From contig NZ_FQWQ01000001.1 in assembly GCF_900129725.1 (NCBI RefSeq), forward strand, positions 1,922,001 through 1,986,000: a stretch of DNA of 64,000 nucleotides, given 5' to 3'. Positions 1 to 64,000 of this stretch are shown here, piece after piece. A program made the position numbers and the translations under genes. Under the pieces are notes generated by a model. The model worked only from the letters and a program-made list of their open reading frames with translations. It made no database searches and was not told where the DNA came from. The DNA is from Chryseolinea serpens (GTDB lineage Bacteria; Bacteroidota; Bacteroidia; Cytophagales; Cyclobacteriaceae). The first letter of the stretch is position 1; every line of letters starts with the position of its first letter.

Positions 1-1129
1 CCGTGAAGCGGTTCACAAACTGGATATACTCATCTTTCTTGGTGACGTGTGCTTCATCTCCACCTACGTGGAAGTAGGGACCGGGTGTGATGGCCGAGAG
101 TTCGCGCACGACATCGTTGATAAATTTGAACGTCTCTTCCTTGTTATACCGCAGCGTGCTGAAGCCCACCTCGCGGCCGGTGTACAATTGAGTCGGTTTG
201 GTCTTTGCACCCAGGATGTCGGGTGACGACAGGTCCAGTTCTATCCGTCCTTCTTTGGGAACCTGGATGCCCCCATTGAGTTCTCCATACGACGCCAGCG
301 CCGAGTTGATGTGGCCGGGCATGTCGATCTCCGGCACGACGGTGATGAAGCGGCTGCTGGCATAGTTTACCAGTTCACCATATTGCTCTTGTGTGAAGAA
401 GCCGCCCTTGCCGCCGCCCACTTGTGTGCTGCCCCCGTGTTTGGTCAGGTTGGGCCATGATTTGATCTCAATGCGCCATCCCTGGTCGTCGCTGAGGTGC
501 AAGTGGAGGATGTTCATTTTATAGTAGCTGATCAGATCGATATAGCGTTTCACATCGTCCATGCCAAAGAAGTGGCGCGCCACATCCAGCATCGATCCTC
601 TCCAGCTATACATCGGCACGTCGCGAATGGTGCCCGTGGCGATTTCCCATGCGGGCTGCGCGGAAGCGGCAGGTGCTTTTTCGATGGCCGCGGGGAACAA
701 CTGGCGAAGTGTTTGGAGTCCGTAAAAAATCCCGGCAGGTTTTCCGGCAATGGTCACCAGGTCGCTCGTGATGGTGAGCGTGTATCCTTCTTTGCCCAAC
801 GTGCTGTCGGCGGATGTGGTTAGGAATATTCCGCTTTCAGGTGCTTTCTCGCTGGTTTTCAATGACAGATTGAATCCCGTGCCTTTGTTCAACATGTCGG
901 CCAGGTATTGTCCAATGGGTTGGATGTCGGACCCGGAGATCGTGATGGTCGTTTCCTTTGTCAACTCAAATGCTTTTCCTTCGAGGACAACCGAGTCGGG
1001 CATCGGAATGACATTTTGAAACTGGGCGATGGCTTCGGGTGATGCATCCTTGGCTCGTTTACAGGATGCGGTGACGGCCACCAGCAGAATGAAGAACAGT
1101 GTTTGGGAGATAGAGAAGAACCTGGTCAT
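1..1129 (-). CDS. GH20 beta-N-acetylhexosaminidase lipoprotein (3' end outside window)
   Basis: This is the 5' part of an exported beta-N-acetylhexosaminidase, which removes terminal GlcNAc/GalNAc from glycans. Translation from ATG at 1129 gives a hydrophobic leader ending in a lipobox-like VTASC, so it is probably a lipoprotein. A GH20b-type N-terminal domain (about residues 38-155) is followed by the TIM barrel, with SWRGSMLDVARHFF near residue 180. The catalytic Asp-Glu pair lies in HVGGDEAH (Asp358, Glu359). The frame stays open to base 1, so about 376 residues are visible and the C-terminus is missing. It stands alone; the next gene is divergent. Family call is firm, substrate unknown. 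Confidence 0.95.
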   Translation of the reverse strand, partial: MTRFFSISQTLFFILLVAVTASCKRAKDASPEAIAQFQNVIPMPDSVVLEGKAFELTKETTITISGSDIQPIGQYLADMLNKGTGFNLSLKTSEKAPESGIFLTTSADSTLGKEGYTLTITSDLVTIAGKPAGIFYGLQTLRQLFPAAIEKAPAASAQPAWEIATGTIRDVPMYSWRGSMLDVARHFFGMDDVKRYIDLISYYKMNILHLHLSDDQGWRIEIKSWPNLTKHGGSTQVGGGKGGFFTQEQYGELVNYASSRFITVVPEIDMPGHINSALASYGELNGGIQVPKEGRIELDLSSPDILGAKTKPTQLYTGREVGFSTLRYNKEETFKFINDVVRELSAITPGPYFHVGGDEAHVTKKDEYIQFVNRFT

Positions 1130-1152
1130 AGGGGATTTTAAATTGAGCGATA

Positions 1153-1180
1153 ATGATAATAACATTGCTTTAATTATCAT
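1153..1180. promoter_or_regulatory. Inverted repeat upstream of the GH20 gene
   Basis: ATGATAAT (1153-1160) and its perfect complement ATTATCAT (1173-1180) are separated by 12 bp and lie 24-51 bp upstream of the GH20 start. The arm centres are 20 bp apart, about two helical turns, as expected of a dimer operator. Function is inferred. The rest of 1181-1471 shows nothing recognisable. Confidence 0.3.
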
Positions 1181-1471
1181 ACGATCGTCTCGAAATTTTA
1201 GCGTGTGCGACAAAGCACACACGCAGGTCGGCGAATTCTATACATGAGTGGTCAAGTGTGGAGAATACACTAAGAAGACACACGCAAGACACGCAAAAAG
1301 AGAATCATCTATCCGATGTCGTTCCTCAAGTCACTGTTCGGATTAAACGACAAACTGTTCATTGTTGAACGCCGGCGTGGTGCTCATCGTCGATTTATCA
1401 AGTTGTGAAGGCGGTTTGATGCCATGGCACTATATTTGATCGACAAAATCAGATATAATCGAAGACGCTAT

Positions 1472-1810
1472 ATGAAAAGAACATCGATAGGCGAATTTGA
1501 AGAGATCGTCCTGCTTATAACGGCGCTCCTGGAAGAGGATGCTTATGGTGTGACGATCACCCAAGAAATTGAAAAGCAGACCGGGCGAATAGTCGGTTTC
1601 AATACCGTGCACACCACGCTGCAACGCCTGGAAGAAAAAGGACTGATCGCTTCAAAGATGGGTGGCGCCACCGCCGAACGGGGTGGCCGGCGAAAAAGAT
1701 ATTTCAGGATAACGGCACTGGGCAGCCGAACCCTGCGCGAACTGAAAGAGCTCCGGGAAAAAATCTGGAAAGTTTTGCCCGCAAAAGTAATAGGTCTATC
1801 CGGAAATTAA
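1472..1810 (+). CDS. PadR-family transcriptional regulator
   Basis: A 112-residue winged-helix regulator. The start MKRTSIGEFEEIVLL is the typical beginning of PadR proteins found next to FtsX-like permeases in Cytophagales, so I prefer it over an upstream in-frame ATG at 1424. The helix-turn-helix region (ITQEIEKQTGRIVGFNTVHTTLQRLEEKGL) and the wing (RGGRRKRYFRIT) are intact. The permease gene starts 9 bp after its stop codon, so the two form an operon. Likely a repressor of its own operon; the effector is unknown. Confidence 0.9.
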   Translation: MKRTSIGEFEEIVLLITALLEEDAYGVTITQEIEKQTGRIVGFNTVHTTLQRLEEKGLIASKMGGATAERGGRRKRYFRITALGSRTLRELKELREKIWKVLPAKVIGLSGN

Positions 1811-1819
1811 ATCAAACGC

Positions 1820-4396
1820 ATGGCACCCGAACACAACAAGCCTCCACGCTGGGCACAAACGCTTCTTCGAAAATTCGCATCCACCGATAGCCTCGAGGAA
1901 GTTGAGGGCGACTTACTGGAATTCTTTATTCAATGGAAAGCAACATACGGCATCCGAAAGGCTCGCCGGAGATATGTGTGGACGGTATTCACTTTGCTCC
2001 GTCCGTTTGGAAAAAGAAAACGTCATGATCATTCATCAAAAACAGCTACCTATTTTATGTTGAGAAGTTATTTTAAAATGAGCTGGAGAACTTTGTTAAA
2101 AAATAAAGTCTCCTCGCTCATCAATATTTCGGGGCTCACCCTGGGGCTTACCACCAGCATCCTCATCCTGCTGGTCGTCCTGAATGAATTCAAGTATGAC
2201 CAGTTTCACAACAACCTGCCGGCCATCCACTTGTTGATGAAACATCAAAAAACAAACGAAGGTATTTCCACGGGATGGTCCACCGCGGGACCCATGGCGG
2301 AGGCGTTGCGGACAGAATTTCCGGAGGTAAAATATGCCGCGCGAGTGGCCCAGTTCGATGAACAGCAAGTAGTGGTCAACAACAAGATCTCGTACGAGTC
2401 GGGAATCTACGCCGATCCCGATCTCTTCAAGATCATGACGTTCCCCTCGCTCACCGGCGACGTGGTCAGCGTTTTGGAAAGCCATTCTGCCATCGCGATC
2501 ACCCGGGAGATGGCGAAGAAACTTTTCGCCGGTGAGGATCCCATCGGAAAAACCATCGTGTTCAACCGGCATCACTCCCTCACCGTGGGCGCGGTGATCG
2601 AGAACATCCCTGATCATAGCACCGTGAAATTTGGAATGGTGATCCCCTTCGCGCTCTTCGAAAACGAAAACGACTGGCTCAAAAAATGGGACGACAACCG
2701 GATCATGACCTGGATGCAGCTACAGCCATCGGCTGATGTTCCCTCGTTCAACCATAAAATAACGGAGTTGCTTCAAACCCGGTCGAATGACAAAACGGTG
2801 TCGCAGTTCGCCTATCCCCTCGAAAGATTATACTTGTACGGCAGTTTCTCTAACGGCCATCCCGATGGCGGCCGGATCACGGCGGTCCGGATGTTGATCG
2901 GGTTTGGTGTGTTTATGCTGCTGGTGGCGTGCATCAATTTTATGAACATGGCCACGGCACAATCCGAGCATCGCGCCAGAGAAGTGGGTGTGAGAAAAGT
3001 ACTGGGCGCTTCCCGGAAGTGGATCATTTACCAGTTCCTGAACGAATCGTTTATGATGACCTTCCTGTCGTTGTTCACGGCGCTGGCACTGACGGTGCTG
3101 ATCATTCCTTCATTCAACACGCTGACGCATTCGAATATTCATTTTGATTTCACCAGCTTACCCATCGGGTTGTGGACGCTCGGCATTGGGATCGTCACCG
3201 CGCTGCTGGCCGGAAGCTATCCCTCGCTGTTCCTGAGTCGCTTTGTGCCCGCCCGGGTTTTGAAAGGTAGGATGGTCAATGGCAAGGGGGGCGGGCTGCG
3301 CCGGGCGTTGGTGACTTTTCAGTTTGTCATTTCCGTGTTCTTTCTCATCGGCACCATCGTTATGTATGCTCAATTTGACCATGTCAGAAATCGCCCTATG
3401 GGGTACGAGCAATCAAACCTGGTTGCCATTCACCTGGATTCAACGCTCGCGGCGAAATTTAGCTACTTGAAGACGGAGGTCTTGAAAATTCCCAACGTTC
3501 GGTCAGCCACCGGTGCATCGAATAACGTACTCTATTCTGGTGGTGCGGTCACCGGCATGGATTGGCCGGGGAAGCGACCGGGAGAAGAACTCTCCGTTGT
3601 GGTTGCCGATGTGGAATACGACTGGAGCAAAACGATGGGTATCTCCATTGTCCAGGGACGGGATTTCGATCCTGCCTTTGCCAGTGATGTCACGGGGTGC
3701 ATCCTCAACGAATCGGCGGTTGCCCAGATGGGACTACAAAATCCTATCGGAAGTATGGTGGGCGGCCACCCCGTGATCGGCGTCGCGCGAAATTTTGTTT
3801 ACAACAACCCCTTTGGAAAAATCGCACCGATGGCGGTCTACTTGAATCCTACACGTATGACCCACCTCTATCTGCGCATACAAAACAACAACCAATGGCG
3901 TCACACCCTCGATCGCATTGAAAAAATCGCCAAGCAGGTGAGTCCCGATTTTCCGTTCAGCTTCTCGTTTACAAAAGAAGAATACGAACATCACTTCCAT
4001 GAAATTTCAGACACCAGCCTGATGATCTCCATTTTCGGAGGCATGACCATTTTCATTTCCTGTCTTGGTCTGTTCGGGTTGTCGGGCTTCGTGGCCGAAA
4101 GAAGAAGCAAAGAGATGAGCATCCGGAAGGTATTTGGTGCGAGCATGCTTCGTGTTCTTGTTTCGTTGTCGCAAGATTTTCTCAGACCGGTGCTGATTGC
4201 GCTGCTGATGGTCATCCCGGCGTCGTTCTTCATCGCGCAATGGGCGCTTTCCAACGTCAGTTATGCCGTTCCCTTAAGTTGGTGGATGTTTGCGTCGGGT
4301 GGGGTTATGATCCTGGTGATCTCGATTGTCATCGTGCTCTATCACGGATGGAGGACGGCGCAGGAAAGTCCGGCGGTTAGATTGAAAAATGAATGA
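1820..4396 (+). CDS. FtsX-like / MacB-type ABC transporter permease with cytoplasmic prefix
   Basis: An 858-residue inner-membrane permease of the MacB/FtsX class. Residues 1-60 form a soluble prefix (permease prefix domain type: PPRWAQTLLRKFAS, EVEGDLLEFF). Then follow a first transmembrane helix near 100-120, a periplasmic MacB core, a first FtsX helix group near 365-470, a second periplasmic core and a second FtsX group near 735-850. Both FtsX blocks carry the GVRKVLGAS / SIRKVFGAS signature. It has no ATPase of its own and none is nearby, so it must use a partner encoded elsewhere or act as a mechanotransmission permease. Co-transcribed with the PadR gene. Substrate unknown. Confidence 0.93.
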   Translation: MAPEHNKPPRWAQTLLRKFASTDSLEEVEGDLLEFFIQWKATYGIRKARRRYVWTVFTLLRPFGKRKRHDHSSKTATYFMLRSYFKMSWRTLLKNKVSSLINISGLTLGLTTSILILLVVLNEFKYDQFHNNLPAIHLLMKHQKTNEGISTGWSTAGPMAEALRTEFPEVKYAARVAQFDEQQVVVNNKISYESGIYADPDLFKIMTFPSLTGDVVSVLESHSAIAITREMAKKLFAGEDPIGKTIVFNRHHSLTVGAVIENIPDHSTVKFGMVIPFALFENENDWLKKWDDNRIMTWMQLQPSADVPSFNHKITELLQTRSNDKTVSQFAYPLERLYLYGSFSNGHPDGGRITAVRMLIGFGVFMLLVACINFMNMATAQSEHRAREVGVRKVLGASRKWIIYQFLNESFMMTFLSLFTALALTVLIIPSFNTLTHSNIHFDFTSLPIGLWTLGIGIVTALLAGSYPSLFLSRFVPARVLKGRMVNGKGGGLRRALVTFQFVISVFFLIGTIVMYAQFDHVRNRPMGYEQSNLVAIHLDSTLAAKFSYLKTEVLKIPNVRSATGASNNVLYSGGAVTGMDWPGKRPGEELSVVVADVEYDWSKTMGISIVQGRDFDPAFASDVTGCILNESAVAQMGLQNPIGSMVGGHPVIGVARNFVYNNPFGKIAPMAVYLNPTRMTHLYLRIQNNNQWRHTLDRIEKIAKQVSPDFPFSFSFTKEEYEHHFHEISDTSLMISIFGGMTIFISCLGLFGLSGFVAERRSKEMSIRKVFGASMLRVLVSLSQDFLRPVLIALLMVIPASFFIAQWALSNVSYAVPLSWWMFASGGVMILVISIVIVLYHGWRTAQESPAVRLKNE

Positions 4397-4400
4397 CAAT

Positions 4401-4436
4401 GGCCCGGAGACAACGCATCAAACTTTTCTCCGGGCC
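4401..4436. terminator. Hairpin between convergent genes
   Basis: GGCCCGGAGA (4401-4410) pairs perfectly with TCTCCGGGCC (4427-4436) around a 16-nt loop, just after the permease stop and just before the 3' end of the convergent gene. There is no strong T-run on either side, so it is a moderate candidate bidirectional terminator. Confidence 0.5.
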
Positions 4437-4442
4437 GCTGGC

Positions 4443-4964
4443 TCAAGGATATTCTTCCCCAAACCAAAACCCGTCAAGCATTTCGTCTTTAAAATAGTAA
4501 TTACCAAAGTACAATAATCCATTTTTCTGTTTGTAATAGTACAACCAGGCATCTTGCTTCTTCTCCTTTGGCTCGCCTAAAGTCTTTAATAATTGTTCCT
4601 TTGTTATCCCCAGCCGGATGCCTTTGCCCGTAATAAATTCCTTTTCGTAGATCCTGAATTTGGGAAGCTTTCTCTCTTTATTGTATTCAATCTTGAATTC
4701 CGAAAATTCGTTGATAACATCGCCCGGATGAAATATCATGGTCAACAGTTGATTTCCTGATTCATTTACAATCTCGGTTTGCTCGGTTTCATGGTCGACG
4801 ATGTTGTCGGTGATCCCCATAATTCTTTCGATTGATGCACGATCTCTCAGGCGTAGGCCGTTTAGGGTTGAGTCATAGAATTGGGGTCTATGCTTATCCT
4901 GCATCGGCTGTCCGACACTGTTCCAGGCTAAGAATACTCCAATGATTAATGGTAGGGTTCTCAT
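4443..4964 (-). CDS. Small exported protein with SmpA/OmlA-like motif
   Basis: A 173-residue protein with a signal peptide (MRTLPLIIGVFLAWNSVGQ). The C-terminal part contains GITKEQLLKTLGEPKEKK followed by aromatic-rich strands (WLYYYKQ, LLYFGNYYF), resembling the G-T-x-x-x-V-x-x-x-L-G-x-P motif of SmpA/OmlA (BLIP-like) periplasmic proteins. The gene abuts the GNAT gene with no spacer (that stop codon ends at 4965). It resembles the products at 5489-6001 and 41846-42355. Function unknown; the fold is an inference from the motif only. Confidence 0.75.
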   Translation of the reverse strand: MRTLPLIIGVFLAWNSVGQPMQDKHRPQFYDSTLNGLRLRDRASIERIMGITDNIVDHETEQTEIVNESGNQLLTMIFHPGDVINEFSEFKIEYNKERKLPKFRIYEKEFITGKGIRLGITKEQLLKTLGEPKEKKQDAWLYYYKQKNGLLYFGNYYFKDEMLDGFWFGEEYP

Positions 4965-5447
4965 CTATTTTCCTGTTGTATAGCTGTCGACAATTGCCAG
5001 ATTTAGCTTCATTCCCTCATGAGAAGCTTTGAAGCCCAGCTTCTCATAAAACCGTATGGCATCGGGGCGTTGTTTGTCAGTGGTTAGTTGGAGCAAATGC
5101 GCATTTCGTTCTCGTGCTCTTTCAATGGCCCATTCAAACATCTTTTGACCAAGCCCGTCACCTCTCCTGCCTTCCCTGATGCGGACCGCTTCGATTTGGG
5201 CTCTGATGCCGCCTTGATAGGTCAAATAGGGGATGAAGCTTAGTTGTAGCGTTCCTATTATTTCATTGCTACTGTCTTCTACTACGATTAGTTCCTGGTT
5301 GGGGTCGGCATGTATTCTTTCAAAGGCGTTATAGTAAGTTTCCGGCAGTGGGTCTGCATACCTTTCGCGTGCTTGTCCCAACGCATCGTTGGCTAGTAGT
5401 TGGATGATAGAGAGAACGTCTTGTCGTGTGGCTTTTCTAAACTTCAT
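4965..5447 (-). CDS. GNAT-family N-acetyltransferase
   Basis: A 160-residue acetyltransferase starting MKFRKATRQDVLSIIQLL. The acetyl-CoA loop is R-E-G-R-R-G-D-G-L-G-Q (GNAT motif A, Q/R-x-x-G-x-G/A), and motif B ends LTTDKQRPDAIRFYEKLGF, both standard for small-molecule or protein N-acetyltransferases. An upstream GTG-type start at 5471 would add eight residues that do not belong to the fold, so I use ATG at 5447. It sits inside a minus-strand run of small exported proteins and is probably co-transcribed with them. Substrate unknown. Confidence 0.88.
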   Translation of the reverse strand: MKFRKATRQDVLSIIQLLANDALGQARERYADPLPETYYNAFERIHADPNQELIVVEDSSNEIIGTLQLSFIPYLTYQGGIRAQIEAVRIREGRRGDGLGQKMFEWAIERARERNAHLLQLTTDKQRPDAIRFYEKLGFKASHEGMKLNLAIVDSYTTGK

Positions 5448-5488
5448 TTTCTTAAACTTATTCCGCACCAAAAGTTACATAGTAGTAG

Positions 5489-6001
5489 TCAACAGGGCGT
5501 CCAATACTCAAACTTAAAGAGTTTGCCATTTTTAAAAGTAAATATCGCGCCGTCGTCACTGTCCTTTGAGTAAAGTAGTACCGTGTCTTTATTCGGACTC
5601 TCCTCCAAAAGTTCCTTGGCCTTGCTTCCAAATATTTTAATAAAGTCAGCTTCACTAGTTTGTCCGCTTAATTCACTTTCCCCATACTTTATTTTGGTCT
5701 GACCTTTTAAATCAAAGGTTACGTTTTCAAGGAAAAATTTCCCGCTATCGCTTCCAATGTAATTAAAGCTTGTGTATACTAATTGATAAAACGGGCCGCC
5801 AGGTTGATCGTTCGAAAAAAAACCGCATCCATAGTTCGTGTCAACCCGTTTAGGTTGCCCAAATGATTTTATGATCTTATCCTTCGTCGCAACAAAGTCT
5901 ACACCCCTAAACTTTATGTTCCCAAGATCAAAATCATTTTGCTGCCCTTGCAAAATGCCCGTCAGAAGCAGAAATAAGATTGTCAGTCGCCATGCTTTCA
6001 T
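5489..6001 (-). CDS. Small exported protein, paralogue of neighbouring gene
   Basis: A 170-residue protein with a signal peptide (MKAWRLTILFLLLTGILQGQ). Two SmpA/OmlA-like motifs appear: ATKDKIIKSFGQPKRV near residue 40 and TSEADFIKIFGSKAKE near residue 115. The C-terminus GKLFKFEYWTPC resembles GKVVFMEYFTPP of the product at 41846-42355. Only three bases separate it from the gene upstream (6005-6700). No enzyme motif is visible; function unknown. Confidence 0.75.
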   Translation of the reverse strand: MKAWRLTILFLLLTGILQGQQNDFDLGNIKFRGVDFVATKDKIIKSFGQPKRVDTNYGCGFFSNDQPGGPFYQLVYTSFNYIGSDSGKFFLENVTFDLKGQTKIKYGESELSGQTSEADFIKIFGSKAKELLEESPNKDTVLLYSKDSDDGAIFTFKNGKLFKFEYWTPC

Positions 6002-6004
6002 GTT

Positions 6005-6700
6005 TTAAAACCAAGCGTGAAGATAAATCAAGGATTCTATCGGTTTTCCTCTCAATCGGGCGGGCTCACAACTGATCGGAATGTTATCGAGGGCTCCCTT
6101 CAGGAATGTGTAGACCCAGGAATTTCGCGGGATGGGCTCCTCAGCGAACAATCCTCCGCTAAGAACTTCTAAATCGATTATCCTTTTTTCGGGTGATATT
6201 TTCACGCGGACCGAGTAGCCATTTTCTCCCAGGCGACCGGGAGCATTTTCTGCCAGATAACGATCGAGCAACTCCTGCATACCATTTTCACGTGGTTCAT
6301 AATACCCCTTGCCCTCTTTATCCAGTTGATCCGCCAGGCGCTGTTGAGTCGCCAAAAAGCCTCTTCCCCATTTCTTTTCTATTTCAATCCGCATGGTCTC
6401 GTAGAAACATTCCTCGTCGCCCACATATCGGAGGCACGTATCGTCATTATACCCCTTGTCTGTTATTTCATACTCTGTCTCAAGCAATTTTCTCAACGTC
6501 AACGACGACTTCATTGATCTTGGAAAATAAAATTGCCGACTCGCTATGAGTTTCATAGCTTTCTCGCTTCCCATCCCACAGTAATTTACAGAAACCCTTT
6601 GGGGTTGGACACGGACCCCGGTCATAAGCGTTTGACCGTGAACACCGGTCACACATCCCAGCAGCAGAAATACAGAAAGCAAGTTCTTGATGATTGTCAT
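6005..6700 (-). CDS. Exported protein of unknown function
   Basis: A 231-residue protein with a signal peptide (leader ending VTGVHG/QT). The middle is helical and charged. The C-terminal 70 residues (YSVRVKISPEKRIIDLEVLSGG, then WVYTFLKGALDNI) have the rhythm of a TonB C-terminal or similar beta-alpha-beta domain, but the match is weak and I do not assign it. It is tightly packed with the 5489-6001 gene and likely in the same transcript. Confidence 0.7.
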   Translation of the reverse strand: MTIIKNLLSVFLLLGCVTGVHGQTLMTGVRVQPQRVSVNYCGMGSEKAMKLIASRQFYFPRSMKSSLTLRKLLETEYEITDKGYNDDTCLRYVGDEECFYETMRIEIEKKWGRGFLATQQRLADQLDKEGKGYYEPRENGMQELLDRYLAENAPGRLGENGYSVRVKISPEKRIIDLEVLSGGLFAEEPIPRNSWVYTFLKGALDNIPISCEPARLRGKPIESLIYLHAWF

Positions 6701-6718
6701 CTTTCTTGGAGTGGCGTC

Positions 6719-7204
6719 TTATTTGCCATTCGGCTTAAATGTTATATTTACACGAGTCCCGTCAGGCAGGTCTTTGATTTGTTCGCAAATTTGTCCTGCG
6801 AAATAAAAATGAACCTCCATGTCCGTTGGCTCAAAATTGTCCACAGTATAGTCTCCGCCTAGCACGGGTAGTTTCCTGTAAGAATATACCTGGTTCTCTT
6901 TTAATTCCTTTCCCGATTCCCTTAGTGCTGTTACCAGGTCGATCATGAACCACTCATTTACCTGATCGGCATCTTTGAGTCGATTGTCAAATTCCTGAAT
7001 CCCGCGGGCAGCCGAAGTGAATTTACCTTCCCCCACGTTTAGCCAAAAGATCTTACCGTTTTCGTCGCGCAGGAACAGGTCTCCAATAGCAGAAACCATT
7101 ATGACGGTCTTGTCCCTACCCACAAGCCAAGTCCAGGCGTCCACCAAGTCGTCGGAAGCGTCGGGGTCAAATTTTACAGTAAAATCTTCTGTTGATATTT
7201 CCAT
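6719..7204 (-). CDS. DUF1851 / Tdi1-type domain protein (possible immunity protein)
   Basis: A 161-residue soluble protein without signal peptide. Segments GDLFLRDENGKIFWLN (near 40), the FDNRL...EWFMIDLVTAL helix (near 80) and the C-terminal GQICEQIKDLPDGTRV match my knowledge of DUF1851 proteins, the family that includes the C-terminal region of the T6SS immunity protein Tdi1. No toxin gene lies next to it in the window, so it may be an orphan immunity-like gene. The call is from memory of the family motif, not a search. Confidence 0.6.
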   Translation of the reverse strand: MEISTEDFTVKFDPDASDDLVDAWTWLVGRDKTVIMVSAIGDLFLRDENGKIFWLNVGEGKFTSAARGIQEFDNRLKDADQVNEWFMIDLVTALRESGKELKENQVYSYRKLPVLGGDYTVDNFEPTDMEVHFYFAGQICEQIKDLPDGTRVNITFKPNGK

Positions 7205-7292
7205 CCTATTCTTTACTGGCTGATGTAACTAAAGGGTACCGAGAGCATCCCTATGGACTTCACAGGAAAGGGATCACGCAAATCATCCATCA

Positions 7293-7325
7293 AAAAAAAG
7301 GGCAATCGTGCTTGCGATCGCCCTT
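7293..7325 (-). terminator. Rho-independent terminator after the GH51 gene
   Basis: On the minus strand an AGGGCGATCG arm, a short AAGCA loop and a CGATTGCCCT arm are followed by a run of T residues (the A-run at 7292-7299 on the plus strand). It lies 156 bp downstream of the GH51 stop codon and fits intrinsic termination of that transcript. The rest of 7205-7480 shows nothing else. Confidence 0.7.
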
Positions 7326-7480
7326 ACCAAAAGTAAGAAATTTACCCAAACTAAAACTTCGGCAAATCAAAAATAGCACGTTTTGGCCCGGCAACATTTC
7401 CAGATATTACCTAAAGCCAATGAAATATTAGCAAGTATTGGGGCTAACGGCACCGGCCGGCCTCGTTTATATCGAAACAC

Positions 7481-10012
7481 CTATCGTTTCTCTTTCAGCC
7501 TCAGAACGGTAATCGACCACGGCTGGAATTCATATTCAAAATTCGAAGCGACACCGTTTACCATCGTTTCCTGGGGAATGAATTGTCGCGGTTGAGCAAA
7601 AGAGTTTTCATCCTCGGGTGAGCCGGAAGAAAGGGTGATGGCTTTTCCTGTGTTCTCCAACTGTGCCTTGTTAATCTTTAAAAGAACGTTGCGCTTCCCC
7701 CCTGTTGCATTCACCACCTTGACCACGATCTCGTTTGTTTTCTCATCGCGGCCGGCAATGCTGAAAAAGTCTTTGGGTTTGGTGTAGGTCATCAGCAGTT
7801 TTCCATCCAGGAAACACTCCACCGTGTTGTTGTTCACGTGAAGTTCAATGGTATACCAGCGGTTCAATTCGATGGCGTTTTCAAGGCGCACGGGTTGGGT
7901 AACGATCGCATCGGCGCCTTTCGTTACGCTTTCAAAGGCTGCGATCTTGTTCACCCAGGCGCCAATGTGCGCGCGGAGATAATTTTGATTGTCACGCAGG
8001 GCAAAGGGGATCATGAACGCATTGGTGCCGCCGGTTTTCTTTGCTTTCACTTTCAGAATATAGCGATCGAACGATTGGTCTTTGAGCGTGGCCAGCGGCC
8101 AGGCTCCATCCTGGGTCTGCGCCAGAACGTTGTCGCGTGCTGACCATTGGCCTCCTTCAAAATTCCACACCTGGTCCATACCGGGAGCGCCTTTGTAAAT
8201 TGTTTTGCCGTCTTTGATCACTTCGATGTCTTTATATTCGGCTTGGGTGTCCCACGTGCTCAAGCCAATGTTTCCCCGGAACGACGGCGTATCGTTGTCG
8301 ACAGGGGCATCTACTTTTGTGGTGAGATTGAACGACGCCTTGTTTTCGTTCAGCATCTGGATGGCGTAATAAGAAATGCGGGCAAAGCTTCGGGCCTGGT
8401 CAAACCGGATCAGGTTTACGGGCCAGTCTGTGTCGTTGATGTTCTCCAACAGTGGAGCATAGCTGCTCATCGTGATCAGGTCCGAATTTCGTTCCAGGCC
8501 CAGGATGAACGTGGCGTCGTTGAGGGCGGCGGTCATGTTCCCGGAACCGACACCACCGTTGCAGGCGTATTCGCCGACGTAGAGCTTCCAATCTTTTCGC
8601 TCGTATTGGTCGTACCAATCCGGGTAGGCCATGGCCCAGCCGGCGGCCTTGTAAGCGTGCTCGTCTGCCAGGTCCATTTTCCGGATAGATGCTATGGTGG
8701 GCTTGCTGAGATGCGCGATGCCCATGGCGGCGACGATCTCCAGTTCAGGATACTTGGCGTTTATGGCTTCGTAAAAAATATTGAAGCGTTTGCCGTACGG
8801 CTCTCCTACTTGCTCATTCCCTACTTCCACATAGTGCAAAGGAAAAGGTTCGGGGTGTCCATTCCTGGCGCGCAACGATCCCCATGTCGATTCTTTGGGA
8901 CCGATCGCATATTCTATCGCGTTGAGAACATCCGTCAAGATGGGACCGACATCTTTGTCGTCCACGTACACACCGCTTCTCATTTCACAAGCAATGCCGC
9001 AGTTAAAAACATACATGGCTTTGGCATCGATGTCCTCGCAAAACTGGAGAAACTCGTGATAGCCCAACCCATCGCTCGACCAATATCCCCAGGGGCTGTA
9101 GGTCCCTGAGCGCTGTTCGACCGGACCGAGCGACCGGCGCCAGTTTGGGGCGCTCTGCGTGCTGATGCCTTCCACAAAACAACCCCCGGGCCACCGGACA
9201 AAAGCGGGTTTAAGATCGGCCAGGTATTGGGCGAGGTCAGGTCGCAACCCGTTCTTCCTGTTTTTAAAAGTCTTTGTTGGGAAGAGCGATACAAACTCCA
9301 GCCACACCGTGCCGGTCGCGGAGAAGGACAACTGAAACGTAGCCTTCTCGTCGGAGGCTTTTGCGCTCAGCGTGGTGGTAAATTTTGTCCAGTTGAGTGC
9401 GTTTATTTTTTCAAAGACCTTTTCGCTTAATATTTTTCCGTCGCGTCCCACGAGCCTGGCCGTGATGTTCCCTTTGTAATTCCGTGTGCGGTTATAAAGC
9501 GTCAGTTCATACGTCGCACCTTCTTCGACTTTAATGCCCCAAAAACCTTCGTTGATAACCGCCACCTTGCCAGCTTCCCCGATGCGGGCAATCTCTACCC
9601 GCAACGATCGGGGCGTTTCTTTGTGGAGTGGATGGGTGAGATCGAGTGCCATCGTTGCTTCTGCACCTTGCGCCTGGAGGGACCATGCAGGATAGTCGGT
9701 CTTTGGTTCGAAGGGCATCTTCCAATCCACCACGCGTCCGGCGCCATAGTGTGGGGTTTGGGGTGGGATGATGAAACCCGAATCCAGCGTGCAGCCTTCC
9801 GGGACCCGGCTTTCTTCAAATCCCCGGTTTTGGATGAGCTCGGCATACAACCCACCCTCGCCACCATGGCTGATCTCCTCGAAAAAAATACCATGCAAAT
9901 CCGGCGACACCTTTGCTCCAGGCTGGTCGGCCTCCACGACAATGGTGGGCGATTGGGCCGGGCACAAACCCCAAAGGAGAACGAGCAGTAAAGAACTTAG
10001 CATTCGCTTCAT
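7481..10012 (-). CDS. GH51 alpha-L-arabinofuranosidase with extra C-terminal module
   Basis: An exported 843-residue alpha-L-arabinofuranosidase that removes terminal alpha-linked L-arabinofuranose. The start MKRMLSSLLLVLLWGLCPAQ is a signal peptide; an upstream alternative start would put a charged tail before it. An N-terminal carbohydrate-binding-like beta-sandwich (about 130-250) precedes the barrel (FVRWPGGCFVEG). The acid/base is Glu400 in EVGNEQ and the nucleophile Glu481 in GEYACNGG, with the family DEHAY motif between them. Near residues 590-770 lies a concanavalin/laminin-like insert (WNFEGGQWSARDN...), so it is longer than minimal GH51 enzymes. Divergent from the AraC gene and probably controlled by it. 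Confidence 0.93.
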   Translation of the reverse strand: MKRMLSSLLLVLLWGLCPAQSPTIVVEADQPGAKVSPDLHGIFFEEISHGGEGGLYAELIQNRGFEESRVPEGCTLDSGFIIPPQTPHYGAGRVVDWKMPFEPKTDYPAWSLQAQGAEATMALDLTHPLHKETPRSLRVEIARIGEAGKVAVINEGFWGIKVEEGATYELTLYNRTRNYKGNITARLVGRDGKILSEKVFEKINALNWTKFTTTLSAKASDEKATFQLSFSATGTVWLEFVSLFPTKTFKNRKNGLRPDLAQYLADLKPAFVRWPGGCFVEGISTQSAPNWRRSLGPVEQRSGTYSPWGYWSSDGLGYHEFLQFCEDIDAKAMYVFNCGIACEMRSGVYVDDKDVGPILTDVLNAIEYAIGPKESTWGSLRARNGHPEPFPLHYVEVGNEQVGEPYGKRFNIFYEAINAKYPELEIVAAMGIAHLSKPTIASIRKMDLADEHAYKAAGWAMAYPDWYDQYERKDWKLYVGEYACNGGVGSGNMTAALNDATFILGLERNSDLITMSSYAPLLENINDTDWPVNLIRFDQARSFARISYYAIQMLNENKASFNLTTKVDAPVDNDTPSFRGNIGLSTWDTQAEYKDIEVIKDGKTIYKGAPGMDQVWNFEGGQWSARDNVLAQTQDGAWPLATLKDQSFDRYILKVKAKKTGGTNAFMIPFALRDNQNYLRAHIGAWVNKIAAFESVTKGADAIVTQPVRLENAIELNRWYTIELHVNNNTVECFLDGKLLMTYTKPKDFFSIAGRDEKTNEIVVKVVNATGGKRNVLLKINKAQLENTGKAITLSSGSPEDENSFAQPRQFIPQETMVNGVASNFEYEFQPWSITVLRLKEKR

Positions 10013-10127
10013 ATCCTGGATATCTAAAGTTCCCGCTGCCTTTTTATTTGAAAGCGCTTCGGGCCACAATTGTATTAAAGGTAGCCCTCGTATGCTGTGC
10101 GCGTTTTACGTATTTTGTCCGCCATCG

Positions 10128-10140
10128 ATACGATTTTACC
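10128..10140. promoter_or_regulatory. Shared motif ATACGATTTTACC in the GH51 promoter region
   Basis: ATACGATTTTACC is followed by CGTAT, making a small inverted repeat (ATACG-N8-CGTAT). Closely related copies occur at 24124 (upstream of the hydroxyproline operon) and 25720 (between permease and Xaa-Pro aminopeptidase). Candidate binding site of a shared regulator; function is inference. Confidence 0.4.
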
Positions 10141-10171
10141 CGTATTCAAATGATTGCGGCATACCTTAGGA

Positions 10172-10228
10172 TAGGGTAGTACAATAGAAAAAGTCCGTCG
10201 TGGAGTGATCTGATATTATCCTACCCTA
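10172..10228. promoter_or_regulatory. Inverted repeat between GH51 and AraC genes
   Basis: TAGGGTAGTACAATA (10172-10186) and, on the opposite strand, TAGGGTAGGATAATA (10214-10228) match at 13 of 15 bases. Their centres are 42 bp apart, close to four helical turns, midway in the 294-bp divergent region. This geometry suits a regulator bound to both arms, the neighbouring AraC protein being the obvious candidate. Binding is inferred. Confidence 0.45.
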
Positions 10229-10306
10229 ATACTTTATTAACTGTACATTTGACAATTATTAATTTTTTACGAATATTTATCTACATAATTAACACCCCTC
10301 ACCATT

Positions 10307-11197
10307 ATGAAGATTTTACCCTTTAAGATCCCGAAGACTTCACAGGAGTCTTTCCGGTTACAAGAGGATCGGGAAATCCACTTTTACGACAATCTTCATC
10401 AGCACCCGGAAATACAACTCACCCTCATTCTGAATAGCGAAGGAAAAGTGATCGTGGGCGATTTCATTGGGGCGTTTAAACCCGGCGACATTTTTCTGAT
10501 CGGCCCGAATCTGCCACACGTGTTCCGGAACGATCAAAAATATTATGAAAATCCGCAGGAAGGACAGGCGCACTCGCTCACCGTGTTCTTCGAATGGAAA
10601 TCCTTCGGCGACACGTTTCTATCGATGCCGGAGCTTTCGCACCTGAGCGACTTCTCCCGGCAAAGCGAACGCGGTTTGTTTATTCAGGAACCCATCAAGA
10701 GCCGGATTGCCCAATTGATGAAATGCATGTTCCGGAAAACGGGAATGGACCGTCTCATCGTGTTGCTCAAGCTTCTGAACATCCTGTCGGCTCACAAGAA
10801 CATGGAGCCCCTCGCCTCCTCCGGCGTGTACAACGAATTTGATGAACTCGATGGGCGCAAGCTGGCCGACATCTACCGGTTCACCATGAATGAATTCCAT
10901 CGCAAAATTTCATTGGATGAAGTGGCCGACCTCGCGCACATGACCACCAACTCATTTTGCCGTTATTTCAAAAAGCGCACGCGCAAATCTTATGTCGATT
11001 TCCTGACCGAGATCCGCATCGGTCATGCCCGCAAACTTTTACAACAAAACGATCTCAGCATCTCTCAAATTTCCATTGAGGTGGGATTCAATAACCTCTC
11101 GAATTTCAATCGCAAGTTCAGATCGGTTTGTTCTATTACGCCAACAGAATTTAAAAAACTCCACGAAAACAAAAAGGACATCCTGGTGCACGCATAA
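10307..11197 (+). CDS. AraC-family transcriptional regulator
   Basis: A 296-residue regulator. Residues 1-160 form a cupin-type sensor domain (HQHPEIQLTLILNSEGKVIVGD, FKPGDIFLIGPNLPHVFRN). Residues about 185-290 form the double helix-turn-helix of the AraC family (ISLDEVADLAHMTTNSFCRYFK and LSISQISIEVGFNNLSNFNRKF). It is transcribed divergently from the GH51 gene and faces the beta-L-arabinofuranosidase/hydroxyproline operon, so a sugar-responsive activator of those genes is the simplest role. The ligand is unknown. Confidence 0.92.
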   Translation: MKILPFKIPKTSQESFRLQEDREIHFYDNLHQHPEIQLTLILNSEGKVIVGDFIGAFKPGDIFLIGPNLPHVFRNDQKYYENPQEGQAHSLTVFFEWKSFGDTFLSMPELSHLSDFSRQSERGLFIQEPIKSRIAQLMKCMFRKTGMDRLIVLLKLLNILSAHKNMEPLASSGVYNEFDELDGRKLADIYRFTMNEFHRKISLDEVADLAHMTTNSFCRYFKKRTRKSYVDFLTEIRIGHARKLLQQNDLSISQISIEVGFNNLSNFNRKFRSVCSITPTEFKKLHENKKDILVHA

Positions 11198-11332
11198 GCG
11201 CAAAGGCGTAGAGAAAAAATTCTGGCACGCCTCTTCGCACTAAACTTGCCGCTTTGTTTCATTCAGGCATTACTGCCTATTTCAATCTCATTGATAAATT
11301 GGCGACTGGAGTTGACGATCGTCTATCCCAAT

Positions 11333-11880
11333 AAAGCCGAAGGGCTTCCCCATCATAGCCCCCGGCTCAGCTCTAGGCTATGACACATTATCATGATTTA
11401 ACTTTCCTTGAGAAAAAGGGGCGAGTTCAAGACGTTAAAGTGAACCCGCCTAGGCGGGTTACCCTTGGGCAAAGCTCCACATGAACTGTAAAAAAATGCA
11501 CTCAAGCCCGTAGGGCTTCTCCATCATAACGCCCGGTGCAACCGGGCGAACAGCGAATATCCATAACAACCCGCCTAGGCGGGTTACCTTTCGAGTGGGT
11601 ACTCCTTGCAGATAACGATTCACACCATTAGGCTTCAGAATCTTGATTTACTCGTATTCAGCATATCCCTCCCTAAACCTTCGATGGAGCCTACACAATT
11701 TGGCACCTATAACATTAGACTCCCGCACCTAAAGGGTAAACCCGCCTAGGCGGATTGAGATACATGGCCTCGCTTCGCCCGGTTGCACCGGGCGTTATGA
11801 TGGGGAAGCCCTACGGGCTTATAGAAATATAATTTCACTACGCCCGGATTGCACCGGGCGCTATGGCAGGGAAGCCCTTT
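11333..11880. repeat. Composite palindromic repeat element, copy A
   Basis: A non-coding array of short palindromes. It includes AAGCCGAAGGGCTT (11334), AACCCGCCTAGGCGGGTT (11443 and 11568), AAGCCCGTAGGGCTT (11504), CGCCCGGTGCAACCGGGCG (11530), a CGCCTAGGCG variant (11739), CGCCCGGTTGCACCGGGCG (11776), AAGCCCTACGGGCTT (11806) and a further CGCCCGG...CCGGGCG unit (11841). The block 11504-11550 reappears inverted at 11774-11820, so the core 11501-11821 has imperfect inverted ends. The core is homologous to 54052-54412. The arm at 11391-11440 matches 54418-54468 in reverse complement. It fills most of the gap between the AraC and GH127-clan genes. Confidence 0.85.
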
Positions 11881-12000
11881 GCGCACCACGGCTTTGGTCT
11901 CCCCATCGGAGGGGTGCTGGCCACCGAACGGATCACCGCAGGTTTTTCATGCAACGCATTGGTGAAAGCGCTGTTGCCCTCCTGCTGCCCATCAAAATAA
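11881..12000 (+). pseudogene. RtcB-like coding remnant
   Basis: Forty codons ending in TAA begin exactly where repeat copy A ends. They translate to AHHGFGLPIGGVLATERITA and then unrelated residues. The first part closely resembles the DAHxGxGxPIGGVLAT segment of RtcB RNA ligases. No upstream coding part exists because repeat units replace it, and the downstream part diverges at once. It looks like a relic of an rtcB-type gene disrupted by the repeat; a chance resemblance over about 17 residues cannot be excluded. Confidence 0.4.
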
Positions 12001-12050
12001 CATTCCTTAAAGACTAAGGACGCGAAGTCCTGTCCTGTGCCATCGTCATC

Positions 12051-14450
12051 TCAACGGGATTCCTTAACGAGTTGCACACCAAACACAGGGCCGGCCTGAT
12101 TCTTGGCTTTGGCCTGGAAGGTGATTTTGATATTGAATTTTCCCTCGACCAGGTTTGTCGGGATCTTGTACGAAATGTCGTAGAACTTGCTTTCCTTAAA
12201 TTTGTTGAGGTCCACGCTGGCGATCTTCTCGCCGTCCACGAGGATGTCGAAGTTGCGGCCGCGGTTGTCCATGCCCCAGTAGGTAGCGATCAGGTTGTAG
12301 GAGAACCCGGGAACCACTTTCATGCTGAAACTGAAAGACCCCCCGTCGTTGGCGACCCTGAATTTACGCGTATGCGACTCGCCTGTTTCGAGATTTTGAC
12401 CGGTGAAGTTGTGGTCGCGCTCCGGCTGCATTTCGCCTACGCGCAGTTCATCCACCGTACTTTTCTCCAGCTCGTATGCCGACCGCTTTTTCTCCTCGTA
12501 GCGATGTTGTTCATCTTTCCATGCTTGCGGGGAAAACACATCCCAGTACACGGAGTAGTATGCGTCGTCGATGCTATAGAAAGGTTGGAGGGAGACGTCT
12601 GTGGGAGAACCGATTTTGTTGGTCGCAAAAATCAAGTTGTCCTTGGATTGGGTCACAAAGAATTTGCTCGCATCCGTTTCGTTCGAAACCAAGACCGGGA
12701 TGCCGGTGGTGGGATCGGGTTCCGTCGTGCCAAGGTTTCCGGCCAAGAGCACGGGGCCATAGAAGAATGCCCGGCGGTCCGCATTGTCGGGCATGGCCAC
12801 GGCATGCAGCGACGATTCGAGATCTACTTCGATCACGTCGTTGTTTTTCCATTTTTGTGATAGGGCGATGTATCCATCCGGCTGAACGGTTGCCGGCATG
12901 ATCTTGCCGTTCACCCGAACCGCTATCTCCTTCGGTGCCCACTGTGGCTTCCGGATGTGGATGGTTCTTACCTGTGCACGGGGGGTCTGCACGGTAAGCT
13001 TGATCGTTTTCTGCTGGGGAATTTTGCTATTTAGGGTCAGATGGAAATCTTTTTCTTTCCAATTCAAAACCGAGGGAATGAAAAGGTTAACGTATACACT
13101 GCCATCCTTGCCCTTGAAATAAATGCTTTCGCCGTATTTGACGTGGTTCTCTATGCCAGACCCCACACAACAGGTGAACGTGTTGAACTCGTCGCTGAAC
13201 TCTTTTCGTGTCCCCATGCGCAAGGGAACAAAGTAGCACATCATGCCGGTCTTGTGATTTTGAGAAGCGAGGATGTGGTTGTACAATCCACGTTCATAGT
13301 ATTCCATCAACGCTGCGGAAGGTTGCAAAGCAAAGAGGTGTCGCGTCAGCTTCAGCATGTTGTAGGTGTTGCAGGTCTCCATGGTGTTGTCCGTCAGCTT
13401 GTCGTTGAGTTTGTCGGCTTCGCTCAGGTACTCATAGTTGCTGTTTCCGCCGGGGGCGTAGGAATGGTGGTTCACCACCGTCTTCCAAAAGAAGTCGCCA
13501 ATGACATAATCGCTTTTTGCGCCCGTGAGCTCATAGCGGCGGACGGTGCCGATCACTTTTGGTATTTGCGTGTTGGAGTGGCGGCCCGGCAAAATGTCCA
13601 CGCGGTGGGCCAGCGAGTCGAGCACTACCCGGTCGTGAAATTTGTAGGAGAGTTCCAGGTATTTTTTGTTGTTGGTGAAGGCATAGGTATTCACCAGCAC
13701 TTCGTTCATGCCGCCGTATTCGCAGAGCAACATTTTCTGGATCTGTTCGTCGTTGAGGTTCTTTAGTGTGTTCTCCGTCCAGTCGGCCATGCGTTGTTCG
13801 ATGGCCAGGGCTTTTTGATTGTCGCAATACAAATAGGCATCCAGCAGGCCGGCCATCACTTTGTGAATGGTATACCAGGGCGACCACGAACCGTTCAGGT
13901 CAAAACCGCGTGAGCGGATTTGTCCTTGCGACACCTCCATGAAAACGGAATCCTCGCGCGGTATGGCGCCGACATAGCCGGTCTTGCGCGCTACCTGGCA
14001 TTCCTGCAATTCGTCAACGATATAACTCACGCGCTTGAGGAATTCCGGGTTTCCCGAAACGGCATACTCCATCGCGCAGGCCGACAGGTAATGTCCCAGG
14101 GTGTGTCCTGCCAAGCCTTCGCTTTCCCACCCACCATAGCGTTCGGCTTTTGGTTTCAACCCAGAGTGCGTTCTGAATTGCGACAACAAACGATCAGGCT
14201 CGATCATCAGCAGGTATTTGATATCGGCATCGCGCGCCGCGGTGAACTCGCTCGGCAGTAGGCTCACCTCTGCCAGGGAAAAGGGATAAGCCGCCATGGT
14301 GACCTGCGGCTTCACTTTGACCTTTGTATTGTTCTCCTCCGGCAGATAAGATTGTCCGCAGGCGATGTGCAGCGACGCGGCATAAAAAAGCAACGAAAGT
14401 GTGATCACGGCAACCGTGTTATATCGAGTGTTATATGCAGGCATAGCCAT
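12051..14450 (-). CDS. GH127-clan (DUF1680) beta-L-arabinofuranosidase, GH146-like
   Basis: An exported enzyme of about 799 residues. ATG at 14450 is followed by a signal peptide (TVAVITLSLLFYAASLHIACGQ); a longer frame would begin at TTG. The DUF1680 alpha/alpha-barrel carries the metal/nucleophile residues of this clan: E-x-C in METCNTYN (Glu358, Cys360) and the Cys pair in FTCCVGSGIENH (Cys427, Cys428). These fit a zinc-thiolate beta-L-arabinofuranosidase. The -GSGIENHVKYG context looks more like GH146 than GH127; that choice is from memory. Residues about 620-799 form a DUF6805-like C-terminal module. The start lies 40 bp from the stop of the GH127 gene upstream, so they form one operon. 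Confidence 0.88.
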   Translation of the reverse strand: MAMPAYNTRYNTVAVITLSLLFYAASLHIACGQSYLPEENNTKVKVKPQVTMAAYPFSLAEVSLLPSEFTAARDADIKYLLMIEPDRLLSQFRTHSGLKPKAERYGGWESEGLAGHTLGHYLSACAMEYAVSGNPEFLKRVSYIVDELQECQVARKTGYVGAIPREDSVFMEVSQGQIRSRGFDLNGSWSPWYTIHKVMAGLLDAYLYCDNQKALAIEQRMADWTENTLKNLNDEQIQKMLLCEYGGMNEVLVNTYAFTNNKKYLELSYKFHDRVVLDSLAHRVDILPGRHSNTQIPKVIGTVRRYELTGAKSDYVIGDFFWKTVVNHHSYAPGGNSNYEYLSEADKLNDKLTDNTMETCNTYNMLKLTRHLFALQPSAALMEYYERGLYNHILASQNHKTGMMCYFVPLRMGTRKEFSDEFNTFTCCVGSGIENHVKYGESIYFKGKDGSVYVNLFIPSVLNWKEKDFHLTLNSKIPQQKTIKLTVQTPRAQVRTIHIRKPQWAPKEIAVRVNGKIMPATVQPDGYIALSQKWKNNDVIEVDLESSLHAVAMPDNADRRAFFYGPVLLAGNLGTTEPDPTTGIPVLVSNETDASKFFVTQSKDNLIFATNKIGSPTDVSLQPFYSIDDAYYSVYWDVFSPQAWKDEQHRYEEKKRSAYELEKSTVDELRVGEMQPERDHNFTGQNLETGESHTRKFRVANDGGSFSFSMKVVPGFSYNLIATYWGMDNRGRNFDILVDGEKIASVDLNKFKESKFYDISYKIPTNLVEGKFNIKITFQAKAKNQAGPVFGVQLVKESR

Positions 14451-14490
14451 TTGTTGATAAAGCTTACAAGTCTCAAAAAAAATTTTCAAT

Positions 14491-16899
14491 TCAATTCACT
14501 GACCATTCCAAAATCCCGGCAGAATGTTCTTTGGGAAGGGTCACTTCCAATCGCAACGCTTTTGTGGTCACGGGTTCGAAGGAAACTTCGGAATACTGAT
14601 CTTTCAACACGTCGTAGGTCTTCGTGTTTTTCACGGGCAGCCATTGATCGCCGCTTTTATAAAGCAACTTCCACCCGGCAGGGATCCGGCAATCGCCAAA
14701 GGGGCTGTCGTCAAACCAATATACTTTAGCGCTCGTCACGGAAGAAGGTTTTTCAAAGTCATACTGCACCCATTGCACGGTGTCTTTCATGGGCCACCAG
14801 TGGTAGTAGATGATGCTGTGATCGTTGGAGTTCTTGGGTTCCATCTGATCGTTCAAGGCCGACAGCATCCGGGAGTTGTACGATGCGGAAATCGTGCTTC
14901 CAGAAGCGACGGTTGGCGCTGGTGTAGGTTGGGCGGCTCCGGGTTGATCAGGGATCCACACCACCATTTCGCCGGCGCCACGGTGGGCCCAGGTGAAATA
15001 GGGAATGAGTTCCACGTCCACGTCTTTGACTTTGGTTTCGGTAGAGGAAACGCGTGCGGCCGAGGAGCCTTTTGCCTTTAGCACATACATGCCTTTGAAA
15101 AAACTTGAATCGTACACTGCATTCACGGTAGCATTGTCGGGAATCACGAGGTTCAGCACTTTCTTGTCGGCATTGTCGGGCCACTCTGCGCAATAGACCA
15201 GCGGTCCGCGTTGGTAAGCATACCGGTCTTTGTCGGCCTCGATCTTTTCATAACCCTGAATTTTGCGGACGGGCATGGGCAAGTTCACCCGGATGACGTC
15301 GCCTTTCTTCCACTTTTTATTCAGGACCACATAACCTTTGTCCAGTTTGAATTCAACCGGCTTGCCATTGAGGGAGACGGTGGGCTGGTCCTTCGCCTTG
15401 TCGTGAAAGGCATACAAGTCGCCGGGGATAGGTTTGTCGATGGACCAACCGGGAATGCGGACGCGGACGTCAAACGTCGCGGGCTTGGCTGGGGTGACTG
15501 AAATTTGTATGTCGCCTTCCCAGGGATATTTTGTTTTTTGCTCGAGCGTCACCAGATTCTTATCCACTGTAAAGTTGACCGTGCTTTGACCATACAGGTT
15601 CACATAGATCGACGTTCCTTTTTGAGCATAAAAATATCCGCCCACCGAAGGCACAAACCGCGTGACGTTGCTCGGGCAGCACGCACAAGCAAACCACGGG
15701 CTCCGCTGATGCTGACCGTGTGATTCCAACGGGTTGGGATAAAAGAAACGATCGCCCGTCAATGACACGCCCGACAGGAATGCGTTGTACAGCGTCCGCT
15801 CCAACACATCATAATATTTTGCATCGCCATGGAGCAGGAACAGGCGGTAGTTCCAATACACGTTGGCAATCGATGCACAGGTCTCGTTGTAGGCCGACAT
15901 GTTAGGAAGATCAAAGTCACCGCCAAAGGCCTCGCCGTTGCCGGTGGAGCCGATGCCCCCCGTTACATAAATTTTCTTTGTCACGGCATTTTCCCAGATG
16001 TCGTCGATGGCCTTGATATACTGCGCATCCGAAGTCAGGGCAGCGATGTCGGCCATGCCGGCATACATGTAGGCGGCCCTCACGGCGTGTCCCACCGCCT
16101 CGTGCTGGTCGACCACTTTCTTGTGGGCCTGGTTGTATTCATCGCCGCCGGGACCGCGCACATCGAGGATGAACTTGCCGGTCTCCAGGTATTTTTTGTC
16201 GCCGGTCACTTTATACAATTTGGCCATCGCCAGTTCAATGATCTGGTGACCCGAATAGGTGTGCAATTTATCGGGGCCAAAATCAGCACACACGCGGTCG
16301 GCCGCCTTGATGGCGATGTTGAGCAGTGTGCGTTTGCCCGTGGCATGATAGTGCGCAACACCGGCTTCGATGAGGTGGCCGATGTTGTAGAGTTCGTGGC
16401 TGAGAATTTCTTCTTTTTCCCAGCGCTTGGTGCCCGCCCATTCGTGGGCATTGGCACCCATGATGGTGCGGTTGGTATAAATGTATCCGTCGGGTTCCTG
16501 CGCTTTGCCGATGATATCGATGAGCGAATCGACTTTTGCTTCCAGCGCCGGGTCTTTGAAGATTTGAAGGGAATAGCTGGCGCCCTCGATGATCTTATAG
16601 ACATCGGTGTCGTCGAAAGTGAATTCCGTGCAGAACGTTCCCGTCTTCAGACCGGCGGCGATCTCAAAATTCTTTACCCTTCCGGTGGATTCACATTTTC
16701 CAAGCGTAAAGGGAATGGTGACTTCGTGATTTGTTTTTATTCGCGGTGCCCAGAAATTGTCTTTCAGGTTCACGGCGTTAAAGAGGACGGGTTGTATGGG
16801 GTAGTCGCCCGCCTGCAGTTTTCCGGTTTGTGCTTTCACGGCAAACACACTGGTCCAGCAGCAGAAAAAAAAGGCGGCGCTTTTCGTCGTTATTTTCAT
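14491..16899 (-). CDS. GH127 beta-L-arabinofuranosidase with C-terminal beta-sandwich
   Basis: An exported 802-residue enzyme resembling HypBA1 of Bifidobacterium longum, which releases L-arabinose from Hyp-linked beta-L-arabinofuranosides. A signal peptide ends VFAVKA. The barrel carries YNETCASIAN (Glu339, Cys341) and FACACCPSNVTRF (Cys407, Cys408), the same E-x-C...C-C set that holds zinc and the nucleophilic cysteine in HypBA1. IYVTGGIGSTGNGEAF is also typical. Residues about 665-802 form a discoidin-like (F5/8 type C) binding domain (VTSAKVYWFDDSPFGDCRIPAGWKLLY). It follows the S9 peptidase gene after 133 bp with a possible internal promoter. Family call firm; natural substrate inferred. 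Confidence 0.93.
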   Translation of the reverse strand: MKITTKSAAFFFCCWTSVFAVKAQTGKLQAGDYPIQPVLFNAVNLKDNFWAPRIKTNHEVTIPFTLGKCESTGRVKNFEIAAGLKTGTFCTEFTFDDTDVYKIIEGASYSLQIFKDPALEAKVDSLIDIIGKAQEPDGYIYTNRTIMGANAHEWAGTKRWEKEEILSHELYNIGHLIEAGVAHYHATGKRTLLNIAIKAADRVCADFGPDKLHTYSGHQIIELAMAKLYKVTGDKKYLETGKFILDVRGPGGDEYNQAHKKVVDQHEAVGHAVRAAYMYAGMADIAALTSDAQYIKAIDDIWENAVTKKIYVTGGIGSTGNGEAFGGDFDLPNMSAYNETCASIANVYWNYRLFLLHGDAKYYDVLERTLYNAFLSGVSLTGDRFFYPNPLESHGQHQRSPWFACACCPSNVTRFVPSVGGYFYAQKGTSIYVNLYGQSTVNFTVDKNLVTLEQKTKYPWEGDIQISVTPAKPATFDVRVRIPGWSIDKPIPGDLYAFHDKAKDQPTVSLNGKPVEFKLDKGYVVLNKKWKKGDVIRVNLPMPVRKIQGYEKIEADKDRYAYQRGPLVYCAEWPDNADKKVLNLVIPDNATVNAVYDSSFFKGMYVLKAKGSSAARVSSTETKVKDVDVELIPYFTWAHRGAGEMVVWIPDQPGAAQPTPAPTVASGSTISASYNSRMLSALNDQMEPKNSNDHSIIYYHWWPMKDTVQWVQYDFEKPSSVTSAKVYWFDDSPFGDCRIPAGWKLLYKSGDQWLPVKNTKTYDVLKDQYSEVSFEPVTTKALRLEVTLPKEHSAGILEWSVN

Positions 16900-16951
16900 G
16901 GCTATTTTTATACGTTTTATGGATGCCTTGCTGGCGATCCGGTCACGATAT

Positions 16952-16959
16952 CAAAACTA
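16952..16959 (-). promoter_or_regulatory. Possible Bacteroidota -7 box upstream of the GH127 gene
   Basis: The minus strand reads TAGTTTTG, a match to the Bacteroidota -7 consensus TAnnTTTG, 52 bp upstream of the GH127 start within the 133-bp gap after the S9 gene. No clear -33 TTTG is present, so this internal promoter is tentative. Confidence 0.25.
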
Positions 16960-17032
16960 AGCCTAATATGCCTTTCCGTTTTGATTTATATTAACAACAA
17001 CCGGTAGAATTTTAACTCTCTGAGACGCAAAA

Positions 17033-19279
17033 TCACTTTGCCGGATAAGCCATCTCCCACGACGGTGGCTCGCGATTCAACAGCGCCCGCACAAAAAAGT
17101 CGCGGCGCTTGCGTTCGCCAAATTCGCCCCCGGAAGAATGTCCCATGCCGGGCACGGTAATCAATTCAAAATCCTTTCCCGCTTTGATCAGGGCATTGGC
17201 GAATTGGTAGGTTGACGCAGGATCCACATTGTCGTCCAACTCGCCCACGATCAGCAGGAGCTTGCCGCCCAGCTTGGGTGCGTTCACGATGTTGGAGCAT
17301 TCCGCATACTGCGGGCCGATGGGATAGCCCATCCACTGCTCGTTCCACCACATCTTATCGAGCCGGTTATCGTGACATCCGCACGAGGCCACTGCTGCCT
17401 TGTAGAACTCCGGATGAAAAATGACCGCCCCGGCGGCCGTCTGGCCACCCGCCGATGTTCCGAAGATGCCAACACGCTCCGTGTCCACATAGCGATACTT
17501 CTGCCCTAGCGCTTTGATCCAACCGATGCGATCGGCAAAGCCTGCGTCTTTAAGATTCTTCCAGCACACATCGTGAAAGGCCTTGGAGCGCCACGACGTG
17601 CCCATGCCGTCTACCTGCACCACGATGAAACCCAGCTCTGCCAGTGCATATAGCCCCGTGTATCGTTCCGTAAAAGATTTTGGAACATAAAAGCTATGCG
17701 GTCCGGCGTAGACCATTTCAATGACAGGATACTTTTTATTTTCATCAAACTGCGAAGGGCGGATGATGATCCCCCAAACGTCGGTCTGGCCATCGCGCGC
17801 TTTGGCCGAGAAGACCTCGGGCATGCGCCACCCGGTGTTGAGCAAGGGCTGGATGTCCGCCTTTTGGATCTCCATCAGCGGTTTGCCCGTTGCCGTGATG
17901 ATGACCTGGCTTGCCGGGGGCAAATCGACCCGTGAATAGTGATCGACAAAATAGGTATAGTCATCGGAGAAGAAGCCGATATGGTTGGCGTTCGAGGTCG
18001 TCAAGCGTCTGAAACCGGTGCCATCAAAATTGACAACACAGTAGTGAGTGAAGTAAGGATCCTGATCTTTGTCAAGACCGGAGGCTTTAAAGATCACCTG
18101 GTGTGTAGCTTCGTCGACGTGTACCACTTCACGGACCACCCATTCACCGGTGGTGATGGGGTTGATCACCTTGCCGGACGCTACATCATACCGGTACAAA
18201 TGATTCCACCCGCTCCGCTCGGAAGCCCAGAAGGTTTGCGATCCATCCGCGAGATCATACCGGAAGCGCTTTGAGCTGTAGTCGATAAAGGTTCTGCTTT
18301 TCTCTTCAATGACCACGCTCACATTGCCGGTGGGCGCGTCAACTTTCAGGACCCTGTAGGTTTGATGTCCGCGTTCGTTGTATTCAAATGTGAAGAAGCG
18401 GCTATCCTTGTTCCAGCGCACATCCTCCAGGGCGTATTGATGCGAGAACAAGCTGTCGGAAATTGGTACGTGCTTTTTCTCGTCAACCAAAAACAGTTGT
18501 GGCTGCCGGTGGGGTAGTTCGTCGCCGGGTTTCAGATATTCTCGTTGTTGAAGCTTGGGTTGTAGTTGGTCGGTGGGCGAGGATTCGATCAGGTATAGGG
18601 TGCGGGTTTGCCCAGGCTTTACTTTATAGGCCACCAGCTTCTTGCTGTCGGGAGCCCAGGTGATGAAGGATGAATAAAAATTTCCGCCACTGCCGTCGTA
18701 GCTCAGCTGGAAGGTTTCTTTCGTTTTCCGGGATTGCATAAAAACATTGTGATCCTTTATGAACGCAACCCAGAGGCTGTCGGCAGATTTTACGGGTTGA
18801 CTTGCGCCTTCGTTGAAGGCATTTCCCCAATAGCCTTCGCCGGTCTTGTTTCGAATGACATTTTCTACCGAACATTGGCAGGATGGCAAGAGGCATTTCA
18901 CGCGCGCACTATCGATCGTGAACTTTACAGACTTGTGATCTTTTGAAAATTCGACGTCCTGAAGCGGGAGGTCTTGTGCCGGCACGGACTTTTTCAGACT
19001 TGCGGAAAGCGCCCTGGCCATGCGGAGGTGATCAAAAGCTTTTTGCTGCACTTTTCTTTCGACGTCGACGAGCATAAACTCCTTGCCGCCTTTGCTCTCG
19101 TTTTTGTACCAAAAACCATGATCGCTTTTTATCCAGGCAAAGTTGTCGGGCGCGTTGAAGACTTTTCCCTTATAAAGAATTTTGCAGGAATCGGCTCTCC
19201 GGTAATCCTGCACCGTACCCTGTCCCCGCAGCGAAAAGCAAAGGAGAAAGAAGGGTGCCCAAATAAAAAAATGTTTCAT
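17033..19279 (-). CDS. S9 family serine peptidase (DPP IV-like architecture)
   Basis: An exported 748-residue peptidase with a signal peptide (leader ending FSLRGQ), an N-terminal beta-propeller of the DPP IV type (about 60-480) and a C-terminal alpha/beta-hydrolase domain. The triad is visible: Ser609 in GTSAGG, Asp683 in ELDDNVDP and His714 in PGMGHSS. The double-glutamate motif that anchors the free N-terminus in classical DPP IV is not evident in the propeller, so Xaa-Pro dipeptidyl specificity is uncertain. It lies 6 bp from the FAD-oxidoreductase stop and ahead of the GH127 gene, which places it in the hydroxyproline operon. A role in shortening proline/hydroxyproline-rich peptides is inferred from context. 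Confidence 0.88.
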   Translation of the reverse strand: MKHFFIWAPFFLLCFSLRGQGTVQDYRRADSCKILYKGKVFNAPDNFAWIKSDHGFWYKNESKGGKEFMLVDVERKVQQKAFDHLRMARALSASLKKSVPAQDLPLQDVEFSKDHKSVKFTIDSARVKCLLPSCQCSVENVIRNKTGEGYWGNAFNEGASQPVKSADSLWVAFIKDHNVFMQSRKTKETFQLSYDGSGGNFYSSFITWAPDSKKLVAYKVKPGQTRTLYLIESSPTDQLQPKLQQREYLKPGDELPHRQPQLFLVDEKKHVPISDSLFSHQYALEDVRWNKDSRFFTFEYNERGHQTYRVLKVDAPTGNVSVVIEEKSRTFIDYSSKRFRYDLADGSQTFWASERSGWNHLYRYDVASGKVINPITTGEWVVREVVHVDEATHQVIFKASGLDKDQDPYFTHYCVVNFDGTGFRRLTTSNANHIGFFSDDYTYFVDHYSRVDLPPASQVIITATGKPLMEIQKADIQPLLNTGWRMPEVFSAKARDGQTDVWGIIIRPSQFDENKKYPVIEMVYAGPHSFYVPKSFTERYTGLYALAELGFIVVQVDGMGTSWRSKAFHDVCWKNLKDAGFADRIGWIKALGQKYRYVDTERVGIFGTSAGGQTAAGAVIFHPEFYKAAVASCGCHDNRLDKMWWNEQWMGYPIGPQYAECSNIVNAPKLGGKLLLIVGELDDNVDPASTYQFANALIKAGKDFELITVPGMGHSSGGEFGERKRRDFFVRALLNREPPSWEMAYPAK

Positions 19280-19285
19280 GGATCT

Positions 19286-20533
19286 TTAGTTGAACCGCTC
19301 CGGATGGAACGCTGAGAGGTCCATACTGGTCGGTCTTTCGTCGATAAGTTCCGTCACCAATTTCCCTGTAGCGGGGCCTAAGCTCACTCCCATCATGGAG
19401 TGCCCGGTGGCCACCACCAGGTTTTTAAAACGGGTGGAGCGGCCGATGTAAGGTAGTCCATCCGGAGAACATGGCCGCAGACCGTTCCAAACTTCTTTCA
19501 CATCCGGCACCTGGATTTTCATTTCCGGATAATATTTTGGTATGGTCTCCACAATTCCCCTGACGCGGTTCATGTTCACACTCCGGTCCGTACCATTGAT
19601 TTCCATGGTGCCGCCAAAGCGAAGATCCCCCCCCATCGGGGTCACCGCCACGCGGCCTTCCAACAAAAGTGTCGGGATCTGAATATTTTTTTTAACCGCC
19701 TTCACATTGAAGCTGTATCCTTTGCCCGATTGCATGGGAAGATCGATGCCCAGCTTCGAGCAGAACAGCCCCGACCACGCGCCGGTGGCGATAACGTATT
19801 CGTCAAAATGCCACGACTCGTCATTCACGAAAATCTGTTCTACTCCGGATGGGCCGGTCACGAAATCCTCCACGTTGTGATTGGCCAGAATGATCACGCC
19901 ATTTTTCTTCAGGTATGCCACCAGGTTTGACACCAACTGTTGGGGGATCAAATGGGCATCGCCTGGAAAATACACGCCGCCGCGTGCAGTCACTTTCACG
20001 TCCGGTTCCATCTGCTGTGCCTCGGTCGCGCTGAGAACGTGGGCTTCTACGCCATTCTGGTTGGCCATGTGCGCCGCTTCAATTTCTTCGCGTTCGGTTT
20101 CGGCTGTTTGGAAAAGCATGAGCAATCCCTTCTCCTGGTAGCCAAATTCAAAATCCTTTGCCATGGCCATGTCCCGAAACAGCAGTTTACTCAGGGAGCT
20201 GATCTCCTTGAGCAACGGTGCCGACCGCTGCACGTGACGTTCGTTGGCATGGGCATAAAACTTCAATCCCCATTTCACAAGATCGCCGTTCAACCGCGGC
20301 CGCACATAAAACGGACTCTTGGCATTGAACATCCAGCGAATGCCCTTGGAAATCATTCCCGGCGCGGCCAGCGGAACGATGTGACTCGGTACCACCATGC
20401 CCGCATTTCCAATGGAGCACGTATCGTCGAGCGTCCCTTTGTCGAAAACCGTCACGCGGTGACCTGCGCGTCGAAGATAATATGCAGCACTCAACCCAAT
20501 TATGCCACCACCAATGATTGCAATATTTTTCAT
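19286..20533 (-). CDS. FAD-dependent D-amino-acid oxidoreductase (DadA-like; likely cis-4-hydroxy-D-proline dehydrogenase)
   Basis: A 415-residue flavoprotein of the DAO/DadA family. It begins MKNIAIIGGGIIGLSAAYYLRRAG, a Rossmann FAD-binding motif (GxGxxG, residues 8-13), and keeps the family motifs IGNAGMVVPSHIVPLAAPG and the C-terminal GLRPCSPDGLPYIG. By position between a 4-hydroxyproline epimerase and a DapA-like deaminase it should oxidise cis-4-hydroxy-D-proline to 1-pyrroline-4-hydroxy-2-carboxylate. An in-frame upstream extension with an unusual start would add 54 residues before the FAD motif and is rejected. Family firm; substrate from context. Confidence 0.9.
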   Translation of the reverse strand: MKNIAIIGGGIIGLSAAYYLRRAGHRVTVFDKGTLDDTCSIGNAGMVVPSHIVPLAAPGMISKGIRWMFNAKSPFYVRPRLNGDLVKWGLKFYAHANERHVQRSAPLLKEISSLSKLLFRDMAMAKDFEFGYQEKGLLMLFQTAETEREEIEAAHMANQNGVEAHVLSATEAQQMEPDVKVTARGGVYFPGDAHLIPQQLVSNLVAYLKKNGVIILANHNVEDFVTGPSGVEQIFVNDESWHFDEYVIATGAWSGLFCSKLGIDLPMQSGKGYSFNVKAVKKNIQIPTLLLEGRVAVTPMGGDLRFGGTMEINGTDRSVNMNRVRGIVETIPKYYPEMKIQVPDVKEVWNGLRPCSPDGLPYIGRSTRFKNLVVATGHSMMGVSLGPATGKLVTELIDERPTSMDLSAFHPERFN

Positions 20534-20616
20534 GTCGTTAAATTCGATAGCGGATGCAAACCGTGCTGCGGAAACGAGCGACTTTCTCCTGCAGCAACGG
20601 AAAGCATCCTTGTATG

Positions 20617-21615
20617 TTAGATCACCTGGAAGCCGTGCGCATACGGATCGTTGTCGTCCATGATAATGGTGTTGTAACCCATCACCACCGCCCAACCCTC
20701 GATGCTGGGCACGATGGCTGGCTTGCTGTCGAGTGTCGTCTCCTCTTCCACCCGGCCGATAAATTTTGAACCGATGATGCTCTCGTGAACAAACGGCTCA
20801 CCCTTCTTCAGTTTCCCTTTAGCATGCCACTGCGCCAGCCGTGCCGAGGTCCCGGTTCCGCAAGGAGAGCGATCGATAGCTTTGTCGCCATAAAAGACAG
20901 CGTTGCGCCCCGTAGAGGATGGGTCCATCACCGCACCGGCCCAAAGAATATGGCTGCACCCGTTGATCGTTGGATTTTCGGGATGCACAAAGGAATATTT
21001 TGCATTGATATTTTTTCTCAACTCACGGCTCCAGCCAATCAGTTGCTCGGCGCGGAAGTGTTCCAGGCCGGGAAAGTTTTTCTGAACATCGACAATGGCA
21101 TAGAAATTTCCTCCATAGGATACATCCACCGTAAGTTCGCCCAGGTCGGGGCAGGTGGCCGTCAGGTTCTCTGCCGCCAGGAATGACTTGATGTTACGGA
21201 TTTTTACGGAGGTCACTTTTTGATCCTTCTGCGTGTATTCAATCCGGATCAGACCGGCGGGGACTTCTACATTCAACACGCCCGGTTGCTTCGGCACTAC
21301 CAACCCTTCTTCAATGGCAATGGTCACCGTGCCGATCGTGCCGTGGCCGCACATGGGCAAACATCCGCTGGTTTCTATGAACAACACGGCCACGTCGTTT
21401 TGCGGATCGCAGGGTGGGTATAAAATGCTTCCACTCATCATGTCGTGGCCGCGGGGTTCGAACATGAGGCCCTTGCGGATCCAGTCGTATTCGCGGAGGA
21501 AGTGCTGGCGTTTCTCACTCATGTTCTTACCCTCCAATGAAGGTCCACCCCCAGCCACCAGCCGAACGGGATTGCCACAAGTGTGGGCATCGATGCAAAA
21601 AAAAGTTTTCTTCAT
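20617..21615 (-). CDS. hypE: 4-hydroxyproline 2-epimerase (proline racemase family)
   Basis: A 332-residue cytoplasmic enzyme that interconverts trans-4-hydroxy-L-proline and cis-4-hydroxy-D-proline, step one of hydroxyproline catabolism. Both catalytic cysteines of the racemase/epimerase type are present: Cys89 in PMCGHGTIG and Cys252 in DRSPCGTGTSAR. A threonine at the second site would instead mark trans-3-hydroxyproline dehydratase. FYGDKAIDRSPCGTG and the start FFCIDAHTCGNPVRLV are typical of 4-hydroxyproline epimerases. It begins 12 bp after the aldehyde dehydrogenase stop, in the same operon. Confidence 0.93.
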   Translation of the reverse strand: MKKTFFCIDAHTCGNPVRLVAGGGPSLEGKNMSEKRQHFLREYDWIRKGLMFEPRGHDMMSGSILYPPCDPQNDVAVLFIETSGCLPMCGHGTIGTVTIAIEEGLVVPKQPGVLNVEVPAGLIRIEYTQKDQKVTSVKIRNIKSFLAAENLTATCPDLGELTVDVSYGGNFYAIVDVQKNFPGLEHFRAEQLIGWSRELRKNINAKYSFVHPENPTINGCSHILWAGAVMDPSSTGRNAVFYGDKAIDRSPCGTGTSARLAQWHAKGKLKKGEPFVHESIIGSKFIGRVEEETTLDSKPAIVPSIEGWAVVMGYNTIIMDDNDPYAHGFQVI

Positions 21616-21627
21616 TTCCTATAAAAA

Positions 21628-23115
21628 TCAATTTACGACCATGACCTCCGAGAAGGTCCATTCGTTGTCGACACAGCGCAAGATCTGGAGCGGGTTTTCG
21701 TTTTGCAGTTCCGGGGGCAACCACGATTCGGGTGCGTTTTGAAAACTGAAGGGACGTGCGAACCGGTATATAGCGTCTGTTCCCACCGAGGTAAACCGGG
21801 CATCGGTCGTGGCGGGGAAAGGTCCTCCATGATGCATGGCTTTGCACACTTCCACGCCCGTGGGAACGCCATTGAAGATCATTCGTCCACAACGCTTTTG
21901 GAGTTCCCTCGCTAAGGCATCGTACTCCGTTATTTCGTCTGAGGTTCCGAAAAAAGAACCTGTCAGCTGGCCCGGTAAAACCTTCACTACGTCGAACAGT
22001 TCGTTGACATTTTCGCACGTCACCACCAGCGAGAAGGGTCCGAAGACTTCCTCCGATAAGTGGATGTTGGCTATAAAATCCGACGCGCTCACGATCGCTA
22101 TCGTGGCAGACCCAAACGCGTCATCGTCCGCTTCCGCAGCGGCGGCAAGAACGGAAACGCCGGGTTGTTCTATGGCCATCATTTTCAGCGTTGAATAGAT
22201 CTTCGCTATTCCGCGATGAAGCATCTTGCCCGGCACGCTATTTCGGATCTCGACGGCAAGTTCATCGAGGAGTTTGTCGAGCCCCTCCCCTTTCAAGGCG
22301 AGGATCAGGCCTGGGTTGGTGCAGAATTGACCAACTCCTTGCAGCACGGAAGCCGCCAGGAGCTTTGGCAGTTCGTGGTTGGTTCGGATGCTTTCTGGCA
22401 ACAGCACGATGGGGTTCACGCTGCTCATTTCGGCAAACACGGGAATAGGCTCTGGTCGCTGTGCGGCCAACTCAGACAAGGCCATTCCACCCTGCCGTGA
22501 ACCCGTGAAGGCCACGCCTTTAGTGAGCGGGTGGCGCACCAGGTGTTGGCCGACTTCTATGCTGGAATCTTCGATGTGTTGAAAAACAAACGGCGGCATG
22601 CCACTTTCGGTGATGGCCATTTTTATCACCTCTGCAACTTTTGCCGACGTGCGTGGATGGGCCGGGTGACTTTTCACGACGACGGAACATCCCGCGGCAA
22701 GTGCCGAGGCGGTGTCTCCTCCCGCCGTGGAAAATGCCAAGGGAAAATTGCTGGCCCCAAACACCACGATGGGTCCTACGGGCACCACCATTTTGCGCAG
22801 GTCTGGCTTGGGCAGTGGCTTGCGGGAAGCGTCCCCCAAATCGATGGTGGCTTGCACCCAATGGCCTGCAGCAATCAGATCGGCAAAGGCGCGGAGCTGG
22901 CCCGTTGTGCGGCCTACCTCGCCCTTTATGCGCGCCTCGGGCAAGTTGCTTTCTTCCTGCGCGAGCTTCGCGATGGTCTCTGTCCCGGCTTGAATGCCGT
23001 CGGCGATGGCGTGTAAAAATACGGCCCTTCTTTTTCCATCAATAATGCTATACTGATCGAACGCCTGTGCGGCTTGAAGCATTATCTGATCAACATGCTC
23101 CCCGTTCATCTTCAT
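21628..23115 (-). CDS. Alpha-ketoglutarate semialdehyde dehydrogenase (2,5-dioxovalerate dehydrogenase)
   Basis: A 495-residue aldehyde dehydrogenase, probably NADP-dependent, performing the last step of the route: 2,5-dioxovalerate to 2-oxoglutarate. The catalytic cysteine is Cys265 in GQFCTNPG and the general base Glu229 in FAEMSSVNP. FGASNFPLAFSTAGGDTASALAAG and the FNGVPTGVEVCKAMHHGGPFPAT stretch are characteristic of the KGSA dehydrogenase subgroup found with hydroxyproline and sugar-acid pathways. Its ATG overlaps the stop of the DapA-like gene by 4 bp (23112-23115), implying translational coupling. Confidence 0.92.
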   Translation of the reverse strand: MKMNGEHVDQIMLQAAQAFDQYSIIDGKRRAVFLHAIADGIQAGTETIAKLAQEESNLPEARIKGEVGRTTGQLRAFADLIAAGHWVQATIDLGDASRKPLPKPDLRKMVVPVGPIVVFGASNFPLAFSTAGGDTASALAAGCSVVVKSHPAHPRTSAKVAEVIKMAITESGMPPFVFQHIEDSSIEVGQHLVRHPLTKGVAFTGSRQGGMALSELAAQRPEPIPVFAEMSSVNPIVLLPESIRTNHELPKLLAASVLQGVGQFCTNPGLILALKGEGLDKLLDELAVEIRNSVPGKMLHRGIAKIYSTLKMMAIEQPGVSVLAAAAEADDDAFGSATIAIVSASDFIANIHLSEEVFGPFSLVVTCENVNELFDVVKVLPGQLTGSFFGTSDEITEYDALARELQKRCGRMIFNGVPTGVEVCKAMHHGGPFPATTDARFTSVGTDAIYRFARPFSFQNAPESWLPPELQNENPLQILRCVDNEWTFSEVMVVN

Positions 23116-24047
23116 GCGGTCACCGTGGATGTTGATCTCTGTCCGTTGCTGCGATTCAACACCGGGCGTTTTTTGATGGCCTCGCGGATAATGCCCAGCA
23201 CCTCCGTGCGTTCATTCCCCGAAAGGATCAGGCGGGGCGGGCGAACGATTTCCGTGCCCAGACCTACTTCGGCTTCTGCCAGTTTGATGTATTGCACCAG
23301 TTTGCTGAAGGTGTCCAGTTCCAACAGCGGCATAAACCAGCGATTGATCTCCACCGCTTCCTTGATCCGGCCTTCCATCACCAGGTTGTAGATGGCCACC
23401 GTTTCTTCGGGGAAAGCACAAACCAATCCCGCTACCCAACCCTTCGCGCCAACGACCAGGCTATCGAGGGCCAGCGTGTCCACACCGCTCATGATGCTGA
23501 ACCGGTCGCCGAATTTATTGATCATCCGTGTCACGTTCACGATGTCGCGGGTCGACTCTTTCACGGCGTCGATGTTTTTGGTGTCGACCAGTTCTTCGAA
23601 CATGTCGAGCGTGACATCCACTTTATAGTCCACGGGGTTGTTGTAGATCATGATCTGGAGATCGGTTGCCTGCGCCACCGATTTAAAGTAGGTAACGGTT
23701 TCCTTGTGATCGGATTTATAACGCATCGGCGGCAACAGCATGAGGCCGCTGATACCACTGCGCTGTGCCGATTCGGCGATCTTGATCGACTCGCGTGTGG
23801 CCCCTTCGGCGATGTTGAGCACCACGGGTACGCGGCCTTCTACTTTCTGAAGCGTGAAATTCAAAAGCTCCACTTTCTCTGCCGGCGACAAGACACTTGA
23901 TTCTCCCAGCGTTCCACCGATGATTATCCCGTGTACCCCCGCAGCCAACTGTGCATCCAGGTTTTTCTCAAATGTTTTGAAGTCCAACTGGTCATCTGCC
24001 GTAAATTTTGTGGTTACCGCAGGAAAAACTCCCTTCCATGTAATCAT
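23112..24047 (-). CDS. DapA-family lyase, likely 1-pyrroline-4-hydroxy-2-carboxylate deaminase
   Basis: A 311-residue TIM-barrel protein of the dihydrodipicolinate synthase/N-acetylneuraminate lyase family. The Schiff-base lysine is Lys163 in DAVKEST and the conserved tyrosine Tyr135 in IYNNPVDY. GGTLGESS replaces the GTTGE phosphate-like loop of DapA. Next to a hydroxyproline epimerase and a KGSA dehydrogenase, this family acts as pyrroline-4-hydroxy-2-carboxylate deaminase, giving 2,5-dioxovalerate and ammonia. First gene of the hydroxyproline operon after the separate permease. Confidence 0.9.
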   Translation of the reverse strand: MITWKGVFPAVTTKFTADDQLDFKTFEKNLDAQLAAGVHGIIIGGTLGESSVLSPAEKVELLNFTLQKVEGRVPVVLNIAEGATRESIKIAESAQRSGISGLMLLPPMRYKSDHKETVTYFKSVAQATDLQIMIYNNPVDYKVDVTLDMFEELVDTKNIDAVKESTRDIVNVTRMINKFGDRFSIMSGVDTLALDSLVVGAKGWVAGLVCAFPEETVAIYNLVMEGRIKEAVEINRWFMPLLELDTFSKLVQYIKLAEAEVGLGTEIVRPPRLILSGNERTEVLGIIREAIKKRPVLNRSNGQRSTSTVTA

Positions 24048-24071
24048 GATGAAATCTGTTTAATGTTGATA

Positions 24072-24079
24072 CAAATTTA
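24072..24079 (-). promoter_or_regulatory. -7 box of the hydroxyproline operon
   Basis: The minus strand reads ATAAATTTGTAT; TAAATTTG is a perfect match to the Bacteroidota -7 consensus TAnnTTTG, 24 bp upstream of the deaminase start codon. The same ATAAATTTGTAT string occurs upstream of susC. A -33 element is not obvious. Confidence 0.45.
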
Positions 24080-24123
24080 TGGTCCGCCGGTAGTGTCACC
24101 TGTACGCGAATTACCTTCTACTA

Positions 24124-24138
24124 ATACGATTTATTCAC
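24124..24138. promoter_or_regulatory. Motif ATACGATTT upstream of the hydroxyproline operon
   Basis: ATACGATTTATTCAC lies about 45 bp upstream of the -7 box. It shares ATACGATTT with the sites at 10128 and 25720, which precede functionally related genes. Candidate activator site; inferred. Confidence 0.35.
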
Positions 24139-24182
24139 ATGTTGAATGCTTTAGGCCCTTCCACTGAATATTGGGTATTGCT

Positions 24183-25631
24183 TTAGGGCTTTGCCTGGCT
24201 TGCCATTTTCATGCGCTGGTCGTGACGGCGCAGCATCAGGTAATACACCGGGATGCCCAGCAGGATGATGGCCAGACCGGGAAGGGTGAAGTTTGTTTCA
24301 AAGATCAGGAGCAACAGGGCCAGGGCGATGGCGATGGCGATATAGACTGCCGGGAGGATGGGATAGCCAAAGGCTTTGTAGGGACGTTCGAGGTTGGGGC
24401 GACTTTTGCGCAGCCGGAAAATTCCAAAAATGGTGAGCGCGTAAAAGATCAATACGCCAAAGATGATCAGCGCCAGCAATTCATTGTATTTACCGGTCAA
24501 ACACAGCACAGAAGCCCACACGGCCTGCATCCACAGGCTATTGGCGGGCACGCCTTGTTCGTTCAGCTCTTTGGCATGGGCAAAGAATAAATTGTCCTTT
24601 GCCATGGTGTAGTATACGCGGGCTCCCGACATGATCAGTCCGTTGTTACATCCAAACGTGGAGATCATGATCATTACGGCGATGAGGATCGTTCCCGAAG
24701 CACCAAAGATGCGCTCCGCGGCCACCACGCCGATGCGGTCGCTCTTGGCAAAAGCAATCTCTTGCAGGGGCACCACGGCCAGGTACATCACATTGGCCAG
24801 CACATACACGACCGTTACGATCACCGTGCCCAGCACGAGACTGAGCCCGATGTTGCGTTGAGGATTCTTCACTTCGCCGGCGATAAAAGAAATGTTGTGC
24901 CACGAGTCGCAGGAAAACAATGACCCTTTCATGGCGATGGCTACCGCTCCAAAGGCAGCGAGGCCTGCGAGCGGGAGATGACTGACGGTGTCGCCGGCCT
25001 TGACCAGCGACGACAGATTCCAGGCGTCGCGCCAATTCGCGTCCCAAATGGCCGCATCGGCGCCCCACCAAAATCCAAAACCAATGAGCGCCACCAGCGA
25101 AAGGATCTTGATAATGGTGAGCGAAGTCTGCACAACCACACCGTTGCGCACGCCGCGGGTGTTGACAAACGTGAGCAAGAGGATCACACCGATCGCCAGC
25201 AACTGCGACGCGGCCAGGTGAAATCCTCCCACCGTGAAAAGGATGTTGTCCTCGCCCACACCGGGGATCAGGTAGGACGTAAATTTGGCAAAGGCAACAC
25301 CCACCGCGGCGATGGTGCCGGTTTGGATAATGGTGAAAAATGTCCAGCCATACAGAAAACCAACCAGTGGACTATAGGCCTCGCGCAGGTACACATACAT
25401 GCCCCCCGCTTTGGGAAACATGGCCGACAGTTCGCCGTAGCTCACAGCAGCAATGATGGTGACCACGCCTGCCAGCACCCACATGCCCAGCAACAAACCG
25501 GCGCCACCGACATTCCGCGCAATCTCGGCGCTCACAATAAAGATCCCCGACCCGATCATCGACCCTGCCACGACCATGGTGGCATCCAGCAATCCCACAT
25601 TTCGTTTGAATTCGCGTTGCACCTCTGCCAT
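24183..25631 (-). CDS. APC-superfamily amino-acid permease
   Basis: A 482-residue inner-membrane transporter with about 12 hydrophobic segments. The first helix carries GSMIGSGIFIVS, the unwound substrate-binding motif of APC/LAT permeases, and SYGELSAMFPKAGGMYVYLREAYSP follows in TM2-3. It precedes the hydroxyproline operon by 135 bp on the same strand and probably imports proline, hydroxyproline or other amino acids for it. Specificity is inferred from context only. Confidence 0.9.
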   Translation of the reverse strand: MAEVQREFKRNVGLLDATMVVAGSMIGSGIFIVSAEIARNVGGAGLLLGMWVLAGVVTIIAAVSYGELSAMFPKAGGMYVYLREAYSPLVGFLYGWTFFTIIQTGTIAAVGVAFAKFTSYLIPGVGEDNILFTVGGFHLAASQLLAIGVILLLTFVNTRGVRNGVVVQTSLTIIKILSLVALIGFGFWWGADAAIWDANWRDAWNLSSLVKAGDTVSHLPLAGLAAFGAVAIAMKGSLFSCDSWHNISFIAGEVKNPQRNIGLSLVLGTVIVTVVYVLANVMYLAVVPLQEIAFAKSDRIGVVAAERIFGASGTILIAVMIMISTFGCNNGLIMSGARVYYTMAKDNLFFAHAKELNEQGVPANSLWMQAVWASVLCLTGKYNELLALIIFGVLIFYALTIFGIFRLRKSRPNLERPYKAFGYPILPAVYIAIAIALALLLLIFETNFTLPGLAIILLGIPVYYLMLRRHDQRMKMASQAKP

Positions 25632-25719
25632 AGGTTTATAGATCCGGGTTTAGAATGGTTGTAGAATTAAAGATACGGCTCAAACCCGTCTGTTCCCATG
25701 TAAAAATTAGCCTTACCTG

Positions 25720-25733
25720 ATACGATTTTCACC
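25720..25733. promoter_or_regulatory. Motif ATACGATTTTCACC between permease and Xaa-Pro aminopeptidase genes
   Basis: ATACGATTTTCACC, preceded by G as at 10127, lies in the 218-bp divergent region, 88 bp upstream of the permease start and about 115 bp upstream of the aminopeptidase start. It is the closest relative of the GH51 promoter copy at 10128. Confidence 0.4.
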
Positions 25734-25849
25734 ACTTGGCAAAATGCGCCAATATGCGGTCCGATGGAAACGTTTGAATTTCTGGAATAAAGATTTAGGT
25801 TTAGGCCGGCTTATCCTTGCCGGGAAGCCATCCTCTAACTTCTTATCCC

Positions 25850-27247
25850 ATGAACACTCCAACCTTCTCCCCCGATGTTTATAAAAGCAGACGCGCCACG
25901 CTAAAAAATAAGGTCGCGTCCGGCATCATCCTGTTGCCGGCCAATCTTCAGTCACCGATCAATTATACGGACAACGCTTATGCTTTCCGTCAAGACAGCA
26001 CGTTTCTGTATTACTTTGGCCTGGAGCTCGATGCGCTGGTGGGCGTGATCGATGTGGACAACGACCAGGTGATTCTTTTTGGAAACGACGCCACGGTGGA
26101 CGACCTCGTGTGGACGGGGCCGAAACCTACCCTACAAGAATTGGCGGTGCAGGTTGGGATAGAGGTTTCGCGTCCTCTCACCTCCCTGAGGTCCCTCCTC
26201 TCAAAAGCCACCGCAGACAAAAGAACGATCCATTGGCTAGCGCCTTATCGCGCCGACGTTGCGATCAGGCTTTCCGAAGGGTTGGCGCTTCCTGTGCAGA
26301 CCATTCAAAACGCTCCCTCAAAAACGCTGGTGAACGCTATCCTTGAACAAAGAATTCAAAAGAGCAAAGCCGAAGTCGCGGAATTAGAGAAAGCCGTGAG
26401 CGTGAGCGCCGAGATGCACCTGATGGCGATACGCTCCGTTCAGGCCGGCATGTTTGAATACGAATTGTTGAGCCGTATCGAGGCCGTTGCTACTGCGAAC
26501 AACTGCCGGACGTCTTATCCTTCCATCGTTACAACCAACGGGCAAACGCTGCACAACCATTTTTATGGCAACAAACTCCAGGATGGCAAAATGGTGCTGT
26601 GCGATAGCGGTGCCGAACTACCCTCGGGCTACTGCGGCGACCTGACGCGCACTTTTCCGATCGGCAAAAGTTTTAGTCAAAAACAAAAAGAGGTCTACCA
26701 GATCGTGCTCAATGCCTTGACGGTGGCGGAGAGTCTGTTAAAACCCGGCGTGCTGTTTAAAGACATTCACCTCGCCGCCTGCCGGGAGCTGACCAAGGGA
26801 CTTCAACAACTTGGATTGATGCAGGGTGACCTCGACGAGTCGGTGAACGCAGGTGCGCATGCGTTGTTTTTTCAATGCGGTTTGGGACATCTTATCGGTT
26901 TAGATGTGCACGACATGGAGAACCTTGGCGAAGACCTAGTGGGCTATGGTCAGGAGGTGACCCGGAATCCTGCTTTTGGCATCAAGAGTCTGCGATTGGC
27001 GAGAAGGTTGCAGGAAGGCTTCACGCTGACGGTTGAGCCGGGTCTTTACTTTATTCCTGAACTGATCGATATGTGGAAGAAGGAAAAGAAATTTGAGTCC
27101 TTCATCAACTACGGCGCGGCTGAAGCTTACAAAACTTTTGGAGGAATCCGGATAGAAGACAATCTCCTGGTGACGGCGGATGGTTCCCACTTGCTCGGGA
27201 AGCCTCTAGCAAAAACGATAAGTGAAATAGAAGCTTTAAGGGAGTGA
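25850..27247 (+). CDS. pepP: Xaa-Pro aminopeptidase (M24B, PepP-like)
   Basis: A 465-residue cytoplasmic metallo-aminopeptidase that removes any N-terminal residue preceding proline. An N-terminal AMP_N domain (RRATLKNKVASGIILLPAN, residues 10-130) is followed by the pita-bread domain. All five metal ligands are visible: Asp in CDSGAE, Asp in GDLTRTFPIG, His in GLGHLIGLDVHD, Glu in TVEPGLY and Glu in GIRIEDN. ATG at 25850 (MNTPTFSPDVYKSRR) is preferred over an upstream in-frame start at 25817. It is divergent from the permease and fits degradation of proline/hydroxyproline-rich peptides. Confidence 0.92.
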   Translation: MNTPTFSPDVYKSRRATLKNKVASGIILLPANLQSPINYTDNAYAFRQDSTFLYYFGLELDALVGVIDVDNDQVILFGNDATVDDLVWTGPKPTLQELAVQVGIEVSRPLTSLRSLLSKATADKRTIHWLAPYRADVAIRLSEGLALPVQTIQNAPSKTLVNAILEQRIQKSKAEVAELEKAVSVSAEMHLMAIRSVQAGMFEYELLSRIEAVATANNCRTSYPSIVTTNGQTLHNHFYGNKLQDGKMVLCDSGAELPSGYCGDLTRTFPIGKSFSQKQKEVYQIVLNALTVAESLLKPGVLFKDIHLAACRELTKGLQQLGLMQGDLDESVNAGAHALFFQCGLGHLIGLDVHDMENLGEDLVGYGQEVTRNPAFGIKSLRLARRLQEGFTLTVEPGLYFIPELIDMWKKEKKFESFINYGAAEAYKTFGGIRIEDNLLVTADGSHLLGKPLAKTISEIEALRE

Positions 27248-27282
27248 TTAACTTCAGATTGAACGCATCCAGTGGCTTTCTC

Positions 27283-28764
27283 TTAGGTCTCCGCCACAAC
27301 CCGGCTCGAAGCAAATCTCAATTTCTTACTTAGCACAAAAACGGTGATCCCTGCGAAGCCGACCCCGATGGCCAGGAACAGGAACAGGTTGACCATCACC
27401 CCGGGATCTTGCTGGACGCGTTCGTTACTCATGTTGCTGGTCAGCAAGCCGGCCAGCAAATTTCCCAGCGCCAGCGAGAGGAACCACACGCCCATGAGTT
27501 GAGCGGCAAATTTGCGAGGTGCTAATTTCTTCACGGCGCTAAGGCCCACAGGATACAAACAGATCTCTCCAAACGTGTTCAGCACATAGGTGATGATGAG
27601 CCACCATGGAAGCGCTTTTTGTCCGTGTGCCACCACGAGCGCTGCGCCGGTCATCACGAAAAAGCTGGCTGAGATAAATAACAATCCAAACGAAAGTTTT
27701 ACGGGTATCGCCGGATCAATATTCCGTTTCGACAGCCACAACCAAAGCCACGCAAAAAAAGGCGCAAAGATCAGCACCCCCACCGCCGGAACCGCCTGGA
27801 GCCAGGATGCCGGCATCTCGAAATTCCCAATGTGCAAGTCGGTGTAGCGCAACGCGAACAAATTCAGCGACGAGCCCTGTTGCTCATAGCCCATGTAGAA
27901 AATGACCGACGTCGCGAAAAAACTCAGGATCGCCAAAACACCGTTGCGTTCGTCTTTTGTGAGACGGGCTCCGAACAGGAGATAACCAAAATATACGATC
28001 GTGCAAGCCACGATGATATACACAAACGCCTTGGCGAGCCACACCGGATCGATCACCAGAACTCTTGTCACCAACGCGACCACCAGCAATCCCACAACCC
28101 AGGCTGCCACGCCAAGCCTGCGTGCGTTCTTTTTTCGTTGCTCGCGCGCTTCCGGTTCGATTTGCTCCGGGGGAAGATATTTTTCAGTCATTCTATATTG
28201 CACCAACCCGATGAGCATGCCCGCTCCGGCCAGGGCAAAGCCATAGTGCCAGTTCACTTTTTCGCCGAAGTAGCCCGTAATAAAAGGCGCAACAAAGGCG
28301 CCGATGTTGATGCCCATGAAAAAAATGGAAAAACCCGAATCCCGTTTCGCATTCTCCTCCTTGGCGTAAAGCTCGCCTACCAAACTGCTGACGTTGGGCT
28401 TCAGCAACCCCGTGCCAACAGCAATGAGCAACAAGCCCACGAAAAACGTTTCCATGTAGGGAAAAGCCATGAGCACGTGGCCCGAGCAAATGATGCATGC
28501 GCCATAAAAGACGCTCCTGCGCAACCCCCAAACGTTGTCGGCGATCCAGCCGCCGGGCAAGGCCAGCATGTAGACCATCATGGTGTAGATCCCATAGATC
28601 GCACCGCCGGTTTCTTCGCTCAACCCCAGTCCGCCTTTCGCGGCGCTGGTGATCATGAACAGCATAAGCAAGGCACGCATGCCGTAGTAGCTAAACCGTT
28701 CCCACATCTCGGTGAAGAACAGCGTGGCGAGTCCGCGGGGATGTCCGAAAAAAGTTGGGTTCAT
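27283..28764 (-). CDS. POT-family proton-dependent di/tripeptide transporter
   Basis: A 493-residue MFS-fold transporter of the POT/PTR family. The start FFGHPRGLATLFFTEMWERFSYYGMRALLMLFM contains the ExxERFSYYG proton-coupling motif on TM1. The later FSIFFMGINIGAFVAPFITGYFGE matches the PTR2 signature. It imports di- and tripeptides across the inner membrane. Convergent with the Xaa-Pro aminopeptidase gene (36 bp apart), it would feed that peptidase. Confidence 0.94.
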   Translation of the reverse strand: MNPTFFGHPRGLATLFFTEMWERFSYYGMRALLMLFMITSAAKGGLGLSEETGGAIYGIYTMMVYMLALPGGWIADNVWGLRRSVFYGACIICSGHVLMAFPYMETFFVGLLLIAVGTGLLKPNVSSLVGELYAKEENAKRDSGFSIFFMGINIGAFVAPFITGYFGEKVNWHYGFALAGAGMLIGLVQYRMTEKYLPPEQIEPEAREQRKKNARRLGVAAWVVGLLVVALVTRVLVIDPVWLAKAFVYIIVACTIVYFGYLLFGARLTKDERNGVLAILSFFATSVIFYMGYEQQGSSLNLFALRYTDLHIGNFEMPASWLQAVPAVGVLIFAPFFAWLWLWLSKRNIDPAIPVKLSFGLLFISASFFVMTGAALVVAHGQKALPWWLIITYVLNTFGEICLYPVGLSAVKKLAPRKFAAQLMGVWFLSLALGNLLAGLLTSNMSNERVQQDPGVMVNLFLFLAIGVGFAGITVFVLSKKLRFASSRVVAET

Positions 28765-28987
28765 CGTTGAGGCTATTGAAAACGAAGCTAGGGTTTAATT
28801 TCGCCCGGTGCAATAAACAAATTTTATTATCCCCTATTCAAATTTTGTTCACTCATTTTTTTTGTTCACGTGCGTTTCACTGTTCGGGCATGCACATCAG
28901 GTAAGATAATACCACAATAAAATAAAAACGTACCATCTCCCTTTTTACTTAATGACCATCTTCCGGTGTTGAAGAAAATGTTGGACT

Positions 28988-29677
28988 ATGGATATCAACA
29001 GTTATAAAAGTCATCGAAAAGTGCTCGCTGCTGTCGATTGCATCATTTTTGGTTTTGATGGGAACCAGCTGAAGGCCCTCCTCATCAAGCGAGGCTTCGA
29101 GCCGCACAAAGGACGGTGGTCGCTCATGGGAGGCTTCATTCACGACGACGAAGATGCCGATCGGGCCGCGGTGCGGGTGCTGAACAAGCTCACGGGGATG
29201 GACAATATTTACATGGAACAGTTACACACGTTCTCGCAAGTGGATCGTGACTCGGCGGGACGAGTGATCTCTATTGCCTACTTTGCCCTGATCAACATCG
29301 CCGATTATAGCGAGCAACTTCAGGCCGAGCATGAGGCAAGATGGTTTGAGCTGAGTCAATTGCCGGATCTGGTCTTTGATCATACGGCAATGGTGTTGAA
29401 AGCGCAGGAATCGTTGCGGGAGAAAGTTGCCCGGCAGCCGATTGGGTTTGAATTGTTGCCGAGCAAGTTCACGCTGCCACAACTCCAATCGCTATATGAA
29501 GCCATCTATGAGACGTCGCTGGATACTCGGAATTTTTCTAAGCGGATTCTGGCGCTTGGGGTGCTGAATAAGCTCGATGAGAAGGAGAAGAAAAATTCGC
29601 GTCGTGGGGCGTTCTATTATGTGTTCGATTCGATAAAATACAAGAGTCTAGAAACTAACGGCGTTCGGTTCATTTGA
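28988..29677 (+). CDS. Nudix-fold transcriptional regulator (NrtR/AraR-like)
   Basis: A 229-residue protein with an N-terminal Nudix-fold domain (residues 10-140) and a C-terminal winged helix (about 150-229, LPSKFTLPQLQSLYEAIYE and NFSKRILALGVLNKL). The Nudix box is degenerate: GGFIHDDEDADRAAVRVLNKLTGM lacks the RExxEE glutamates needed for hydrolysis, so it should bind ligand rather than cleave it. This architecture is that of NrtR and of the Bacteroides L-arabinose regulator AraR. The convergent SusD/SusC genes and the arabinosidases upstream make a sugar-responsive role likely. DNA target not identified. Confidence 0.85.
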   Translation: MDINSYKSHRKVLAAVDCIIFGFDGNQLKALLIKRGFEPHKGRWSLMGGFIHDDEDADRAAVRVLNKLTGMDNIYMEQLHTFSQVDRDSAGRVISIAYFALINIADYSEQLQAEHEARWFELSQLPDLVFDHTAMVLKAQESLREKVARQPIGFELLPSKFTLPQLQSLYEAIYETSLDTRNFSKRILALGVLNKLDEKEKKNSRRGAFYYVFDSIKYKSLETNGVRFI

Positions 29678-29703
29678 GAGGACTCGCCGCCTCGCCTTCA
29701 CGA

Positions 29704-29743
29704 AAGCTTCGGCGGGCCCTCCTTCGCTGAAGCTTCGGCGGGC
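29704..29743. repeat. Tandem AAGCTTCGGCGGGC repeat
   Basis: AAGCTTCGGCGGGC occurs at 29704-29717 and again at 29730-29743, just after the Nudix regulator gene. A partial copy, AAGCTTCGGCGA, lies at 41809-41820, again in an intergenic spacer. Short, GC-rich and non-coding; probably a genome-wide interspersed repeat. Confidence 0.6.
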
Positions 29744-29793
29744 AAGCAAAGGTTGTTTTGTACTTGATCTTACAACTCCCAGGATTAAAATAA

Positions 29794-29827
29794 ATAAGCG
29801 GGCTCACATTTCTGTGAGCCCGCTTAT
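29794..29827. terminator. Bidirectional terminator between Nudix regulator and susD
   Basis: A perfect 15-bp stem: ATAAGCGGGCTCACA (29794-29808) pairs with TGTGAGCCCGCTTAT (29813-29827) around a TTTC loop. It sits between convergent genes and has A/T-rich flanks on both sides. Confidence 0.85.
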
Positions 29828-29839
29828 CTTTCATTACTA

Positions 29840-31435
29840 TCAGTAACCCGGGTTCTGGCCGAGGTTGGTGTTGGTTTCGCGCTGTGGTTGGGGGATGGGG
29901 AAAATGACGCGGTAATCACCGTTGGGTTTGTGGGTGAGCCATTGCTTGGTGGTGTAGACGCCAAAGCGGATCAGGTCTTGTCTCCGGTGGTGTTCGCCGA
30001 CAAACTCCCAGGCCAGTTCATCCAAAAATCTTCCGTTTACGATGTCGGCGCCGCCTTCATAGTCAGTGATGGCTCCGTTCTCATAGTAACCGTATTCGTA
30101 GGTGCTGCCGCCGGCCAGTTGTGCGCCGGTGACGGTAGCTTTTGCGGGGGCACTTTTGAAGGCCCGTTGTCTCACCTCCGTCACAATTTGTGCAGCTTCA
30201 TCCTTCTGGCCTTTTCGCAAGAGACATTCCGCTTTGATCATCAGCGCATCGGCGTAGCGATAGATCGGAACATCGTTATCGGGATTTACAGTGAAGCCGA
30301 TCGGAATTTCGTATTTGACAAAACGATAGCCTTCATTGTATTCCGCAGCATCGACACTGGTCATGTAGTTGATGTATTCGAATTGTTTGTCCCCATCCAT
30401 GATCGGTTCTCCAGAGGCTTTATACTGCAGGCCACCTTGCCAGCATTCTTTTTTCCGGCTGTCGTCGGCATCGTATGTATCCAAAAATTGGGGAATACCA
30501 CAACTTCCGCCCCAGGGTTCGGGCATGTTGTAGGTGGCTGCGCTCAGCGGGTGAAGGGTTTTGAAAGGATAGTAGGTGTTGATGTTTGCCGTATATTCCT
30601 TGCTGTAGGGAATGGAGAAGATCTCTTCTGGTGTGTTGGTGTTGTTCACCGCGAAATTGGCCGAGTAGCTCGACAATAGTGTGAACTGGCCGCTGCCAAT
30701 GATGTCGTTCACCTGGGCCAGCGCATCATCCCAGCGTGCTGTGCCCACGTATACCTCAGAATTCAGGTACAATTTTGCGAGCGTCATCTTGGCCGTCCAT
30801 TTGTTGACGCGTCCATACGTTTTCTGGCTGTTCTCCTCGCTCAGGTAGGGCATGGTTTGGGTGAGTTCATCTTCAATGAAGTTATACACTTCCTGCCCCG
30901 TGTTCTGCTCGGGCAAAAATCCTTTCGGTACATCAAATTTGGTGACAATGGGAACGTTCCGGAAATTGTCCAGCAACAAGTAGTAGTAAATTGCACGCAA
31001 CGCTCTCAATTCGGCCAGCGTATTTTCTTTGTTCTCGATCGCGCCCAGGGCTTCGATCTGGAAGGCTGCTTTGTTACAGGCATTGATCCCGGCATAGGCG
31101 CGCACCCACAAGTTGTTGCCGTGTTCAATGGCCGGTCCCCAGGTGTGCTTGTGCATGTCCAGGTACAAGTCGCCCCAGCCGATGCCCACGCGGAAAGGTG
31201 TAACGATCAGGTCGGAGGACTCTTCATAGATATCAAACAGACCGTTCCAGCCCCAGTATACTTCGCGGAATTGCGCGAAGGCCGGCGCGATGATCGTGGT
31301 CAGGTCATCGGCGGTCAGTTTTGTCTCGTCCGAAGAAATGACGTCATACATATTTTCATCGAGGTTGGTACAGGAGAACATGCCTACCGAAAACAATACG
31401 CCTGCCAGCAACCGTTTCATATTTGTTAGTTTCAT
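29840..31435 (-). CDS. susD: SusD/RagB-family outer-membrane nutrient-binding lipoprotein
   Basis: A 531-residue lipoprotein with a signal peptide and lipobox (VGMFSC followed by TNLDENMYD). The helical TPR-type body (ELRALRAIYYYLLLDNFRNVPIV, GRVNKWTAKMTLAKLYLNSEV) and the C-terminus (GEHHRRQDLIRFG, PIPQPQRETNTNLGQNPGY) are canonical SusD. It captures oligomers at the surface and passes them to SusC. An internal ATG at 31420 is an equally good start. It lies 10 bp downstream of susC. Ligand unknown; neighbouring glycan genes suggest plant polysaccharide or glycoprotein fragments. Confidence 0.95.
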   Translation of the reverse strand: MKLTNMKRLLAGVLFSVGMFSCTNLDENMYDVISSDETKLTADDLTTIIAPAFAQFREVYWGWNGLFDIYEESSDLIVTPFRVGIGWGDLYLDMHKHTWGPAIEHGNNLWVRAYAGINACNKAAFQIEALGAIENKENTLAELRALRAIYYYLLLDNFRNVPIVTKFDVPKGFLPEQNTGQEVYNFIEDELTQTMPYLSEENSQKTYGRVNKWTAKMTLAKLYLNSEVYVGTARWDDALAQVNDIIGSGQFTLLSSYSANFAVNNTNTPEEIFSIPYSKEYTANINTYYPFKTLHPLSAATYNMPEPWGGSCGIPQFLDTYDADDSRKKECWQGGLQYKASGEPIMDGDKQFEYINYMTSVDAAEYNEGYRFVKYEIPIGFTVNPDNDVPIYRYADALMIKAECLLRKGQKDEAAQIVTEVRQRAFKSAPAKATVTGAQLAGGSTYEYGYYENGAITDYEGGADIVNGRFLDELAWEFVGEHHRRQDLIRFGVYTTKQWLTHKPNGDYRVIFPIPQPQRETNTNLGQNPGY

Positions 31436-31445
31436 AATCCGTTCT

Positions 31446-34400
31446 TTAAAAATTTACATTCACGCCAATGGTATAGGTTCTTACAGTCGGGAATTTGTCG
31501 CGATTGTCGATGCCCTGCATCCGGATGTCGTTCCGGGGGATCTCGGGATCAATTCCTTTGTAGCCGGTGATCGTCGCGAGGTTGGAGCCAGAAACATAGA
31601 CCCTCAACCCGCGCATGAACTTCACTTTCGAAACATCCACGTTGTAGCCCAGCGTTGCATTTTCCACCTTCACGTAGTCGCCGTTCTCGATATAATAGCT
31701 CACAAACGCCTGGTTGAGATAGCCCAGTCTTCGCTTTCCATACACATTGTCCATGGCGGAGCTGAGCACGTTGTAGTTGATGTTCGGGTTTTCATAGAAC
31801 ATCCGTTGCTGGTTCATGATCTGGTAGCCAAAGGCGCCGCTCAGCACCACGCTCAAATCAAAATTCTTATAGCGCATCGTGTTGATCCAGCCGGCGCGAT
31901 ACTTGGGAATACCATTGCCCAACACCTGGCTGTTCTTGTCGGTAGCCATGGAGTTGCTGGTCATGGTTTGCCGTGTTCCGTCCGGTAGTTCGATCACCCA
32001 CATGCCATCGTCGGTGATGTCCACCGATTTCAGACCCCAGAAGTTGCCCAGGGGTTTGCCCGGCTCCAGGCGGTGTGATGCCATGGAGATGGGTTCGCTG
32101 ATGCCGTACTCGTTGATGTAATCGCCCTCGATCTTGTAGAGATCGTTCGACAGGCTGACGAGTTCATTTTTGTTATGGGAAAATGTCACATTCGAATTCC
32201 ATTCAAATGCGGCGCCTTTCACCGGCGTTGTTTTCACAAGCACTTCAATACCCTTGTTCACCATTTCGCCCACGTTGGCCAGTGTGGTGCTATACAAATT
32301 GGGAGGCTGCGGCACGGAATAATTCCAAAGCATGTCCTTGGTGCGCTTGGAATAGACATCGATGCTACCCGAGATCTTGTCTTTCAGGATGGCAAAGTCC
32401 AAACCGATGTTCACCTCGCCCGACTTCTCCCAGCGAAGATCCGGGTTGGCGTTGCTCGACGCCACCAGGCCGTTGATCCACTTGCCATCATCCAATACGC
32501 TAACGCCTTCATAGGTCAGCAAGGGTTTTGACAAATACGAATCTCTCGGGATCACGCCCGTCACCCCATAGCCGGCGCGGATCTTCAAAAAGCTCACCAC
32601 CGAAGACGCTTTCAGAAAATCTTCGTTGCTGAGGGTCCAGCCCGCAGAAACCGCTGGGAAGGTTCCCCATTTATTGTTCTGACCAAACTTGGACGATCCT
32701 TCACGACGCACGCTGGCCAGCACGTTAAAGCGATCGCCAAAACCGTAGTTCACACGACCGAAGAACCCGATGAGCGTGTTGTCATTTTTATAGCTGTCCA
32801 TGCGGGCGGTCCCCAGCCGCATCGCGTTTCCGGCCGACAGGTTGTTGTAGGAATAAGCGTTGGTGGGGAAATCAAAATTGTTGGCGAACCCGCCCTGGTT
32901 AACATTGTATTGGTAGCTGTAGCCTGCCAGCAACGTAAAGGAGTGCTGGTCGAAGGTCTTCGAATATTTGGATGTCAACTCCAGGTAATTAGTCTTGATC
33001 TGGTCGTCGCCGCGGGAGGCAAAACCATTTCTTCGTGGCCCTTTCACGGAGTTGTAGTGCTCCTTGGTTTCGGCATAGCCGCGGTAGTTGTTCCGTATTT
33101 CGGTGGCCAACATCAAATTGGTTTGCCAGCCGTCCACCAGTTCCAGCGTGGTGTTGGAGGTTAACCGCGTCCAGTTGTTGGTGATCACGCCCGACGTTTC
33201 GCGCACCATGCCCACGGGGTTGATGTACTGCAAGCGATCGGTTTCGATCCATTTGCCATCGTCGTCCTGTATTTTCAGCAGGGGATTTCGGATCAACGCA
33301 TTTCTGTAGATCAGTGGGTTGAACGAACCCGAACTTCCGTCGCCCAGCGCGCCGATATCCTGCGCTCCTCTCAAAAGATTGGCGCTCAGCTTCAGTTTGT
33401 CGTTGAATAGATATTGACTCAGATCCAGTGATATTCTCAACTCCTTATTGTACGATCCCTCGAACACACCGTCCTGGCCGATGTAGTTCACACTGGCGGC
33501 ATAGTTGGAATTGGCGCCGCCGCCCTGCAACGCCAGGTTGTGACTTTGCATATAGGCTTTCCGGGTAATTTCACCCAACCAATCCGTGTCGGTCACTCCG
33601 CCGTTGGCATTGGCTTCGCCGACAAAATCATTCCGGAAGGTGAACTCCTGGGAATATTTTTGATAGTCGCTGGCCGTCAGGAAATCGGCTTTGCGGGCCA
33701 TGGAGGATACGGCGGAGTAGTGCGAATAGGTGAGCGTAGGCGCCTTTGCCTTGTCGCCGCTCCGGGTGGTGATGAGGATCACGCCGTTGGCCCCCCGTGT
33801 TCCATAAATGGCCGCCGCCGAAGCGTCTTTCAACACATCGATGGACACGATGTCGGAGGGCGACACGGTATTAAAATCGCCGGGCACGCCGTTGATCAAT
33901 ATTAAAGGAGCAGCCGAACCCTGCAGCGTAGCCACCCCTCGCAGTGAAATATTCGGGGCGGCGGACGGATCGCCCGAGCCATTGGTGATGGTGAGGCCCG
34001 CTACTTTTCCTTTGATCAGTTCCGAGGCGTCGCGCATGGCGCCCGCGGTAAATTCTCTCTCCTTCACACTGGCCACAGCGCTGGTGACCTCTCCTTTCTT
34101 TTGTGTTCCATAACCGATCACCACGACCTCCTGGAGCGACACCAGGTCGGGCATCATCATCACCTCGACATTCGTCTGGGTGCCCACCGTCACTTCTTCG
34201 GTGAGGTAGCCCACAAAGCTGAACATCAACACCGATTCGGCACTGGGCACGATCAGTTTGTAGTCGCCGTTGGCGTCAGTGGTGGTGCCCTGGCTGGTTC
34301 CTTTCACCAGCACGTTCACTCCCGGCAAAGCTTCCTTGTCGTTGGAGGTAACTTTCCCGGAAACCGAAATTTGCGCAAAAGCATGCTGACCGGATAACAT

Positions 34401-34454
34401 CGCGAGGCACAAGGCCAATGTTATCATCAAGCGTTTTGTTAAAATTTTTCTCAT
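31446..34454 (-). CDS. susC: SusC/RagA-family TonB-dependent outer-membrane transporter
   Basis: A protein of about 1002 residues. Signal peptide (MRKILTKRLMITLALCLA...), then a CarboxypepD_reg-like domain (ISVSGKVTSNDKEALPGVNVLVKGT, 30-120), a plug (VIGYGTQKKGEVTSAVASV, IDVLKDASAAAIYGTRGANGVILITT, 125-240) and a 22-strand barrel ending YTIGVNVNF with terminal Phe. ATG at 34454 is chosen because a longer frame would put 35 unrelated residues before the signal peptide. It forms an operon with susD and lacks the extra N-terminal signalling domain of anti-sigma-coupled receptors, so regulation probably comes from the nearby Nudix-fold regulator. Confidence 0.96.
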   Translation of the reverse strand: MRKILTKRLMITLALCLAMLSGQHAFAQISVSGKVTSNDKEALPGVNVLVKGTSQGTTTDANGDYKLIVPSAESVLMFSFVGYLTEEVTVGTQTNVEVMMMPDLVSLQEVVVIGYGTQKKGEVTSAVASVKEREFTAGAMRDASELIKGKVAGLTITNGSGDPSAAPNISLRGVATLQGSAAPLILINGVPGDFNTVSPSDIVSIDVLKDASAAAIYGTRGANGVILITTRSGDKAKAPTLTYSHYSAVSSMARKADFLTASDYQKYSQEFTFRNDFVGEANANGGVTDTDWLGEITRKAYMQSHNLALQGGGANSNYAASVNYIGQDGVFEGSYNKELRISLDLSQYLFNDKLKLSANLLRGAQDIGALGDGSSGSFNPLIYRNALIRNPLLKIQDDDGKWIETDRLQYINPVGMVRETSGVITNNWTRLTSNTTLELVDGWQTNLMLATEIRNNYRGYAETKEHYNSVKGPRRNGFASRGDDQIKTNYLELTSKYSKTFDQHSFTLLAGYSYQYNVNQGGFANNFDFPTNAYSYNNLSAGNAMRLGTARMDSYKNDNTLIGFFGRVNYGFGDRFNVLASVRREGSSKFGQNNKWGTFPAVSAGWTLSNEDFLKASSVVSFLKIRAGYGVTGVIPRDSYLSKPLLTYEGVSVLDDGKWINGLVASSNANPDLRWEKSGEVNIGLDFAILKDKISGSIDVYSKRTKDMLWNYSVPQPPNLYSTTLANVGEMVNKGIEVLVKTTPVKGAAFEWNSNVTFSHNKNELVSLSNDLYKIEGDYINEYGISEPISMASHRLEPGKPLGNFWGLKSVDITDDGMWVIELPDGTRQTMTSNSMATDKNSQVLGNGIPKYRAGWINTMRYKNFDLSVVLSGAFGYQIMNQQRMFYENPNINYNVLSSAMDNVYGKRRLGYLNQAFVSYYIENGDYVKVENATLGYNVDVSKVKFMRGLRVYVSGSNLATITGYKGIDPEIPRNDIRMQGIDNRDKFPTVRTYTIGVNVNF

Positions 34455-34546
34455 GTATAAGGGGGATTGTGATTTTGAATATTTGACAGGATGAAAGTAG
34501 ACAAACACCCGACACGTGTTTTTCCAGAAATTATCCTCATGTAATA

Positions 34547-34554
34547 CAAATTTA
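34547..34554 (-). promoter_or_regulatory. -7 box upstream of susC
   Basis: The minus strand reads ATAAATTTGTAT, containing TAAATTTG (TAnnTTTG consensus), 93 bp upstream of the susC start. The 12-base string is identical to the one before the hydroxyproline operon. In the remaining gap (34555-34851) I see nothing recognisable. Confidence 0.4.
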
Positions 34555-34851
34555 TCCACATCGGGTCCGAAGGCTCATGAAAGGCCTTACACACCAACAG
34601 GGTAGTTTGAAAGTGGCTCGCAGCGGTATTCCCGTCGAAAGCGCGTCGCGGGGGCATAACGGCTCATCCTAACTCAAACAGCTTTTAGGGAGAAACGTGG
34701 CAAGAGCAGAATTTTTAGGGATTGATTTAATCAAGGGGTCGGGCGACCAAGATATGCAGCATCGGACCGAATCGTCTCCGCTTTTTTATTGTGTTGCGGA
34801 TTTAGCCTCTATTCCTGAAGCCAATGGCTATGTTTGTGTCCGAACTTGCCT

Positions 34852-35427
34852 TCACCGAAGGTCAAATAAGTTCTCTATTTTTTTTTCGACGGCATTTAGT
34901 TTTCTGTTCAATAAAAACGTACCCAGGACGGGGAACACTAAAATCCAGAGCGCATAACCTGCGATATTCGCTTTGTCCACGGAAGACATCACGGAAGATA
35001 TCGCCTCTACCATCATGACCGCCGTCAACAAGTAGATCATCAAAAACACGAGAAATGCCTGTAGCCCCAACCTGAGTTTTATGTTTATCGTCGTTCTGTC
35101 ATTCCGAAAGGCTATTCTCCCGCGCACTACGACTTGGAGAAAACTTGGTTCGAAAAACCCCCTGGGTTCGATAAGCCTGAACTCCATTTTTTCTTTATCA
35201 TACTCACCGATCCAAGGACGGGTTGTTGAAACGCTGCGGTTCGATATCAACTGCCGGTTGAGATCCTCTACTTTCTCAACGGCCCACGGTATCCTCGAGA
35301 AAGCCCGTTCACTTTCTTCGTTCGTTTCATAGTCCATCTCTCGAATTGAAAACATCTTTTTGAAATTTTGTCTGATCACTTTTATAGGCGTTCGATATAG
35401 CCTTTGAACCCCCAGTCCCTCCAACAC
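34852..35427 (-). CDS. Two-helix membrane protein of unknown function
   Basis: About 191 residues with two adjacent hydrophobic segments near 125-150 and 155-175 (LQAFLVFLMIYLLTAVMMVEAI and ALWILVFPVLGTFLLNRKL) and a charged amphipathic C-terminal tail. The only in-frame starts are GTG at 35427 or an internal ATG at 35355; the frame stays open upstream without ATG to a TAG near 35512. It may use a non-ATG start or be 5'-truncated. Isolated between two opposite-facing blocks. No family recognised. Confidence 0.55.
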   Translation of the reverse strand: MLEGLGVQRLYRTPIKVIRQNFKKMFSIREMDYETNEESERAFSRIPWAVEKVEDLNRQLISNRSVSTTRPWIGEYDKEKMEFRLIEPRGFFEPSFLQVVVRGRIAFRNDRTTINIKLRLGLQAFLVFLMIYLLTAVMMVEAISSVMSSVDKANIAGYALWILVFPVLGTFLLNRKLNAVEKKIENLFDLR

Positions 35428-35741
35428 AAGCCACTCAGAACGAAGATAATTTAAAACATGCGATAAAGAGTCACCCGCCGGCTCATTCTCATCACAAATT
35501 GATCGAAGAATCTAAATAGATCGATCGCCTCGATGAATAGATACCCTTTGGAGGCTCACAGACGGCACCATCATGTCCATTCACAAAAATAAAACGAGCC
35601 ACACATGGAAAGAACGATGGATATTAAGCCAGTAATCGCTAAATTTTATGGCCAAAAATAGAACGATACGATCTCATGGACCTGCAAGCAACTCTTGCTC
35701 TAAACAAGCTACTACGTCAAACCTGATTACAAAAAACGACA
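35428..35741. other. Intergenic region without recognisable feature
   Basis: This 314-bp spacer between the minus-strand membrane protein and the plus-strand GH88 cluster must hold the promoter of that cluster. I see no clear -7/-33 pair, hairpin or RNA gene. A GATACGATCTC string at 35662 only partly resembles the ATACGATTT motif and is not counted. Confidence 0.4.
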
Positions 35742-37115
35742 ATGATCCAAATCGGCCAGCACCTGAAACCCTCCGACCTAAACCCCAAACTCAAATCCTT
35801 CTGGGAACTCTCTGGAAAAAAAATCGACCTCATCGAAAAACACTACCATGCTTCGCAAGGCTCGCCTGTCTTTACGGTGCAAGGCCGGTACACTACACGG
35901 GGATGGACCGAGTGGACCCAAGGCTTTCAATATGGCGCCGCCATCCTGCAATATGACGCGACCGGCGAAGACCGGTTCCTCGAACTGGGCAAACGAAAGA
36001 CCGTCGAGGTGATGGCCCCGCACGTGAGCCACACCGGCGTGCACGATCATGGCTTTAACAACGTGAGCACCTATGGCAACTTGTTGCGCCTGATGAAGGA
36101 GGGCAAGATCGCGTATAATGAGTGGGAACGAAATTTCTATGTGATGGCCCTGAAAGTGTCCGGTGCCGTGCAGGCCAGTCGTTGGACAACCATCAAGACC
36201 GGTGGGTATATCCATTCGTTCAACGGTGCACATTCTCTTTTTGTGGATACCATCCGTTCGTTGCGTTCGCTGGTTTTAAGCCACAGCCTGGGGCACATCC
36301 TGCAAGCCGAGGGAGATGTACGCATCGCGCTGCTGGACCGCGTCATCCAACACCTGCAGGCCACGGCCGACTACTCTGTATATTATGGCGAAGGCCGCGA
36401 CACCTATGATGTGCGGGGCCGGACGGCGCATGAAATTATCTTTAACGTGAAAGATGGCAACTACCGCTGCCCGAACTCACAACAAGGCTACACCGGCTTC
36501 AGCACCTGGACGCGGGGCCTGGCCTGGGCCATGTGCGGTTTCGCCGAAGAGCTCGAATGGTTCGACACCGTGAGCGAAGACGAACTCAAAGCCTTCTCCG
36601 GCAAAGAAAAGATCATGTCCGTTATGCTCAAGGCCGCCAAGGCCACCTGCGATTTCTACATCGCTCACACACCGACCGATGGCGTGCCGTACTGGGACAC
36701 CGGTGCGCCCAACCTACACCAGCTCGGCGACTACCTTGACCAGCCCTCCGATCCCTACAACGACTTCGAACCTGTAGACGGCTCTGCCGCCGCCATCGCC
36801 GCGCAAGGGTTGCTGAGGCTCGGTCAGTTTTTGAAACGCAAAGGAGACGCGGACGGCGACCGCTACTGGCAGGCCGGCCTCACGGTGATGAACACGCTGC
36901 TCGATGAGCCCTATCTCAGCGTCAATCCAAAGCATCAGGGGCTGCTCTTACATTCCGTTTATCACCGGCCCAATGGGTGGGACTATGTACCCGAAGGTAG
37001 CAAGATACCCCATGGCGAGTCCAGCATGTGGGGCGACTATCATGTCCGTGAGGCCGCGCTCTATTTGCAACGGATCATCAACAACGAAACCTATCACACC
37101 TTCTTCAACATATGA
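35742..37115 (+). CDS. GH88-like unsaturated uronyl hydrolase
   Basis: A 457-residue alpha/alpha-barrel protein without obvious signal peptide. GFSTWTRGLAWAMCGFAEELE, GVPYWDTGAPN and HGESSMWGDYHVREAALYLQR match GH88 unsaturated glucuronyl hydrolases, which hydrate the 4,5-unsaturated uronic acid left by polysaccharide lyases and so release it. It leads a plus-strand operon; its stop overlaps the next start by 4 bp (37112-37115). No lyase is encoded in the window, so the upstream source of unsaturated oligosaccharides is unknown. Confidence 0.8.
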   Translation: MIQIGQHLKPSDLNPKLKSFWELSGKKIDLIEKHYHASQGSPVFTVQGRYTTRGWTEWTQGFQYGAAILQYDATGEDRFLELGKRKTVEVMAPHVSHTGVHDHGFNNVSTYGNLLRLMKEGKIAYNEWERNFYVMALKVSGAVQASRWTTIKTGGYIHSFNGAHSLFVDTIRSLRSLVLSHSLGHILQAEGDVRIALLDRVIQHLQATADYSVYYGEGRDTYDVRGRTAHEIIFNVKDGNYRCPNSQQGYTGFSTWTRGLAWAMCGFAEELEWFDTVSEDELKAFSGKEKIMSVMLKAAKATCDFYIAHTPTDGVPYWDTGAPNLHQLGDYLDQPSDPYNDFEPVDGSAAAIAAQGLLRLGQFLKRKGDADGDRYWQAGLTVMNTLLDEPYLSVNPKHQGLLLHSVYHRPNGWDYVPEGSKIPHGESSMWGDYHVREAALYLQRIINNETYHTFFNI

Positions 37116-37948
37116 CCCCCTCCACCCCACACCAAGACCTTTCAAAACTTTGCATCCACACCATCACCACCAAGCCGTGGGCCATCGAAGAAGCTGCAAA
37201 AAATTATGCCGCTGCCGGTGTGAAGGGCATCACGGTCTGGCGCGACGCACTCGAGGGAAGGAACATCCGGCAAACGGGCAACTTGCTGCGCGACCATGAC
37301 CTCACCGTGGTGTCGCTCTGCCGCGGCGGATTCTTTCCGAGCAAAGATCCAAACAAAAGAAAAGCTGCCCTCGACGACAACCGCAAGGCCATCGAAGAAG
37401 CTGCCGCGTTGGGAACTTCCCTGATCGTGCTGGTGTGTGGCGCCGATCCCGGGCAACCCCTGGAGGAATCGCGAAAGCAGATCCAGGATGGCATCGCGGC
37501 GGTGCTCCCCGAGGCAACGGCCGCCGGTGTGCGGCTGGCCATCGAACCGCTGCATCCCATGTATGCCGACACGCGCTCGGCGATCAACACCCTGGCGCAG
37601 GCAAACGACATGGCCGAAGCGTTGAACTCACCCTATGTGGGCGTGGCCGTGGATGTGTATCATCTTTGGTGGGATCCTTCCCTGCAACGAGAGATCCAGC
37701 GCTGTGGAGAACAGGGAAACCTGATGGCCTTTCACATCTGCGATTGGAAATCTCCCACCACGGACCTGCTACTGGATCGCGGATTGATGGGCGAAGGCTG
37801 CATCCCCATTCGCCAGATCCGCGCCTGGGTGGAAGCCACGGGGTTTACCGGGTTTAACGAGGTCGAAATTTTTTCAACGGCCTATTGGCAGGAAGATCAG
37901 AGCGTGTTCCTGAAAAAAATTATAAAAGCATACCGCGAAAATTCTTAA
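37112..37948 (+). CDS. Sugar phosphate isomerase/epimerase family TIM-barrel protein
   Basis: A 278-residue xylose-isomerase-like TIM barrel (AP endonuclease 2 fold). Motifs include LAIEPLHPMYADTRSAINTL with the metal-binding Glu, VAVDVYHLWWDP, MAFHICDW and the terminal FNEVEIFS glutamate. All expected metal ligands (E, D/H, H, E) are present, so it is probably an active isomerase or epimerase. Overlaps the GH88 stop by 4 bp and is followed after 26 bp by the Gfo/Idh gene. Substrate unknown. Confidence 0.85.
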   Translation: MTPSTPHQDLSKLCIHTITTKPWAIEEAAKNYAAAGVKGITVWRDALEGRNIRQTGNLLRDHDLTVVSLCRGGFFPSKDPNKRKAALDDNRKAIEEAAALGTSLIVLVCGADPGQPLEESRKQIQDGIAAVLPEATAAGVRLAIEPLHPMYADTRSAINTLAQANDMAEALNSPYVGVAVDVYHLWWDPSLQREIQRCGEQGNLMAFHICDWKSPTTDLLLDRGLMGEGCIPIRQIRAWVEATGFTGFNEVEIFSTAYWQEDQSVFLKKIIKAYRENS

Positions 37949-37974
37949 GCGTAAAACGTGATAATCACTCAACC

Positions 37975-39120
37975 ATGAAAGAACAAAAAATCGGCATCAT
38001 CATGAATGGTGTCACCGGGCGCATGGGCACCAACCAGCACCTGATGCGATCCATTGTCGAGATCATAAAACAAGGCGGCATCAAGCTGCGGTCGGGCGAC
38101 CGGCTCATCCCAGACCCGGTCCTCGTGGGCCGCGATGAAGATAAGCTGCAACGGCTGGCCACGCTGTCGGGCATAAAAAAAATAACCACCAACGTAGACG
38201 AGGCGCTGGCCGATCCGCAGAACAAGATCTACTTCGACTCGCAGACCACCGGCCGGCGTGCCGAGGGCGTGCGAAAGGCCGTGAAGGCCGGCAAGCACAT
38301 CTATTGTGAAAAACCCGTGGCCGTCGACACCAAAGAGGCGATGGAGCTTTACCAGCTTTGTAAAAATGCGGGAGTGAAACACGGCGTCGTCCAGGACAAG
38401 CTTTGGCTTCCGGGCATATTAAAATTGAAGCGGCTCATCCAGCAAGGATTTTTTGGCAAGATCCTTTCGGTGCGCGGCGAGTTCGGCTACTGGGTGTTTG
38501 AAGGCGACTCCATCCCAGCCCAGCGGCCTTCGTGGAATTACCGCAAGGAAGACGACGGCGGCATCATCGTAGACATGCTTTGCCACTGGCGCTATGTACT
38601 CGACAATGTCTTTGGAAAAGTGAAAGCCGTTTCCTGCCTCGGTGCCACCCACATTCCCGAGCGGGTCGACGAAAACAACAAACGCTACAAATGCACCGCC
38701 GACGATGCGGCCTACGCCACCTTTGAACTCGAAGGCGGCGTGATCGCACACTTCAATTCTTCCTGGACGGTGCGCGTGCGCCGCGACGACCTGCTGACCT
38801 TGCAAGTGGACGGTACCAAGGGCTCGGCCGTGGCCGGCTTGCGTGAATGCTATATTCAACATTATGGAAACACACCCAAGCCCGTCTGGAACCCGGACAT
38901 TGCTCAACCCATCAACTTTTTTGAAGGCTGGGCAAAAGTGCCGGAGCAGGAAGTCTTCGACAACGCCTTCAAAGCGCAGTGGGAATTGTTCCTGAAACAC
39001 GTGGCGCAGGATGATCCGTTTCAATGGGATCTGCTGCAAGGCGTGAAAGGTGTGCAACTGGCCGAGAAAGGTCTGGAGAGCTGGAGCAAGCGCTGCTGGG
39101 TTGACGTTCCTGAAATTTAA
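37975..39120 (+). CDS. Gfo/Idh/MocA-family oxidoreductase
   Basis: A 381-residue NAD(P)-dependent sugar dehydrogenase. The start MKEQKIGIIMNGVTGRMGTNQHL is a Rossmann motif with an unusual GVTGRMG loop more like dihydrodipicolinate reductase. GKHIYCEKPVAVDTKEAM carries the conserved EKP lysine, and GGIIVDMLCHWRYVLDNV the downstream histidine. An earlier in-frame ATG at 37885 lies inside the isomerase gene and is rejected. Probably oxidises or interconverts the sugar handled by the adjacent isomerase. Confidence 0.88.
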   Translation: MKEQKIGIIMNGVTGRMGTNQHLMRSIVEIIKQGGIKLRSGDRLIPDPVLVGRDEDKLQRLATLSGIKKITTNVDEALADPQNKIYFDSQTTGRRAEGVRKAVKAGKHIYCEKPVAVDTKEAMELYQLCKNAGVKHGVVQDKLWLPGILKLKRLIQQGFFGKILSVRGEFGYWVFEGDSIPAQRPSWNYRKEDDGGIIVDMLCHWRYVLDNVFGKVKAVSCLGATHIPERVDENNKRYKCTADDAAYATFELEGGVIAHFNSSWTVRVRRDDLLTLQVDGTKGSAVAGLRECYIQHYGNTPKPVWNPDIAQPINFFEGWAKVPEQEVFDNAFKAQWELFLKHVAQDDPFQWDLLQGVKGVQLAEKGLESWSKRCWVDVPEI

Positions 39121-39131
39121 ACCACGACTCC

Positions 39132-39902
39132 ATGAAACGCGTAGCACTGATCACCGGAGGCAGCCGCGGCATCGGCTTTGGCATTGCCGAACAACTGGCC
39201 AAAAACGGATTCGACCTCGCCATCAACGGCGTGCGCGCCGCAGCGGATGCCGAGGGCGCCATCGATACCTTAAAGGCATTGGGCAGCGATGTGGTCTATT
39301 GCCGTGGCAACATTTCATCACCGGCCGATCGGGAAAATATCCTGGCCGATGTTCGCCATCATTTCGGGAGACTGCATGTGCTGGTCAACAATGCCGGCAT
39401 CGCACCGCGGGAACGCCGCGACATCCTCGAAGCCACCGAAGAGAGTTTCGACGAAGTGCTCTCCACCAATTTGAAGGGCACGTATTTTCTCTCGCAAAAG
39501 GCGGCGCAATGGATGATCACACAAAAGAAAAGCGACCCGCAATTCCGCGCAAGCATCATTAACATTTCCTCCATCTCCGCCACGGTGGTGTCGGTCAACC
39601 GTGGTGAATATTGCATCGCGAAAGCCGGTCTGAGCATGGCCACACAGTTGTTTGCTGTGCGGCTTGGCGAGTTCGATATTCCCGTGTTCGAAGTACGGCC
39701 CGGGGTGATCCACACCGACATGACGGCGGGCGTGACCGAAAAATACGACAAGCTCATCGCCGAAGGATTGTGCGTGCAAAAACGGTGGGGCGAATCGGAA
39801 GATGTCGGAAAAGCCGTGGCCGCATTGGCCACGGGCGACTTCCCCTACTCCACCGGGCAAGTCGTGATGGTGGATGGCGGCATGACCATACCCCGATTGT
39901 AA
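39132..39902 (+). CDS. Short-chain dehydrogenase/reductase
   Basis: A 256-residue classical SDR. The cofactor motif is TGGSRGIGFG, NNAG lies near residue 88, the catalytic Ser is in NISSISATV and the catalytic Tyr-x-x-x-Lys is YCIAK. The C-terminus STGQVVMVDGGMTIPRL is usual. FabG-like proteins are often called 3-ketoacyl-ACP reductase, but in this sugar operon a polyol, keto-sugar or deoxy-uronate substrate is more likely. It begins 11 bp after the Gfo/Idh stop. Confidence 0.9.
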   Translation: MKRVALITGGSRGIGFGIAEQLAKNGFDLAINGVRAAADAEGAIDTLKALGSDVVYCRGNISSPADRENILADVRHHFGRLHVLVNNAGIAPRERRDILEATEESFDEVLSTNLKGTYFLSQKAAQWMITQKKSDPQFRASIINISSISATVVSVNRGEYCIAKAGLSMATQLFAVRLGEFDIPVFEVRPGVIHTDMTAGVTEKYDKLIAEGLCVQKRWGESEDVGKAVAALATGDFPYSTGQVVMVDGGMTIPRL

Positions 39903-39927
39903 GCAACCGAATAAACAAAATATTTTA

Positions 39928-41199
39928 ATGAAAGATCTATCCGACAAAAGCACGTTTCAGCATCTAACGTCCATCCCAGTTCTAGTGGCTTCGCTGGGTT
40001 ATTTAGTCGACATGTACGACCTGTTCCTGTACAACATCGTACGGGTGCCCAGCCTGAAGTCGCTGGGACTTGCCGACGATCAATTGGTGAAGATCGGCAT
40101 TGGGTTGCTGCTGAACCTGCAAATGGCCGGCATGCTGATCGGCGGAATATTTTGGGGGATCCTGGGCGATAAGAAGGGACGGCTTTCGGTGTTGTTCGGT
40201 TCCATCCTCATCTATTCGCTGGCCAACATCTGCAACGGGTTGGTCACTTCCGTGCAAGGTTACGCCATCCTGCGGTTCCTCGCTGGGTTTGGGTTGGCCG
40301 GTGAATTGGGTGTTGGCGTCACGCTGGTGGTAGAGATTCTTCCCAAATCCATCCGGGGCTATGGCACCACGCTCGTGGCCACCATGGGTGTATTCGGTGC
40401 GCTGCTGGCTTTTTCGATCGTCCATTTTTTCGAATGGCGCGTATCGTATTTCATTGGCGGAGGACTTGGGCTGATGCTGATGGTCTTACGCTTGCGCGTA
40501 TTTGAGTCCGGGATCTTTATCAAGCTGAAAGAAGCCAATACCCGTCGCGGCGACCTGGGCCTGTTGGTCAGCAACAAAACACGGATATTGAAATACGTCA
40601 CCTGCATCGTCATGGGCGCGCCCATATGGTTTGTCGTGGGCATCCTCATCACCCTCGCGCCCGAACTGGGCAAAGCCATGCAACTCGGTGAACCGGTCGA
40701 TGCCGGGAAGGCCGTGTTGTTTGTTTTTGCCGCCCAGGTGGCGGGCAATCTCGTGAGCGGTTTTTTTAGCCAGTACTTACAAAGCCGCAAAAAAGTAATT
40801 TTCATTTTTATGGCAGGATCGCTGCTGTTTGCCTTAACGCTTTTGCTGGGGCCGATCGAGCACGCGACGGAATATTACATCTTGTGTTTATGCCTGGGAT
40901 TCTGTTCCGGCTACTGGACACTCTTCATCACGGTGGCCGCCGAACTCTTCGGCTCCAACCTGCGCGCTACCGTAGCCACCACCGTCCCGAATTTTGTGCG
41001 GGCCACGATCATTCCGCTGTCATCTCTTTTCATCTTTTTGAAAGGTTACCTGGTCGACAACATGAACGCAGATATCAACACCGGAACACTTCGGGCCGCC
41101 CTGATCACCGGTTTGATCACCTATGCCCTCGGCATGGTGGCGCTGCTGTACCTGGAGGAGACCTTTAAGAAAGACATGAATTATATCGAGGAGAATTGA
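39928..41199 (+). CDS. MFS transporter, sugar-porter-like
   Basis: A 423-residue major facilitator with 12 predicted helices. GDKKGRLSVLFGSILIYSLAN is the loop 2-3 motif (G-x-x-x-D-K/R-x-G-R-R-x), and FGLAGELGVGVTLVVEILPKSIRGYG is the TM4-5 region of the sugar/metabolite-proton symporter group. Last catabolic gene of the GH88 operon (25 bp after the SDR); likely imports the monomer or oligomer processed by these enzymes. Confidence 0.88.
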   Translation: MKDLSDKSTFQHLTSIPVLVASLGYLVDMYDLFLYNIVRVPSLKSLGLADDQLVKIGIGLLLNLQMAGMLIGGIFWGILGDKKGRLSVLFGSILIYSLANICNGLVTSVQGYAILRFLAGFGLAGELGVGVTLVVEILPKSIRGYGTTLVATMGVFGALLAFSIVHFFEWRVSYFIGGGLGLMLMVLRLRVFESGIFIKLKEANTRRGDLGLLVSNKTRILKYVTCIVMGAPIWFVVGILITLAPELGKAMQLGEPVDAGKAVLFVFAAQVAGNLVSGFFSQYLQSRKKVIFIFMAGSLLFALTLLLGPIEHATEYYILCLCLGFCSGYWTLFITVAAELFGSNLRATVATTVPNFVRATIIPLSSLFIFLKGYLVDNMNADINTGTLRAALITGLITYALGMVALLYLEETFKKDMNYIEEN

Positions 41200-41275
41200 C
41201 GTTCTGAAAAGTCCGCAAGAATCGGGTTCGACTCTTTTATCCTGCACCATAGTTTTGAATTAAATATTTAACACT

Positions 41276-41743
41276 ATGGAAAATCAAAAAGGATTATCAA
41301 AAGAAGAAATCAACAAAGCCATTGTGGGACGTTGGTTTACAGACTTCTGGGGTGAAACGTGTAACCTCAGCATCGTGGATGAATTGGCATCGCCGAATAT
41401 GTTGCTTCAATATTCGCTGCACGATCCCCGCCGCGGGCGACAAGACATCAAAGCTTTCATGACGGACTTCAGAGCAGCCTTTCCGGATTTAAAATTCTGG
41501 GGTGCTGCGGATCTTATCGCCGAAGGTGATTATGTGGTGGGTCGTTGGGAAGGCGGTGGCACGCACACCGGTCCTGCGTTCGGCGACTTTCTCGCCGGGT
41601 CGTTGCCGGCCGCTACCGGTCGTAAGATGCACTTCACAGGGACAACGGTTCTGAAACTGGAGAATGGCAAGATCGTGGAAGAGATCGGGCTTGACGATGG
41701 GGTTACGGCCTTGACGCAACTTGGTCTTATCAAAACATCGTGA
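41276..41743 (+). CDS. SnoaL-like / ester cyclase family protein
   Basis: A 155-residue NTF2-fold protein. GRQDIKAFMTDFRAAFPDLKFWGAADLIAEGDYVVGRWEGGGTHTG and GRKMHFTGTTVLKLENGKIVEE are typical of SnoaL-like polyketide cyclase relatives. It follows the MFS gene after 76 bp and ends just before a strong terminator, so it may be the last gene of the cluster or separately expressed. Reaction unknown. Confidence 0.85.
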   Translation: MENQKGLSKEEINKAIVGRWFTDFWGETCNLSIVDELASPNMLLQYSLHDPRRGRQDIKAFMTDFRAAFPDLKFWGAADLIAEGDYVVGRWEGGGTHTGPAFGDFLAGSLPAATGRKMHFTGTTVLKLENGKIVEEIGLDDGVTALTQLGLIKTS

Positions 41744-41749
41744 TCAAAT

Positions 41750-41777
41750 AAAAAGCCGGGGTATGCCCGGCTTTTTT
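41750..41777 (+). terminator. Strong rho-independent terminator
   Basis: AAAAAGCCGGG (41750-41760) pairs perfectly with CCCGGCTTTTT (41766-41776) around the loop GTATG and runs into further T residues. It closes the GH88-MFS-SnoaL block 7 bp after the SnoaL stop codon. Confidence 0.92.
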
Positions 41778-41845
41778 AAAATCATTTTGAACTGCCTCAT
41801 CTTTGTTAAAGCTTCGGCGAGGAAAGAATGGCGCTAAGGGGATCG

Positions 41846-42355
41846 TTATGGTGGCGTAAAATATTCCATAAACACCACCTTGCCCGCTTTGACGTATACG
41901 ATCATGTAATGCTTTGCATCGCTCCCCCTCAGCACGAGGTATCTTGAGATCGACGTTATCTTATAGGCCTCGAGTGCTTTGATGACCTCGGCCACGGTCA
42001 TCCCGATGCCGATGCCTTGTTTGGTCTTAAATTTTGAAGTTTCCACATCGGCATGGATCACCGAGGCATCGCCCTGGCTTGTTTTGAGGACAATAAAAAT
42101 GTCGCTCCCGAAGGCATAGCGGAACGCAGTGTCGATGGCGTTGTTCTCATATTTACTCCGCACTGGTTGTTTTTGGATCTGAGGACCCGGTATGGATGAT
42201 GAGAGGTGCTTCATTGGATCTGTTCCAAAACCGAAGAGATCGGTGATGAGATTGTCATCGCGAACGATCAGGCTATCGCTTTTCACTTGGATGACCTCTT
42301 GGGCGAGTATTCGCGTGACACCAAAAATAAAGACGAACTGCAAAAAGAACTTCAT
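41846..42355 (-). CDS. Small exported protein, paralogue of the 4.4-6.0 kb proteins
   Basis: A 169-residue protein starting MKFFLQFVFIFGVTRILAQ, a signal peptide; a longer frame is open upstream but lacks this logic. The C-terminal half contains GIGIGMTVAEVIKALEAYKI, an SmpA/OmlA-like motif, and ends GKVVFMEYFTPP, resembling the end of the product at 5489-6001. Function unknown. Isolated minus-strand gene downstream of the GIN-type gene. Confidence 0.7.
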   Translation of the reverse strand: MKFFLQFVFIFGVTRILAQEVIQVKSDSLIVRDDNLITDLFGFGTDPMKHLSSSIPGPQIQKQPVRSKYENNAIDTAFRYAFGSDIFIVLKTSQGDASVIHADVETSKFKTKQGIGIGMTVAEVIKALEAYKITSISRYLVLRGSDAKHYMIVYVKAGKVVFMEYFTPP

Positions 42356-42475
42356 GGCAATTACCGCCAATGGCGATGGGTTTTGAAAGTCTACCTGAAC
42401 AGCCAATATAAACATTATTGCTGAGTTTATTTCAAGATACTTTCCGTTCCCCATGACCCTGCACCAGGGATGGCA

Positions 42476-43201
42476 TCATTTTGGCGAACCGATGGTGACC
42501 ACATCATTCTTTTTCGCCAGCGTCACTTCTGCGGCGGTAGTGAAGGACGTTTTAAACGTCTGCGCGCCGAACCCCTCTTGCAACGTAGCATCATACACAT
42601 TGGAGAGATCGAGGTTTATAACATGTACCCGCTCTGAAATGACCAACGACGAATTGCCCGAGCCCTCAACAAACAGGGTCTCAAAAAAAGTGTGATACCC
42701 CGCGGCCGTCGAGGCGAGATGACTTTTATGGAGAAAGAATGAAAAAGAAGGGCGCTTCAAAAAATCATAGCCGCCGTTCAAGTCGATGTTGCTGGAATCC
42801 GAAACCACCACCGCGCCGCTGGGCAAGTACAGAATCAGCTGATTGGCTTTCTTATTGCCCGGACAACATGCGGGAAAACGCAGGTGCAACGTATCGTTCG
42901 ATGGAACAACACCAAGGGCTGATGCATATTCGCGCGCCACCTCCAATCGCAAGGAGTCTGAGGCGATGATACGGCAATTGGACAGGTTCGACAAGGAAAT
43001 GACTTTTGCCTCCTTCAGAGGAACCCGCTCATACTTCAACTTATCATGAGAGCTATAGTGATAATCACTGTTCTTGAACTTGAGATTGATGGTCGCCGTG
43101 GTTAAGCCAATTAAAACAAAACTTATCAACACCAGCACCAACAAAACTACATTGCTGGCCTTCACACGTTTTTTGAATTTTATCTCGCCTTGTTGTTTCA
43201 T
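42476..43201 (-). CDS. Membrane-anchored protein, GIN/DUF2807-like
   Basis: A 241-residue protein with a basic N-terminus, one transmembrane helix at about 16-38 (VVLLVLVLISFVLIGLTTATI) and a beta-rich extracytoplasmic part with alternating short strands (LILYLPSGAVVVSDSSNIDLNG, LFVEGSGNSSLVISERVHVINLDLSNV). The pattern resembles the GIN (DUF2807) putative adhesin fold; the match is by pattern only. Its start lies 5 bp from the GntR stop, making it the last gene of the GntR/ABC operon. Confidence 0.65.
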   Translation of the reverse strand: MKQQGEIKFKKRVKASNVVLLVLVLISFVLIGLTTATINLKFKNSDYHYSSHDKLKYERVPLKEAKVISLSNLSNCRIIASDSLRLEVAREYASALGVVPSNDTLHLRFPACCPGNKKANQLILYLPSGAVVVSDSSNIDLNGGYDFLKRPSFSFFLHKSHLASTAAGYHTFFETLFVEGSGNSSLVISERVHVINLDLSNVYDATLQEGFGAQTFKTSFTTAAEVTLAKKNDVVTIGSPK

Positions 43202-43206
43202 TGGAA

Positions 43207-43575
43207 TTATGCATTTTGTTTTTTATACTTCTTATAAAGGGGTTCCAGGTCATCGAGGTCCATTTGCAAAAGTTGGAGGCCTTTAAAAAACGAAGGCATC
43301 TCCTTCTGCATAAACTCTGACCGCCGGTACTCCAGCGCATTTTTTGGCCCGTCGGGAGACACAAACAAGCCGACGCCACGTTGGTTGTAGAGAATATCTT
43401 TCTGCTGAAGAAATTCATACGTCCGCATCACTGTGTTGGGGTTGACCTCCAACAACACTGCCAGCTCCCTGACGGCGGGTATGCGTTGCCCGACACTCCA
43501 CGTTTTTGATATGATCTTCTCGCAAACGAAGTCGGCGATCTGTAAATAAATGGGCTGGGTTTCTTTGAATTCCAT
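43207..43575 (-). CDS. GntR-family regulator, YtrA subfamily
   Basis: A 122-residue regulator with an N-terminal GntR winged helix (PIYLQIADFVCEKIISKTWSVGQRIPAVRELAVLLEVNPNTVMRTYEFLQQKDILYNQRGVGLFVS) and only a short helical C-terminal tail. This is the YtrA type that usually controls its own ABC transporter operon. It follows the permease gene by 12 bp; likely the operon's autorepressor. The effector is probably envelope-active, as in other YtrA systems (inference). Confidence 0.92.
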   Translation of the reverse strand: MEFKETQPIYLQIADFVCEKIISKTWSVGQRIPAVRELAVLLEVNPNTVMRTYEFLQQKDILYNQRGVGLFVSPDGPKNALEYRRSEFMQKEMPSFFKGLQLLQMDLDDLEPLYKKYKKQNA

Positions 43576-43587
43576 TCGATTATCCGG

Positions 43588-44397
43588 TTATAATTCCTTT
43601 TCCTTCAACCGGAAATAGGAGGCCAGCCACAAGAGCGGAGTCACCAAAAACTTGAAAAAAATAATGACACTGCCAACCAATACGTACGGTATGACGATCA
43701 CCTTGTTATCTCCACTGGGTTCCACAATTTCGTAGGAACCAATTCCCTCTAAAAACCGTCCTTGTGGAAGTAACATGTGAACCAGTAAATAGAGCAGGAT
43801 AAAGCAGACCCAAAGCAAACCAAGACCTACCATCGCTTTGAAGAGACCATGTTTGTTGAAATAAATGGAGGCGAGTATAAATCCGGCCTGGATCGGAAAG
43901 TACAGGTAGAACAAATCGGTTAATGGCCCTTCAGAGAAGGGGTTTTCATAGTCATTCAAATGGAGAATATTGATCACTCGCCAATGCGTGTCAAATTTCC
44001 AATTGGCAATGTTTACCACCGTCGCGTCGATCACATAAAAAATAGCGGAGTATACGACAAAGAACACGAACACCCCGAAAAAAATGTTGCACAGAAATTT
44101 CTCACCTGCCGACACCGGCGTCAACAAATAGTTGATGGCTTTCGGTTTGACACCCAGCTCGGAAAACAACATTCCCGACGAAAGACAACCCGCTAAAAAT
44201 AATGTCGCAAAATAGTAAGCCACCTGGTTCCTTTCTTGAAAGAGAGAAGGATTGGTAAAGGTGAGGTATACGCCCAGCCACAAAATTAAAAAAGCGCTGA
44301 TCGCGAGGTAAAGAAGACCGTAGATCTTACGGTTCTCAAAGGCATATTTCTTGAAGAAAAGAAATGTACGGTTAAAAGGAATCGTCTGAGATGTCAT
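43588..44397 (-). CDS. ABC transporter permease (ABC-2 type)
   Basis: A 269-residue membrane protein with about six hydrophobic segments (IYGLLYLAISAFLILWLGVYL, FFGVFVFFVVYSAIFYVI, LLWVCFILLYLLVHML, VLVGSVIIFFKFLVTPLLWLASYF). No conserved motif beyond the hydrophobic pattern, as usual for ABC-2 permeases. Its start overlaps the ATPase stop by 4 bp (44394-44397), so the two form a transporter. Substrate unknown. Confidence 0.82.
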   Translation of the reverse strand: MTSQTIPFNRTFLFFKKYAFENRKIYGLLYLAISAFLILWLGVYLTFTNPSLFQERNQVAYYFATLFLAGCLSSGMLFSELGVKPKAINYLLTPVSAGEKFLCNIFFGVFVFFVVYSAIFYVIDATVVNIANWKFDTHWRVINILHLNDYENPFSEGPLTDLFYLYFPIQAGFILASIYFNKHGLFKAMVGLGLLWVCFILLYLLVHMLLPQGRFLEGIGSYEIVEPSGDNKVIVIPYVLVGSVIIFFKFLVTPLLWLASYFRLKEKEL

Positions 44398-45239
44398 ATT
44401 TCCTGATGGCTATTGAGTATGGACTTCATTTTTTTGGGGTTGGCCATGGCGGCTTTATAAAGCAATTCCAAATCGACGTTGCTTTCCGTCGCATCCGTAT
44501 TGAGCGCGACGATCGTATTGCCGCGCAAGATCGACTCCGAAAACAACGCATCTTTCAGGTCGTCGGGATCAAAGGAAATTTTGAAAAGCAGTTTGCGCGA
44601 CACGGCGTCAAGACTTTGTTTTAACAGGATCTCCGTGTCGTTGAGAATAAGGACCTCATCGATCAGGTTTTCAAGATCCTGGACCTGGTGCGAGCTGATC
44701 AAAATGGTCCGGGAGTCCGTTGCCGCACCGGCAATCACTTTGCGGAGTTGCCCTTTGCTGATGATGTCCAGTCCGTTGGAAGGTTCATCCATCAAAAGCA
44801 CCGACACGTTGCTGGCCACTCCAAAACTTATGAATACCTTCTTCTTCTGGCCGTAGCTCATGCCTTGCAGCAAACTGTCGGGAGGAATGTCAAAAGATTC
44901 GACGAAGTCATAAAAGGCCGACTTGTCGAAATTGGGATAAAATGGACTGTGGTATTTCACAAAATCCGAAATGGAGATGTTCGGCAGGTGAAATTCTTCC
45001 GGCACCATAAAGATGTCCTCCAAAAAACCCGGTTCCCGTCGCGAGGGGACGAACCCATTCACCTGAATGTTCCCACCCTTCGGATACAAGAGACCGGCAA
45101 TGGCATACAATAGTGTAGATTTCCCAGTCCCGTTCTTACCCAGGATCCCGCAAACATGGCCTGGCTCAAGGGTTGTGGAAACCCCTTTGAACACATGATT
45201 TTTTCCATAATGGAAATGCAAATCCTGAATCGCGATCAT
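44394..45239 (-). CDS. ABC transporter ATP-binding protein
   Basis: A 281-residue ATPase with Walker A GKNGTGKST (residues 35-43), signature SYGQKK in place of LSGGQ, Walker B VLLMDEPSNGLD and the switch histidine in ISSHQVQDLE. First gene of the operon ATPase-permease-GntR-membrane protein. Its C-terminal extension (about 210-281) is typical of the YtrB/YxlF-like efflux or antibiotic-response class. Confidence 0.93.
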   Translation of the reverse strand: MIAIQDLHFHYGKNHVFKGVSTTLEPGHVCGILGKNGTGKSTLLYAIAGLLYPKGGNIQVNGFVPSRREPGFLEDIFMVPEEFHLPNISISDFVKYHSPFYPNFDKSAFYDFVESFDIPPDSLLQGMSYGQKKKVFISFGVASNVSVLLMDEPSNGLDIISKGQLRKVIAGAATDSRTILISSHQVQDLENLIDEVLILNDTEILLKQSLDAVSRKLLFKISFDPDDLKDALFSESILRGNTIVALNTDATESNVDLELLYKAAMANPKKMKSILNSHQEI

Positions 45240-45408
45240 ATCGTGTGTATTAGTGTACTACTTGATTAGTACACCAAGGTAGATAAATTTTTATTCAAGT
45301 TCCAAATCCTCAAAAAAATAAAATTATCTCGGCTGAAAAAGCGGCACACGAGGCGCTGATGACGCATTCGCTACAAACGACATCCCCAGGCTTATCCGGA
45401 GACATGGC

Positions 45409-46035
45409 CTACATCGCCAGCATCACGGCCACATAGTGACAGACCGCCGCCGTCAGTGCAAACAGGTGCCATACGGCGTGGGTGTACAGGTATTTGTCCC
45501 ACACATAAAAAAAAATCCCTACAGAATATAGACCAGCACCGACAAAAAGCAAGATGATTACAGCCAGGGGCAGGTGCTCAAAAAATGTTCGTCCGCCCAC
45601 CACCATGATCCATCCCATCAAAAAGTAGATGATGATGGAAACCATTTCAAACCGGCCCGTATACCGCAGCTTAAAGACGATACCGACGGCCGTCAATCCC
45701 CAGAGGATGGACAGCAAAGAGATGCCAAAGGAGTCGTTCATATAGATCAGGAGGAATGGCGTGTAGGTTCCGGCGATCATAAAGAAGATACCGATGTGAT
45801 CAAATATTTTGAAGATCCTTTTTACTTCCCGGTCTTGCGCCAGGTGAAATATGGTAGAAGAGATGAAGAGCAGTAAAAAACAAAAACCATAGATGCCCGA
45901 TCCCACAATACCGGCCGTGTTGTCGTGCGCGGTAGCCAATCCCGTCAATACGGGCAGGCCGCTGATGCCAAAAAGCGCTCCCATGCCGTGGATCAGGCCG
46001 TTGACGATCTCTTGTTTCCGTGAATACGCCTCCAT
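45409..46035 (-). CDS. Hemolysin III family (PAQR/YqfA-type) membrane protein
   Basis: A 208-residue seven-helix membrane protein. EIVNGLIHGMGALFGISGL with the first conserved His, SSTIFHLAQDREVKRIFKIFDHIGIFFMIAGTYTPFLL and the C-terminal HAVWHLFALTAAVCHYVAVM contain the Ser/His/Asp/His set of PAQR proteins thought to bind zinc. Physiological role unclear. Stand-alone gene. Confidence 0.92.
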   Translation of the reverse strand: MEAYSRKQEIVNGLIHGMGALFGISGLPVLTGLATAHDNTAGIVGSGIYGFCFLLLFISSTIFHLAQDREVKRIFKIFDHIGIFFMIAGTYTPFLLIYMNDSFGISLLSILWGLTAVGIVFKLRYTGRFEMVSIIIYFLMGWIMVVGGRTFFEHLPLAVIILLFVGAGLYSVGIFFYVWDKYLYTHAVWHLFALTAAVCHYVAVMLAM

Positions 46036-46235
46036 GGGTTATCCTGCTTCTGAAGCTTTCTTTATTAATAACCCCGTTGGCTACCCGAAAGTTTTTTGGG
46101 GATGGTTAGTCCATTCGGTAAGGAGGTTTGGAATCTCAAGCTTTTCGCGGGTTCACGGACGGATAGGGCTTTCTACCCTTTGTAACCTTAACGCCGCTTT
46201 CGGCGTCCAACGCGCTGGATCCAAACCTTACCGAC

Positions 46236-48611
46236 ATGATAGCCAATTACCTCAAAGTCGCCGTCCGGCACCTGCTGAAAAACAAGCTCTATGTTTTGAT
46301 CAACACCCTCGGTATGGGGATCGCGATCGCCTGCGCCATGACCGTCTATTTGCTGATCGCCTACAATATTGAATTTGACAACACCGTAGACAAAACCAGG
46401 GTGGAGCATGTGGTGAAGGTGGTACATCACCGGAAAGCCAACAGTGGCGATGCCTTCAAAGAGCTGGTGGCGCCGCTGCCCCTGGGACCTGCTGCCCTCC
46501 ACGACATCGCCGGCATCACCCGCTTCACCCGCTATTGCAGCGACGGGGGCTATCTGAGCCATGGCGAAAAAGGTTTTCACGAAACCATCTTCTTTGCCGA
46601 TTCCAGCTTTCTGAACATGTTCACCCCCGGGCTGGCCCGGGGCACTTGCAAAAGCTTTGATGACAAGAGTTCTATTTTTATCAGTGAAAAGTTTGCCTTG
46701 AAATATTTTGGTGCCGAAGATCCCCTGGGGAAAGAGATGATCGTTTCATTCAATAACAAGAAATTAAATGTTGTTGTCGGGGGCGTGCTCAAAGATGCTC
46801 CCTTTAATTCAACGTTCACGGAGAACATCCTGATGCGGATCGAGAACTATCTTGATCTTTACCAGATCCAAGACCAGGATTGGGCCTCTGCTCACACGGC
46901 TTCGGTCTTGTTTGAGCTAACGGATATAACACGCGCCGGGGCGATCGGCGATCAGCTAAAAAAATATGCTGCCCTTCAGAATGCTGCGGTGGAGGAGGCG
47001 GGGTCGGTTGGTTATGAGTTGATCCCATTCAATCAACCTGTTTCTCCAAACGATGTCCGGCGGTCTGATCTTCATCTTCGCATTCCTTCTATTGCCTTGT
47101 CGATCTTCACGACGCTTGGGGGGATCATCCTGCTGATCGCCTGTTTCAATCTTACCAATACGACCCTGGCCCTTTCGGTGAAACGTTTGAAAGAGATCGG
47201 CATTCGCAAGGTCGCCGGCTCGAACGGTTTCCAGATCGGTCTCCAATTCTTCAGCGAGATCCTGTTGACGGTGACGTTATCGGCGGGTGCTGCCTTTGTG
47301 TTATCGCTCTATATTATCCCGGAATTTGCCGCGATGTGGGAACTCCCTTATGGACTCCGGGAACTGAGCAGCATGAACATGGTGATCGCGTTGGCCATTC
47401 TTCTTTTTGCCAGCGCCGTGTTGGCAGGCCTCTACCCCGCCGTGTTCGGGAGCCGGCAAAGCCCGTTGCGTCTATTCAGGGGTGGCAAAAATCCTGGCGG
47501 CACAAACCTCTTCACCCGGAGCCTGCTCGTGATGCAATTCGCCCTTTGCACGATGGTGCTGATCGCCGGAATTATTTTCACGCGCAACGCTACTTACCAG
47601 GACAACATCCGTTTTGGCTACGACAAAGACATGCTCATCACGGCGCTCATACAAGGCCCGCATGAGGCCGAGGCACTCCGCGAAGCGATACAGGAGGATC
47701 ACAGGATCATCGGAACGTCGCCTTCCTTACATCATTTCGCTTTTATAAACGCACCCGAAAGACCAGCCGTGCTCGCGGGAGAAAAATTTAATGCCACCGT
47801 CTATGAAGTCGGCCGCGATTATTTTTCGACCGTAGGGTTGAAACTCATCTCCGGCAAATTATTTCCCGAGACCGACACGGTCGACCGCCGGTCTGTCGTG
47901 GTGGACGAAAATTTTATAAAACAAAATCACCTGGCCGATCCTTTGGAGGCGAAGGTTGAAGTGGAAGGCGAAACGTTGACCATCGTGGGTGTGGTGAGCA
48001 ATCACCTGACGGACCTGGAGAGCAACAACACCGAAAACTACATCTACCGGCTTGCCAAACCCAGCCAGTACCAGATCCTGGTGGTAAGAGCAGAGGCCGC
48101 GACTTTATCGGAGACCCGACAGTACATTGACCAGCAATGGAAAAAGCTCTATCCCGACAAACCGCTGCAGACAGACCTGCAATCCGAGATCGTATATCAG
48201 GAAGCGAATATCTACAACCGGAACCTCAGCAAGATCTTTTTTTTCATGACGGTTTTGGGATGCCTGTTATCTGTTTCGGGTCTTTATGCCATGGCCAACC
48301 TCAACATGACCCGTCGAACAAAGGAGATCGGTGTGCGCAAAGTGTTGGGCGCTTCTGTGGCCAGCATTTTGAAACTCGTGAACAGGGAGTTTGCCGTGAT
48401 CCTTTTGATCGCCGTGCTTTTGGGTGGGTATGGTGGCTTTCGTCTTACGGATGGGCTACTGGCGAGTCTTTTCGCACAACACATCAATGTGGATATACTT
48501 ACGATATTGAGCAGCGGGATGTTCGTGTTCCTGGCCGGGATCTTTTCCACGAGCCTCACCATCTGGGCGGGAGCAAATATGAATCCGGTTCAGGCGCTGA
48601 GAAGTACATAG
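46236..48611 (+). CDS. FtsX-like / MacB-type ABC transporter permease
   Basis: A 791-residue permease. It starts directly with the first helix (MIANYLKVAVRHLLKNKLYVLINTLGMGIAIACAMTVYLLI), without the cytoplasmic prefix seen in the 1820-4396 protein. Two MacB core/FtsX units follow; the FtsX blocks carry KEIGIRKVAGSN and KEIGVRKVLGASVASILKLVNREF. No ATPase is encoded nearby. The following small gene (48657) lies in the same frame after 45 bp. Substrate unknown. Confidence 0.92.
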   Translation: MIANYLKVAVRHLLKNKLYVLINTLGMGIAIACAMTVYLLIAYNIEFDNTVDKTRVEHVVKVVHHRKANSGDAFKELVAPLPLGPAALHDIAGITRFTRYCSDGGYLSHGEKGFHETIFFADSSFLNMFTPGLARGTCKSFDDKSSIFISEKFALKYFGAEDPLGKEMIVSFNNKKLNVVVGGVLKDAPFNSTFTENILMRIENYLDLYQIQDQDWASAHTASVLFELTDITRAGAIGDQLKKYAALQNAAVEEAGSVGYELIPFNQPVSPNDVRRSDLHLRIPSIALSIFTTLGGIILLIACFNLTNTTLALSVKRLKEIGIRKVAGSNGFQIGLQFFSEILLTVTLSAGAAFVLSLYIIPEFAAMWELPYGLRELSSMNMVIALAILLFASAVLAGLYPAVFGSRQSPLRLFRGGKNPGGTNLFTRSLLVMQFALCTMVLIAGIIFTRNATYQDNIRFGYDKDMLITALIQGPHEAEALREAIQEDHRIIGTSPSLHHFAFINAPERPAVLAGEKFNATVYEVGRDYFSTVGLKLISGKLFPETDTVDRRSVVVDENFIKQNHLADPLEAKVEVEGETLTIVGVVSNHLTDLESNNTENYIYRLAKPSQYQILVVRAEAATLSETRQYIDQQWKKLYPDKPLQTDLQSEIVYQEANIYNRNLSKIFFFMTVLGCLLSVSGLYAMANLNMTRRTKEIGVRKVLGASVASILKLVNREFAVILLIAVLLGGYGGFRLTDGLLASLFAQHINVDILTILSSGMFVFLAGIFSTSLTIWAGANMNPVQALRST

Positions 48612-48656
48612 CATCCCGACAAAACCGATAACCCTTATTGCAACAGACACGACGAA

Positions 48657-48890
48657 ATGAAACCCGTTATCTATCCCAATCCCGCCGATGAATTCATACG
48701 GATCGACAACAGCAACCTGTGTATAAACCTATACACGGCATTGGGCCATGAAGTGCCGATTGTGGTGACACCCCGGAGCGATGGCCAGTACATGCAGGTA
48801 AGACATCTGCCGGAAGGCATGTATTTCATCCGCACAAACGATCATGAAAATATTGCATTACAAAAAGTGATCGTTCTACACGACCGGTGA
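48657..48890 (+). CDS. Orphan type IX secretion C-terminal sorting domain
   Basis: A 77-residue product that is essentially a complete Por secretion/T9SS type A sorting domain: VIYPNPADEFIRID (start motif YPNP), LYTALGHEV in the middle, then LPEGMYFIRT and the end LQKVIVLHDR. Normally this is the tail of a large secreted protein. Here it lacks a signal peptide and cargo. It is in frame with the upstream FtsX gene but separated by its TAG stop. It may be a remnant of a lost T9SS cargo gene. Confidence 0.75.
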   Translation: MKPVIYPNPADEFIRIDNSNLCINLYTALGHEVPIVVTPRSDGQYMQVRHLPEGMYFIRTNDHENIALQKVIVLHDR

Positions 48891-48906
48891 GGACGGCAAG
48901 CCTGCA

Positions 48907-49632
48907 TCATCCTTTTTCCAAAAGCCATCGCATCGGCGACTGTCTTTTCTCCGGCACCAGCCCGTAGCGGTTGATGCTTTTTTCTTTTATAAATTCCAAC
49001 GCTTCGTCGATCGAGTCGGTCACCAGGATGAGTTGAAGGTCTTCGTCGGAGATGGTGTGTTTCTTTTTCATCCATTCGAGTTGATCGACCAGGTCTTTGT
49101 AGAAATCGCGGTCGAAGATAATGATCGGGAAGGGCAAGATCTTTTTGGTTTGGGTGAGGGTGACGGCCTCGAAGAATTCGTCCATCGTGCCAAAGCCGCC
49201 GGGCAGGACAATAAAGGCAAAGGAATATTTGATGAGCAGTGTTTTCCGGACAAAAAAGTAACGGATGCTTACCCACTTGTCGAGATAGGCGTTGGGGGCT
49301 TGTTCCGAGGGCAGCATGATGTTGCAGCCCACAGACCTGCCGCCAACCTCTTTGGCACCCCGGTTCGCCGCTTCCATGAGGCCGGGTCCGCCGCCGGTCA
49401 TGATGGTGAATCCCATCTTGGCAACGCGCGCCGCCAGGTGCCGGGCTTCGGAATAGAACGGATGCTTTTCATCAAACCGGGCCGATCCAAAAAAGGTGAC
49501 GCAGGGTCCCACAAAATGCAGGGCCCGGAATCCCTTTATGAATTCGACAAACACTTTTATGATAAATCGGAATTCCCCCCACCGCGATTGCGGCCCCGAA
49601 AGAAATTCAATCTCTGATCCTGATTTCCGCAT
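48907..49632 (-). CDS. LOG-family (TIGR00730) nucleotide phosphoribohydrolase-like protein
   Basis: A 241-residue protein of the LOG / 'lysine decarboxylase-like' family, a Rossmann fold that in characterised members cleaves cytokinin riboside or other nucleoside 5'-monophosphates. Signature motifs are GGGPGLMEAANRGA and PGGFGTMDEFFEA, with the catalytic Arg/Glu of the latter. Distal gene of a minus-strand run with DUF892 and coiled-coil genes, thus probably part of the low-oxygen regulon. Confidence 0.92.
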   Translation of the reverse strand: MRKSGSEIEFLSGPQSRWGEFRFIIKVFVEFIKGFRALHFVGPCVTFFGSARFDEKHPFYSEARHLAARVAKMGFTIMTGGGPGLMEAANRGAKEVGGRSVGCNIMLPSEQAPNAYLDKWVSIRYFFVRKTLLIKYSFAFIVLPGGFGTMDEFFEAVTLTQTKKILPFPIIIFDRDFYKDLVDQLEWMKKKHTISDEDLQLILVTDSIDEALEFIKEKSINRYGLVPEKRQSPMRWLLEKG

Positions 49633-49640
49633 GGTCTATT

Positions 49641-50141
49641 CTATAACAATACTCTTTCTTCGGTCCATTCATGAAAGAAAAGCTCCAGCAATTCGCGCTC
49701 GTTGTTCTTTTCCCAATGCACGATCGTTTCCAGCAGGGCGGCCGGAGTCTCCAACCCGAGTGTCTCCACATAGTTCAGGGACGCTTCATAGGCGCTGGCT
49801 TTATACTGGCTGATCCGCAACAGTTCGCCGACGAACACGTGGTCCAGCACCGCGGGGTCGTGCGCATACTGGACCCGGTTGTATAACTCGTTGATGAGTT
49901 CGTCCACCACATGGGTATGACACGACCGGGGTTCGCGGTTCAAATAAGAAAATACGCGATCGATCTTCGTTCTTTTCGGATCGCAGCTTTCCAGGTAACG
50001 CTTCAGAATATCGCGGAGCCTGGCAGAGTGAATGATGGCGGTCATTTTTGACAAGCCTTCTTTTAGTTTTGCCTCGGCTTGGTACAGCGTTCCCAGCTCC
50101 ACTACCAACGCTTCTTCCAGTGAATTGATGTTGTATTTCAT
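49641..50141 (-). CDS. DUF892 (YciE/YciF) ferritin-like protein
   Basis: A 166-residue four-helix protein. The start SLEEALVVELGTLYQAEAKLKEGLSKM and the later VGELLRISQYKASAYEASLNYVETLG and WEKNNERELLELFFHEWTEE fit the ferritin-like YciE/YciF family linked to stress responses. The canonical diiron ligands are only partly recognisable by eye. It lies 36 bp from the upstream gene and 8 bp before the LOG gene. Confidence 0.72.
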   Translation of the reverse strand: MKYNINSLEEALVVELGTLYQAEAKLKEGLSKMTAIIHSARLRDILKRYLESCDPKRTKIDRVFSYLNREPRSCHTHVVDELINELYNRVQYAHDPAVLDHVFVGELLRISQYKASAYEASLNYVETLGLETPAALLETIVHWEKNNERELLELFFHEWTEERVLL

Positions 50142-50177
50142 AGAGGTGTTTTTTTATTTCAATACGCTTCTTTTATT

Positions 50178-50612
50178 TCAATACTCTTCGGCATTTTCGG
50201 TGCTGAGCTTGCCAATGGCCGTCCTCAGGTCTACTTTGAGTTTTTCGAAACGCCTTGACAGCGCCTCGGCATCCTCCATGAGTTCACCGTGTTCCTTGTA
50301 ATATTGGGTTTCCCATTCGCTTTTTGTTTCCAGCATCCTGGCCAGCTTGCTCTCGTGGTTGCGCAGTTTTTTTCGCATATCCTCGATGACCTCGACGGTG
50401 TAGAAAAGGACCAGGTTTTGAAAATGGGTTACTTCACTTCGTTCCTCCCGCATCAGGCTCAATACCGAGAGCCCGTCGAGTTGCTTTTGAAAAAAGGCCA
50501 GCTCGCTTTTCCAGAGGGCGGTAGCCGAGAGCCAGGCAAGGGTCTTGGTGTGTTTGTCCAGCAAAGCCGGCTGCAACACATAGTTGTTGGTCACTCCTGT
50601 TACGCTGATCAT
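50178..50612 (-). CDS. Coiled-coil protein of unknown function
   Basis: A 144-residue soluble, strongly helical protein; residues 75-140 (VEVIEDMRKKLRNHESKLARML...ALSRRFEKLKVDL) have heptad character. No enzyme motif. First gene of the minus-strand operon that continues with DUF892 and LOG genes, with an FNR-like site 70-81 bp upstream of its start. Probably a stress-associated structural or regulatory protein. Confidence 0.75.
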   Translation of the reverse strand: MISVTGVTNNYVLQPALLDKHTKTLAWLSATALWKSELAFFQKQLDGLSVLSLMREERSEVTHFQNLVLFYTVEVIEDMRKKLRNHESKLARMLETKSEWETQYYKEHGELMEDAEALSRRFEKLKVDLRTAIGKLSTENAEEY

Positions 50613-50681
50613 AGTCTTTTTATTTTCCGAAAGGTAGCATCAGGGACCCGGCCATGCCATGATGTTTGTTTTGCCACACTA

Positions 50682-50693
50682 TGATTTTGGTCA
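50682..50693. promoter_or_regulatory. FNR/DNR-like site, minus-strand operon side
   Basis: TGATTTTGGTCA (reverse complement TGACCAAAATCA) matches TGAC-N4-ATCA, differing from the other three sites at one inner base. Its centre is 75 bp upstream of the coiled-coil gene start, suiting a site near -41 with a short leader. Confidence 0.5.
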
Positions 50694-50740
50694 CTCCTTT
50701 TGTGTCGTTGCGAGAGGGCTGATGAAGATTATCACGGGGC

Positions 50741-50753
50741 CTGATTTTTGTCA
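50741..50753. promoter_or_regulatory. FNR/DNR-like site, alcohol dehydrogenase promoter
   Basis: CTGATTTTTGTCA is the reverse complement of TGACAAAAATCAG, identical to the sites at 54684 and 62449. Its centre lies about 68 bp upstream of the alcohol dehydrogenase start. Confidence 0.6.
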
Positions 50754-50815
50754 TGCCCGCACGTCCGGCGTAGCTTTAGTTTTATGATCAAATCCAAACG
50801 ACAACGTTCAGCGTT

Positions 50816-51850
50816 ATGTATCCACAAAAAATGAAAGCCGCCGTAGCCACCCGCTTTGGAGCGGCGTTGTCCATTGAAGAAATGCCCGTGAGACGACCCG
50901 GCAAAAACGAGATCCTGGTGAAGGTGATGGCCTGCGGCGTGTGTCATACCGATCTCCATGCCATTAGTGGCGACTGGCCGGTGAAGCCAACGCTGCCGTT
51001 CATTCCCGGTCATGAGGGTATTGGCTACGTGGCGGCTTTGGGCGAAAATGTAGACTACCTGAAAGAAGGCGATATTGTGGGTGTGCCGTGGCTGTATTCG
51101 GCCTGCGGACATTGCGAGCATTGCATCACCGGCTGGGAAACCTTGTGCGAACGTCAACAGAACACGGGCTATAGTGTGAACGGCAGCTATGCAGAATATG
51201 TGATCGCCGATGCGCGCTACGTTGGCCGCTTTCCGGACAAGATCGATTTTGTGCAGATGGCCCCGATCCTTTGCGCCGGTGTGACGGTGTATAAAGGCCT
51301 GAAAGAAACGGAAGTGAAACCCGGCGAGTGGGTGTCCATCTCTGGCATCGGCGGACTGGGTCACGTGGCGGTGCAATATGCAAAGGCCATGGGCATGCAC
51401 GTGGCCGCCATCGATGTTTCGGACGACAAACTTGCCCTCGCAAAATCCTTGGGTGCCGAATTGGTGGTGAACGCCTCGCGACAAGATCCCGGGGAAGTGA
51501 TCAAAAAAGCGACGCACGGTGGTGTGCATGGGTCGCTGGTCACCGCCGTTTCGCCGGTGGCCTTCCGCCAGGCCCTCTTCACCCTTCGCCGCAAGGGCAC
51601 CATCGCCCTGACCGGCTTGCCCCCGGGAAGTTTTGACTTGCCCATTTTTGAGACCGTGCTCAATCGCTATACTATCCGCGGTTCCATCGTCGGCACCCGC
51701 AAAGACCTGCAGGAGTCGATTGATTTTGCGTTGGATGGGAAAGTGAAGGCCACCGTGCACCCGATGAAGCTGGAAGAAATCAATTCCGCCTTCAACGCCA
51801 TGCGAAACGGCGCGATCGAAGGCCGCGTAGTCTTATCTGTAGGAATTTAA
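50816..51850 (+). CDS. Zinc-dependent alcohol dehydrogenase (AdhP-like MDR)
   Basis: A 344-residue medium-chain dehydrogenase that interconverts alcohols and aldehydes with NAD. Catalytic zinc ligands are Cys in CGVCHTDLHA and His/Glu in GHEGIGYV. The structural zinc motif is CGHCEHC...LC. The cofactor motif is GIGGLGHVAVQYAKAMG. It starts the plus-strand part of the low-oxygen island, consistent with fermentative NADH disposal. ATG 50816 is chosen; a second ATG five codons on is possible. Confidence 0.95.
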   Translation: MYPQKMKAAVATRFGAALSIEEMPVRRPGKNEILVKVMACGVCHTDLHAISGDWPVKPTLPFIPGHEGIGYVAALGENVDYLKEGDIVGVPWLYSACGHCEHCITGWETLCERQQNTGYSVNGSYAEYVIADARYVGRFPDKIDFVQMAPILCAGVTVYKGLKETEVKPGEWVSISGIGGLGHVAVQYAKAMGMHVAAIDVSDDKLALAKSLGAELVVNASRQDPGEVIKKATHGGVHGSLVTAVSPVAFRQALFTLRRKGTIALTGLPPGSFDLPIFETVLNRYTIRGSIVGTRKDLQESIDFALDGKVKATVHPMKLEEINSAFNAMRNGAIEGRVVLSVGI

Positions 51851-51893
51851 TCATCATTGTCGGAAATTAACATAACACTTAAACACCAGCCAT

Positions 51894-53189
51894 ATGAAAT
51901 ATCTTAGTGGAGAAGACGCTGTCAAGGTGATCAAACCCGGCGACCGTGTTTATATACATGGTGGCGCAGCTACACCGCATTACCTGTTGAAGAAGCTCGC
52001 TGAACGTTCGACCGAACTTTGGAACGTGGAGTTGGTGAGCATTAGCCTGCAAGGACAGTCCATCGTGACCGATCCGCAATACCAGAATAGTTTTCGCATG
52101 AATTCCCTGTTCGTGTCAGAATGTGTGCGGGGAGCTGTGAATGACGGCCGCGCCGATTACGTTCCCATCTTTCTCAGCGAGATCCCCATCCTGTTCAAAA
52201 GAAATATTCTTCCCCTCGACGTTGCCATGGTCCAGGTGTCGCCGCCCGACAAACATGGCTATTGCTCGCTAGGCGTCTCGGTCGATATTGCCGGGGCGGC
52301 CGTTCAAACGGCGCGGCACGTCATTGCCCAGGTCAACCCGCGCATGCCGCGGACATTGGGCGATGGGATCATTCACCAGGACAAGTTCGATACGATGGTA
52401 TTGATGGAGCAGGAACTTCCCGAAGTCGTCAGCGGCAACCCCGACGATGAGATCTCCCATCGTATCGGCATGCATTGCGCGGAATTGGTAGAAAACGGCG
52501 CGACTCTCCAGATGGGCATCGGCGCGATCCCGGATGCTGTGCTGGCATGTCTCACCGACCACAAAGAACTGGGCGTTCACACCGAAATGTTTTCTGATGG
52601 CATCATTCCACTGATCGAAAAAGGGGTAATCACCAATCAACACAAAAAGAAATATCGCAACAAGACCGTCACCTCGTTCTTGCTGGGCAGCCGCAAGCTA
52701 TACGACTATGTGGATGACAATCCCGCCGTGGCCGTTCTCAACATCGACTATGTGAACGATACTTCGGTGATCCGCACCAACCCAAAAGTGACCGCCATCA
52801 ACAGCGCGATCGAAGTGGACATCACCGGGCAGGTGTGTTCCGATTCCATTGGCACGTATCATTTCTCGGGTGTGGGTGGACAGATGGATTTTGTGCGTGG
52901 TGCAGCGCTCTCGGAAGGCGGAAAACCGATCATCGCTTTACCGTCCACGACGCGCAAAGGCGAGTCCAAGATCGCGGCCTTTCTCAAACCGGGCGCAGGT
53001 GTGGTGACCACGCGGGCACATGCCCATTATATTGTCACGGAGTATGGCACGGCCTATCTCTATGGCAAGAATATGCGGCAGCGGGCAAAGGCGCTGATCA
53101 ACATTGCGCACCCGAACCATCGTGAAGCGCTCGAGCAAGCTGCCTTCCAGCGGTTCCACAACTATGAATTCGAGCGCACCTACTATTGA
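51894..53189 (+). CDS. Acetyl-CoA hydrolase/CoA-transferase (4-hydroxybutyrate/acetate CoA-transferase type)
   Basis: A 431-residue CoA-transferase of the Cat family. The catalytic glutamate is Glu231 in GVHTEMFSDG; QMGIGAIPDAVLACL and the C-terminal GGQMDFVRGAALSEGGKPIIALPST and VVTTRAHAHYIVTEYGTAYLYGK are signature regions. It exchanges CoA between acetate and an acyl-CoA, conserving energy under fermentation. It follows the alcohol dehydrogenase by 43 bp and is likely co-transcribed. Exact acyl substrate unknown. Confidence 0.9.
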   Translation: MKYLSGEDAVKVIKPGDRVYIHGGAATPHYLLKKLAERSTELWNVELVSISLQGQSIVTDPQYQNSFRMNSLFVSECVRGAVNDGRADYVPIFLSEIPILFKRNILPLDVAMVQVSPPDKHGYCSLGVSVDIAGAAVQTARHVIAQVNPRMPRTLGDGIIHQDKFDTMVLMEQELPEVVSGNPDDEISHRIGMHCAELVENGATLQMGIGAIPDAVLACLTDHKELGVHTEMFSDGIIPLIEKGVITNQHKKKYRNKTVTSFLLGSRKLYDYVDDNPAVAVLNIDYVNDTSVIRTNPKVTAINSAIEVDITGQVCSDSIGTYHFSGVGGQMDFVRGAALSEGGKPIIALPSTTRKGESKIAAFLKPGAGVVTTRAHAHYIVTEYGTAYLYGKNMRQRAKALINIAHPNHREALEQAAFQRFHNYEFERTYY

Positions 53190-53201
53190 GATCGCAAGAA
53201 T

Positions 53202-53657
53202 ATGCTGGGTTCACTGACAAAAAATCAATGCGAGCGGGTGTTGCTTTCCGAATTGATCGGAAGGATAGCGTGCTCTGCGTCCGGAAAGATGTACATCGTT
53301 CCCCTCTCCTACGTATTCGAAAAGGGCTACGTCTATGCGCACGCCAAAGAAGGTTTAAAGATCACGATGATGCGCAAAAATCCGAACGTATGTTTTCAGG
53401 TCGACGAGATCGATGACATGGCACATTGGCGAAGTGTTGTGATCCGGGGAAAGTTTGAAGAAATCACAACCCCCGCGGCCCAGGACAAGACCGTGAAATT
53501 GCTCGCCGATCGATTCAGGGTCTACAACACCAGCGAATCCGTCAAACCGGTTTTCCACACCACCGACCAGGAGCCGCTCAAAGAAAAGAAACCTGTACTC
53601 TTCAGGATCGCCGTGGAAGAGATGACGGGACGATTTGAAAATACGGAATCAAAATAA
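53202..53657 (+). CDS. Pyridoxamine 5'-phosphate oxidase-fold flavin-binding protein
   Basis: A 151-residue split-barrel protein. LTKNQCERVLLSELIGRIACSASGKMYIVPLSYVFEKGYVYAHAKEGLKITMMRKNPNVCFQVDEID is the pattern of the NimA-like/Pyridox_ox_2 group that binds FMN or haem. It starts 12 bp after the CoA-transferase stop. Related proteins occur in hypoxia and dormancy regulons; the reaction here is unknown. Confidence 0.85.
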   Translation: MLGSLTKNQCERVLLSELIGRIACSASGKMYIVPLSYVFEKGYVYAHAKEGLKITMMRKNPNVCFQVDEIDDMAHWRSVVIRGKFEEITTPAAQDKTVKLLADRFRVYNTSESVKPVFHTTDQEPLKEKKPVLFRIAVEEMTGRFENTESK

Positions 53658-53677
53658 ACTTCAACATAACCCTCATC

Positions 53678-53986
53678 ATGAAAGTCACCATTCAGACACC
53701 CGGCTTTACTGGCCGGCCCGACCTTTTAAAATTCACAGAAGAGCATATCCAAAAACTGCATCACCTGAGCGACCGGCTCATGGAAGGTCAAGTCGTGCTG
53801 AGCCTCGAGAAATCGGACGAGAACAAAAACAAAGTCTGCGAGGCGAGGATCGTTGTTCCCGGCTACGATCTGTTTGCTTCCAAAACAGCGGCCTCCTTCG
53901 AAGAAGCCGTCGTCAACACCTGCGAAGCCTTGCGCAAACAAATTGCTGCCTGGAAAGAAACCACAGGTGCATCCTTTCCAAGATAA
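53678..53986 (+). CDS. hpf: Ribosome hibernation-promoting factor, short HPF/RaiA type
   Basis: A 102-residue protein of the HPF/YfiA family, which binds the 30S decoding region and silences ribosomes in non-growing cells. VTIQTPGFTGRPDLLKFTEEHIQKLHHLSDRL, then EKSDENKNKVCEARIVVPGYDLFASKTAASFEEAVVNTCEALRKQI, follow the beta-alpha-beta-beta-beta-alpha pattern. The long-form C-terminal dimerisation domain is absent. Last gene of the ADH-CoA-transferase-PPOX run, 20 bp after it. Confidence 0.9.
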   Translation: MKVTIQTPGFTGRPDLLKFTEEHIQKLHHLSDRLMEGQVVLSLEKSDENKNKVCEARIVVPGYDLFASKTAASFEEAVVNTCEALRKQIAAWKETTGASFPR

Positions 53987-54051
53987 CTTTCAATTATTTA
54001 GTTTCTATTCTAAAGAAGTCCGCTCTTGATGCTTGGTAAAAAAAAAATGTC

Positions 54052-54468
54052 CTCAAGCCCGTAGCGCTTTTCCATCATAACGCCCGGTGCAACCGGGCGA
54101 ACAGCGAATATATATAACAACCCCAGCGGGGTTACCTTTCGGGTGCGTTCTCCTTTCGGGTGGGTTCTCCTTGCAGATTCGATTCACATCATTACCCTTC
54201 AGAATCTCCATTTACTCGTCCTCAGCATACTACATTCCGAACCTTCGATGGAACCCACACAATTTGGCACCCTATGACATTCATACTAATATAGATTTGG
54301 GACTACGAATAGAGTCCCGCACGAAGGGTAACCCGCCTAGGCGGGTTGAAATACATGGACTCGCTTCGCCCGGTTGCACCGGGCGTTATGATGGGGAAGC
54401 CCTACGGGCTTATTCGGTTTAACGTCTTGAACTCACCCCTTTTTCCAAAGAAGTTAAATCACGATAAC
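54052..54468. repeat. Composite palindromic repeat element, copy B
   Basis: Homologous to copy A at 11501-11821 over 54052-54412. It contains AAGCCCGTAGCGCTT (54055), CGCCCGGTGCAACCGGGCG (54081), AACCCCAGCGGGGTT (54119), AACCCGCCTAGGCGGGTT (54330), CGCCCGGTTGCACCGGGCG (54367) and AAGCCCTACGGGCTT (54397). The GGTGGG/GGTGCG stretch near 54140-54170 is internally duplicated relative to copy A. The following 54418-54468 matches 11391-11440 inverted. It occupies the gap after the hpf gene. Confidence 0.85.
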
Positions 54469-54682
54469 GTGTGCATAGACTAGCCCTTAGGCCAGGGCTC
54501 ATTCAAATTCCATATAATAGGTTGCTGAATCCGACTTATATCCGGCAGGACTAGGGCCTGGGTTATATACCGTCGCCATAACTTGTGCGCAAAGACTTGG
54601 CCCTCTGCCAGCAGTTCATCCGCTGCATGGCGGGCATCCCCGGTGTCCAACCAGAATCAACCGGCGCGTCACATCCTAAAAA

Positions 54683-54696
54683 CTGACAAAAATCAG
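54683..54696. promoter_or_regulatory. FNR/DNR-like site upstream of the USP-cco operon
   Basis: CTGACAAAAATCAG, an imperfect palindrome (TGAC-N4-ATCA core), centred about 86 bp upstream of the universal stress protein start. Identical to the 14-mer at 62448. The stretch 54469-54682 before it shows no gene. Confidence 0.6.
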
Positions 54697-54775
54697 TTTA
54701 TGGGCTGACGGGCCTCACGCCATGCTGCACACGCCCGGGCTATTTTTAGATCATCATTTAAAACCTCACAAAGCC

Positions 54776-55627
54776 ATGAAAAAAATACTCGTCCCCTGCG
54801 ATTTTTCAAAGCCGGCGATCAATGCCTTCCGGTTTGCGCTGGATCTTGCTTTTCAGTCCGGCGGCACCGTTCACCTTGTGAATATCGTCGAGCTCCCCGT
54901 GCTGCACGACACGGTGATCATGCCGGTCCTGAATTTCGAACAAGAACTTCTCGACGATTTGAGGGAAAACGCCGAAAAATCATTTGCAAAAATAACGGAC
55001 AAGTATAAAACCAACGAGGTCCCTGTGAAGACCGTGGTTGAATTCGGATCGGTGCATGCAAAAATTCAAAATTATATTGTTGACAACGGCATCGACCTGG
55101 TGGTGATGGGCTCTCATGGCGCCAGCGGTGCGCGCGAATTTTTTATCGGGTCAAATGCCGAGCGGATCGTCCGCAACTCTACTGCACCCGTGCTGGTGCT
55201 GAAAGATTATTACAAAGGACCGGTCAAAAATATCGTCTTCCCCAATACGCTTGACACCGAAAACCAGGAAGACCTCACCTTGAAGGTCAAAGCCCTCCAG
55301 AATTTTTTTGGAGCGCACCTGCACATCGTATGGATCAACACGCCGTTGAACTTCACCTCCGACGACATTACCCTGAAACGGTTGGAGGCCTTTGCCAAAC
55401 GCTTCATGTTGAAGAACTACACGCTCAATATTGTTAACGACACCAACACCGAACAAGGCATCCTTCAATTCGCCAACCGCATTGAAGGCGACCTCATTGC
55501 CATGGCCACCCATGCCCGCAAGGGAGTGTCCCACCTCATCTATGGCAGTCTTGCCGAAGATGTGGTCAATCATACCAAGGGATTGGTGTGGACTTACGCC
55601 CTGAAGAACGAGCCGGTTGAAGCCTGA
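54776..55627 (+). CDS. Universal stress protein with two Usp domains
   Basis: A 283-residue tandem UspA protein. The first domain begins MKKILVPCDFSKPAINAFRFALDLA and ends with VVMGSHGASGAREFFIGSNAERIVRNSTAPVLVLKD, the G-2x-G-9x-G(S/T) ATP-binding motif. The second (about 150-283) is more divergent and ends LIAMATHARKGVSHLIYGSLAEDVVNHTKGLVWTY. An in-frame upstream ATG at 54722 is rejected because the conserved first strand starts at 54776. It leads the operon USP-ccoI-ccoS-hemN. Confidence 0.92.
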   Translation: MKKILVPCDFSKPAINAFRFALDLAFQSGGTVHLVNIVELPVLHDTVIMPVLNFEQELLDDLRENAEKSFAKITDKYKTNEVPVKTVVEFGSVHAKIQNYIVDNGIDLVVMGSHGASGAREFFIGSNAERIVRNSTAPVLVLKDYYKGPVKNIVFPNTLDTENQEDLTLKVKALQNFFGAHLHIVWINTPLNFTSDDITLKRLEAFAKRFMLKNYTLNIVNDTNTEQGILQFANRIEGDLIAMATHARKGVSHLIYGSLAEDVVNHTKGLVWTYALKNEPVEA

Positions 55628-55645
55628 AGCACCAAAAATTGAACG

Positions 55646-58045
55646 ATGACCACCAGCGTAGCGGAATCTGTAGTCTGTTTTCATTGTGGCGAGCCTTGCG
55701 AGGACATCACCTGGCTGAGCGATAAACCCTTTTGCTGCGAAGGTTGCAAAACCGTGTTTGAGATCCTGAGCGCGAACAACCTTTGCACCTACTATCAATT
55801 GGATGGACAGGCAGGCACATCCTTGAAAAATGCGCGCACCGGGTCCTATGCCTATCTCGACGCGCCGGAAGTGCGCCAGAAGTTGCTGTCGTTCGACTCG
55901 CCAGATCTTTCGAGGATCATGTTCCATGTTCCCGCGGTGCATTGTATTTCCTGTATCTGGCTGTTGGAGAATCTCCGGAAACTGAACCCCGGCGTTATTA
56001 AAGCGGAAGTAAGCTTTGGCCTCAAAACCGTGGCCATCGCTTTCGATCCCCGACAAGTGAAACTTTCCGAGCTGGCGAGCTTGCTGGCTGCGGTGGGCTA
56101 CGCGCCCGTGATCGCGCTGGACGATGGGCAGGATACCGTCACAAAATCTGCATCGGGACGCACGCTTGTTTACAAACTGGCGATCGCCGGATTTTGCTTT
56201 GGCAACATCATGCTCTTCAGTTTTCCCGAATACCTGGGGCTGGACCAGCACGACGGTTCTTTAAAATCCATTTTCTCGTGGTTGAACCTGGCGCTGTCGG
56301 TGCCGGTGTTCTTCTACAGCGCTTCCGAATATTTCGTTTCCGCTTTCCGGAGTTTCCGCCAGAAACAAATCAACATCGATGTGCCCATTGCCGCCGGGCT
56401 TGTGGCGCTGTTCCTGCGCAGCACGTTTGACATCCTTTCCGGAACGGGACCAGGCTACCTGGACTCCTTCACGGGCCTCGTATTTTTCCTGCTGATCGGG
56501 CGATGGTTCCAGGGAAAAACCTATGAAAGCCTGGCCTTCGACCGCGACTTTAAATCCTACTTCCCCCTGGCCGTAAACCGGCTTGTTGACCACGTGTGGA
56601 AGCCGGCGATCATCTACGATCTGAAAAAAGGCGACATCCTAAAGATCAGGAACATGGAGATCGTTCCGGCAGACTCGATCTTGAAGGATCACGATGCCTT
56701 GTTCGATTATAGTTTTGTTACCGGGGAAGCCAAGCCCATAAAAATAAAAAAAGGCGAGCGGGTGTATGCTGGTGGCCGGCTCATTGGTCAGCCGGCAACG
56801 CTTACGGTTGAAAAGATCACTTCGCAAAGTCACCTGACCAGCCTGTGGAACAACGAGACATTCCGGAAGACGGAAGAGCGGCAGTATCAAAAGATCATCG
56901 ACCGCTCGGCGCGAAAGTTTACATGGATTGTGATCGCGCTGGCCAATGTTACCGCCGGCGTGTGGTACGTTTTGGCTCCCCACCAAATGTGGCTCGTGCT
57001 CACCTCTGTGCTCATGGTGGCATGCCCCTGTGCGCTGGCCTTGGCTGCTCCATTCACCTTTGGCAGCATGCTGCGTGTATTTGGCAAGCACGGCCTCTAC
57101 TTAAAGAATGCCGATGTCATTGAGCGCCTTGCCGCCATCGATGCCGTTGTTTTTGACAAGACCGGGACGGTGACCTATGGCCGCGAGCCGGTAGTGGAGT
57201 TTACAGGCGATCTGACCGGGCTGGAACGGGAAGCGATAAAGATTCTTACGGCGGCGTCCACCCATCCGCTGAGCATGATCATTTCCAGGTCCATTCACGC
57301 GGCCCATACCCATGATCTTTCAAATTTTAAAGAACGTCCAGGAAAAGGCGTGCAGGGAGTGATTGCGGGAAAATTTATAAAAGTCGGGTCTGCGGAATTT
57401 GTTGGGTTTTATGAAAAGCTCGACCCGCAGGCGTCGGTCGTGTTTGTTTCCGTCGACGAGGAAGTCAGGGGATATTTTACAATCACGGTGAAGATCCGGC
57501 CACAGCTCAAAAATATGCTGGCGCGATTGGGGAAGAAATGTGTGGCGTTGCTGTCCGGCGACAACAATGCAGACAAGGCCAGCATGCAAAAGGTATTTCA
57601 GCCGTTTGTGACGTTGCTCTTCAACCAAGACCCGCACGACAAGCTGGCGTTCATCCAAAACCTGCAACAGGACGGCAAAAAAGTGATGATGGTAGGCGAC
57701 GGCCTCAACGACTCCGGTGCCCTGAAACAAAGCAACGTCGGTCTGGCCATCTCCGACGACAGTGGGATCTTCACCCCCGCTTGCGACGGCATCCTGGATG
57801 GCACCCAACTGAACAACCTGGACAAGTTCCTCGACCTGGCCCGCTACTCGTCTATCATCCTGAAAATAGCATTCAGCATCTCGTTCTTTTACAACGCCAT
57901 CGCCCTGAGCTTTGCCGTCACCGGTCACCTCACGCCGCTGGTCGCGGCGATCCTCATGCCGGTGAGCAGCATCAGTGTGGTGGGTTTTTCAACCCTCGCC
58001 GTCAACTTTGTTGCCCGGCGAAAACTTGTACGCGCTTTAACCTGA
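55646..58045 (+). CDS. ccoI: Cu-exporting P1B-type ATPase for cbb3 oxidase assembly (CcoI/FixI)
   Basis: A 799-residue heavy-metal P-type ATPase that moves copper out of the cytoplasm for the cbb3-type cytochrome oxidase. The N-terminus carries a CcoI-type cysteine cluster (CFHCGEPC...CCEGCKTVFE) and then an HMA-like domain with CISC near residue 100. Six to eight helices follow, with the metal site Cys460-Pro-Cys462 (ACPCALALAAP), phosphorylation site Asp504 in DKTGT, the HP motif in STHPLSM and the hinge GDGLNDSGALK. It starts 18 bp after the USP stop and is followed by ccoS after 5 bp. Confidence 0.95.
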   Translation: MTTSVAESVVCFHCGEPCEDITWLSDKPFCCEGCKTVFEILSANNLCTYYQLDGQAGTSLKNARTGSYAYLDAPEVRQKLLSFDSPDLSRIMFHVPAVHCISCIWLLENLRKLNPGVIKAEVSFGLKTVAIAFDPRQVKLSELASLLAAVGYAPVIALDDGQDTVTKSASGRTLVYKLAIAGFCFGNIMLFSFPEYLGLDQHDGSLKSIFSWLNLALSVPVFFYSASEYFVSAFRSFRQKQINIDVPIAAGLVALFLRSTFDILSGTGPGYLDSFTGLVFFLLIGRWFQGKTYESLAFDRDFKSYFPLAVNRLVDHVWKPAIIYDLKKGDILKIRNMEIVPADSILKDHDALFDYSFVTGEAKPIKIKKGERVYAGGRLIGQPATLTVEKITSQSHLTSLWNNETFRKTEERQYQKIIDRSARKFTWIVIALANVTAGVWYVLAPHQMWLVLTSVLMVACPCALALAAPFTFGSMLRVFGKHGLYLKNADVIERLAAIDAVVFDKTGTVTYGREPVVEFTGDLTGLEREAIKILTAASTHPLSMIISRSIHAAHTHDLSNFKERPGKGVQGVIAGKFIKVGSAEFVGFYEKLDPQASVVFVSVDEEVRGYFTITVKIRPQLKNMLARLGKKCVALLSGDNNADKASMQKVFQPFVTLLFNQDPHDKLAFIQNLQQDGKKVMMVGDGLNDSGALKQSNVGLAISDDSGIFTPACDGILDGTQLNNLDKFLDLARYSSIILKIAFSISFFYNAIALSFAVTGHLTPLVAAILMPVSSISVVGFSTLAVNFVARRKLVRALT

Positions 58046-58050
58046 CGCCT

Positions 58051-58254
58051 ATGGGAATCATTATTCTCCTGATCTCGATCAGCCTGGTGATCGCCGTGGG
58101 CTTTCTCCTCTCCTTTTTGTGGAGCATGAAAAGCGGCCAGTTCGACGACACCTATTCGCCTTCGGTGCGCATGCTGTTTGAAGACAAACCTGAACCTGAA
58201 CATCAACCCGAACCTGAATCTCAACCCGAATCTGCTAACGACGAAAAAAAATGA
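58051..58254 (+). CDS. ccoS: Cytochrome oxidase maturation protein CcoS
   Basis: A 67-residue single-span membrane protein. It starts MGIIILLISISLVIAVGFLLSFLWSMKSGQFDD, which matches the CcoS pattern of one N-terminal helix followed by W-x-x-K/R-x-G-Q-F/Y-D-D. The tail is a Pro-Glu-rich repeat. It is needed for maturation of cbb3 oxidase. Its stop overlaps the hemN start by 4 bp (58251-58254). Confidence 0.93.
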   Translation: MGIIILLISISLVIAVGFLLSFLWSMKSGQFDDTYSPSVRMLFEDKPEPEHQPEPESQPESANDEKK

Positions 58255-59618
58255 AAGATCAGCACGCATCGGCTCTCCTCAAGAAATATGATCTGCCCAC
58301 ACCCCGCTACACCAGCTACCCCACGGTGCCGGCCTGGGACGACGCGCATTTCACGGAAGAAAAATGGATCGCGTCCGTGCGCCGCGCGTTCGACGAGTCC
58401 AACGACGAAAAAGGAATAAGCCTCTATCTTCACCTGCCGTTTTGTGAAAGCCTGTGCACGTATTGCGCCTGCAATACGCGGATCACACGCAACCACACGG
58501 TGGAGATACCTTACATACAAACGCTGCTAAAAGAGTGGGAGCATTATAAAAAAATATTCGGACGCAAGCCCGTCATCCGCGAGCTGCACCTCGGCGGTGG
58601 CACGCCCACGTTCTTCAGCATCCCAGACCTGCAATGGCTCATCACCTACCTGCTGGAGGGCGTTTCGCTACACGACGATTTTGAATTCAGCTTTGAAGGC
58701 CATCCCAACAACACCACAGAAGGACACCTGCGCATGCTCTATGAACTGGGTTTCACGCGCGTGAGCTTTGGTGTTCAGGACCTCGACGAAAAAGTGCAGC
58801 ACACCATCCACCGCATCCAGCCCTTTGAAAACCTGGAACGCGTCACCGCGCAGGCCCGCGCGATCGGCTACACATCGGTGAGCTTCGACCTGATCTACGG
58901 ACTCCCCTTCCAAACGCCTTTCACTGTTTCGGACACGATCGACAAGGTGCTTGCCTTGCGGCCCGATCGCTTGTCGTTCTACAGCTATGCACACGTTCCC
59001 TGGCTCCGGCCCGGCCAGCGCGGCTATGACGAAGCCGACCTCCCCTCCCAATATCTGAAAAGACATCTGTATGAAGTGGGCCGGCACAAACTACGGAAAG
59101 CCGGTTATGCCGACATCGGCATGGATCATTTTGCTTTGCCCACCGACGCATTGTTCAAAGCCCATATCCAAAAAAAGCTTCACCGCAATTTCATGGGCTA
59201 CACCACCAACGAGACCGACCTGCTGATCGGCCTGGGCGCATCGGCCATCAGCGACTCACATTATGGGTACGCGCAAAATAAGAAGAAGGTCGAAGAATAC
59301 ACCGACGCCATCCGGAAGGAAGGTTCCGCGCTCCTGAAAGGTCACGTGATGACAAACGAAGATCTGCTGATCAAGCAGTGCATTCTTCAGATCAGTTGCC
59401 AGGGTGAACTGGATCGCGAACTGCTCGAACAAGTGGTCGACCGGCCCATACTCGATGCGTTGATCGAAATGGAAAAAGAAGGCATCCTCTATTTGTTCGA
59501 CGGCAGTCTGAAAGTGACCACGGCAGGCCAGCCCTTTATCCGGAACATCTGCCGGGTTTTCGATAAGCGAATGGAACGAATCGAAGAACAGAAAAACATC
59601 TTCAGCAAAGCGATCTGA
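58251..59618 (+). CDS. hemN: Oxygen-independent coproporphyrinogen III dehydrogenase HemN
   Basis: A 455-residue radical-SAM enzyme that decarboxylates coproporphyrinogen III to protoporphyrinogen IX without oxygen, sustaining haem supply at low oxygen. The cluster motif is C-E-S-L-C-T-Y-C (Cx3CxxC) in LPFCESLCTYCACN; RELHLGGGTPTFF and the C-terminal HemN domain are present. The extra downstream cysteine typical of true HemN (CACN) supports it over HemW. Translationally coupled to ccoS. Confidence 0.95.
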   Translation: MKDQHASALLKKYDLPTPRYTSYPTVPAWDDAHFTEEKWIASVRRAFDESNDEKGISLYLHLPFCESLCTYCACNTRITRNHTVEIPYIQTLLKEWEHYKKIFGRKPVIRELHLGGGTPTFFSIPDLQWLITYLLEGVSLHDDFEFSFEGHPNNTTEGHLRMLYELGFTRVSFGVQDLDEKVQHTIHRIQPFENLERVTAQARAIGYTSVSFDLIYGLPFQTPFTVSDTIDKVLALRPDRLSFYSYAHVPWLRPGQRGYDEADLPSQYLKRHLYEVGRHKLRKAGYADIGMDHFALPTDALFKAHIQKKLHRNFMGYTTNETDLLIGLGASAISDSHYGYAQNKKKVEEYTDAIRKEGSALLKGHVMTNEDLLIKQCILQISCQGELDRELLEQVVDRPILDALIEMEKEGILYLFDGSLKVTTAGQPFIRNICRVFDKRMERIEEQKNIFSKAI

Positions 59619-59659
59619 ATCAACGGCTCTCAAGAACACTTCGTTGTCGGTGGATTAAT

Positions 59660-60775
59660 TCACTTGCTTGTCGCGATGTATTCGATCTGGGTGATCTCCT
59701 GTTTTAGCCACATGAAATCACCCGATTTCAATTTCCAGGTGACTTCACACGCATAGGGTATTTCACGGTTGCTCATTTTCTGATAGCCGGTAACATCCAC
59801 TTGCCACGTTTCCTTTCGGAACTCCCCTTGAAAATCGCCATAGCGTTCGGCGGAGAAACGCTGCACCAACCCGTTTGGATGGAACGTAAAGGTTCCGGTG
59901 GCCGTCACGCCCTTGTAGGTCATCGTGGCCAACGCCTGGTCCGGTGCGACTTCTTCCCAGCGGATGTAATCCATGGTGGCTGCCTCAGGATACCAGATCA
60001 TTTCACTCAGAAAACGAAGCATCGTTCCCTGGTCGATTTCATTTCCAGTCGCGTTTGCCAAGGTATAGACCGCCATGGGTTTGATCAGCATTTGTCCTTT
60101 TCCGTTTGCATATTTATCCCTGCCGGCGATGAAGATCATGGGCGCGGCACTGATCTTCGCCTTCCAGTTAAAGGCCGGTGGGTCGATCGTGCAGAACTGA
60201 GTAGCTTGAAAGTCCATCCATTTTCCCCCCGGTGTTGTGCGCATCGCCCCCGACTGTGAAATCCTGATCGCGCGCACCGGTCTGTCAAATGCTCCCGATG
60301 CCGTTAGCCATTTCTGGACAACGGCGGGAAGTTCTGCCCTGCGTGAAGAGGCGACTGCAGGTGAGACCAATGCTGAGGTATGAAGCATCGTCGAAACCTC
60401 GTCTTCTACGGCTTTGTCAAAATTGGATTGCGCTCCTGCGACGATCAAGATCACCAGGATGATCAGGTTAAGGATCGTGGCGTATTTCGCGTCGTGCCAA
60501 TACACGATGATCAACCCCTGGGATAGCCCAACGCCACCAATACCGACCATCCAATACCAATCTTTTTGCGCCAGGTACAGGGCCGCCGTGCTCATCAGCA
60601 AGCAGCACGCGAACAACCAGAGCAAGCCGGCGGTCTTTGCGGCCAGGGTGGTGAGGGGGATCGTTGTTTTGTGTTTCAGCATGCTGGGAGGTCCCAGGTT
60701 CCATTCCTTGGAAAACCCCATCAAGTGGATCAGTCCATGGAGCATGAGCGGGACGGCAAATATCAGGCGGATCAT
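59660..60775 (-). CDS. DUF6544-like membrane protein of unknown function
   Basis: A 371-residue protein with four N-terminal hydrophobic segments (about 3-20, 45-68, 72-92, 98-118) and a C-terminal soluble domain (about 150-371). The soluble part (LPAVVQKWLTASGAFDRPVRAIRISQSGAMRTTPGGKWMDFQATQFCTIDPPAFNWKAKI) resembles, from memory, the DUF6544/DUF6920 family. Function unknown. Convergent with hemN, divergent from the TSUP gene. Confidence 0.65.
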   Translation of the reverse strand: MIRLIFAVPLMLHGLIHLMGFSKEWNLGPPSMLKHKTTIPLTTLAAKTAGLLWLFACCLLMSTAALYLAQKDWYWMVGIGGVGLSQGLIIVYWHDAKYATILNLIILVILIVAGAQSNFDKAVEDEVSTMLHTSALVSPAVASSRRAELPAVVQKWLTASGAFDRPVRAIRISQSGAMRTTPGGKWMDFQATQFCTIDPPAFNWKAKISAAPMIFIAGRDKYANGKGQMLIKPMAVYTLANATGNEIDQGTMLRFLSEMIWYPEAATMDYIRWEEVAPDQALATMTYKGVTATGTFTFHPNGLVQRFSAERYGDFQGEFRKETWQVDVTGYQKMSNREIPYACEVTWKLKSGDFMWLKQEITQIEYIATSK

Positions 60776-60846
60776 CGGCAGAAGAATTTATACGAACTTA
60801 GTCATTCTCCCGGTGGAAAGTCATGAGACGTATCAGCGAGGGATCA

Positions 60847-60858
60847 TGACTTTCATCA
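60847..60858. promoter_or_regulatory. Weak FNR-like site upstream of the TSUP gene
   Basis: TGACTTTCATCA fits TGAC-N4-ATCA but not the AAAA spacer of the better sites. It is centred about 92 bp before the TSUP start. Could be chance. Confidence 0.25.
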
Positions 60859-60944
60859 GGGAATACCGGGGAGGCTTATTTTACTTTCGCCTTGCGCTAA
60901 TGGTTGGATGCCTTTGTCAGCATGCACCACAACGCTACACCACC

Positions 60945-61691
60945 ATGAATAGTTACCGTCTCGACCTGCTCCTGTTCTTTATCATTACGCTCATCGCAGA
61001 AATCCTCGGCACCCTCGGCGGGTTCGGGTCTTCCATCTTCTTTGTCTCGTTTGCGCAGTTTCTCTATGATTTTAAGACCGTGCTCGTCCTCACCGGGACG
61101 CTTCACATTTTCAGCAACATCTCCAAACTGATCCTCTTCCGGAAGACCATCGACTACAAAGTCTTTCTCTGGCTTGGGGTGAGCAGTGTGCTGCTGGCCA
61201 TCGCCGGCGCCTACCTGACCAGCGTCTTCAGTTTCAGCTACGCGAAGATCATCCTGGGATTGTTCCTGACCGGGCTCAGCACCTTGCTTTATTTTTCACC
61301 TGATTTCTTTATCCCGCCTACAAAAACAAATTCCATTCTCAGCGGCAGCCTGGCCGGTTTTCTCGCCGGTTTCGTCGGCACCGGCGGGGCGGTGAGAGGC
61401 CTGGCGCTGACATCGTTCAACATGGAGAAAAACTTCTTCGTGGGCACATCCGCCGCCATCGATTTTGGTGTCGACCTCAGCCGGACGTTGATCTACCTCG
61501 ACCACGATTTTCTCCAGGCCCAATACCTCATCTATATCCCCCTGCTCATGCTCGCGGCGTGGGTGGGTTCGTATCTGGGAAAATTGATGCTGAACCGGAT
61601 CAATCAAGATCTGTTTCAACGCATCGTGCTGGTGTTGATCTTTCTGACCGGTGTGTCGATGCTGGTGCAGGAAGTGCTGGTCCGTAGCTAA
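60945..61691 (+). CDS. TSUP-family (TauE/SafE-like) membrane permease
   Basis: A 248-residue membrane protein with about eight helices. GTLGGFGSSIFFVSFAQFLYDFKTVLVLTGTLHIFSNISKLILF and the second repeat SGSLAGFLAGFVGTGGAVRGLALTSFNMEKNFFVGTSAAIDFGVD are the paired G-rich motifs of the sulfite exporter TauE/SafE family. The ATG at 60945 is chosen because the open frame upstream has no membrane logic. It overlaps the convergent DUF1003 gene by 4 bp. Substrate unknown, perhaps an organic or sulfur anion. Confidence 0.88.
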   Translation: MNSYRLDLLLFFIITLIAEILGTLGGFGSSIFFVSFAQFLYDFKTVLVLTGTLHIFSNISKLILFRKTIDYKVFLWLGVSSVLLAIAGAYLTSVFSFSYAKIILGLFLTGLSTLLYFSPDFFIPPTKTNSILSGSLAGFLAGFVGTGGAVRGLALTSFNMEKNFFVGTSAAIDFGVDLSRTLIYLDHDFLQAQYLIYIPLLMLAAWVGSYLGKLMLNRINQDLFQRIVLVLIFLTGVSMLVQEVLVRS

Positions 61692-62395
61692 GCCTTCACC
61701 GCGCCATTACCCCCTACGCGCTCCATAATATCCTGCATCATTTCCATCTGGACCTTCTGGATTTGGATGAGCTCGTGTTGCTGATGGATCATGAGGTGGT
61801 CGATCTTCTCGTGCAAGACCCTGATCTCGAGTTCCGATTTCAGGTTGATCATATAATCTTTCTTGGAGCGCTCCCGGTCCTTTTCCTCCTGCCGGTTCTG
61901 GCTCATCATGATCAGCGGCGCCTGCAAGGCGGCAATGCACGACAGGATCAGGTTCAATAAAATAAAGGGATAGGGATCGAACGACCGATTTTGAAACCAA
62001 AGAGCATTCAAAACAATCCAGCCGCCCAGGAACACAAAGAAGGTGATGATAAACTTCCAACTGCCCCCGAAAGCCGCGATCCGGTCAGCCATTTTCTGAC
62101 CTGTCGTTAAAGGCTCATCCTCATTCAATTTGTCGGTGAGGGTGTCTTTGTTCTTTAACGCCTCCAGCACCGTGGCCTCCAACACCGACAATTCGCCCAC
62201 TTCTTTTGCCAGGTATCCGGCAATATACTTCTGGCGGTACATGTTCAGCTCCGTCAACGCGCAATGATCGCCCGCCTTGAATTGGGGATACTGCGCCTGC
62301 ATCACCGACAGGATGGGCGATTGAATGGTCTTTGCGGAGATTTTCTCACTTACTGGAAATTCCTTGCGGGAAAGATCGCTGATAAAGGTGTCCAT
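61688..62395 (-). CDS. DUF1003 membrane protein
   Basis: A 235-residue protein. ADRIAAFGGSWKFIITFFVFLGGWIVLNALWFQNRSFDPYPFILLNLILSCIAALQAPLIMMSQNRQEEKDRERSKKDYMINLKSELEIRVLHEKID is the complete DUF1003 core: two helices (about 110-130 and 145-165), then a charged coiled coil. ATG 62395 is preferred to an in-frame upstream start. It is divergent from ccoN and shares the FNR-like site at 62448. Function unknown. Confidence 0.9.
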   Translation of the reverse strand: MDTFISDLSRKEFPVSEKISAKTIQSPILSVMQAQYPQFKAGDHCALTELNMYRQKYIAGYLAKEVGELSVLEATVLEALKNKDTLTDKLNEDEPLTTGQKMADRIAAFGGSWKFIITFFVFLGGWIVLNALWFQNRSFDPYPFILLNLILSCIAALQAPLIMMSQNRQEEKDRERSKKDYMINLKSELEIRVLHEKIDHLMIHQQHELIQIQKVQMEMMQDIMERVGGNGAVKA

Positions 62396-62447
62396 AGCTA
62401 CCCAAACTGGTTTCACCAAAGATACGGGCAAGACTCCCGATCGTTAC

Positions 62448-62461
62448 CTGACAAAAATCAG
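62448..62461. promoter_or_regulatory. FNR/DNR-like site between DUF1003 and ccoN
   Basis: CTGACAAAAATCAG, identical to the site at 54683, centred about 59 bp upstream of the DUF1003 start and about 90 bp upstream of ccoN. It can serve both divergent promoters. Confidence 0.6.
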
Positions 62462-62544
62462 GTTTTCTCATGGCAATCGTCACCTCTGAAGGATATACCG
62501 GCCAATACTTTTATAACGGAAAATAATCAGGGTAAAACCGATAA

Positions 62545-64000
62545 ATGCTTATGCAAATAGAAAGATTCAGCTACGACAACAAGATCGTGAAGGCATTCAT
62601 GATCGCCACCGTTGTGTTCGGACTCGTGGGCATGCTCGTTGGGCTAACGGCCGCGATACAACTGGTGTACCCGGTCTTCAACTTTGACCTGCAGTACACC
62701 ACGTTTGGCCGCATCCGGCCGTTGCACACCAACGCCATCATCTTTGCCTTTGTCGGCAATGCGATGTTTGCCGGGGTTTACTACTCCATGCAGCGCCTGC
62801 TCAAGACCCGGATGTTCAGCGACAAGCTTAGCTGGATCCATTTTTGGGGATGGCAACTCATCATCCTGGCCGCGGCCATCACCCTGCCGCTGGGCTACAC
62901 CACCTCAAAAGAATACGCCGAACTGGAGTGGCCGATCGACATCGCCATCACGCTCATTTGGGTGGCGTTTGGGTGGAACATGATCGGCACCATCATCAAA
63001 CGCCGGGAGCGTCACATGTATGTGGCCATCTGGTTCTACATCGCCACGTTCATCACGGTGGCCGTGTTGCACGTGGTGAATTCTTTCGAGATCCCCGTCA
63101 CGTTTTTCAAGAGCTATTCATGGTATGCCGGTGTACAGGACGCCCTGGTGCAATGGTGGTATGGTCACAATGCCGTGGCTTTCTTTCTCACCACTCCCTA
63201 CCTGGGCATGATGTATTACTTCCTGCCCAAAGCCGCTAACCGGCCCGTGTACTCGTATCGTCTTTCGATCATTCACTTCTGGTCACTCATCTTTATTTAC
63301 ATCTGGGCGGGCCCTCACCATTTGCTGTATACCTCCCTGCCAGATTGGGCGCAATCACTGGGCGTTGTCTTTTCCATCATGCTCATCGCTCCGTCGTGGG
63401 GTGGCATGTTGAACGGATTGCTCACGCTGAGAGGAGCCTGGGACCGCGTGCGCGAAGATCCCGTTTTGAAGTTCATGGTGGTGGCCGTCACCGCCTATGG
63501 TATGGCCACCTTGGAAGGTCCGCTGTTGTCGTTAAAGAATGTGAACGCCATCGCCCACTTCACCGACTGGATCGTTGCCCACGTGCACGTGGGTGGTTTA
63601 GGATGGAACGGCTTTATGATCTTTTCCATCTTGTATTGGATCACCCCGCGCATGTGGAACACCAAGCTGTATTCCACGCGGCTGGCCAACACACACTTCT
63701 GGCTGGGAACCCTCGGCATCATTTTCTATGCACTTCCCATGTATGTATCGGGCGTGGTTCAAAGCCTGATGTGGAAAGAGTTCAACCCCGAAGGTTTCCT
63801 CGTCTATAAAAATTTCCTGGAAACGACGATGGCCATCTTGCCACTGCATGCCTTGCGCGCCACCGGTGGTGCGTTGTACCTGACGGGCGCGATCATCATG
63901 ACCTACAACCTGATCAAGACCGCCAATGCCGGAAGCTTCATCGCCAACGAAGACGCCGAAGCCGCTCCGCTCGAGAAAGCGTATGTGGCCACCAGCGGCG
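62545..64000 (+). CDS. ccoN: cbb3-type cytochrome c oxidase subunit I, CcoN (3' end outside window)
   Basis: The catalytic subunit of the high-affinity cbb3 oxidase, reducing oxygen at low tension. Haem and copper ligands are visible: His in RPLHTNAIIFAFVGNAMF (low-spin haem), QWWYGHNAVAFFL and GPHHLLYT (CuB) and VAHVHVGGLGWNG (haem b/b3). The open frame runs to the end of the window (about 485 residues). In many Bacteroidota CcoN is fused to CcoO; the tail ANEDAEAAPLEKAYVATSG is near where the fusion linker would start. Start at 62545 or 62551 (MQIERFSYDNK). Confidence 0.95.
   Translation, partial: MLMQIERFSYDNKIVKAFMIATVVFGLVGMLVGLTAAIQLVYPVFNFDLQYTTFGRIRPLHTNAIIFAFVGNAMFAGVYYSMQRLLKTRMFSDKLSWIHFWGWQLIILAAAITLPLGYTTSKEYAELEWPIDIAITLIWVAFGWNMIGTIIKRRERHMYVAIWFYIATFITVAVLHVVNSFEIPVTFFKSYSWYAGVQDALVQWWYGHNAVAFFLTTPYLGMMYYFLPKAANRPVYSYRLSIIHFWSLIFIYIWAGPHHLLYTSLPDWAQSLGVVFSIMLIAPSWGGMLNGLLTLRGAWDRVREDPVLKFMVVAVTAYGMATLEGPLLSLKNVNAIAHFTDWIVAHVHVGGLGWNGFMIFSILYWITPRMWNTKLYSTRLANTHFWLGTLGIIFYALPMYVSGVVQSLMWKEFNPEGFLVYKNFLETTMAILPLHALRATGGALYLTGAIIMTYNLIKTANAGSFIANEDAEAAPLEKAYVATSG

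Follow-up and report, generated by a model that had tools for sequence, protein, structure and literature searches.

The analysed window (64,000 nucleotides of contig NZ_FQWQ01000001.1) of the soil bacterium Chryseolinea serpens contains, in one place, genes for the import, deglycosylation, cleavage and catabolism of hydroxyproline (Hyp) peptides. Eight co-directional minus-strand genes, from 25631 to 12051, form a run in the order APC permease, DapA-like protein, aldehyde dehydrogenase, HypE, D-amino-acid dehydrogenase, S9 peptidase, GH127 and GH146, spaced by -4 to +135 bases as measured between listed ORF ends (Table 1). Genes for GH51, an AraC-family regulator, M24 and a POT transporter flank the run. 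All genes named in an initial annotation of the span 7481-28764, including the flanking GH51, APC, M24 and POT genes, were found at the places it had given. The locus continues past that span to 34559, since the region 28988-34559, with a SusC/SusD pair and an arabinose sensor of the AraR type, is part of it. SusC and SusD adjoin each other, and their strand also carries CAZyme genes no more than 23 kb away, which is the gene content of a Sus-type utilization locus (PUL).

Table 1. Genes of the C. serpens locus, with coordinates in the window
Feature	Coordinates	Strand	Remarks
GH51 alpha-L-arabinofuranosidase	7481..10069	-	Pfam ASD1_dom, Alpha-L-AF_C; export signal judged by eye; probable start internal to listed ORF
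AraC-family regulator	10307..11197	+	HTH_18
GH146-like beta-L-arabinofuranosidase	12051..14489	-	DUF1680 catalytic and middle domains, DUF6805; DUF4986 below cut-off; last gene of run
GH127 beta-L-arabinofuranosidase	14491..16899	-	C-terminal F5/8-type extension, below Pfam cut-off
S9 peptidase	17033..19279	-	DPP4/prolyl tripeptidyl peptidase fold; no Glu-Glu segment; triad Ser609, Asp682, His714
Candidate cis-4-hydroxy-D-proline dehydrogenase	19286..20536	-	Single-subunit DAO family; listed ORF 19286-20695, probable start 20536
4-Hydroxyproline epimerase HypE	20617..21615	-	NF010578, 602 bits (cut-off 376); Cys89/Cys252
Aldehyde dehydrogenase, candidate 2-oxoglutarate semialdehyde dehydrogenase	21628..23115	-	Pfam Aldedh; Cys265
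DHDPS family, candidate pyrroline-4-hydroxy-2-carboxylate deaminase	23112..24047	-	Pfam DHDPS; Lys163, Tyr135
APC amino-acid permease	24183..25631	-	First gene of run
M24 Xaa-Pro aminopeptidase	25817..27247	+	No export signal (judged by eye)
POT-family di/tripeptide transporter	27283..28764	-	
AraR-type regulator (NUDIX and winged helix), arabinose-responsive type	28988..29677	+	Best PDB match BtAraR 5bs6, E 5.6e-70
SusD-type surface lipoprotein	29840..31435	-	Lipoprotein signal judged by eye
SusC-type TonB-dependent transporter	31446..34559	-	

Trans-4-hydroxyproline is degraded in four steps by HypE, a D-Hyp dehydrogenase, a deaminase and a 2-oxoglutarate semialdehyde (KGSA) dehydrogenase, and all four gene families stand side by side in the run. 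HypE is the single NF010578 match of the genome and retains both catalytic cysteines, as the initial annotation had stated. The functions of the other three proteins (DAO, DapA-like and aldehyde dehydrogenase) are candidate assignments from family and context: no function-specific cut-off of the D-Hyp dehydrogenase, deaminase and KGSA dehydrogenase families was reached among the matches listed, the DapA-like protein reached no NCBIfam cut-off, and neither did the aldehyde dehydrogenase in any of its 25 listed matches. The same four families make up the known pathway; here they are additionally accompanied by SusCD, an S9 peptidase and arabinofuranosidases. The terms 'arabino', 'Bacteroidetes', 'glycosid' and 'TonB' gave no hit in a term search of PMC4113996.

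The two DUF1680 proteins do carry the E-x-C...CC site claimed for them, and they turn out to be of different kinds. One is a GH127 enzyme with catalytic, middle and C-terminal domains, the site residues E339/C341 and C407-C408, and 6ex6, which we take to be BT3674, as its best PDB match. The other is GH146-like, with E371/C373 and C440-C441 in its Cys3-Glu site; residues 66-808 match 5opj, presumably BT0349, with an E value of 1e-143 (numbering from the listed ORF starts in both cases). Both proteins score below the cut-off of 950 for aceric acid hydrolase NF049879 (479.8 for GH127, 69.4 for GH146), and on this score, together with the closer solved relative 6ex6, we reject an aceric acid (rhamnogalacturonan II) reading of the GH127 enzyme. 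The characterized GH146 enzymes XeHypBA1 and Bll4HypBA1 are described as acting on Araf-beta1-Hyp (PMC10850190). A tree of 27 GH146 rows was set aside because its rows had been chosen by locus, and a tree of 76 rows, sampling part of the DUF1680 places found, was used instead. In the clade containing the locus enzyme, 6 of 12 rows lie less than 15 kb from hypE (the clade member G244 is on a separate 12-kb contig, so that its distance is not definable), vs 1 of the 59 remaining rows with a length near 800 aa; two of these 59, in G142 (about 16 kb) and G262 (about 24 kb), are just beyond the limit. The comparison excludes five longer rows (about 1020 aa) that had been fetched for their proximity to hypE. 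The AraC regulator is present with the GH127/GH146 pair in four other loci (L034, L035, L036, L116) and with GH127 but not GH146 in Pseudochryseolinea flava (L037). GH51 adjoins AraC also in G136 (L116), P. flava and a Chitinophaga MAG (L036), and was not found in the L034 locus. No window protein scanned with Pfam was named as GH121 (beta-L-arabinobiosidase).

The S9 protein has the Ser-Asp-His triad and the fold of DPP4. In DPP4, a Glu-Glu segment holds the N-terminus of the substrate. This segment is absent from the locus enzyme and from 22 of the 25 homologue rows in the alignment (one genome contributes two of the rows), and an identity as canonical DPP4 is therefore rejected despite the similar fold. 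With identity thresholds set after inspection of the match lists, 7 of the 9 S9 homologues with 43% identity or more (0.05 expected; 70 hypE genomes) and 6 of the 14 M24 homologues with 46% or more (0.08 expected; hypE genomes) are within 15 kb of hypE, and all eight closest SusD homologues in 69 other hypE genomes are within 25 kb of it (0.09 expected). SusC homologues adjoin SusD and hyp genes in G168, G344, G364 and G483; APC homologues adjoin Hyp genes in the same four genomes and in G225, and POT adjoins them in G136, G015 and G093. M61 and DUF885 genes also recur beside SusCD or hyp genes.

In a survey of 345 genomes from the phylum, the distance between hypE and a DUF1680 gene is below 8 kb in 8 of the 38 genomes listed with both, spanning six genera and four families, where 0.28 is expected with uniform placement, start-to-start distances, unweighted related genomes and at most 5 or 6 candidates per genome at the positions of the matches listed. 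The corresponding control, GH43, is this close to hypE in 0 of 28 genomes (0.23 expected) and within 15 kb in 1. Among the matches listed, DUF1680 is present in 38/70 hypE genomes and 45/275 others (odds ratio 6.1), and GH43 in 28/70 and 38/275 (odds ratio 4.2, also significant). Because GH43 is likewise over-represented, only the neighbourhood is specific, and the joint occurrence of hypE and DUF1680 in a genome was given no weight. A DUF1680 enzyme is found in or beside the Hyp genes in C. serpens and in G015, G136, P. flava, G395, G154, G282, G344 and G168. In G395, from another family, GH146 lies within the Hyp operon itself (DapA-ALDH-HypE-GH146-DAO on one strand). G344 and G168 have DapA-ALDH-HypE-DAO-APC-S9-DUF1680 on one strand, adjoining SusC and SusD proteins 56% and 59-61% identical to those of C. 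serpens. The initial annotation had proposed a single system for sugar removal, cleavage of peptides, uptake and Hyp catabolism, and had named random separability in related genomes as a result that would speak against it. The DUF1680 and GH43 neighbourhood counts, SusD and S9 at hypE, and the G395 operon support the proposal. The association is not due to chance, since the neighbourhood is conserved in several families; the sugar and Hyp gene sets are separable, yet not at random. The GH pair is about 40 kb from hypE in Ohtaekwangia (G074), and G093, a draft of 380 contigs from the same genus as C. serpens, has POT and Hyp genes, but its DUF1680 matches, two in all, lie on other contigs. No hyp gene was found in the flank of the GH pair in the Chitinophaga MAG, no HypE in the retrieved flanks of 78 of 80 named GH127 loci, and no DUF1680 beside the SusCD, S9 and Hyp genes of G253 and G353. 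In a family sample, DUF1680 is within 10 kb in 4 of 63 hypE genomes (judged by eye).

In the AraR-type protein, the arabinose contacts Arg34, Arg86 and His131 are kept in an alignment with 5bs6 read by hand (tag offset 3), the contact residues being those given for BtAraR in PMC4666351. The Bacteroides BtAraR regulon shares with C. serpens an AraR protein with conserved contacts; the difference is that the locus copy is a paralogue beside SusCD and that the operator pattern of Bacteroides shows no enrichment here. This pattern, GTGT-N7-ACAC, was derived from Bacteroides oligonucleotides in PMC4666351; with one mismatch allowed it gave 13 matches vs 18.2 expected. One imperfect match, between DapA and APC (24093-24107), is not counted as evidence. 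A second AraR copy (69%) lies in an araA run on contig C8. The initial annotation had noted no araA/B/D in the window; araA and an araD-type gene were found elsewhere in the genome, on C8.

These results point to a Sus-type locus for the periplasmic utilization of arabinosylated, Hyp-containing plant peptides, to which we assign a probability of about 0.66; the substrate, the order of steps, the regulation and the cell compartment, for which signal sequences were inspected by eye, are our reading of the gene content. (Glyco)peptides would pass the outer membrane through SusC/SusD. In the periplasm, three enzymes would strip the sugar: GH51 would take off alpha-L-arabinofuranose, GH127 would act on the beta-linked arabinofuranose chain, and the final beta-arabinofuranose, attached to Hyp, would be released by the GH146 enzyme. 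The S9 enzyme could then cleave the deglycosylated peptide, and di/tripeptides and amino acids would enter the cell through the POT and APC carriers. Inside, M24 may split Xaa-Pro/Hyp bonds, and the four Hyp enzymes of the run (HypE, D-amino-acid dehydrogenase, DapA-like deaminase and aldehyde dehydrogenase) would convert trans-4-hydroxyproline to 2-oxoglutarate. Arabinose would be catabolized through the ara genes of contig C8, and expression of the locus may be tied to free arabinose by its own copy of AraR. Of the initial description as a locus for complete use of extensin-type glycoproteins, the joined system is supported; completeness is not established, with the arabinose pathway elsewhere in the genome, nor is extensin accepted as a proven substrate, as the data do not separate it from other hydroxyproline-O-arabinosides or from arabinogalactan proteins.

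It is possible, though we doubt it, that the core of the system (SusCD, S9 and the Hyp operon) serves Hyp-rich peptides generally, whether collagen-like, algal or plant, and that the arabinofuranosidases are an optional addition for glycosylated forms. G253 and G353, the recurrent M61 and DUF885 genes and the enrichment of M24 and S9 at hypE are consistent with such a core, but the DUF1680 enzyme in or beside the Hyp genes of C. serpens and eight other genomes, and a phylum-wide DUF1680 neighbourhood far above chance, argue against an optional role. That the polymer is an arabinogalactan protein, with GH127 trimming beta-arabinofuranose off arabinogalactan chains and the Hyp operon using the protein core, is unlikely: for 6ex6, the closest solved GH127, activity on larch arabinogalactan in concert with exo-galactanases has been reported (PMC10850190), but the proteins scanned between 7481 and 35427 include no galactanase, GH43 or other galactan enzyme, and GH43 is less than 8 kb from hypE in none of 28 genomes and within 15 kb in one.

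An accidental juxtaposition of two unrelated modules, one for pectic arabinan or rhamnogalacturonan II and one for hydroxyproline or collagen, would account for the Chitinophaga MAG, with the GH pair and no Hyp genes in its flank, and for G093, with Hyp genes and no GH pair beside them. It is quite improbable given a neighbourhood conserved in several genera and families, the low aceric acid hydrolase score and the absence from the run of any enzyme for the pectin backbone.

GH127 and GH146 beta-L-arabinofuranosidases are described as stripping arabinose from Hyp-rich glycoproteins (PMC10850190). The HypBA1/HypBA2 and Bll4HypBA1 system of Bifidobacterium longum (GH127, GH121, GH146) has GH127 and GH146 enzymes in common with the C. 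serpens locus, but its description, in the portion consulted, does not mention Hyp catabolic genes, SusCD or AraR. Xanthomonas euvesicatoria XCV2724/2728/2729 is a comparable beta-L-arabinofuranosidase system for Hyp-rich glycoproteins. Bacteroides PULs with GH127 (BT3674) or GH146 (BT0349) share SusCD and one of the two enzymes, but unlike in C. serpens no HypE was found in their retrieved flanks. The gut Bacteroides loci L076 and L063 share SusC (51-54%), SusD (43-44%) and an adjacent S9 gene. No equivalent locus appeared among the literature matches listed. Portions of this gene complement are also found side by side in distantly related bacteria, so that the locus appears to be a real system of nutrient use that awaits description. 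We give even odds to a wider proposal, that a widespread and undescribed class of Sus-type systems for Hyp (glyco)peptides exists in the phylum, with a dedicated SusCD clade, an anchor-less S9 subfamily cutting beside (arabinosyl-)hydroxyproline, a GH146 clade for Araf-beta-Hyp and a Hyp-to-2-oxoglutarate operon, so that one system eats both the sugar and the backbone of plant Hyp-rich glycoproteins.

Plant-glycan loci in Bacteroidota are usually described as sugar harvesters, and hydroxyproline-O-arabinosides include plant peptide hormones. Use of the protein backbone by a glycan locus would explain how extensins and other hydroxyproline-O-arabinosides are used in soil and the rhizosphere. 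The locus supplies direct candidates: the GH146 clade, for cleavage of the Ara-Hyp linkage; the S9 subfamily; and the SusCD clade, as a possible carrier of glycopeptides. Who degrades extensin, and how, becomes testable with a handful of purified proteins.

The genes named by the initial annotation were borne out by Pfam and NCBIfam profile matches, whereas its span closed too early, since SusD and SusC start 1.1 kb past its end (Table). In this 8.36-Mb genome (window, G000:C10:1922001-1986000), eight minus-strand genes from APC (25631) to GH146 (12051) form one run, with gaps of 135, -4, 12, 80, 6, 133, and 1 bases between the listed ORF ends when an internal Met (20536) is taken as the start of the D-amino-acid dehydrogenase. 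Conserved residues are present in HypE (Cys89, Cys252), the DapA-like protein (Lys163, Tyr135), ALDH (Cys265), GH127 (E339, C341, C407, C408), and GH146 (E371, C373, C440, C441). An AraR-type regulator sits between POT and SusD and, among proteins of solved structure, is closest to BtAraR (5bs6, E 5.6e-70). The arabinose contacts described for BtAraR, Arg34, Arg86, and His131 (PMC4666351), are all kept in the window protein, as read by hand from the alignment. The genome holds two more AraR copies with 68-69% identity to it, one of which (C8:120135) belongs to a run that also contains araA, an araD-type gene, and a sodium:solute symporter. Elsewhere in the window, two MacB/FtsX-type permease genes were observed, and a separate plus-strand run looks like a sugar-acid catabolic cluster.

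Table. Coordinates of features in the window (plain positions) and in fetched loci (L) or contigs (C).
Feature	Position	Content or remark
SusD	29840-31435	
SusC	31446-34559	
Separate run (+)	35742-41199	GH88-like (below cut-off), TIM-barrel isomerase-like, Gfo/Idh oxidoreductase, SDR, MFS transporter
MacB/FtsX-type permeases (+)	1820-4396; 46236-48611	
Ara locus of the window genome, L150	C8:114000-130000	AraR paralogue, sodium:solute symporter, araA, araD-type gene, GH97 gene
Gut loci	L076:204-14642; L063:3-14880	
DUF1680 protein of ~1020 aa	L154:15893-18946	LamG and Big_4 domains
DUF885 proteins	L037:12364-14085; L134:17391-19121; L223:267-2018, 15019-16839; L226:13742-15526	
M61 glycyl aminopeptidase adjoining SusCD	L154:4255-5841; L226:8839-10416	two f7 genomes

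The survey that the initial annotation had called for was run across the phylum. hypE is above the cut-off in 70 of 345 genomes and DUF1680 in at least 83 of 345 among the 150 places listed (tally above the cut-off, 99), and at least 38 listed genomes hold both. Because hypE genomes over-represent GH43 as well (odds ratio 4.2 vs. 6.1 for DUF1680, places listed), the mere presence of DUF1680 in them is not specific. It is the neighbourhood that stands out: among the 38 genomes listed with both, the two genes are at their closest no more than 8 kb apart in eight (0.28 expected), 15 kb in ten (0.52), and 25 kb in 13 (0.86), counts equalled in 0 of 200,000 simulations. With the window genome removed, they are 7, 9, and 12, respectively. 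The GH43 control, in 28 genomes listed with both, gave 0, 1, and 1 against 0.23, 0.43, and 0.71 expected. The eight genomes with a pair within 8 kb belong to six genera and four families (f1, f4, f5, and f7).

Other components show comparable linkage when the window's own proteins are used as queries in the 70 hypE genomes, with thresholds fixed only after the lists were inspected. With the window genome set aside, the eight SusD homologues nearest in sequence (43-61% identity, that of G441 in two pieces) are all 5-21.5 kb from hypE, against 0.09 expected within 25 kb, four of these genomes being from a single genus (g92). For S9 of at least 43% identity, seven of nine are within 15 kb of hypE (0.05 expected); of the remaining two, the copy in Runella aurantiaca adjoins GH127 and that in G403 is ~75 kb away. 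The corresponding figure for M24 of at least 46% identity is 6/14 (0.08 expected). In a tree of 76 GH146-type entries, the window protein falls within a 12-member clade (SH-aLRT 100), six members of which are within 15 kb of hypE, compared with 1/59 for the other entries of ~800 aa (Fisher P 4e-5, related entries each counted separately). Two GH146 enzymes, XeHypBA1 and Bll4HypBA1, are reported to be active on Araf-β1-Hyp, and a further one to be β1,3-specific (PMC10850190); membership alone is therefore no proof of Araf-β1-Hyp activity.

A GH127 scan of genome contigs, restricted to the best 80 of 579 confirmed loci (at least 5 kb of flank on both sides in 47), found HypE within the fetched flank of two (L034 and L037). 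Of these 80 loci, 17 have a window-type S9 no more than 5 kb from GH127; Bacteroides, Phocaeicola, Runella, and an acidobacterial MAG are among their hosts. The predicted structure of S9 (mean pLDDT 86) most closely resembles those of prolyl tripeptidyl peptidase and bacterial DPP4. In DPP4, a Glu pair anchors the substrate N-terminus. On alignment to Pseudoxanthomonas DPP4, the window S9 lacks the segment bearing this pair. The segment is also absent from 22 of 25 aligned homologues (L037 and L118 being one genome), with the Ser, Asp, and His triad retained; the three most distant have different residues there. Gut loci L076 (Bacteroides ihuae) and L063 carry SusC-SusD and DUF6055 followed by GH43, GH127, and an anchor-less S9, with GH97 also in L076, and Hyp genes were not found in either stretch. 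They contain the modules for import, deglycosylation, and peptide cleavage and may be gut loci for glycopeptides.

Within the family sample, hypE is above the cut-off in 63 of 148 genomes. Among the matches listed, DUF1680 is within 10 kb of it in at least four (by eye: the window, G015, G136, and Pseudochryseolinea flava), 12-17 kb away in G059, G047, G045, and G142, and 33-40 kb away in G009 and Ohtaekwangia koreensis. G136 has the whole locus from SusC to GH51 in identical order; in the stretch of G015 read at the locus, S9, ALDH, M24, AraR, and GH51 were not matched. In P. flava, the Hyp run is accompanied by S9 and GH127, a DUF885 gene takes the position of GH146, and SusC/SusD (72-76% identity) lie past GH51. 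In Ohtaekwangia, an AraC-GH146-GH127 block is ~40 kb from the SusCD-hyp block. G093, of the window's genus, has POT and hyp genes close to a contig end and just two DUF1680 matches, both on other contigs. A Chitinophaga MAG (L036) has AraC, GH146, GH127, and GH51, and no hyp gene was found in the fetched flank of this block.

Arrangements in other families vary further. In f5, G395 has DapA-ALDH-HypE-GH146-DAO on one strand, G154 has DapA-ALDH-HypE-DAO opposite S9-GH146-DUF885-GH127-SusD-SusC (S9 of merely 35-37% identity), and G441 has DapA-ALDH-DAO, APC, SusC, SusD, and GH127. In f4, the Hyp operon is flanked on both sides by GH146 genes (40 and 60% identity) in G282, and in G356 and G244 it is adjoined by a shorter, co-directional GH127 gene. 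G344 and G168 (f7) have DapA-ALDH-HypE-DAO-APC-S9-DUF1680 with SusCD adjoining, the DUF1680 protein being ~1020 aa and, in G344, carrying LamG and Big_4 domains. Proteins of this size replace GH127/GH146 near hypE in L154 and similarly in L155, L156, L158, and L130, and form a long branch of their own in the GH146 tree. G253 and G353 combine window-type SusCD and S9 with Hyp genes (L221, L223, and L224); DUF1680 was not found beside these genes, and FG-GAP/UnbV-ASPIC proteins occupy that place, with DUF885 genes added in G353. The Hyp run of G353 also includes an ornithine cyclodeaminase-family gene, with AraR and an aldose epimerase nearby. DUF885 proteins, perhaps peptidases, recur in or beside Hyp loci.

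Export signals were recognized by eye at the N-termini of GH51, GH146, GH127, and S9, and a lipoprotein signal on SusD. In extensin Hyp-Ara4, the terminal residue is α-linked and the inner residues are β-linked; sugars would therefore be removed by GH51, then GH127, and then GH146, and the steps downstream are predicted from the protein families. In the listed titles and abstracts, no locus was described that combines GH127/GH146 with the breakdown of hydroxyproline, a coverage too limited to prove absence. The nearest case is Latescibacteria, for which extensin use was deduced from the presence of a GH127 gene, with no locus described (PMC4454575). The extensin label of the initial annotation is a good hypothesis and not an established result, and the locus itself is a real, conserved, and modular system, a variant of the Sus-type locus.
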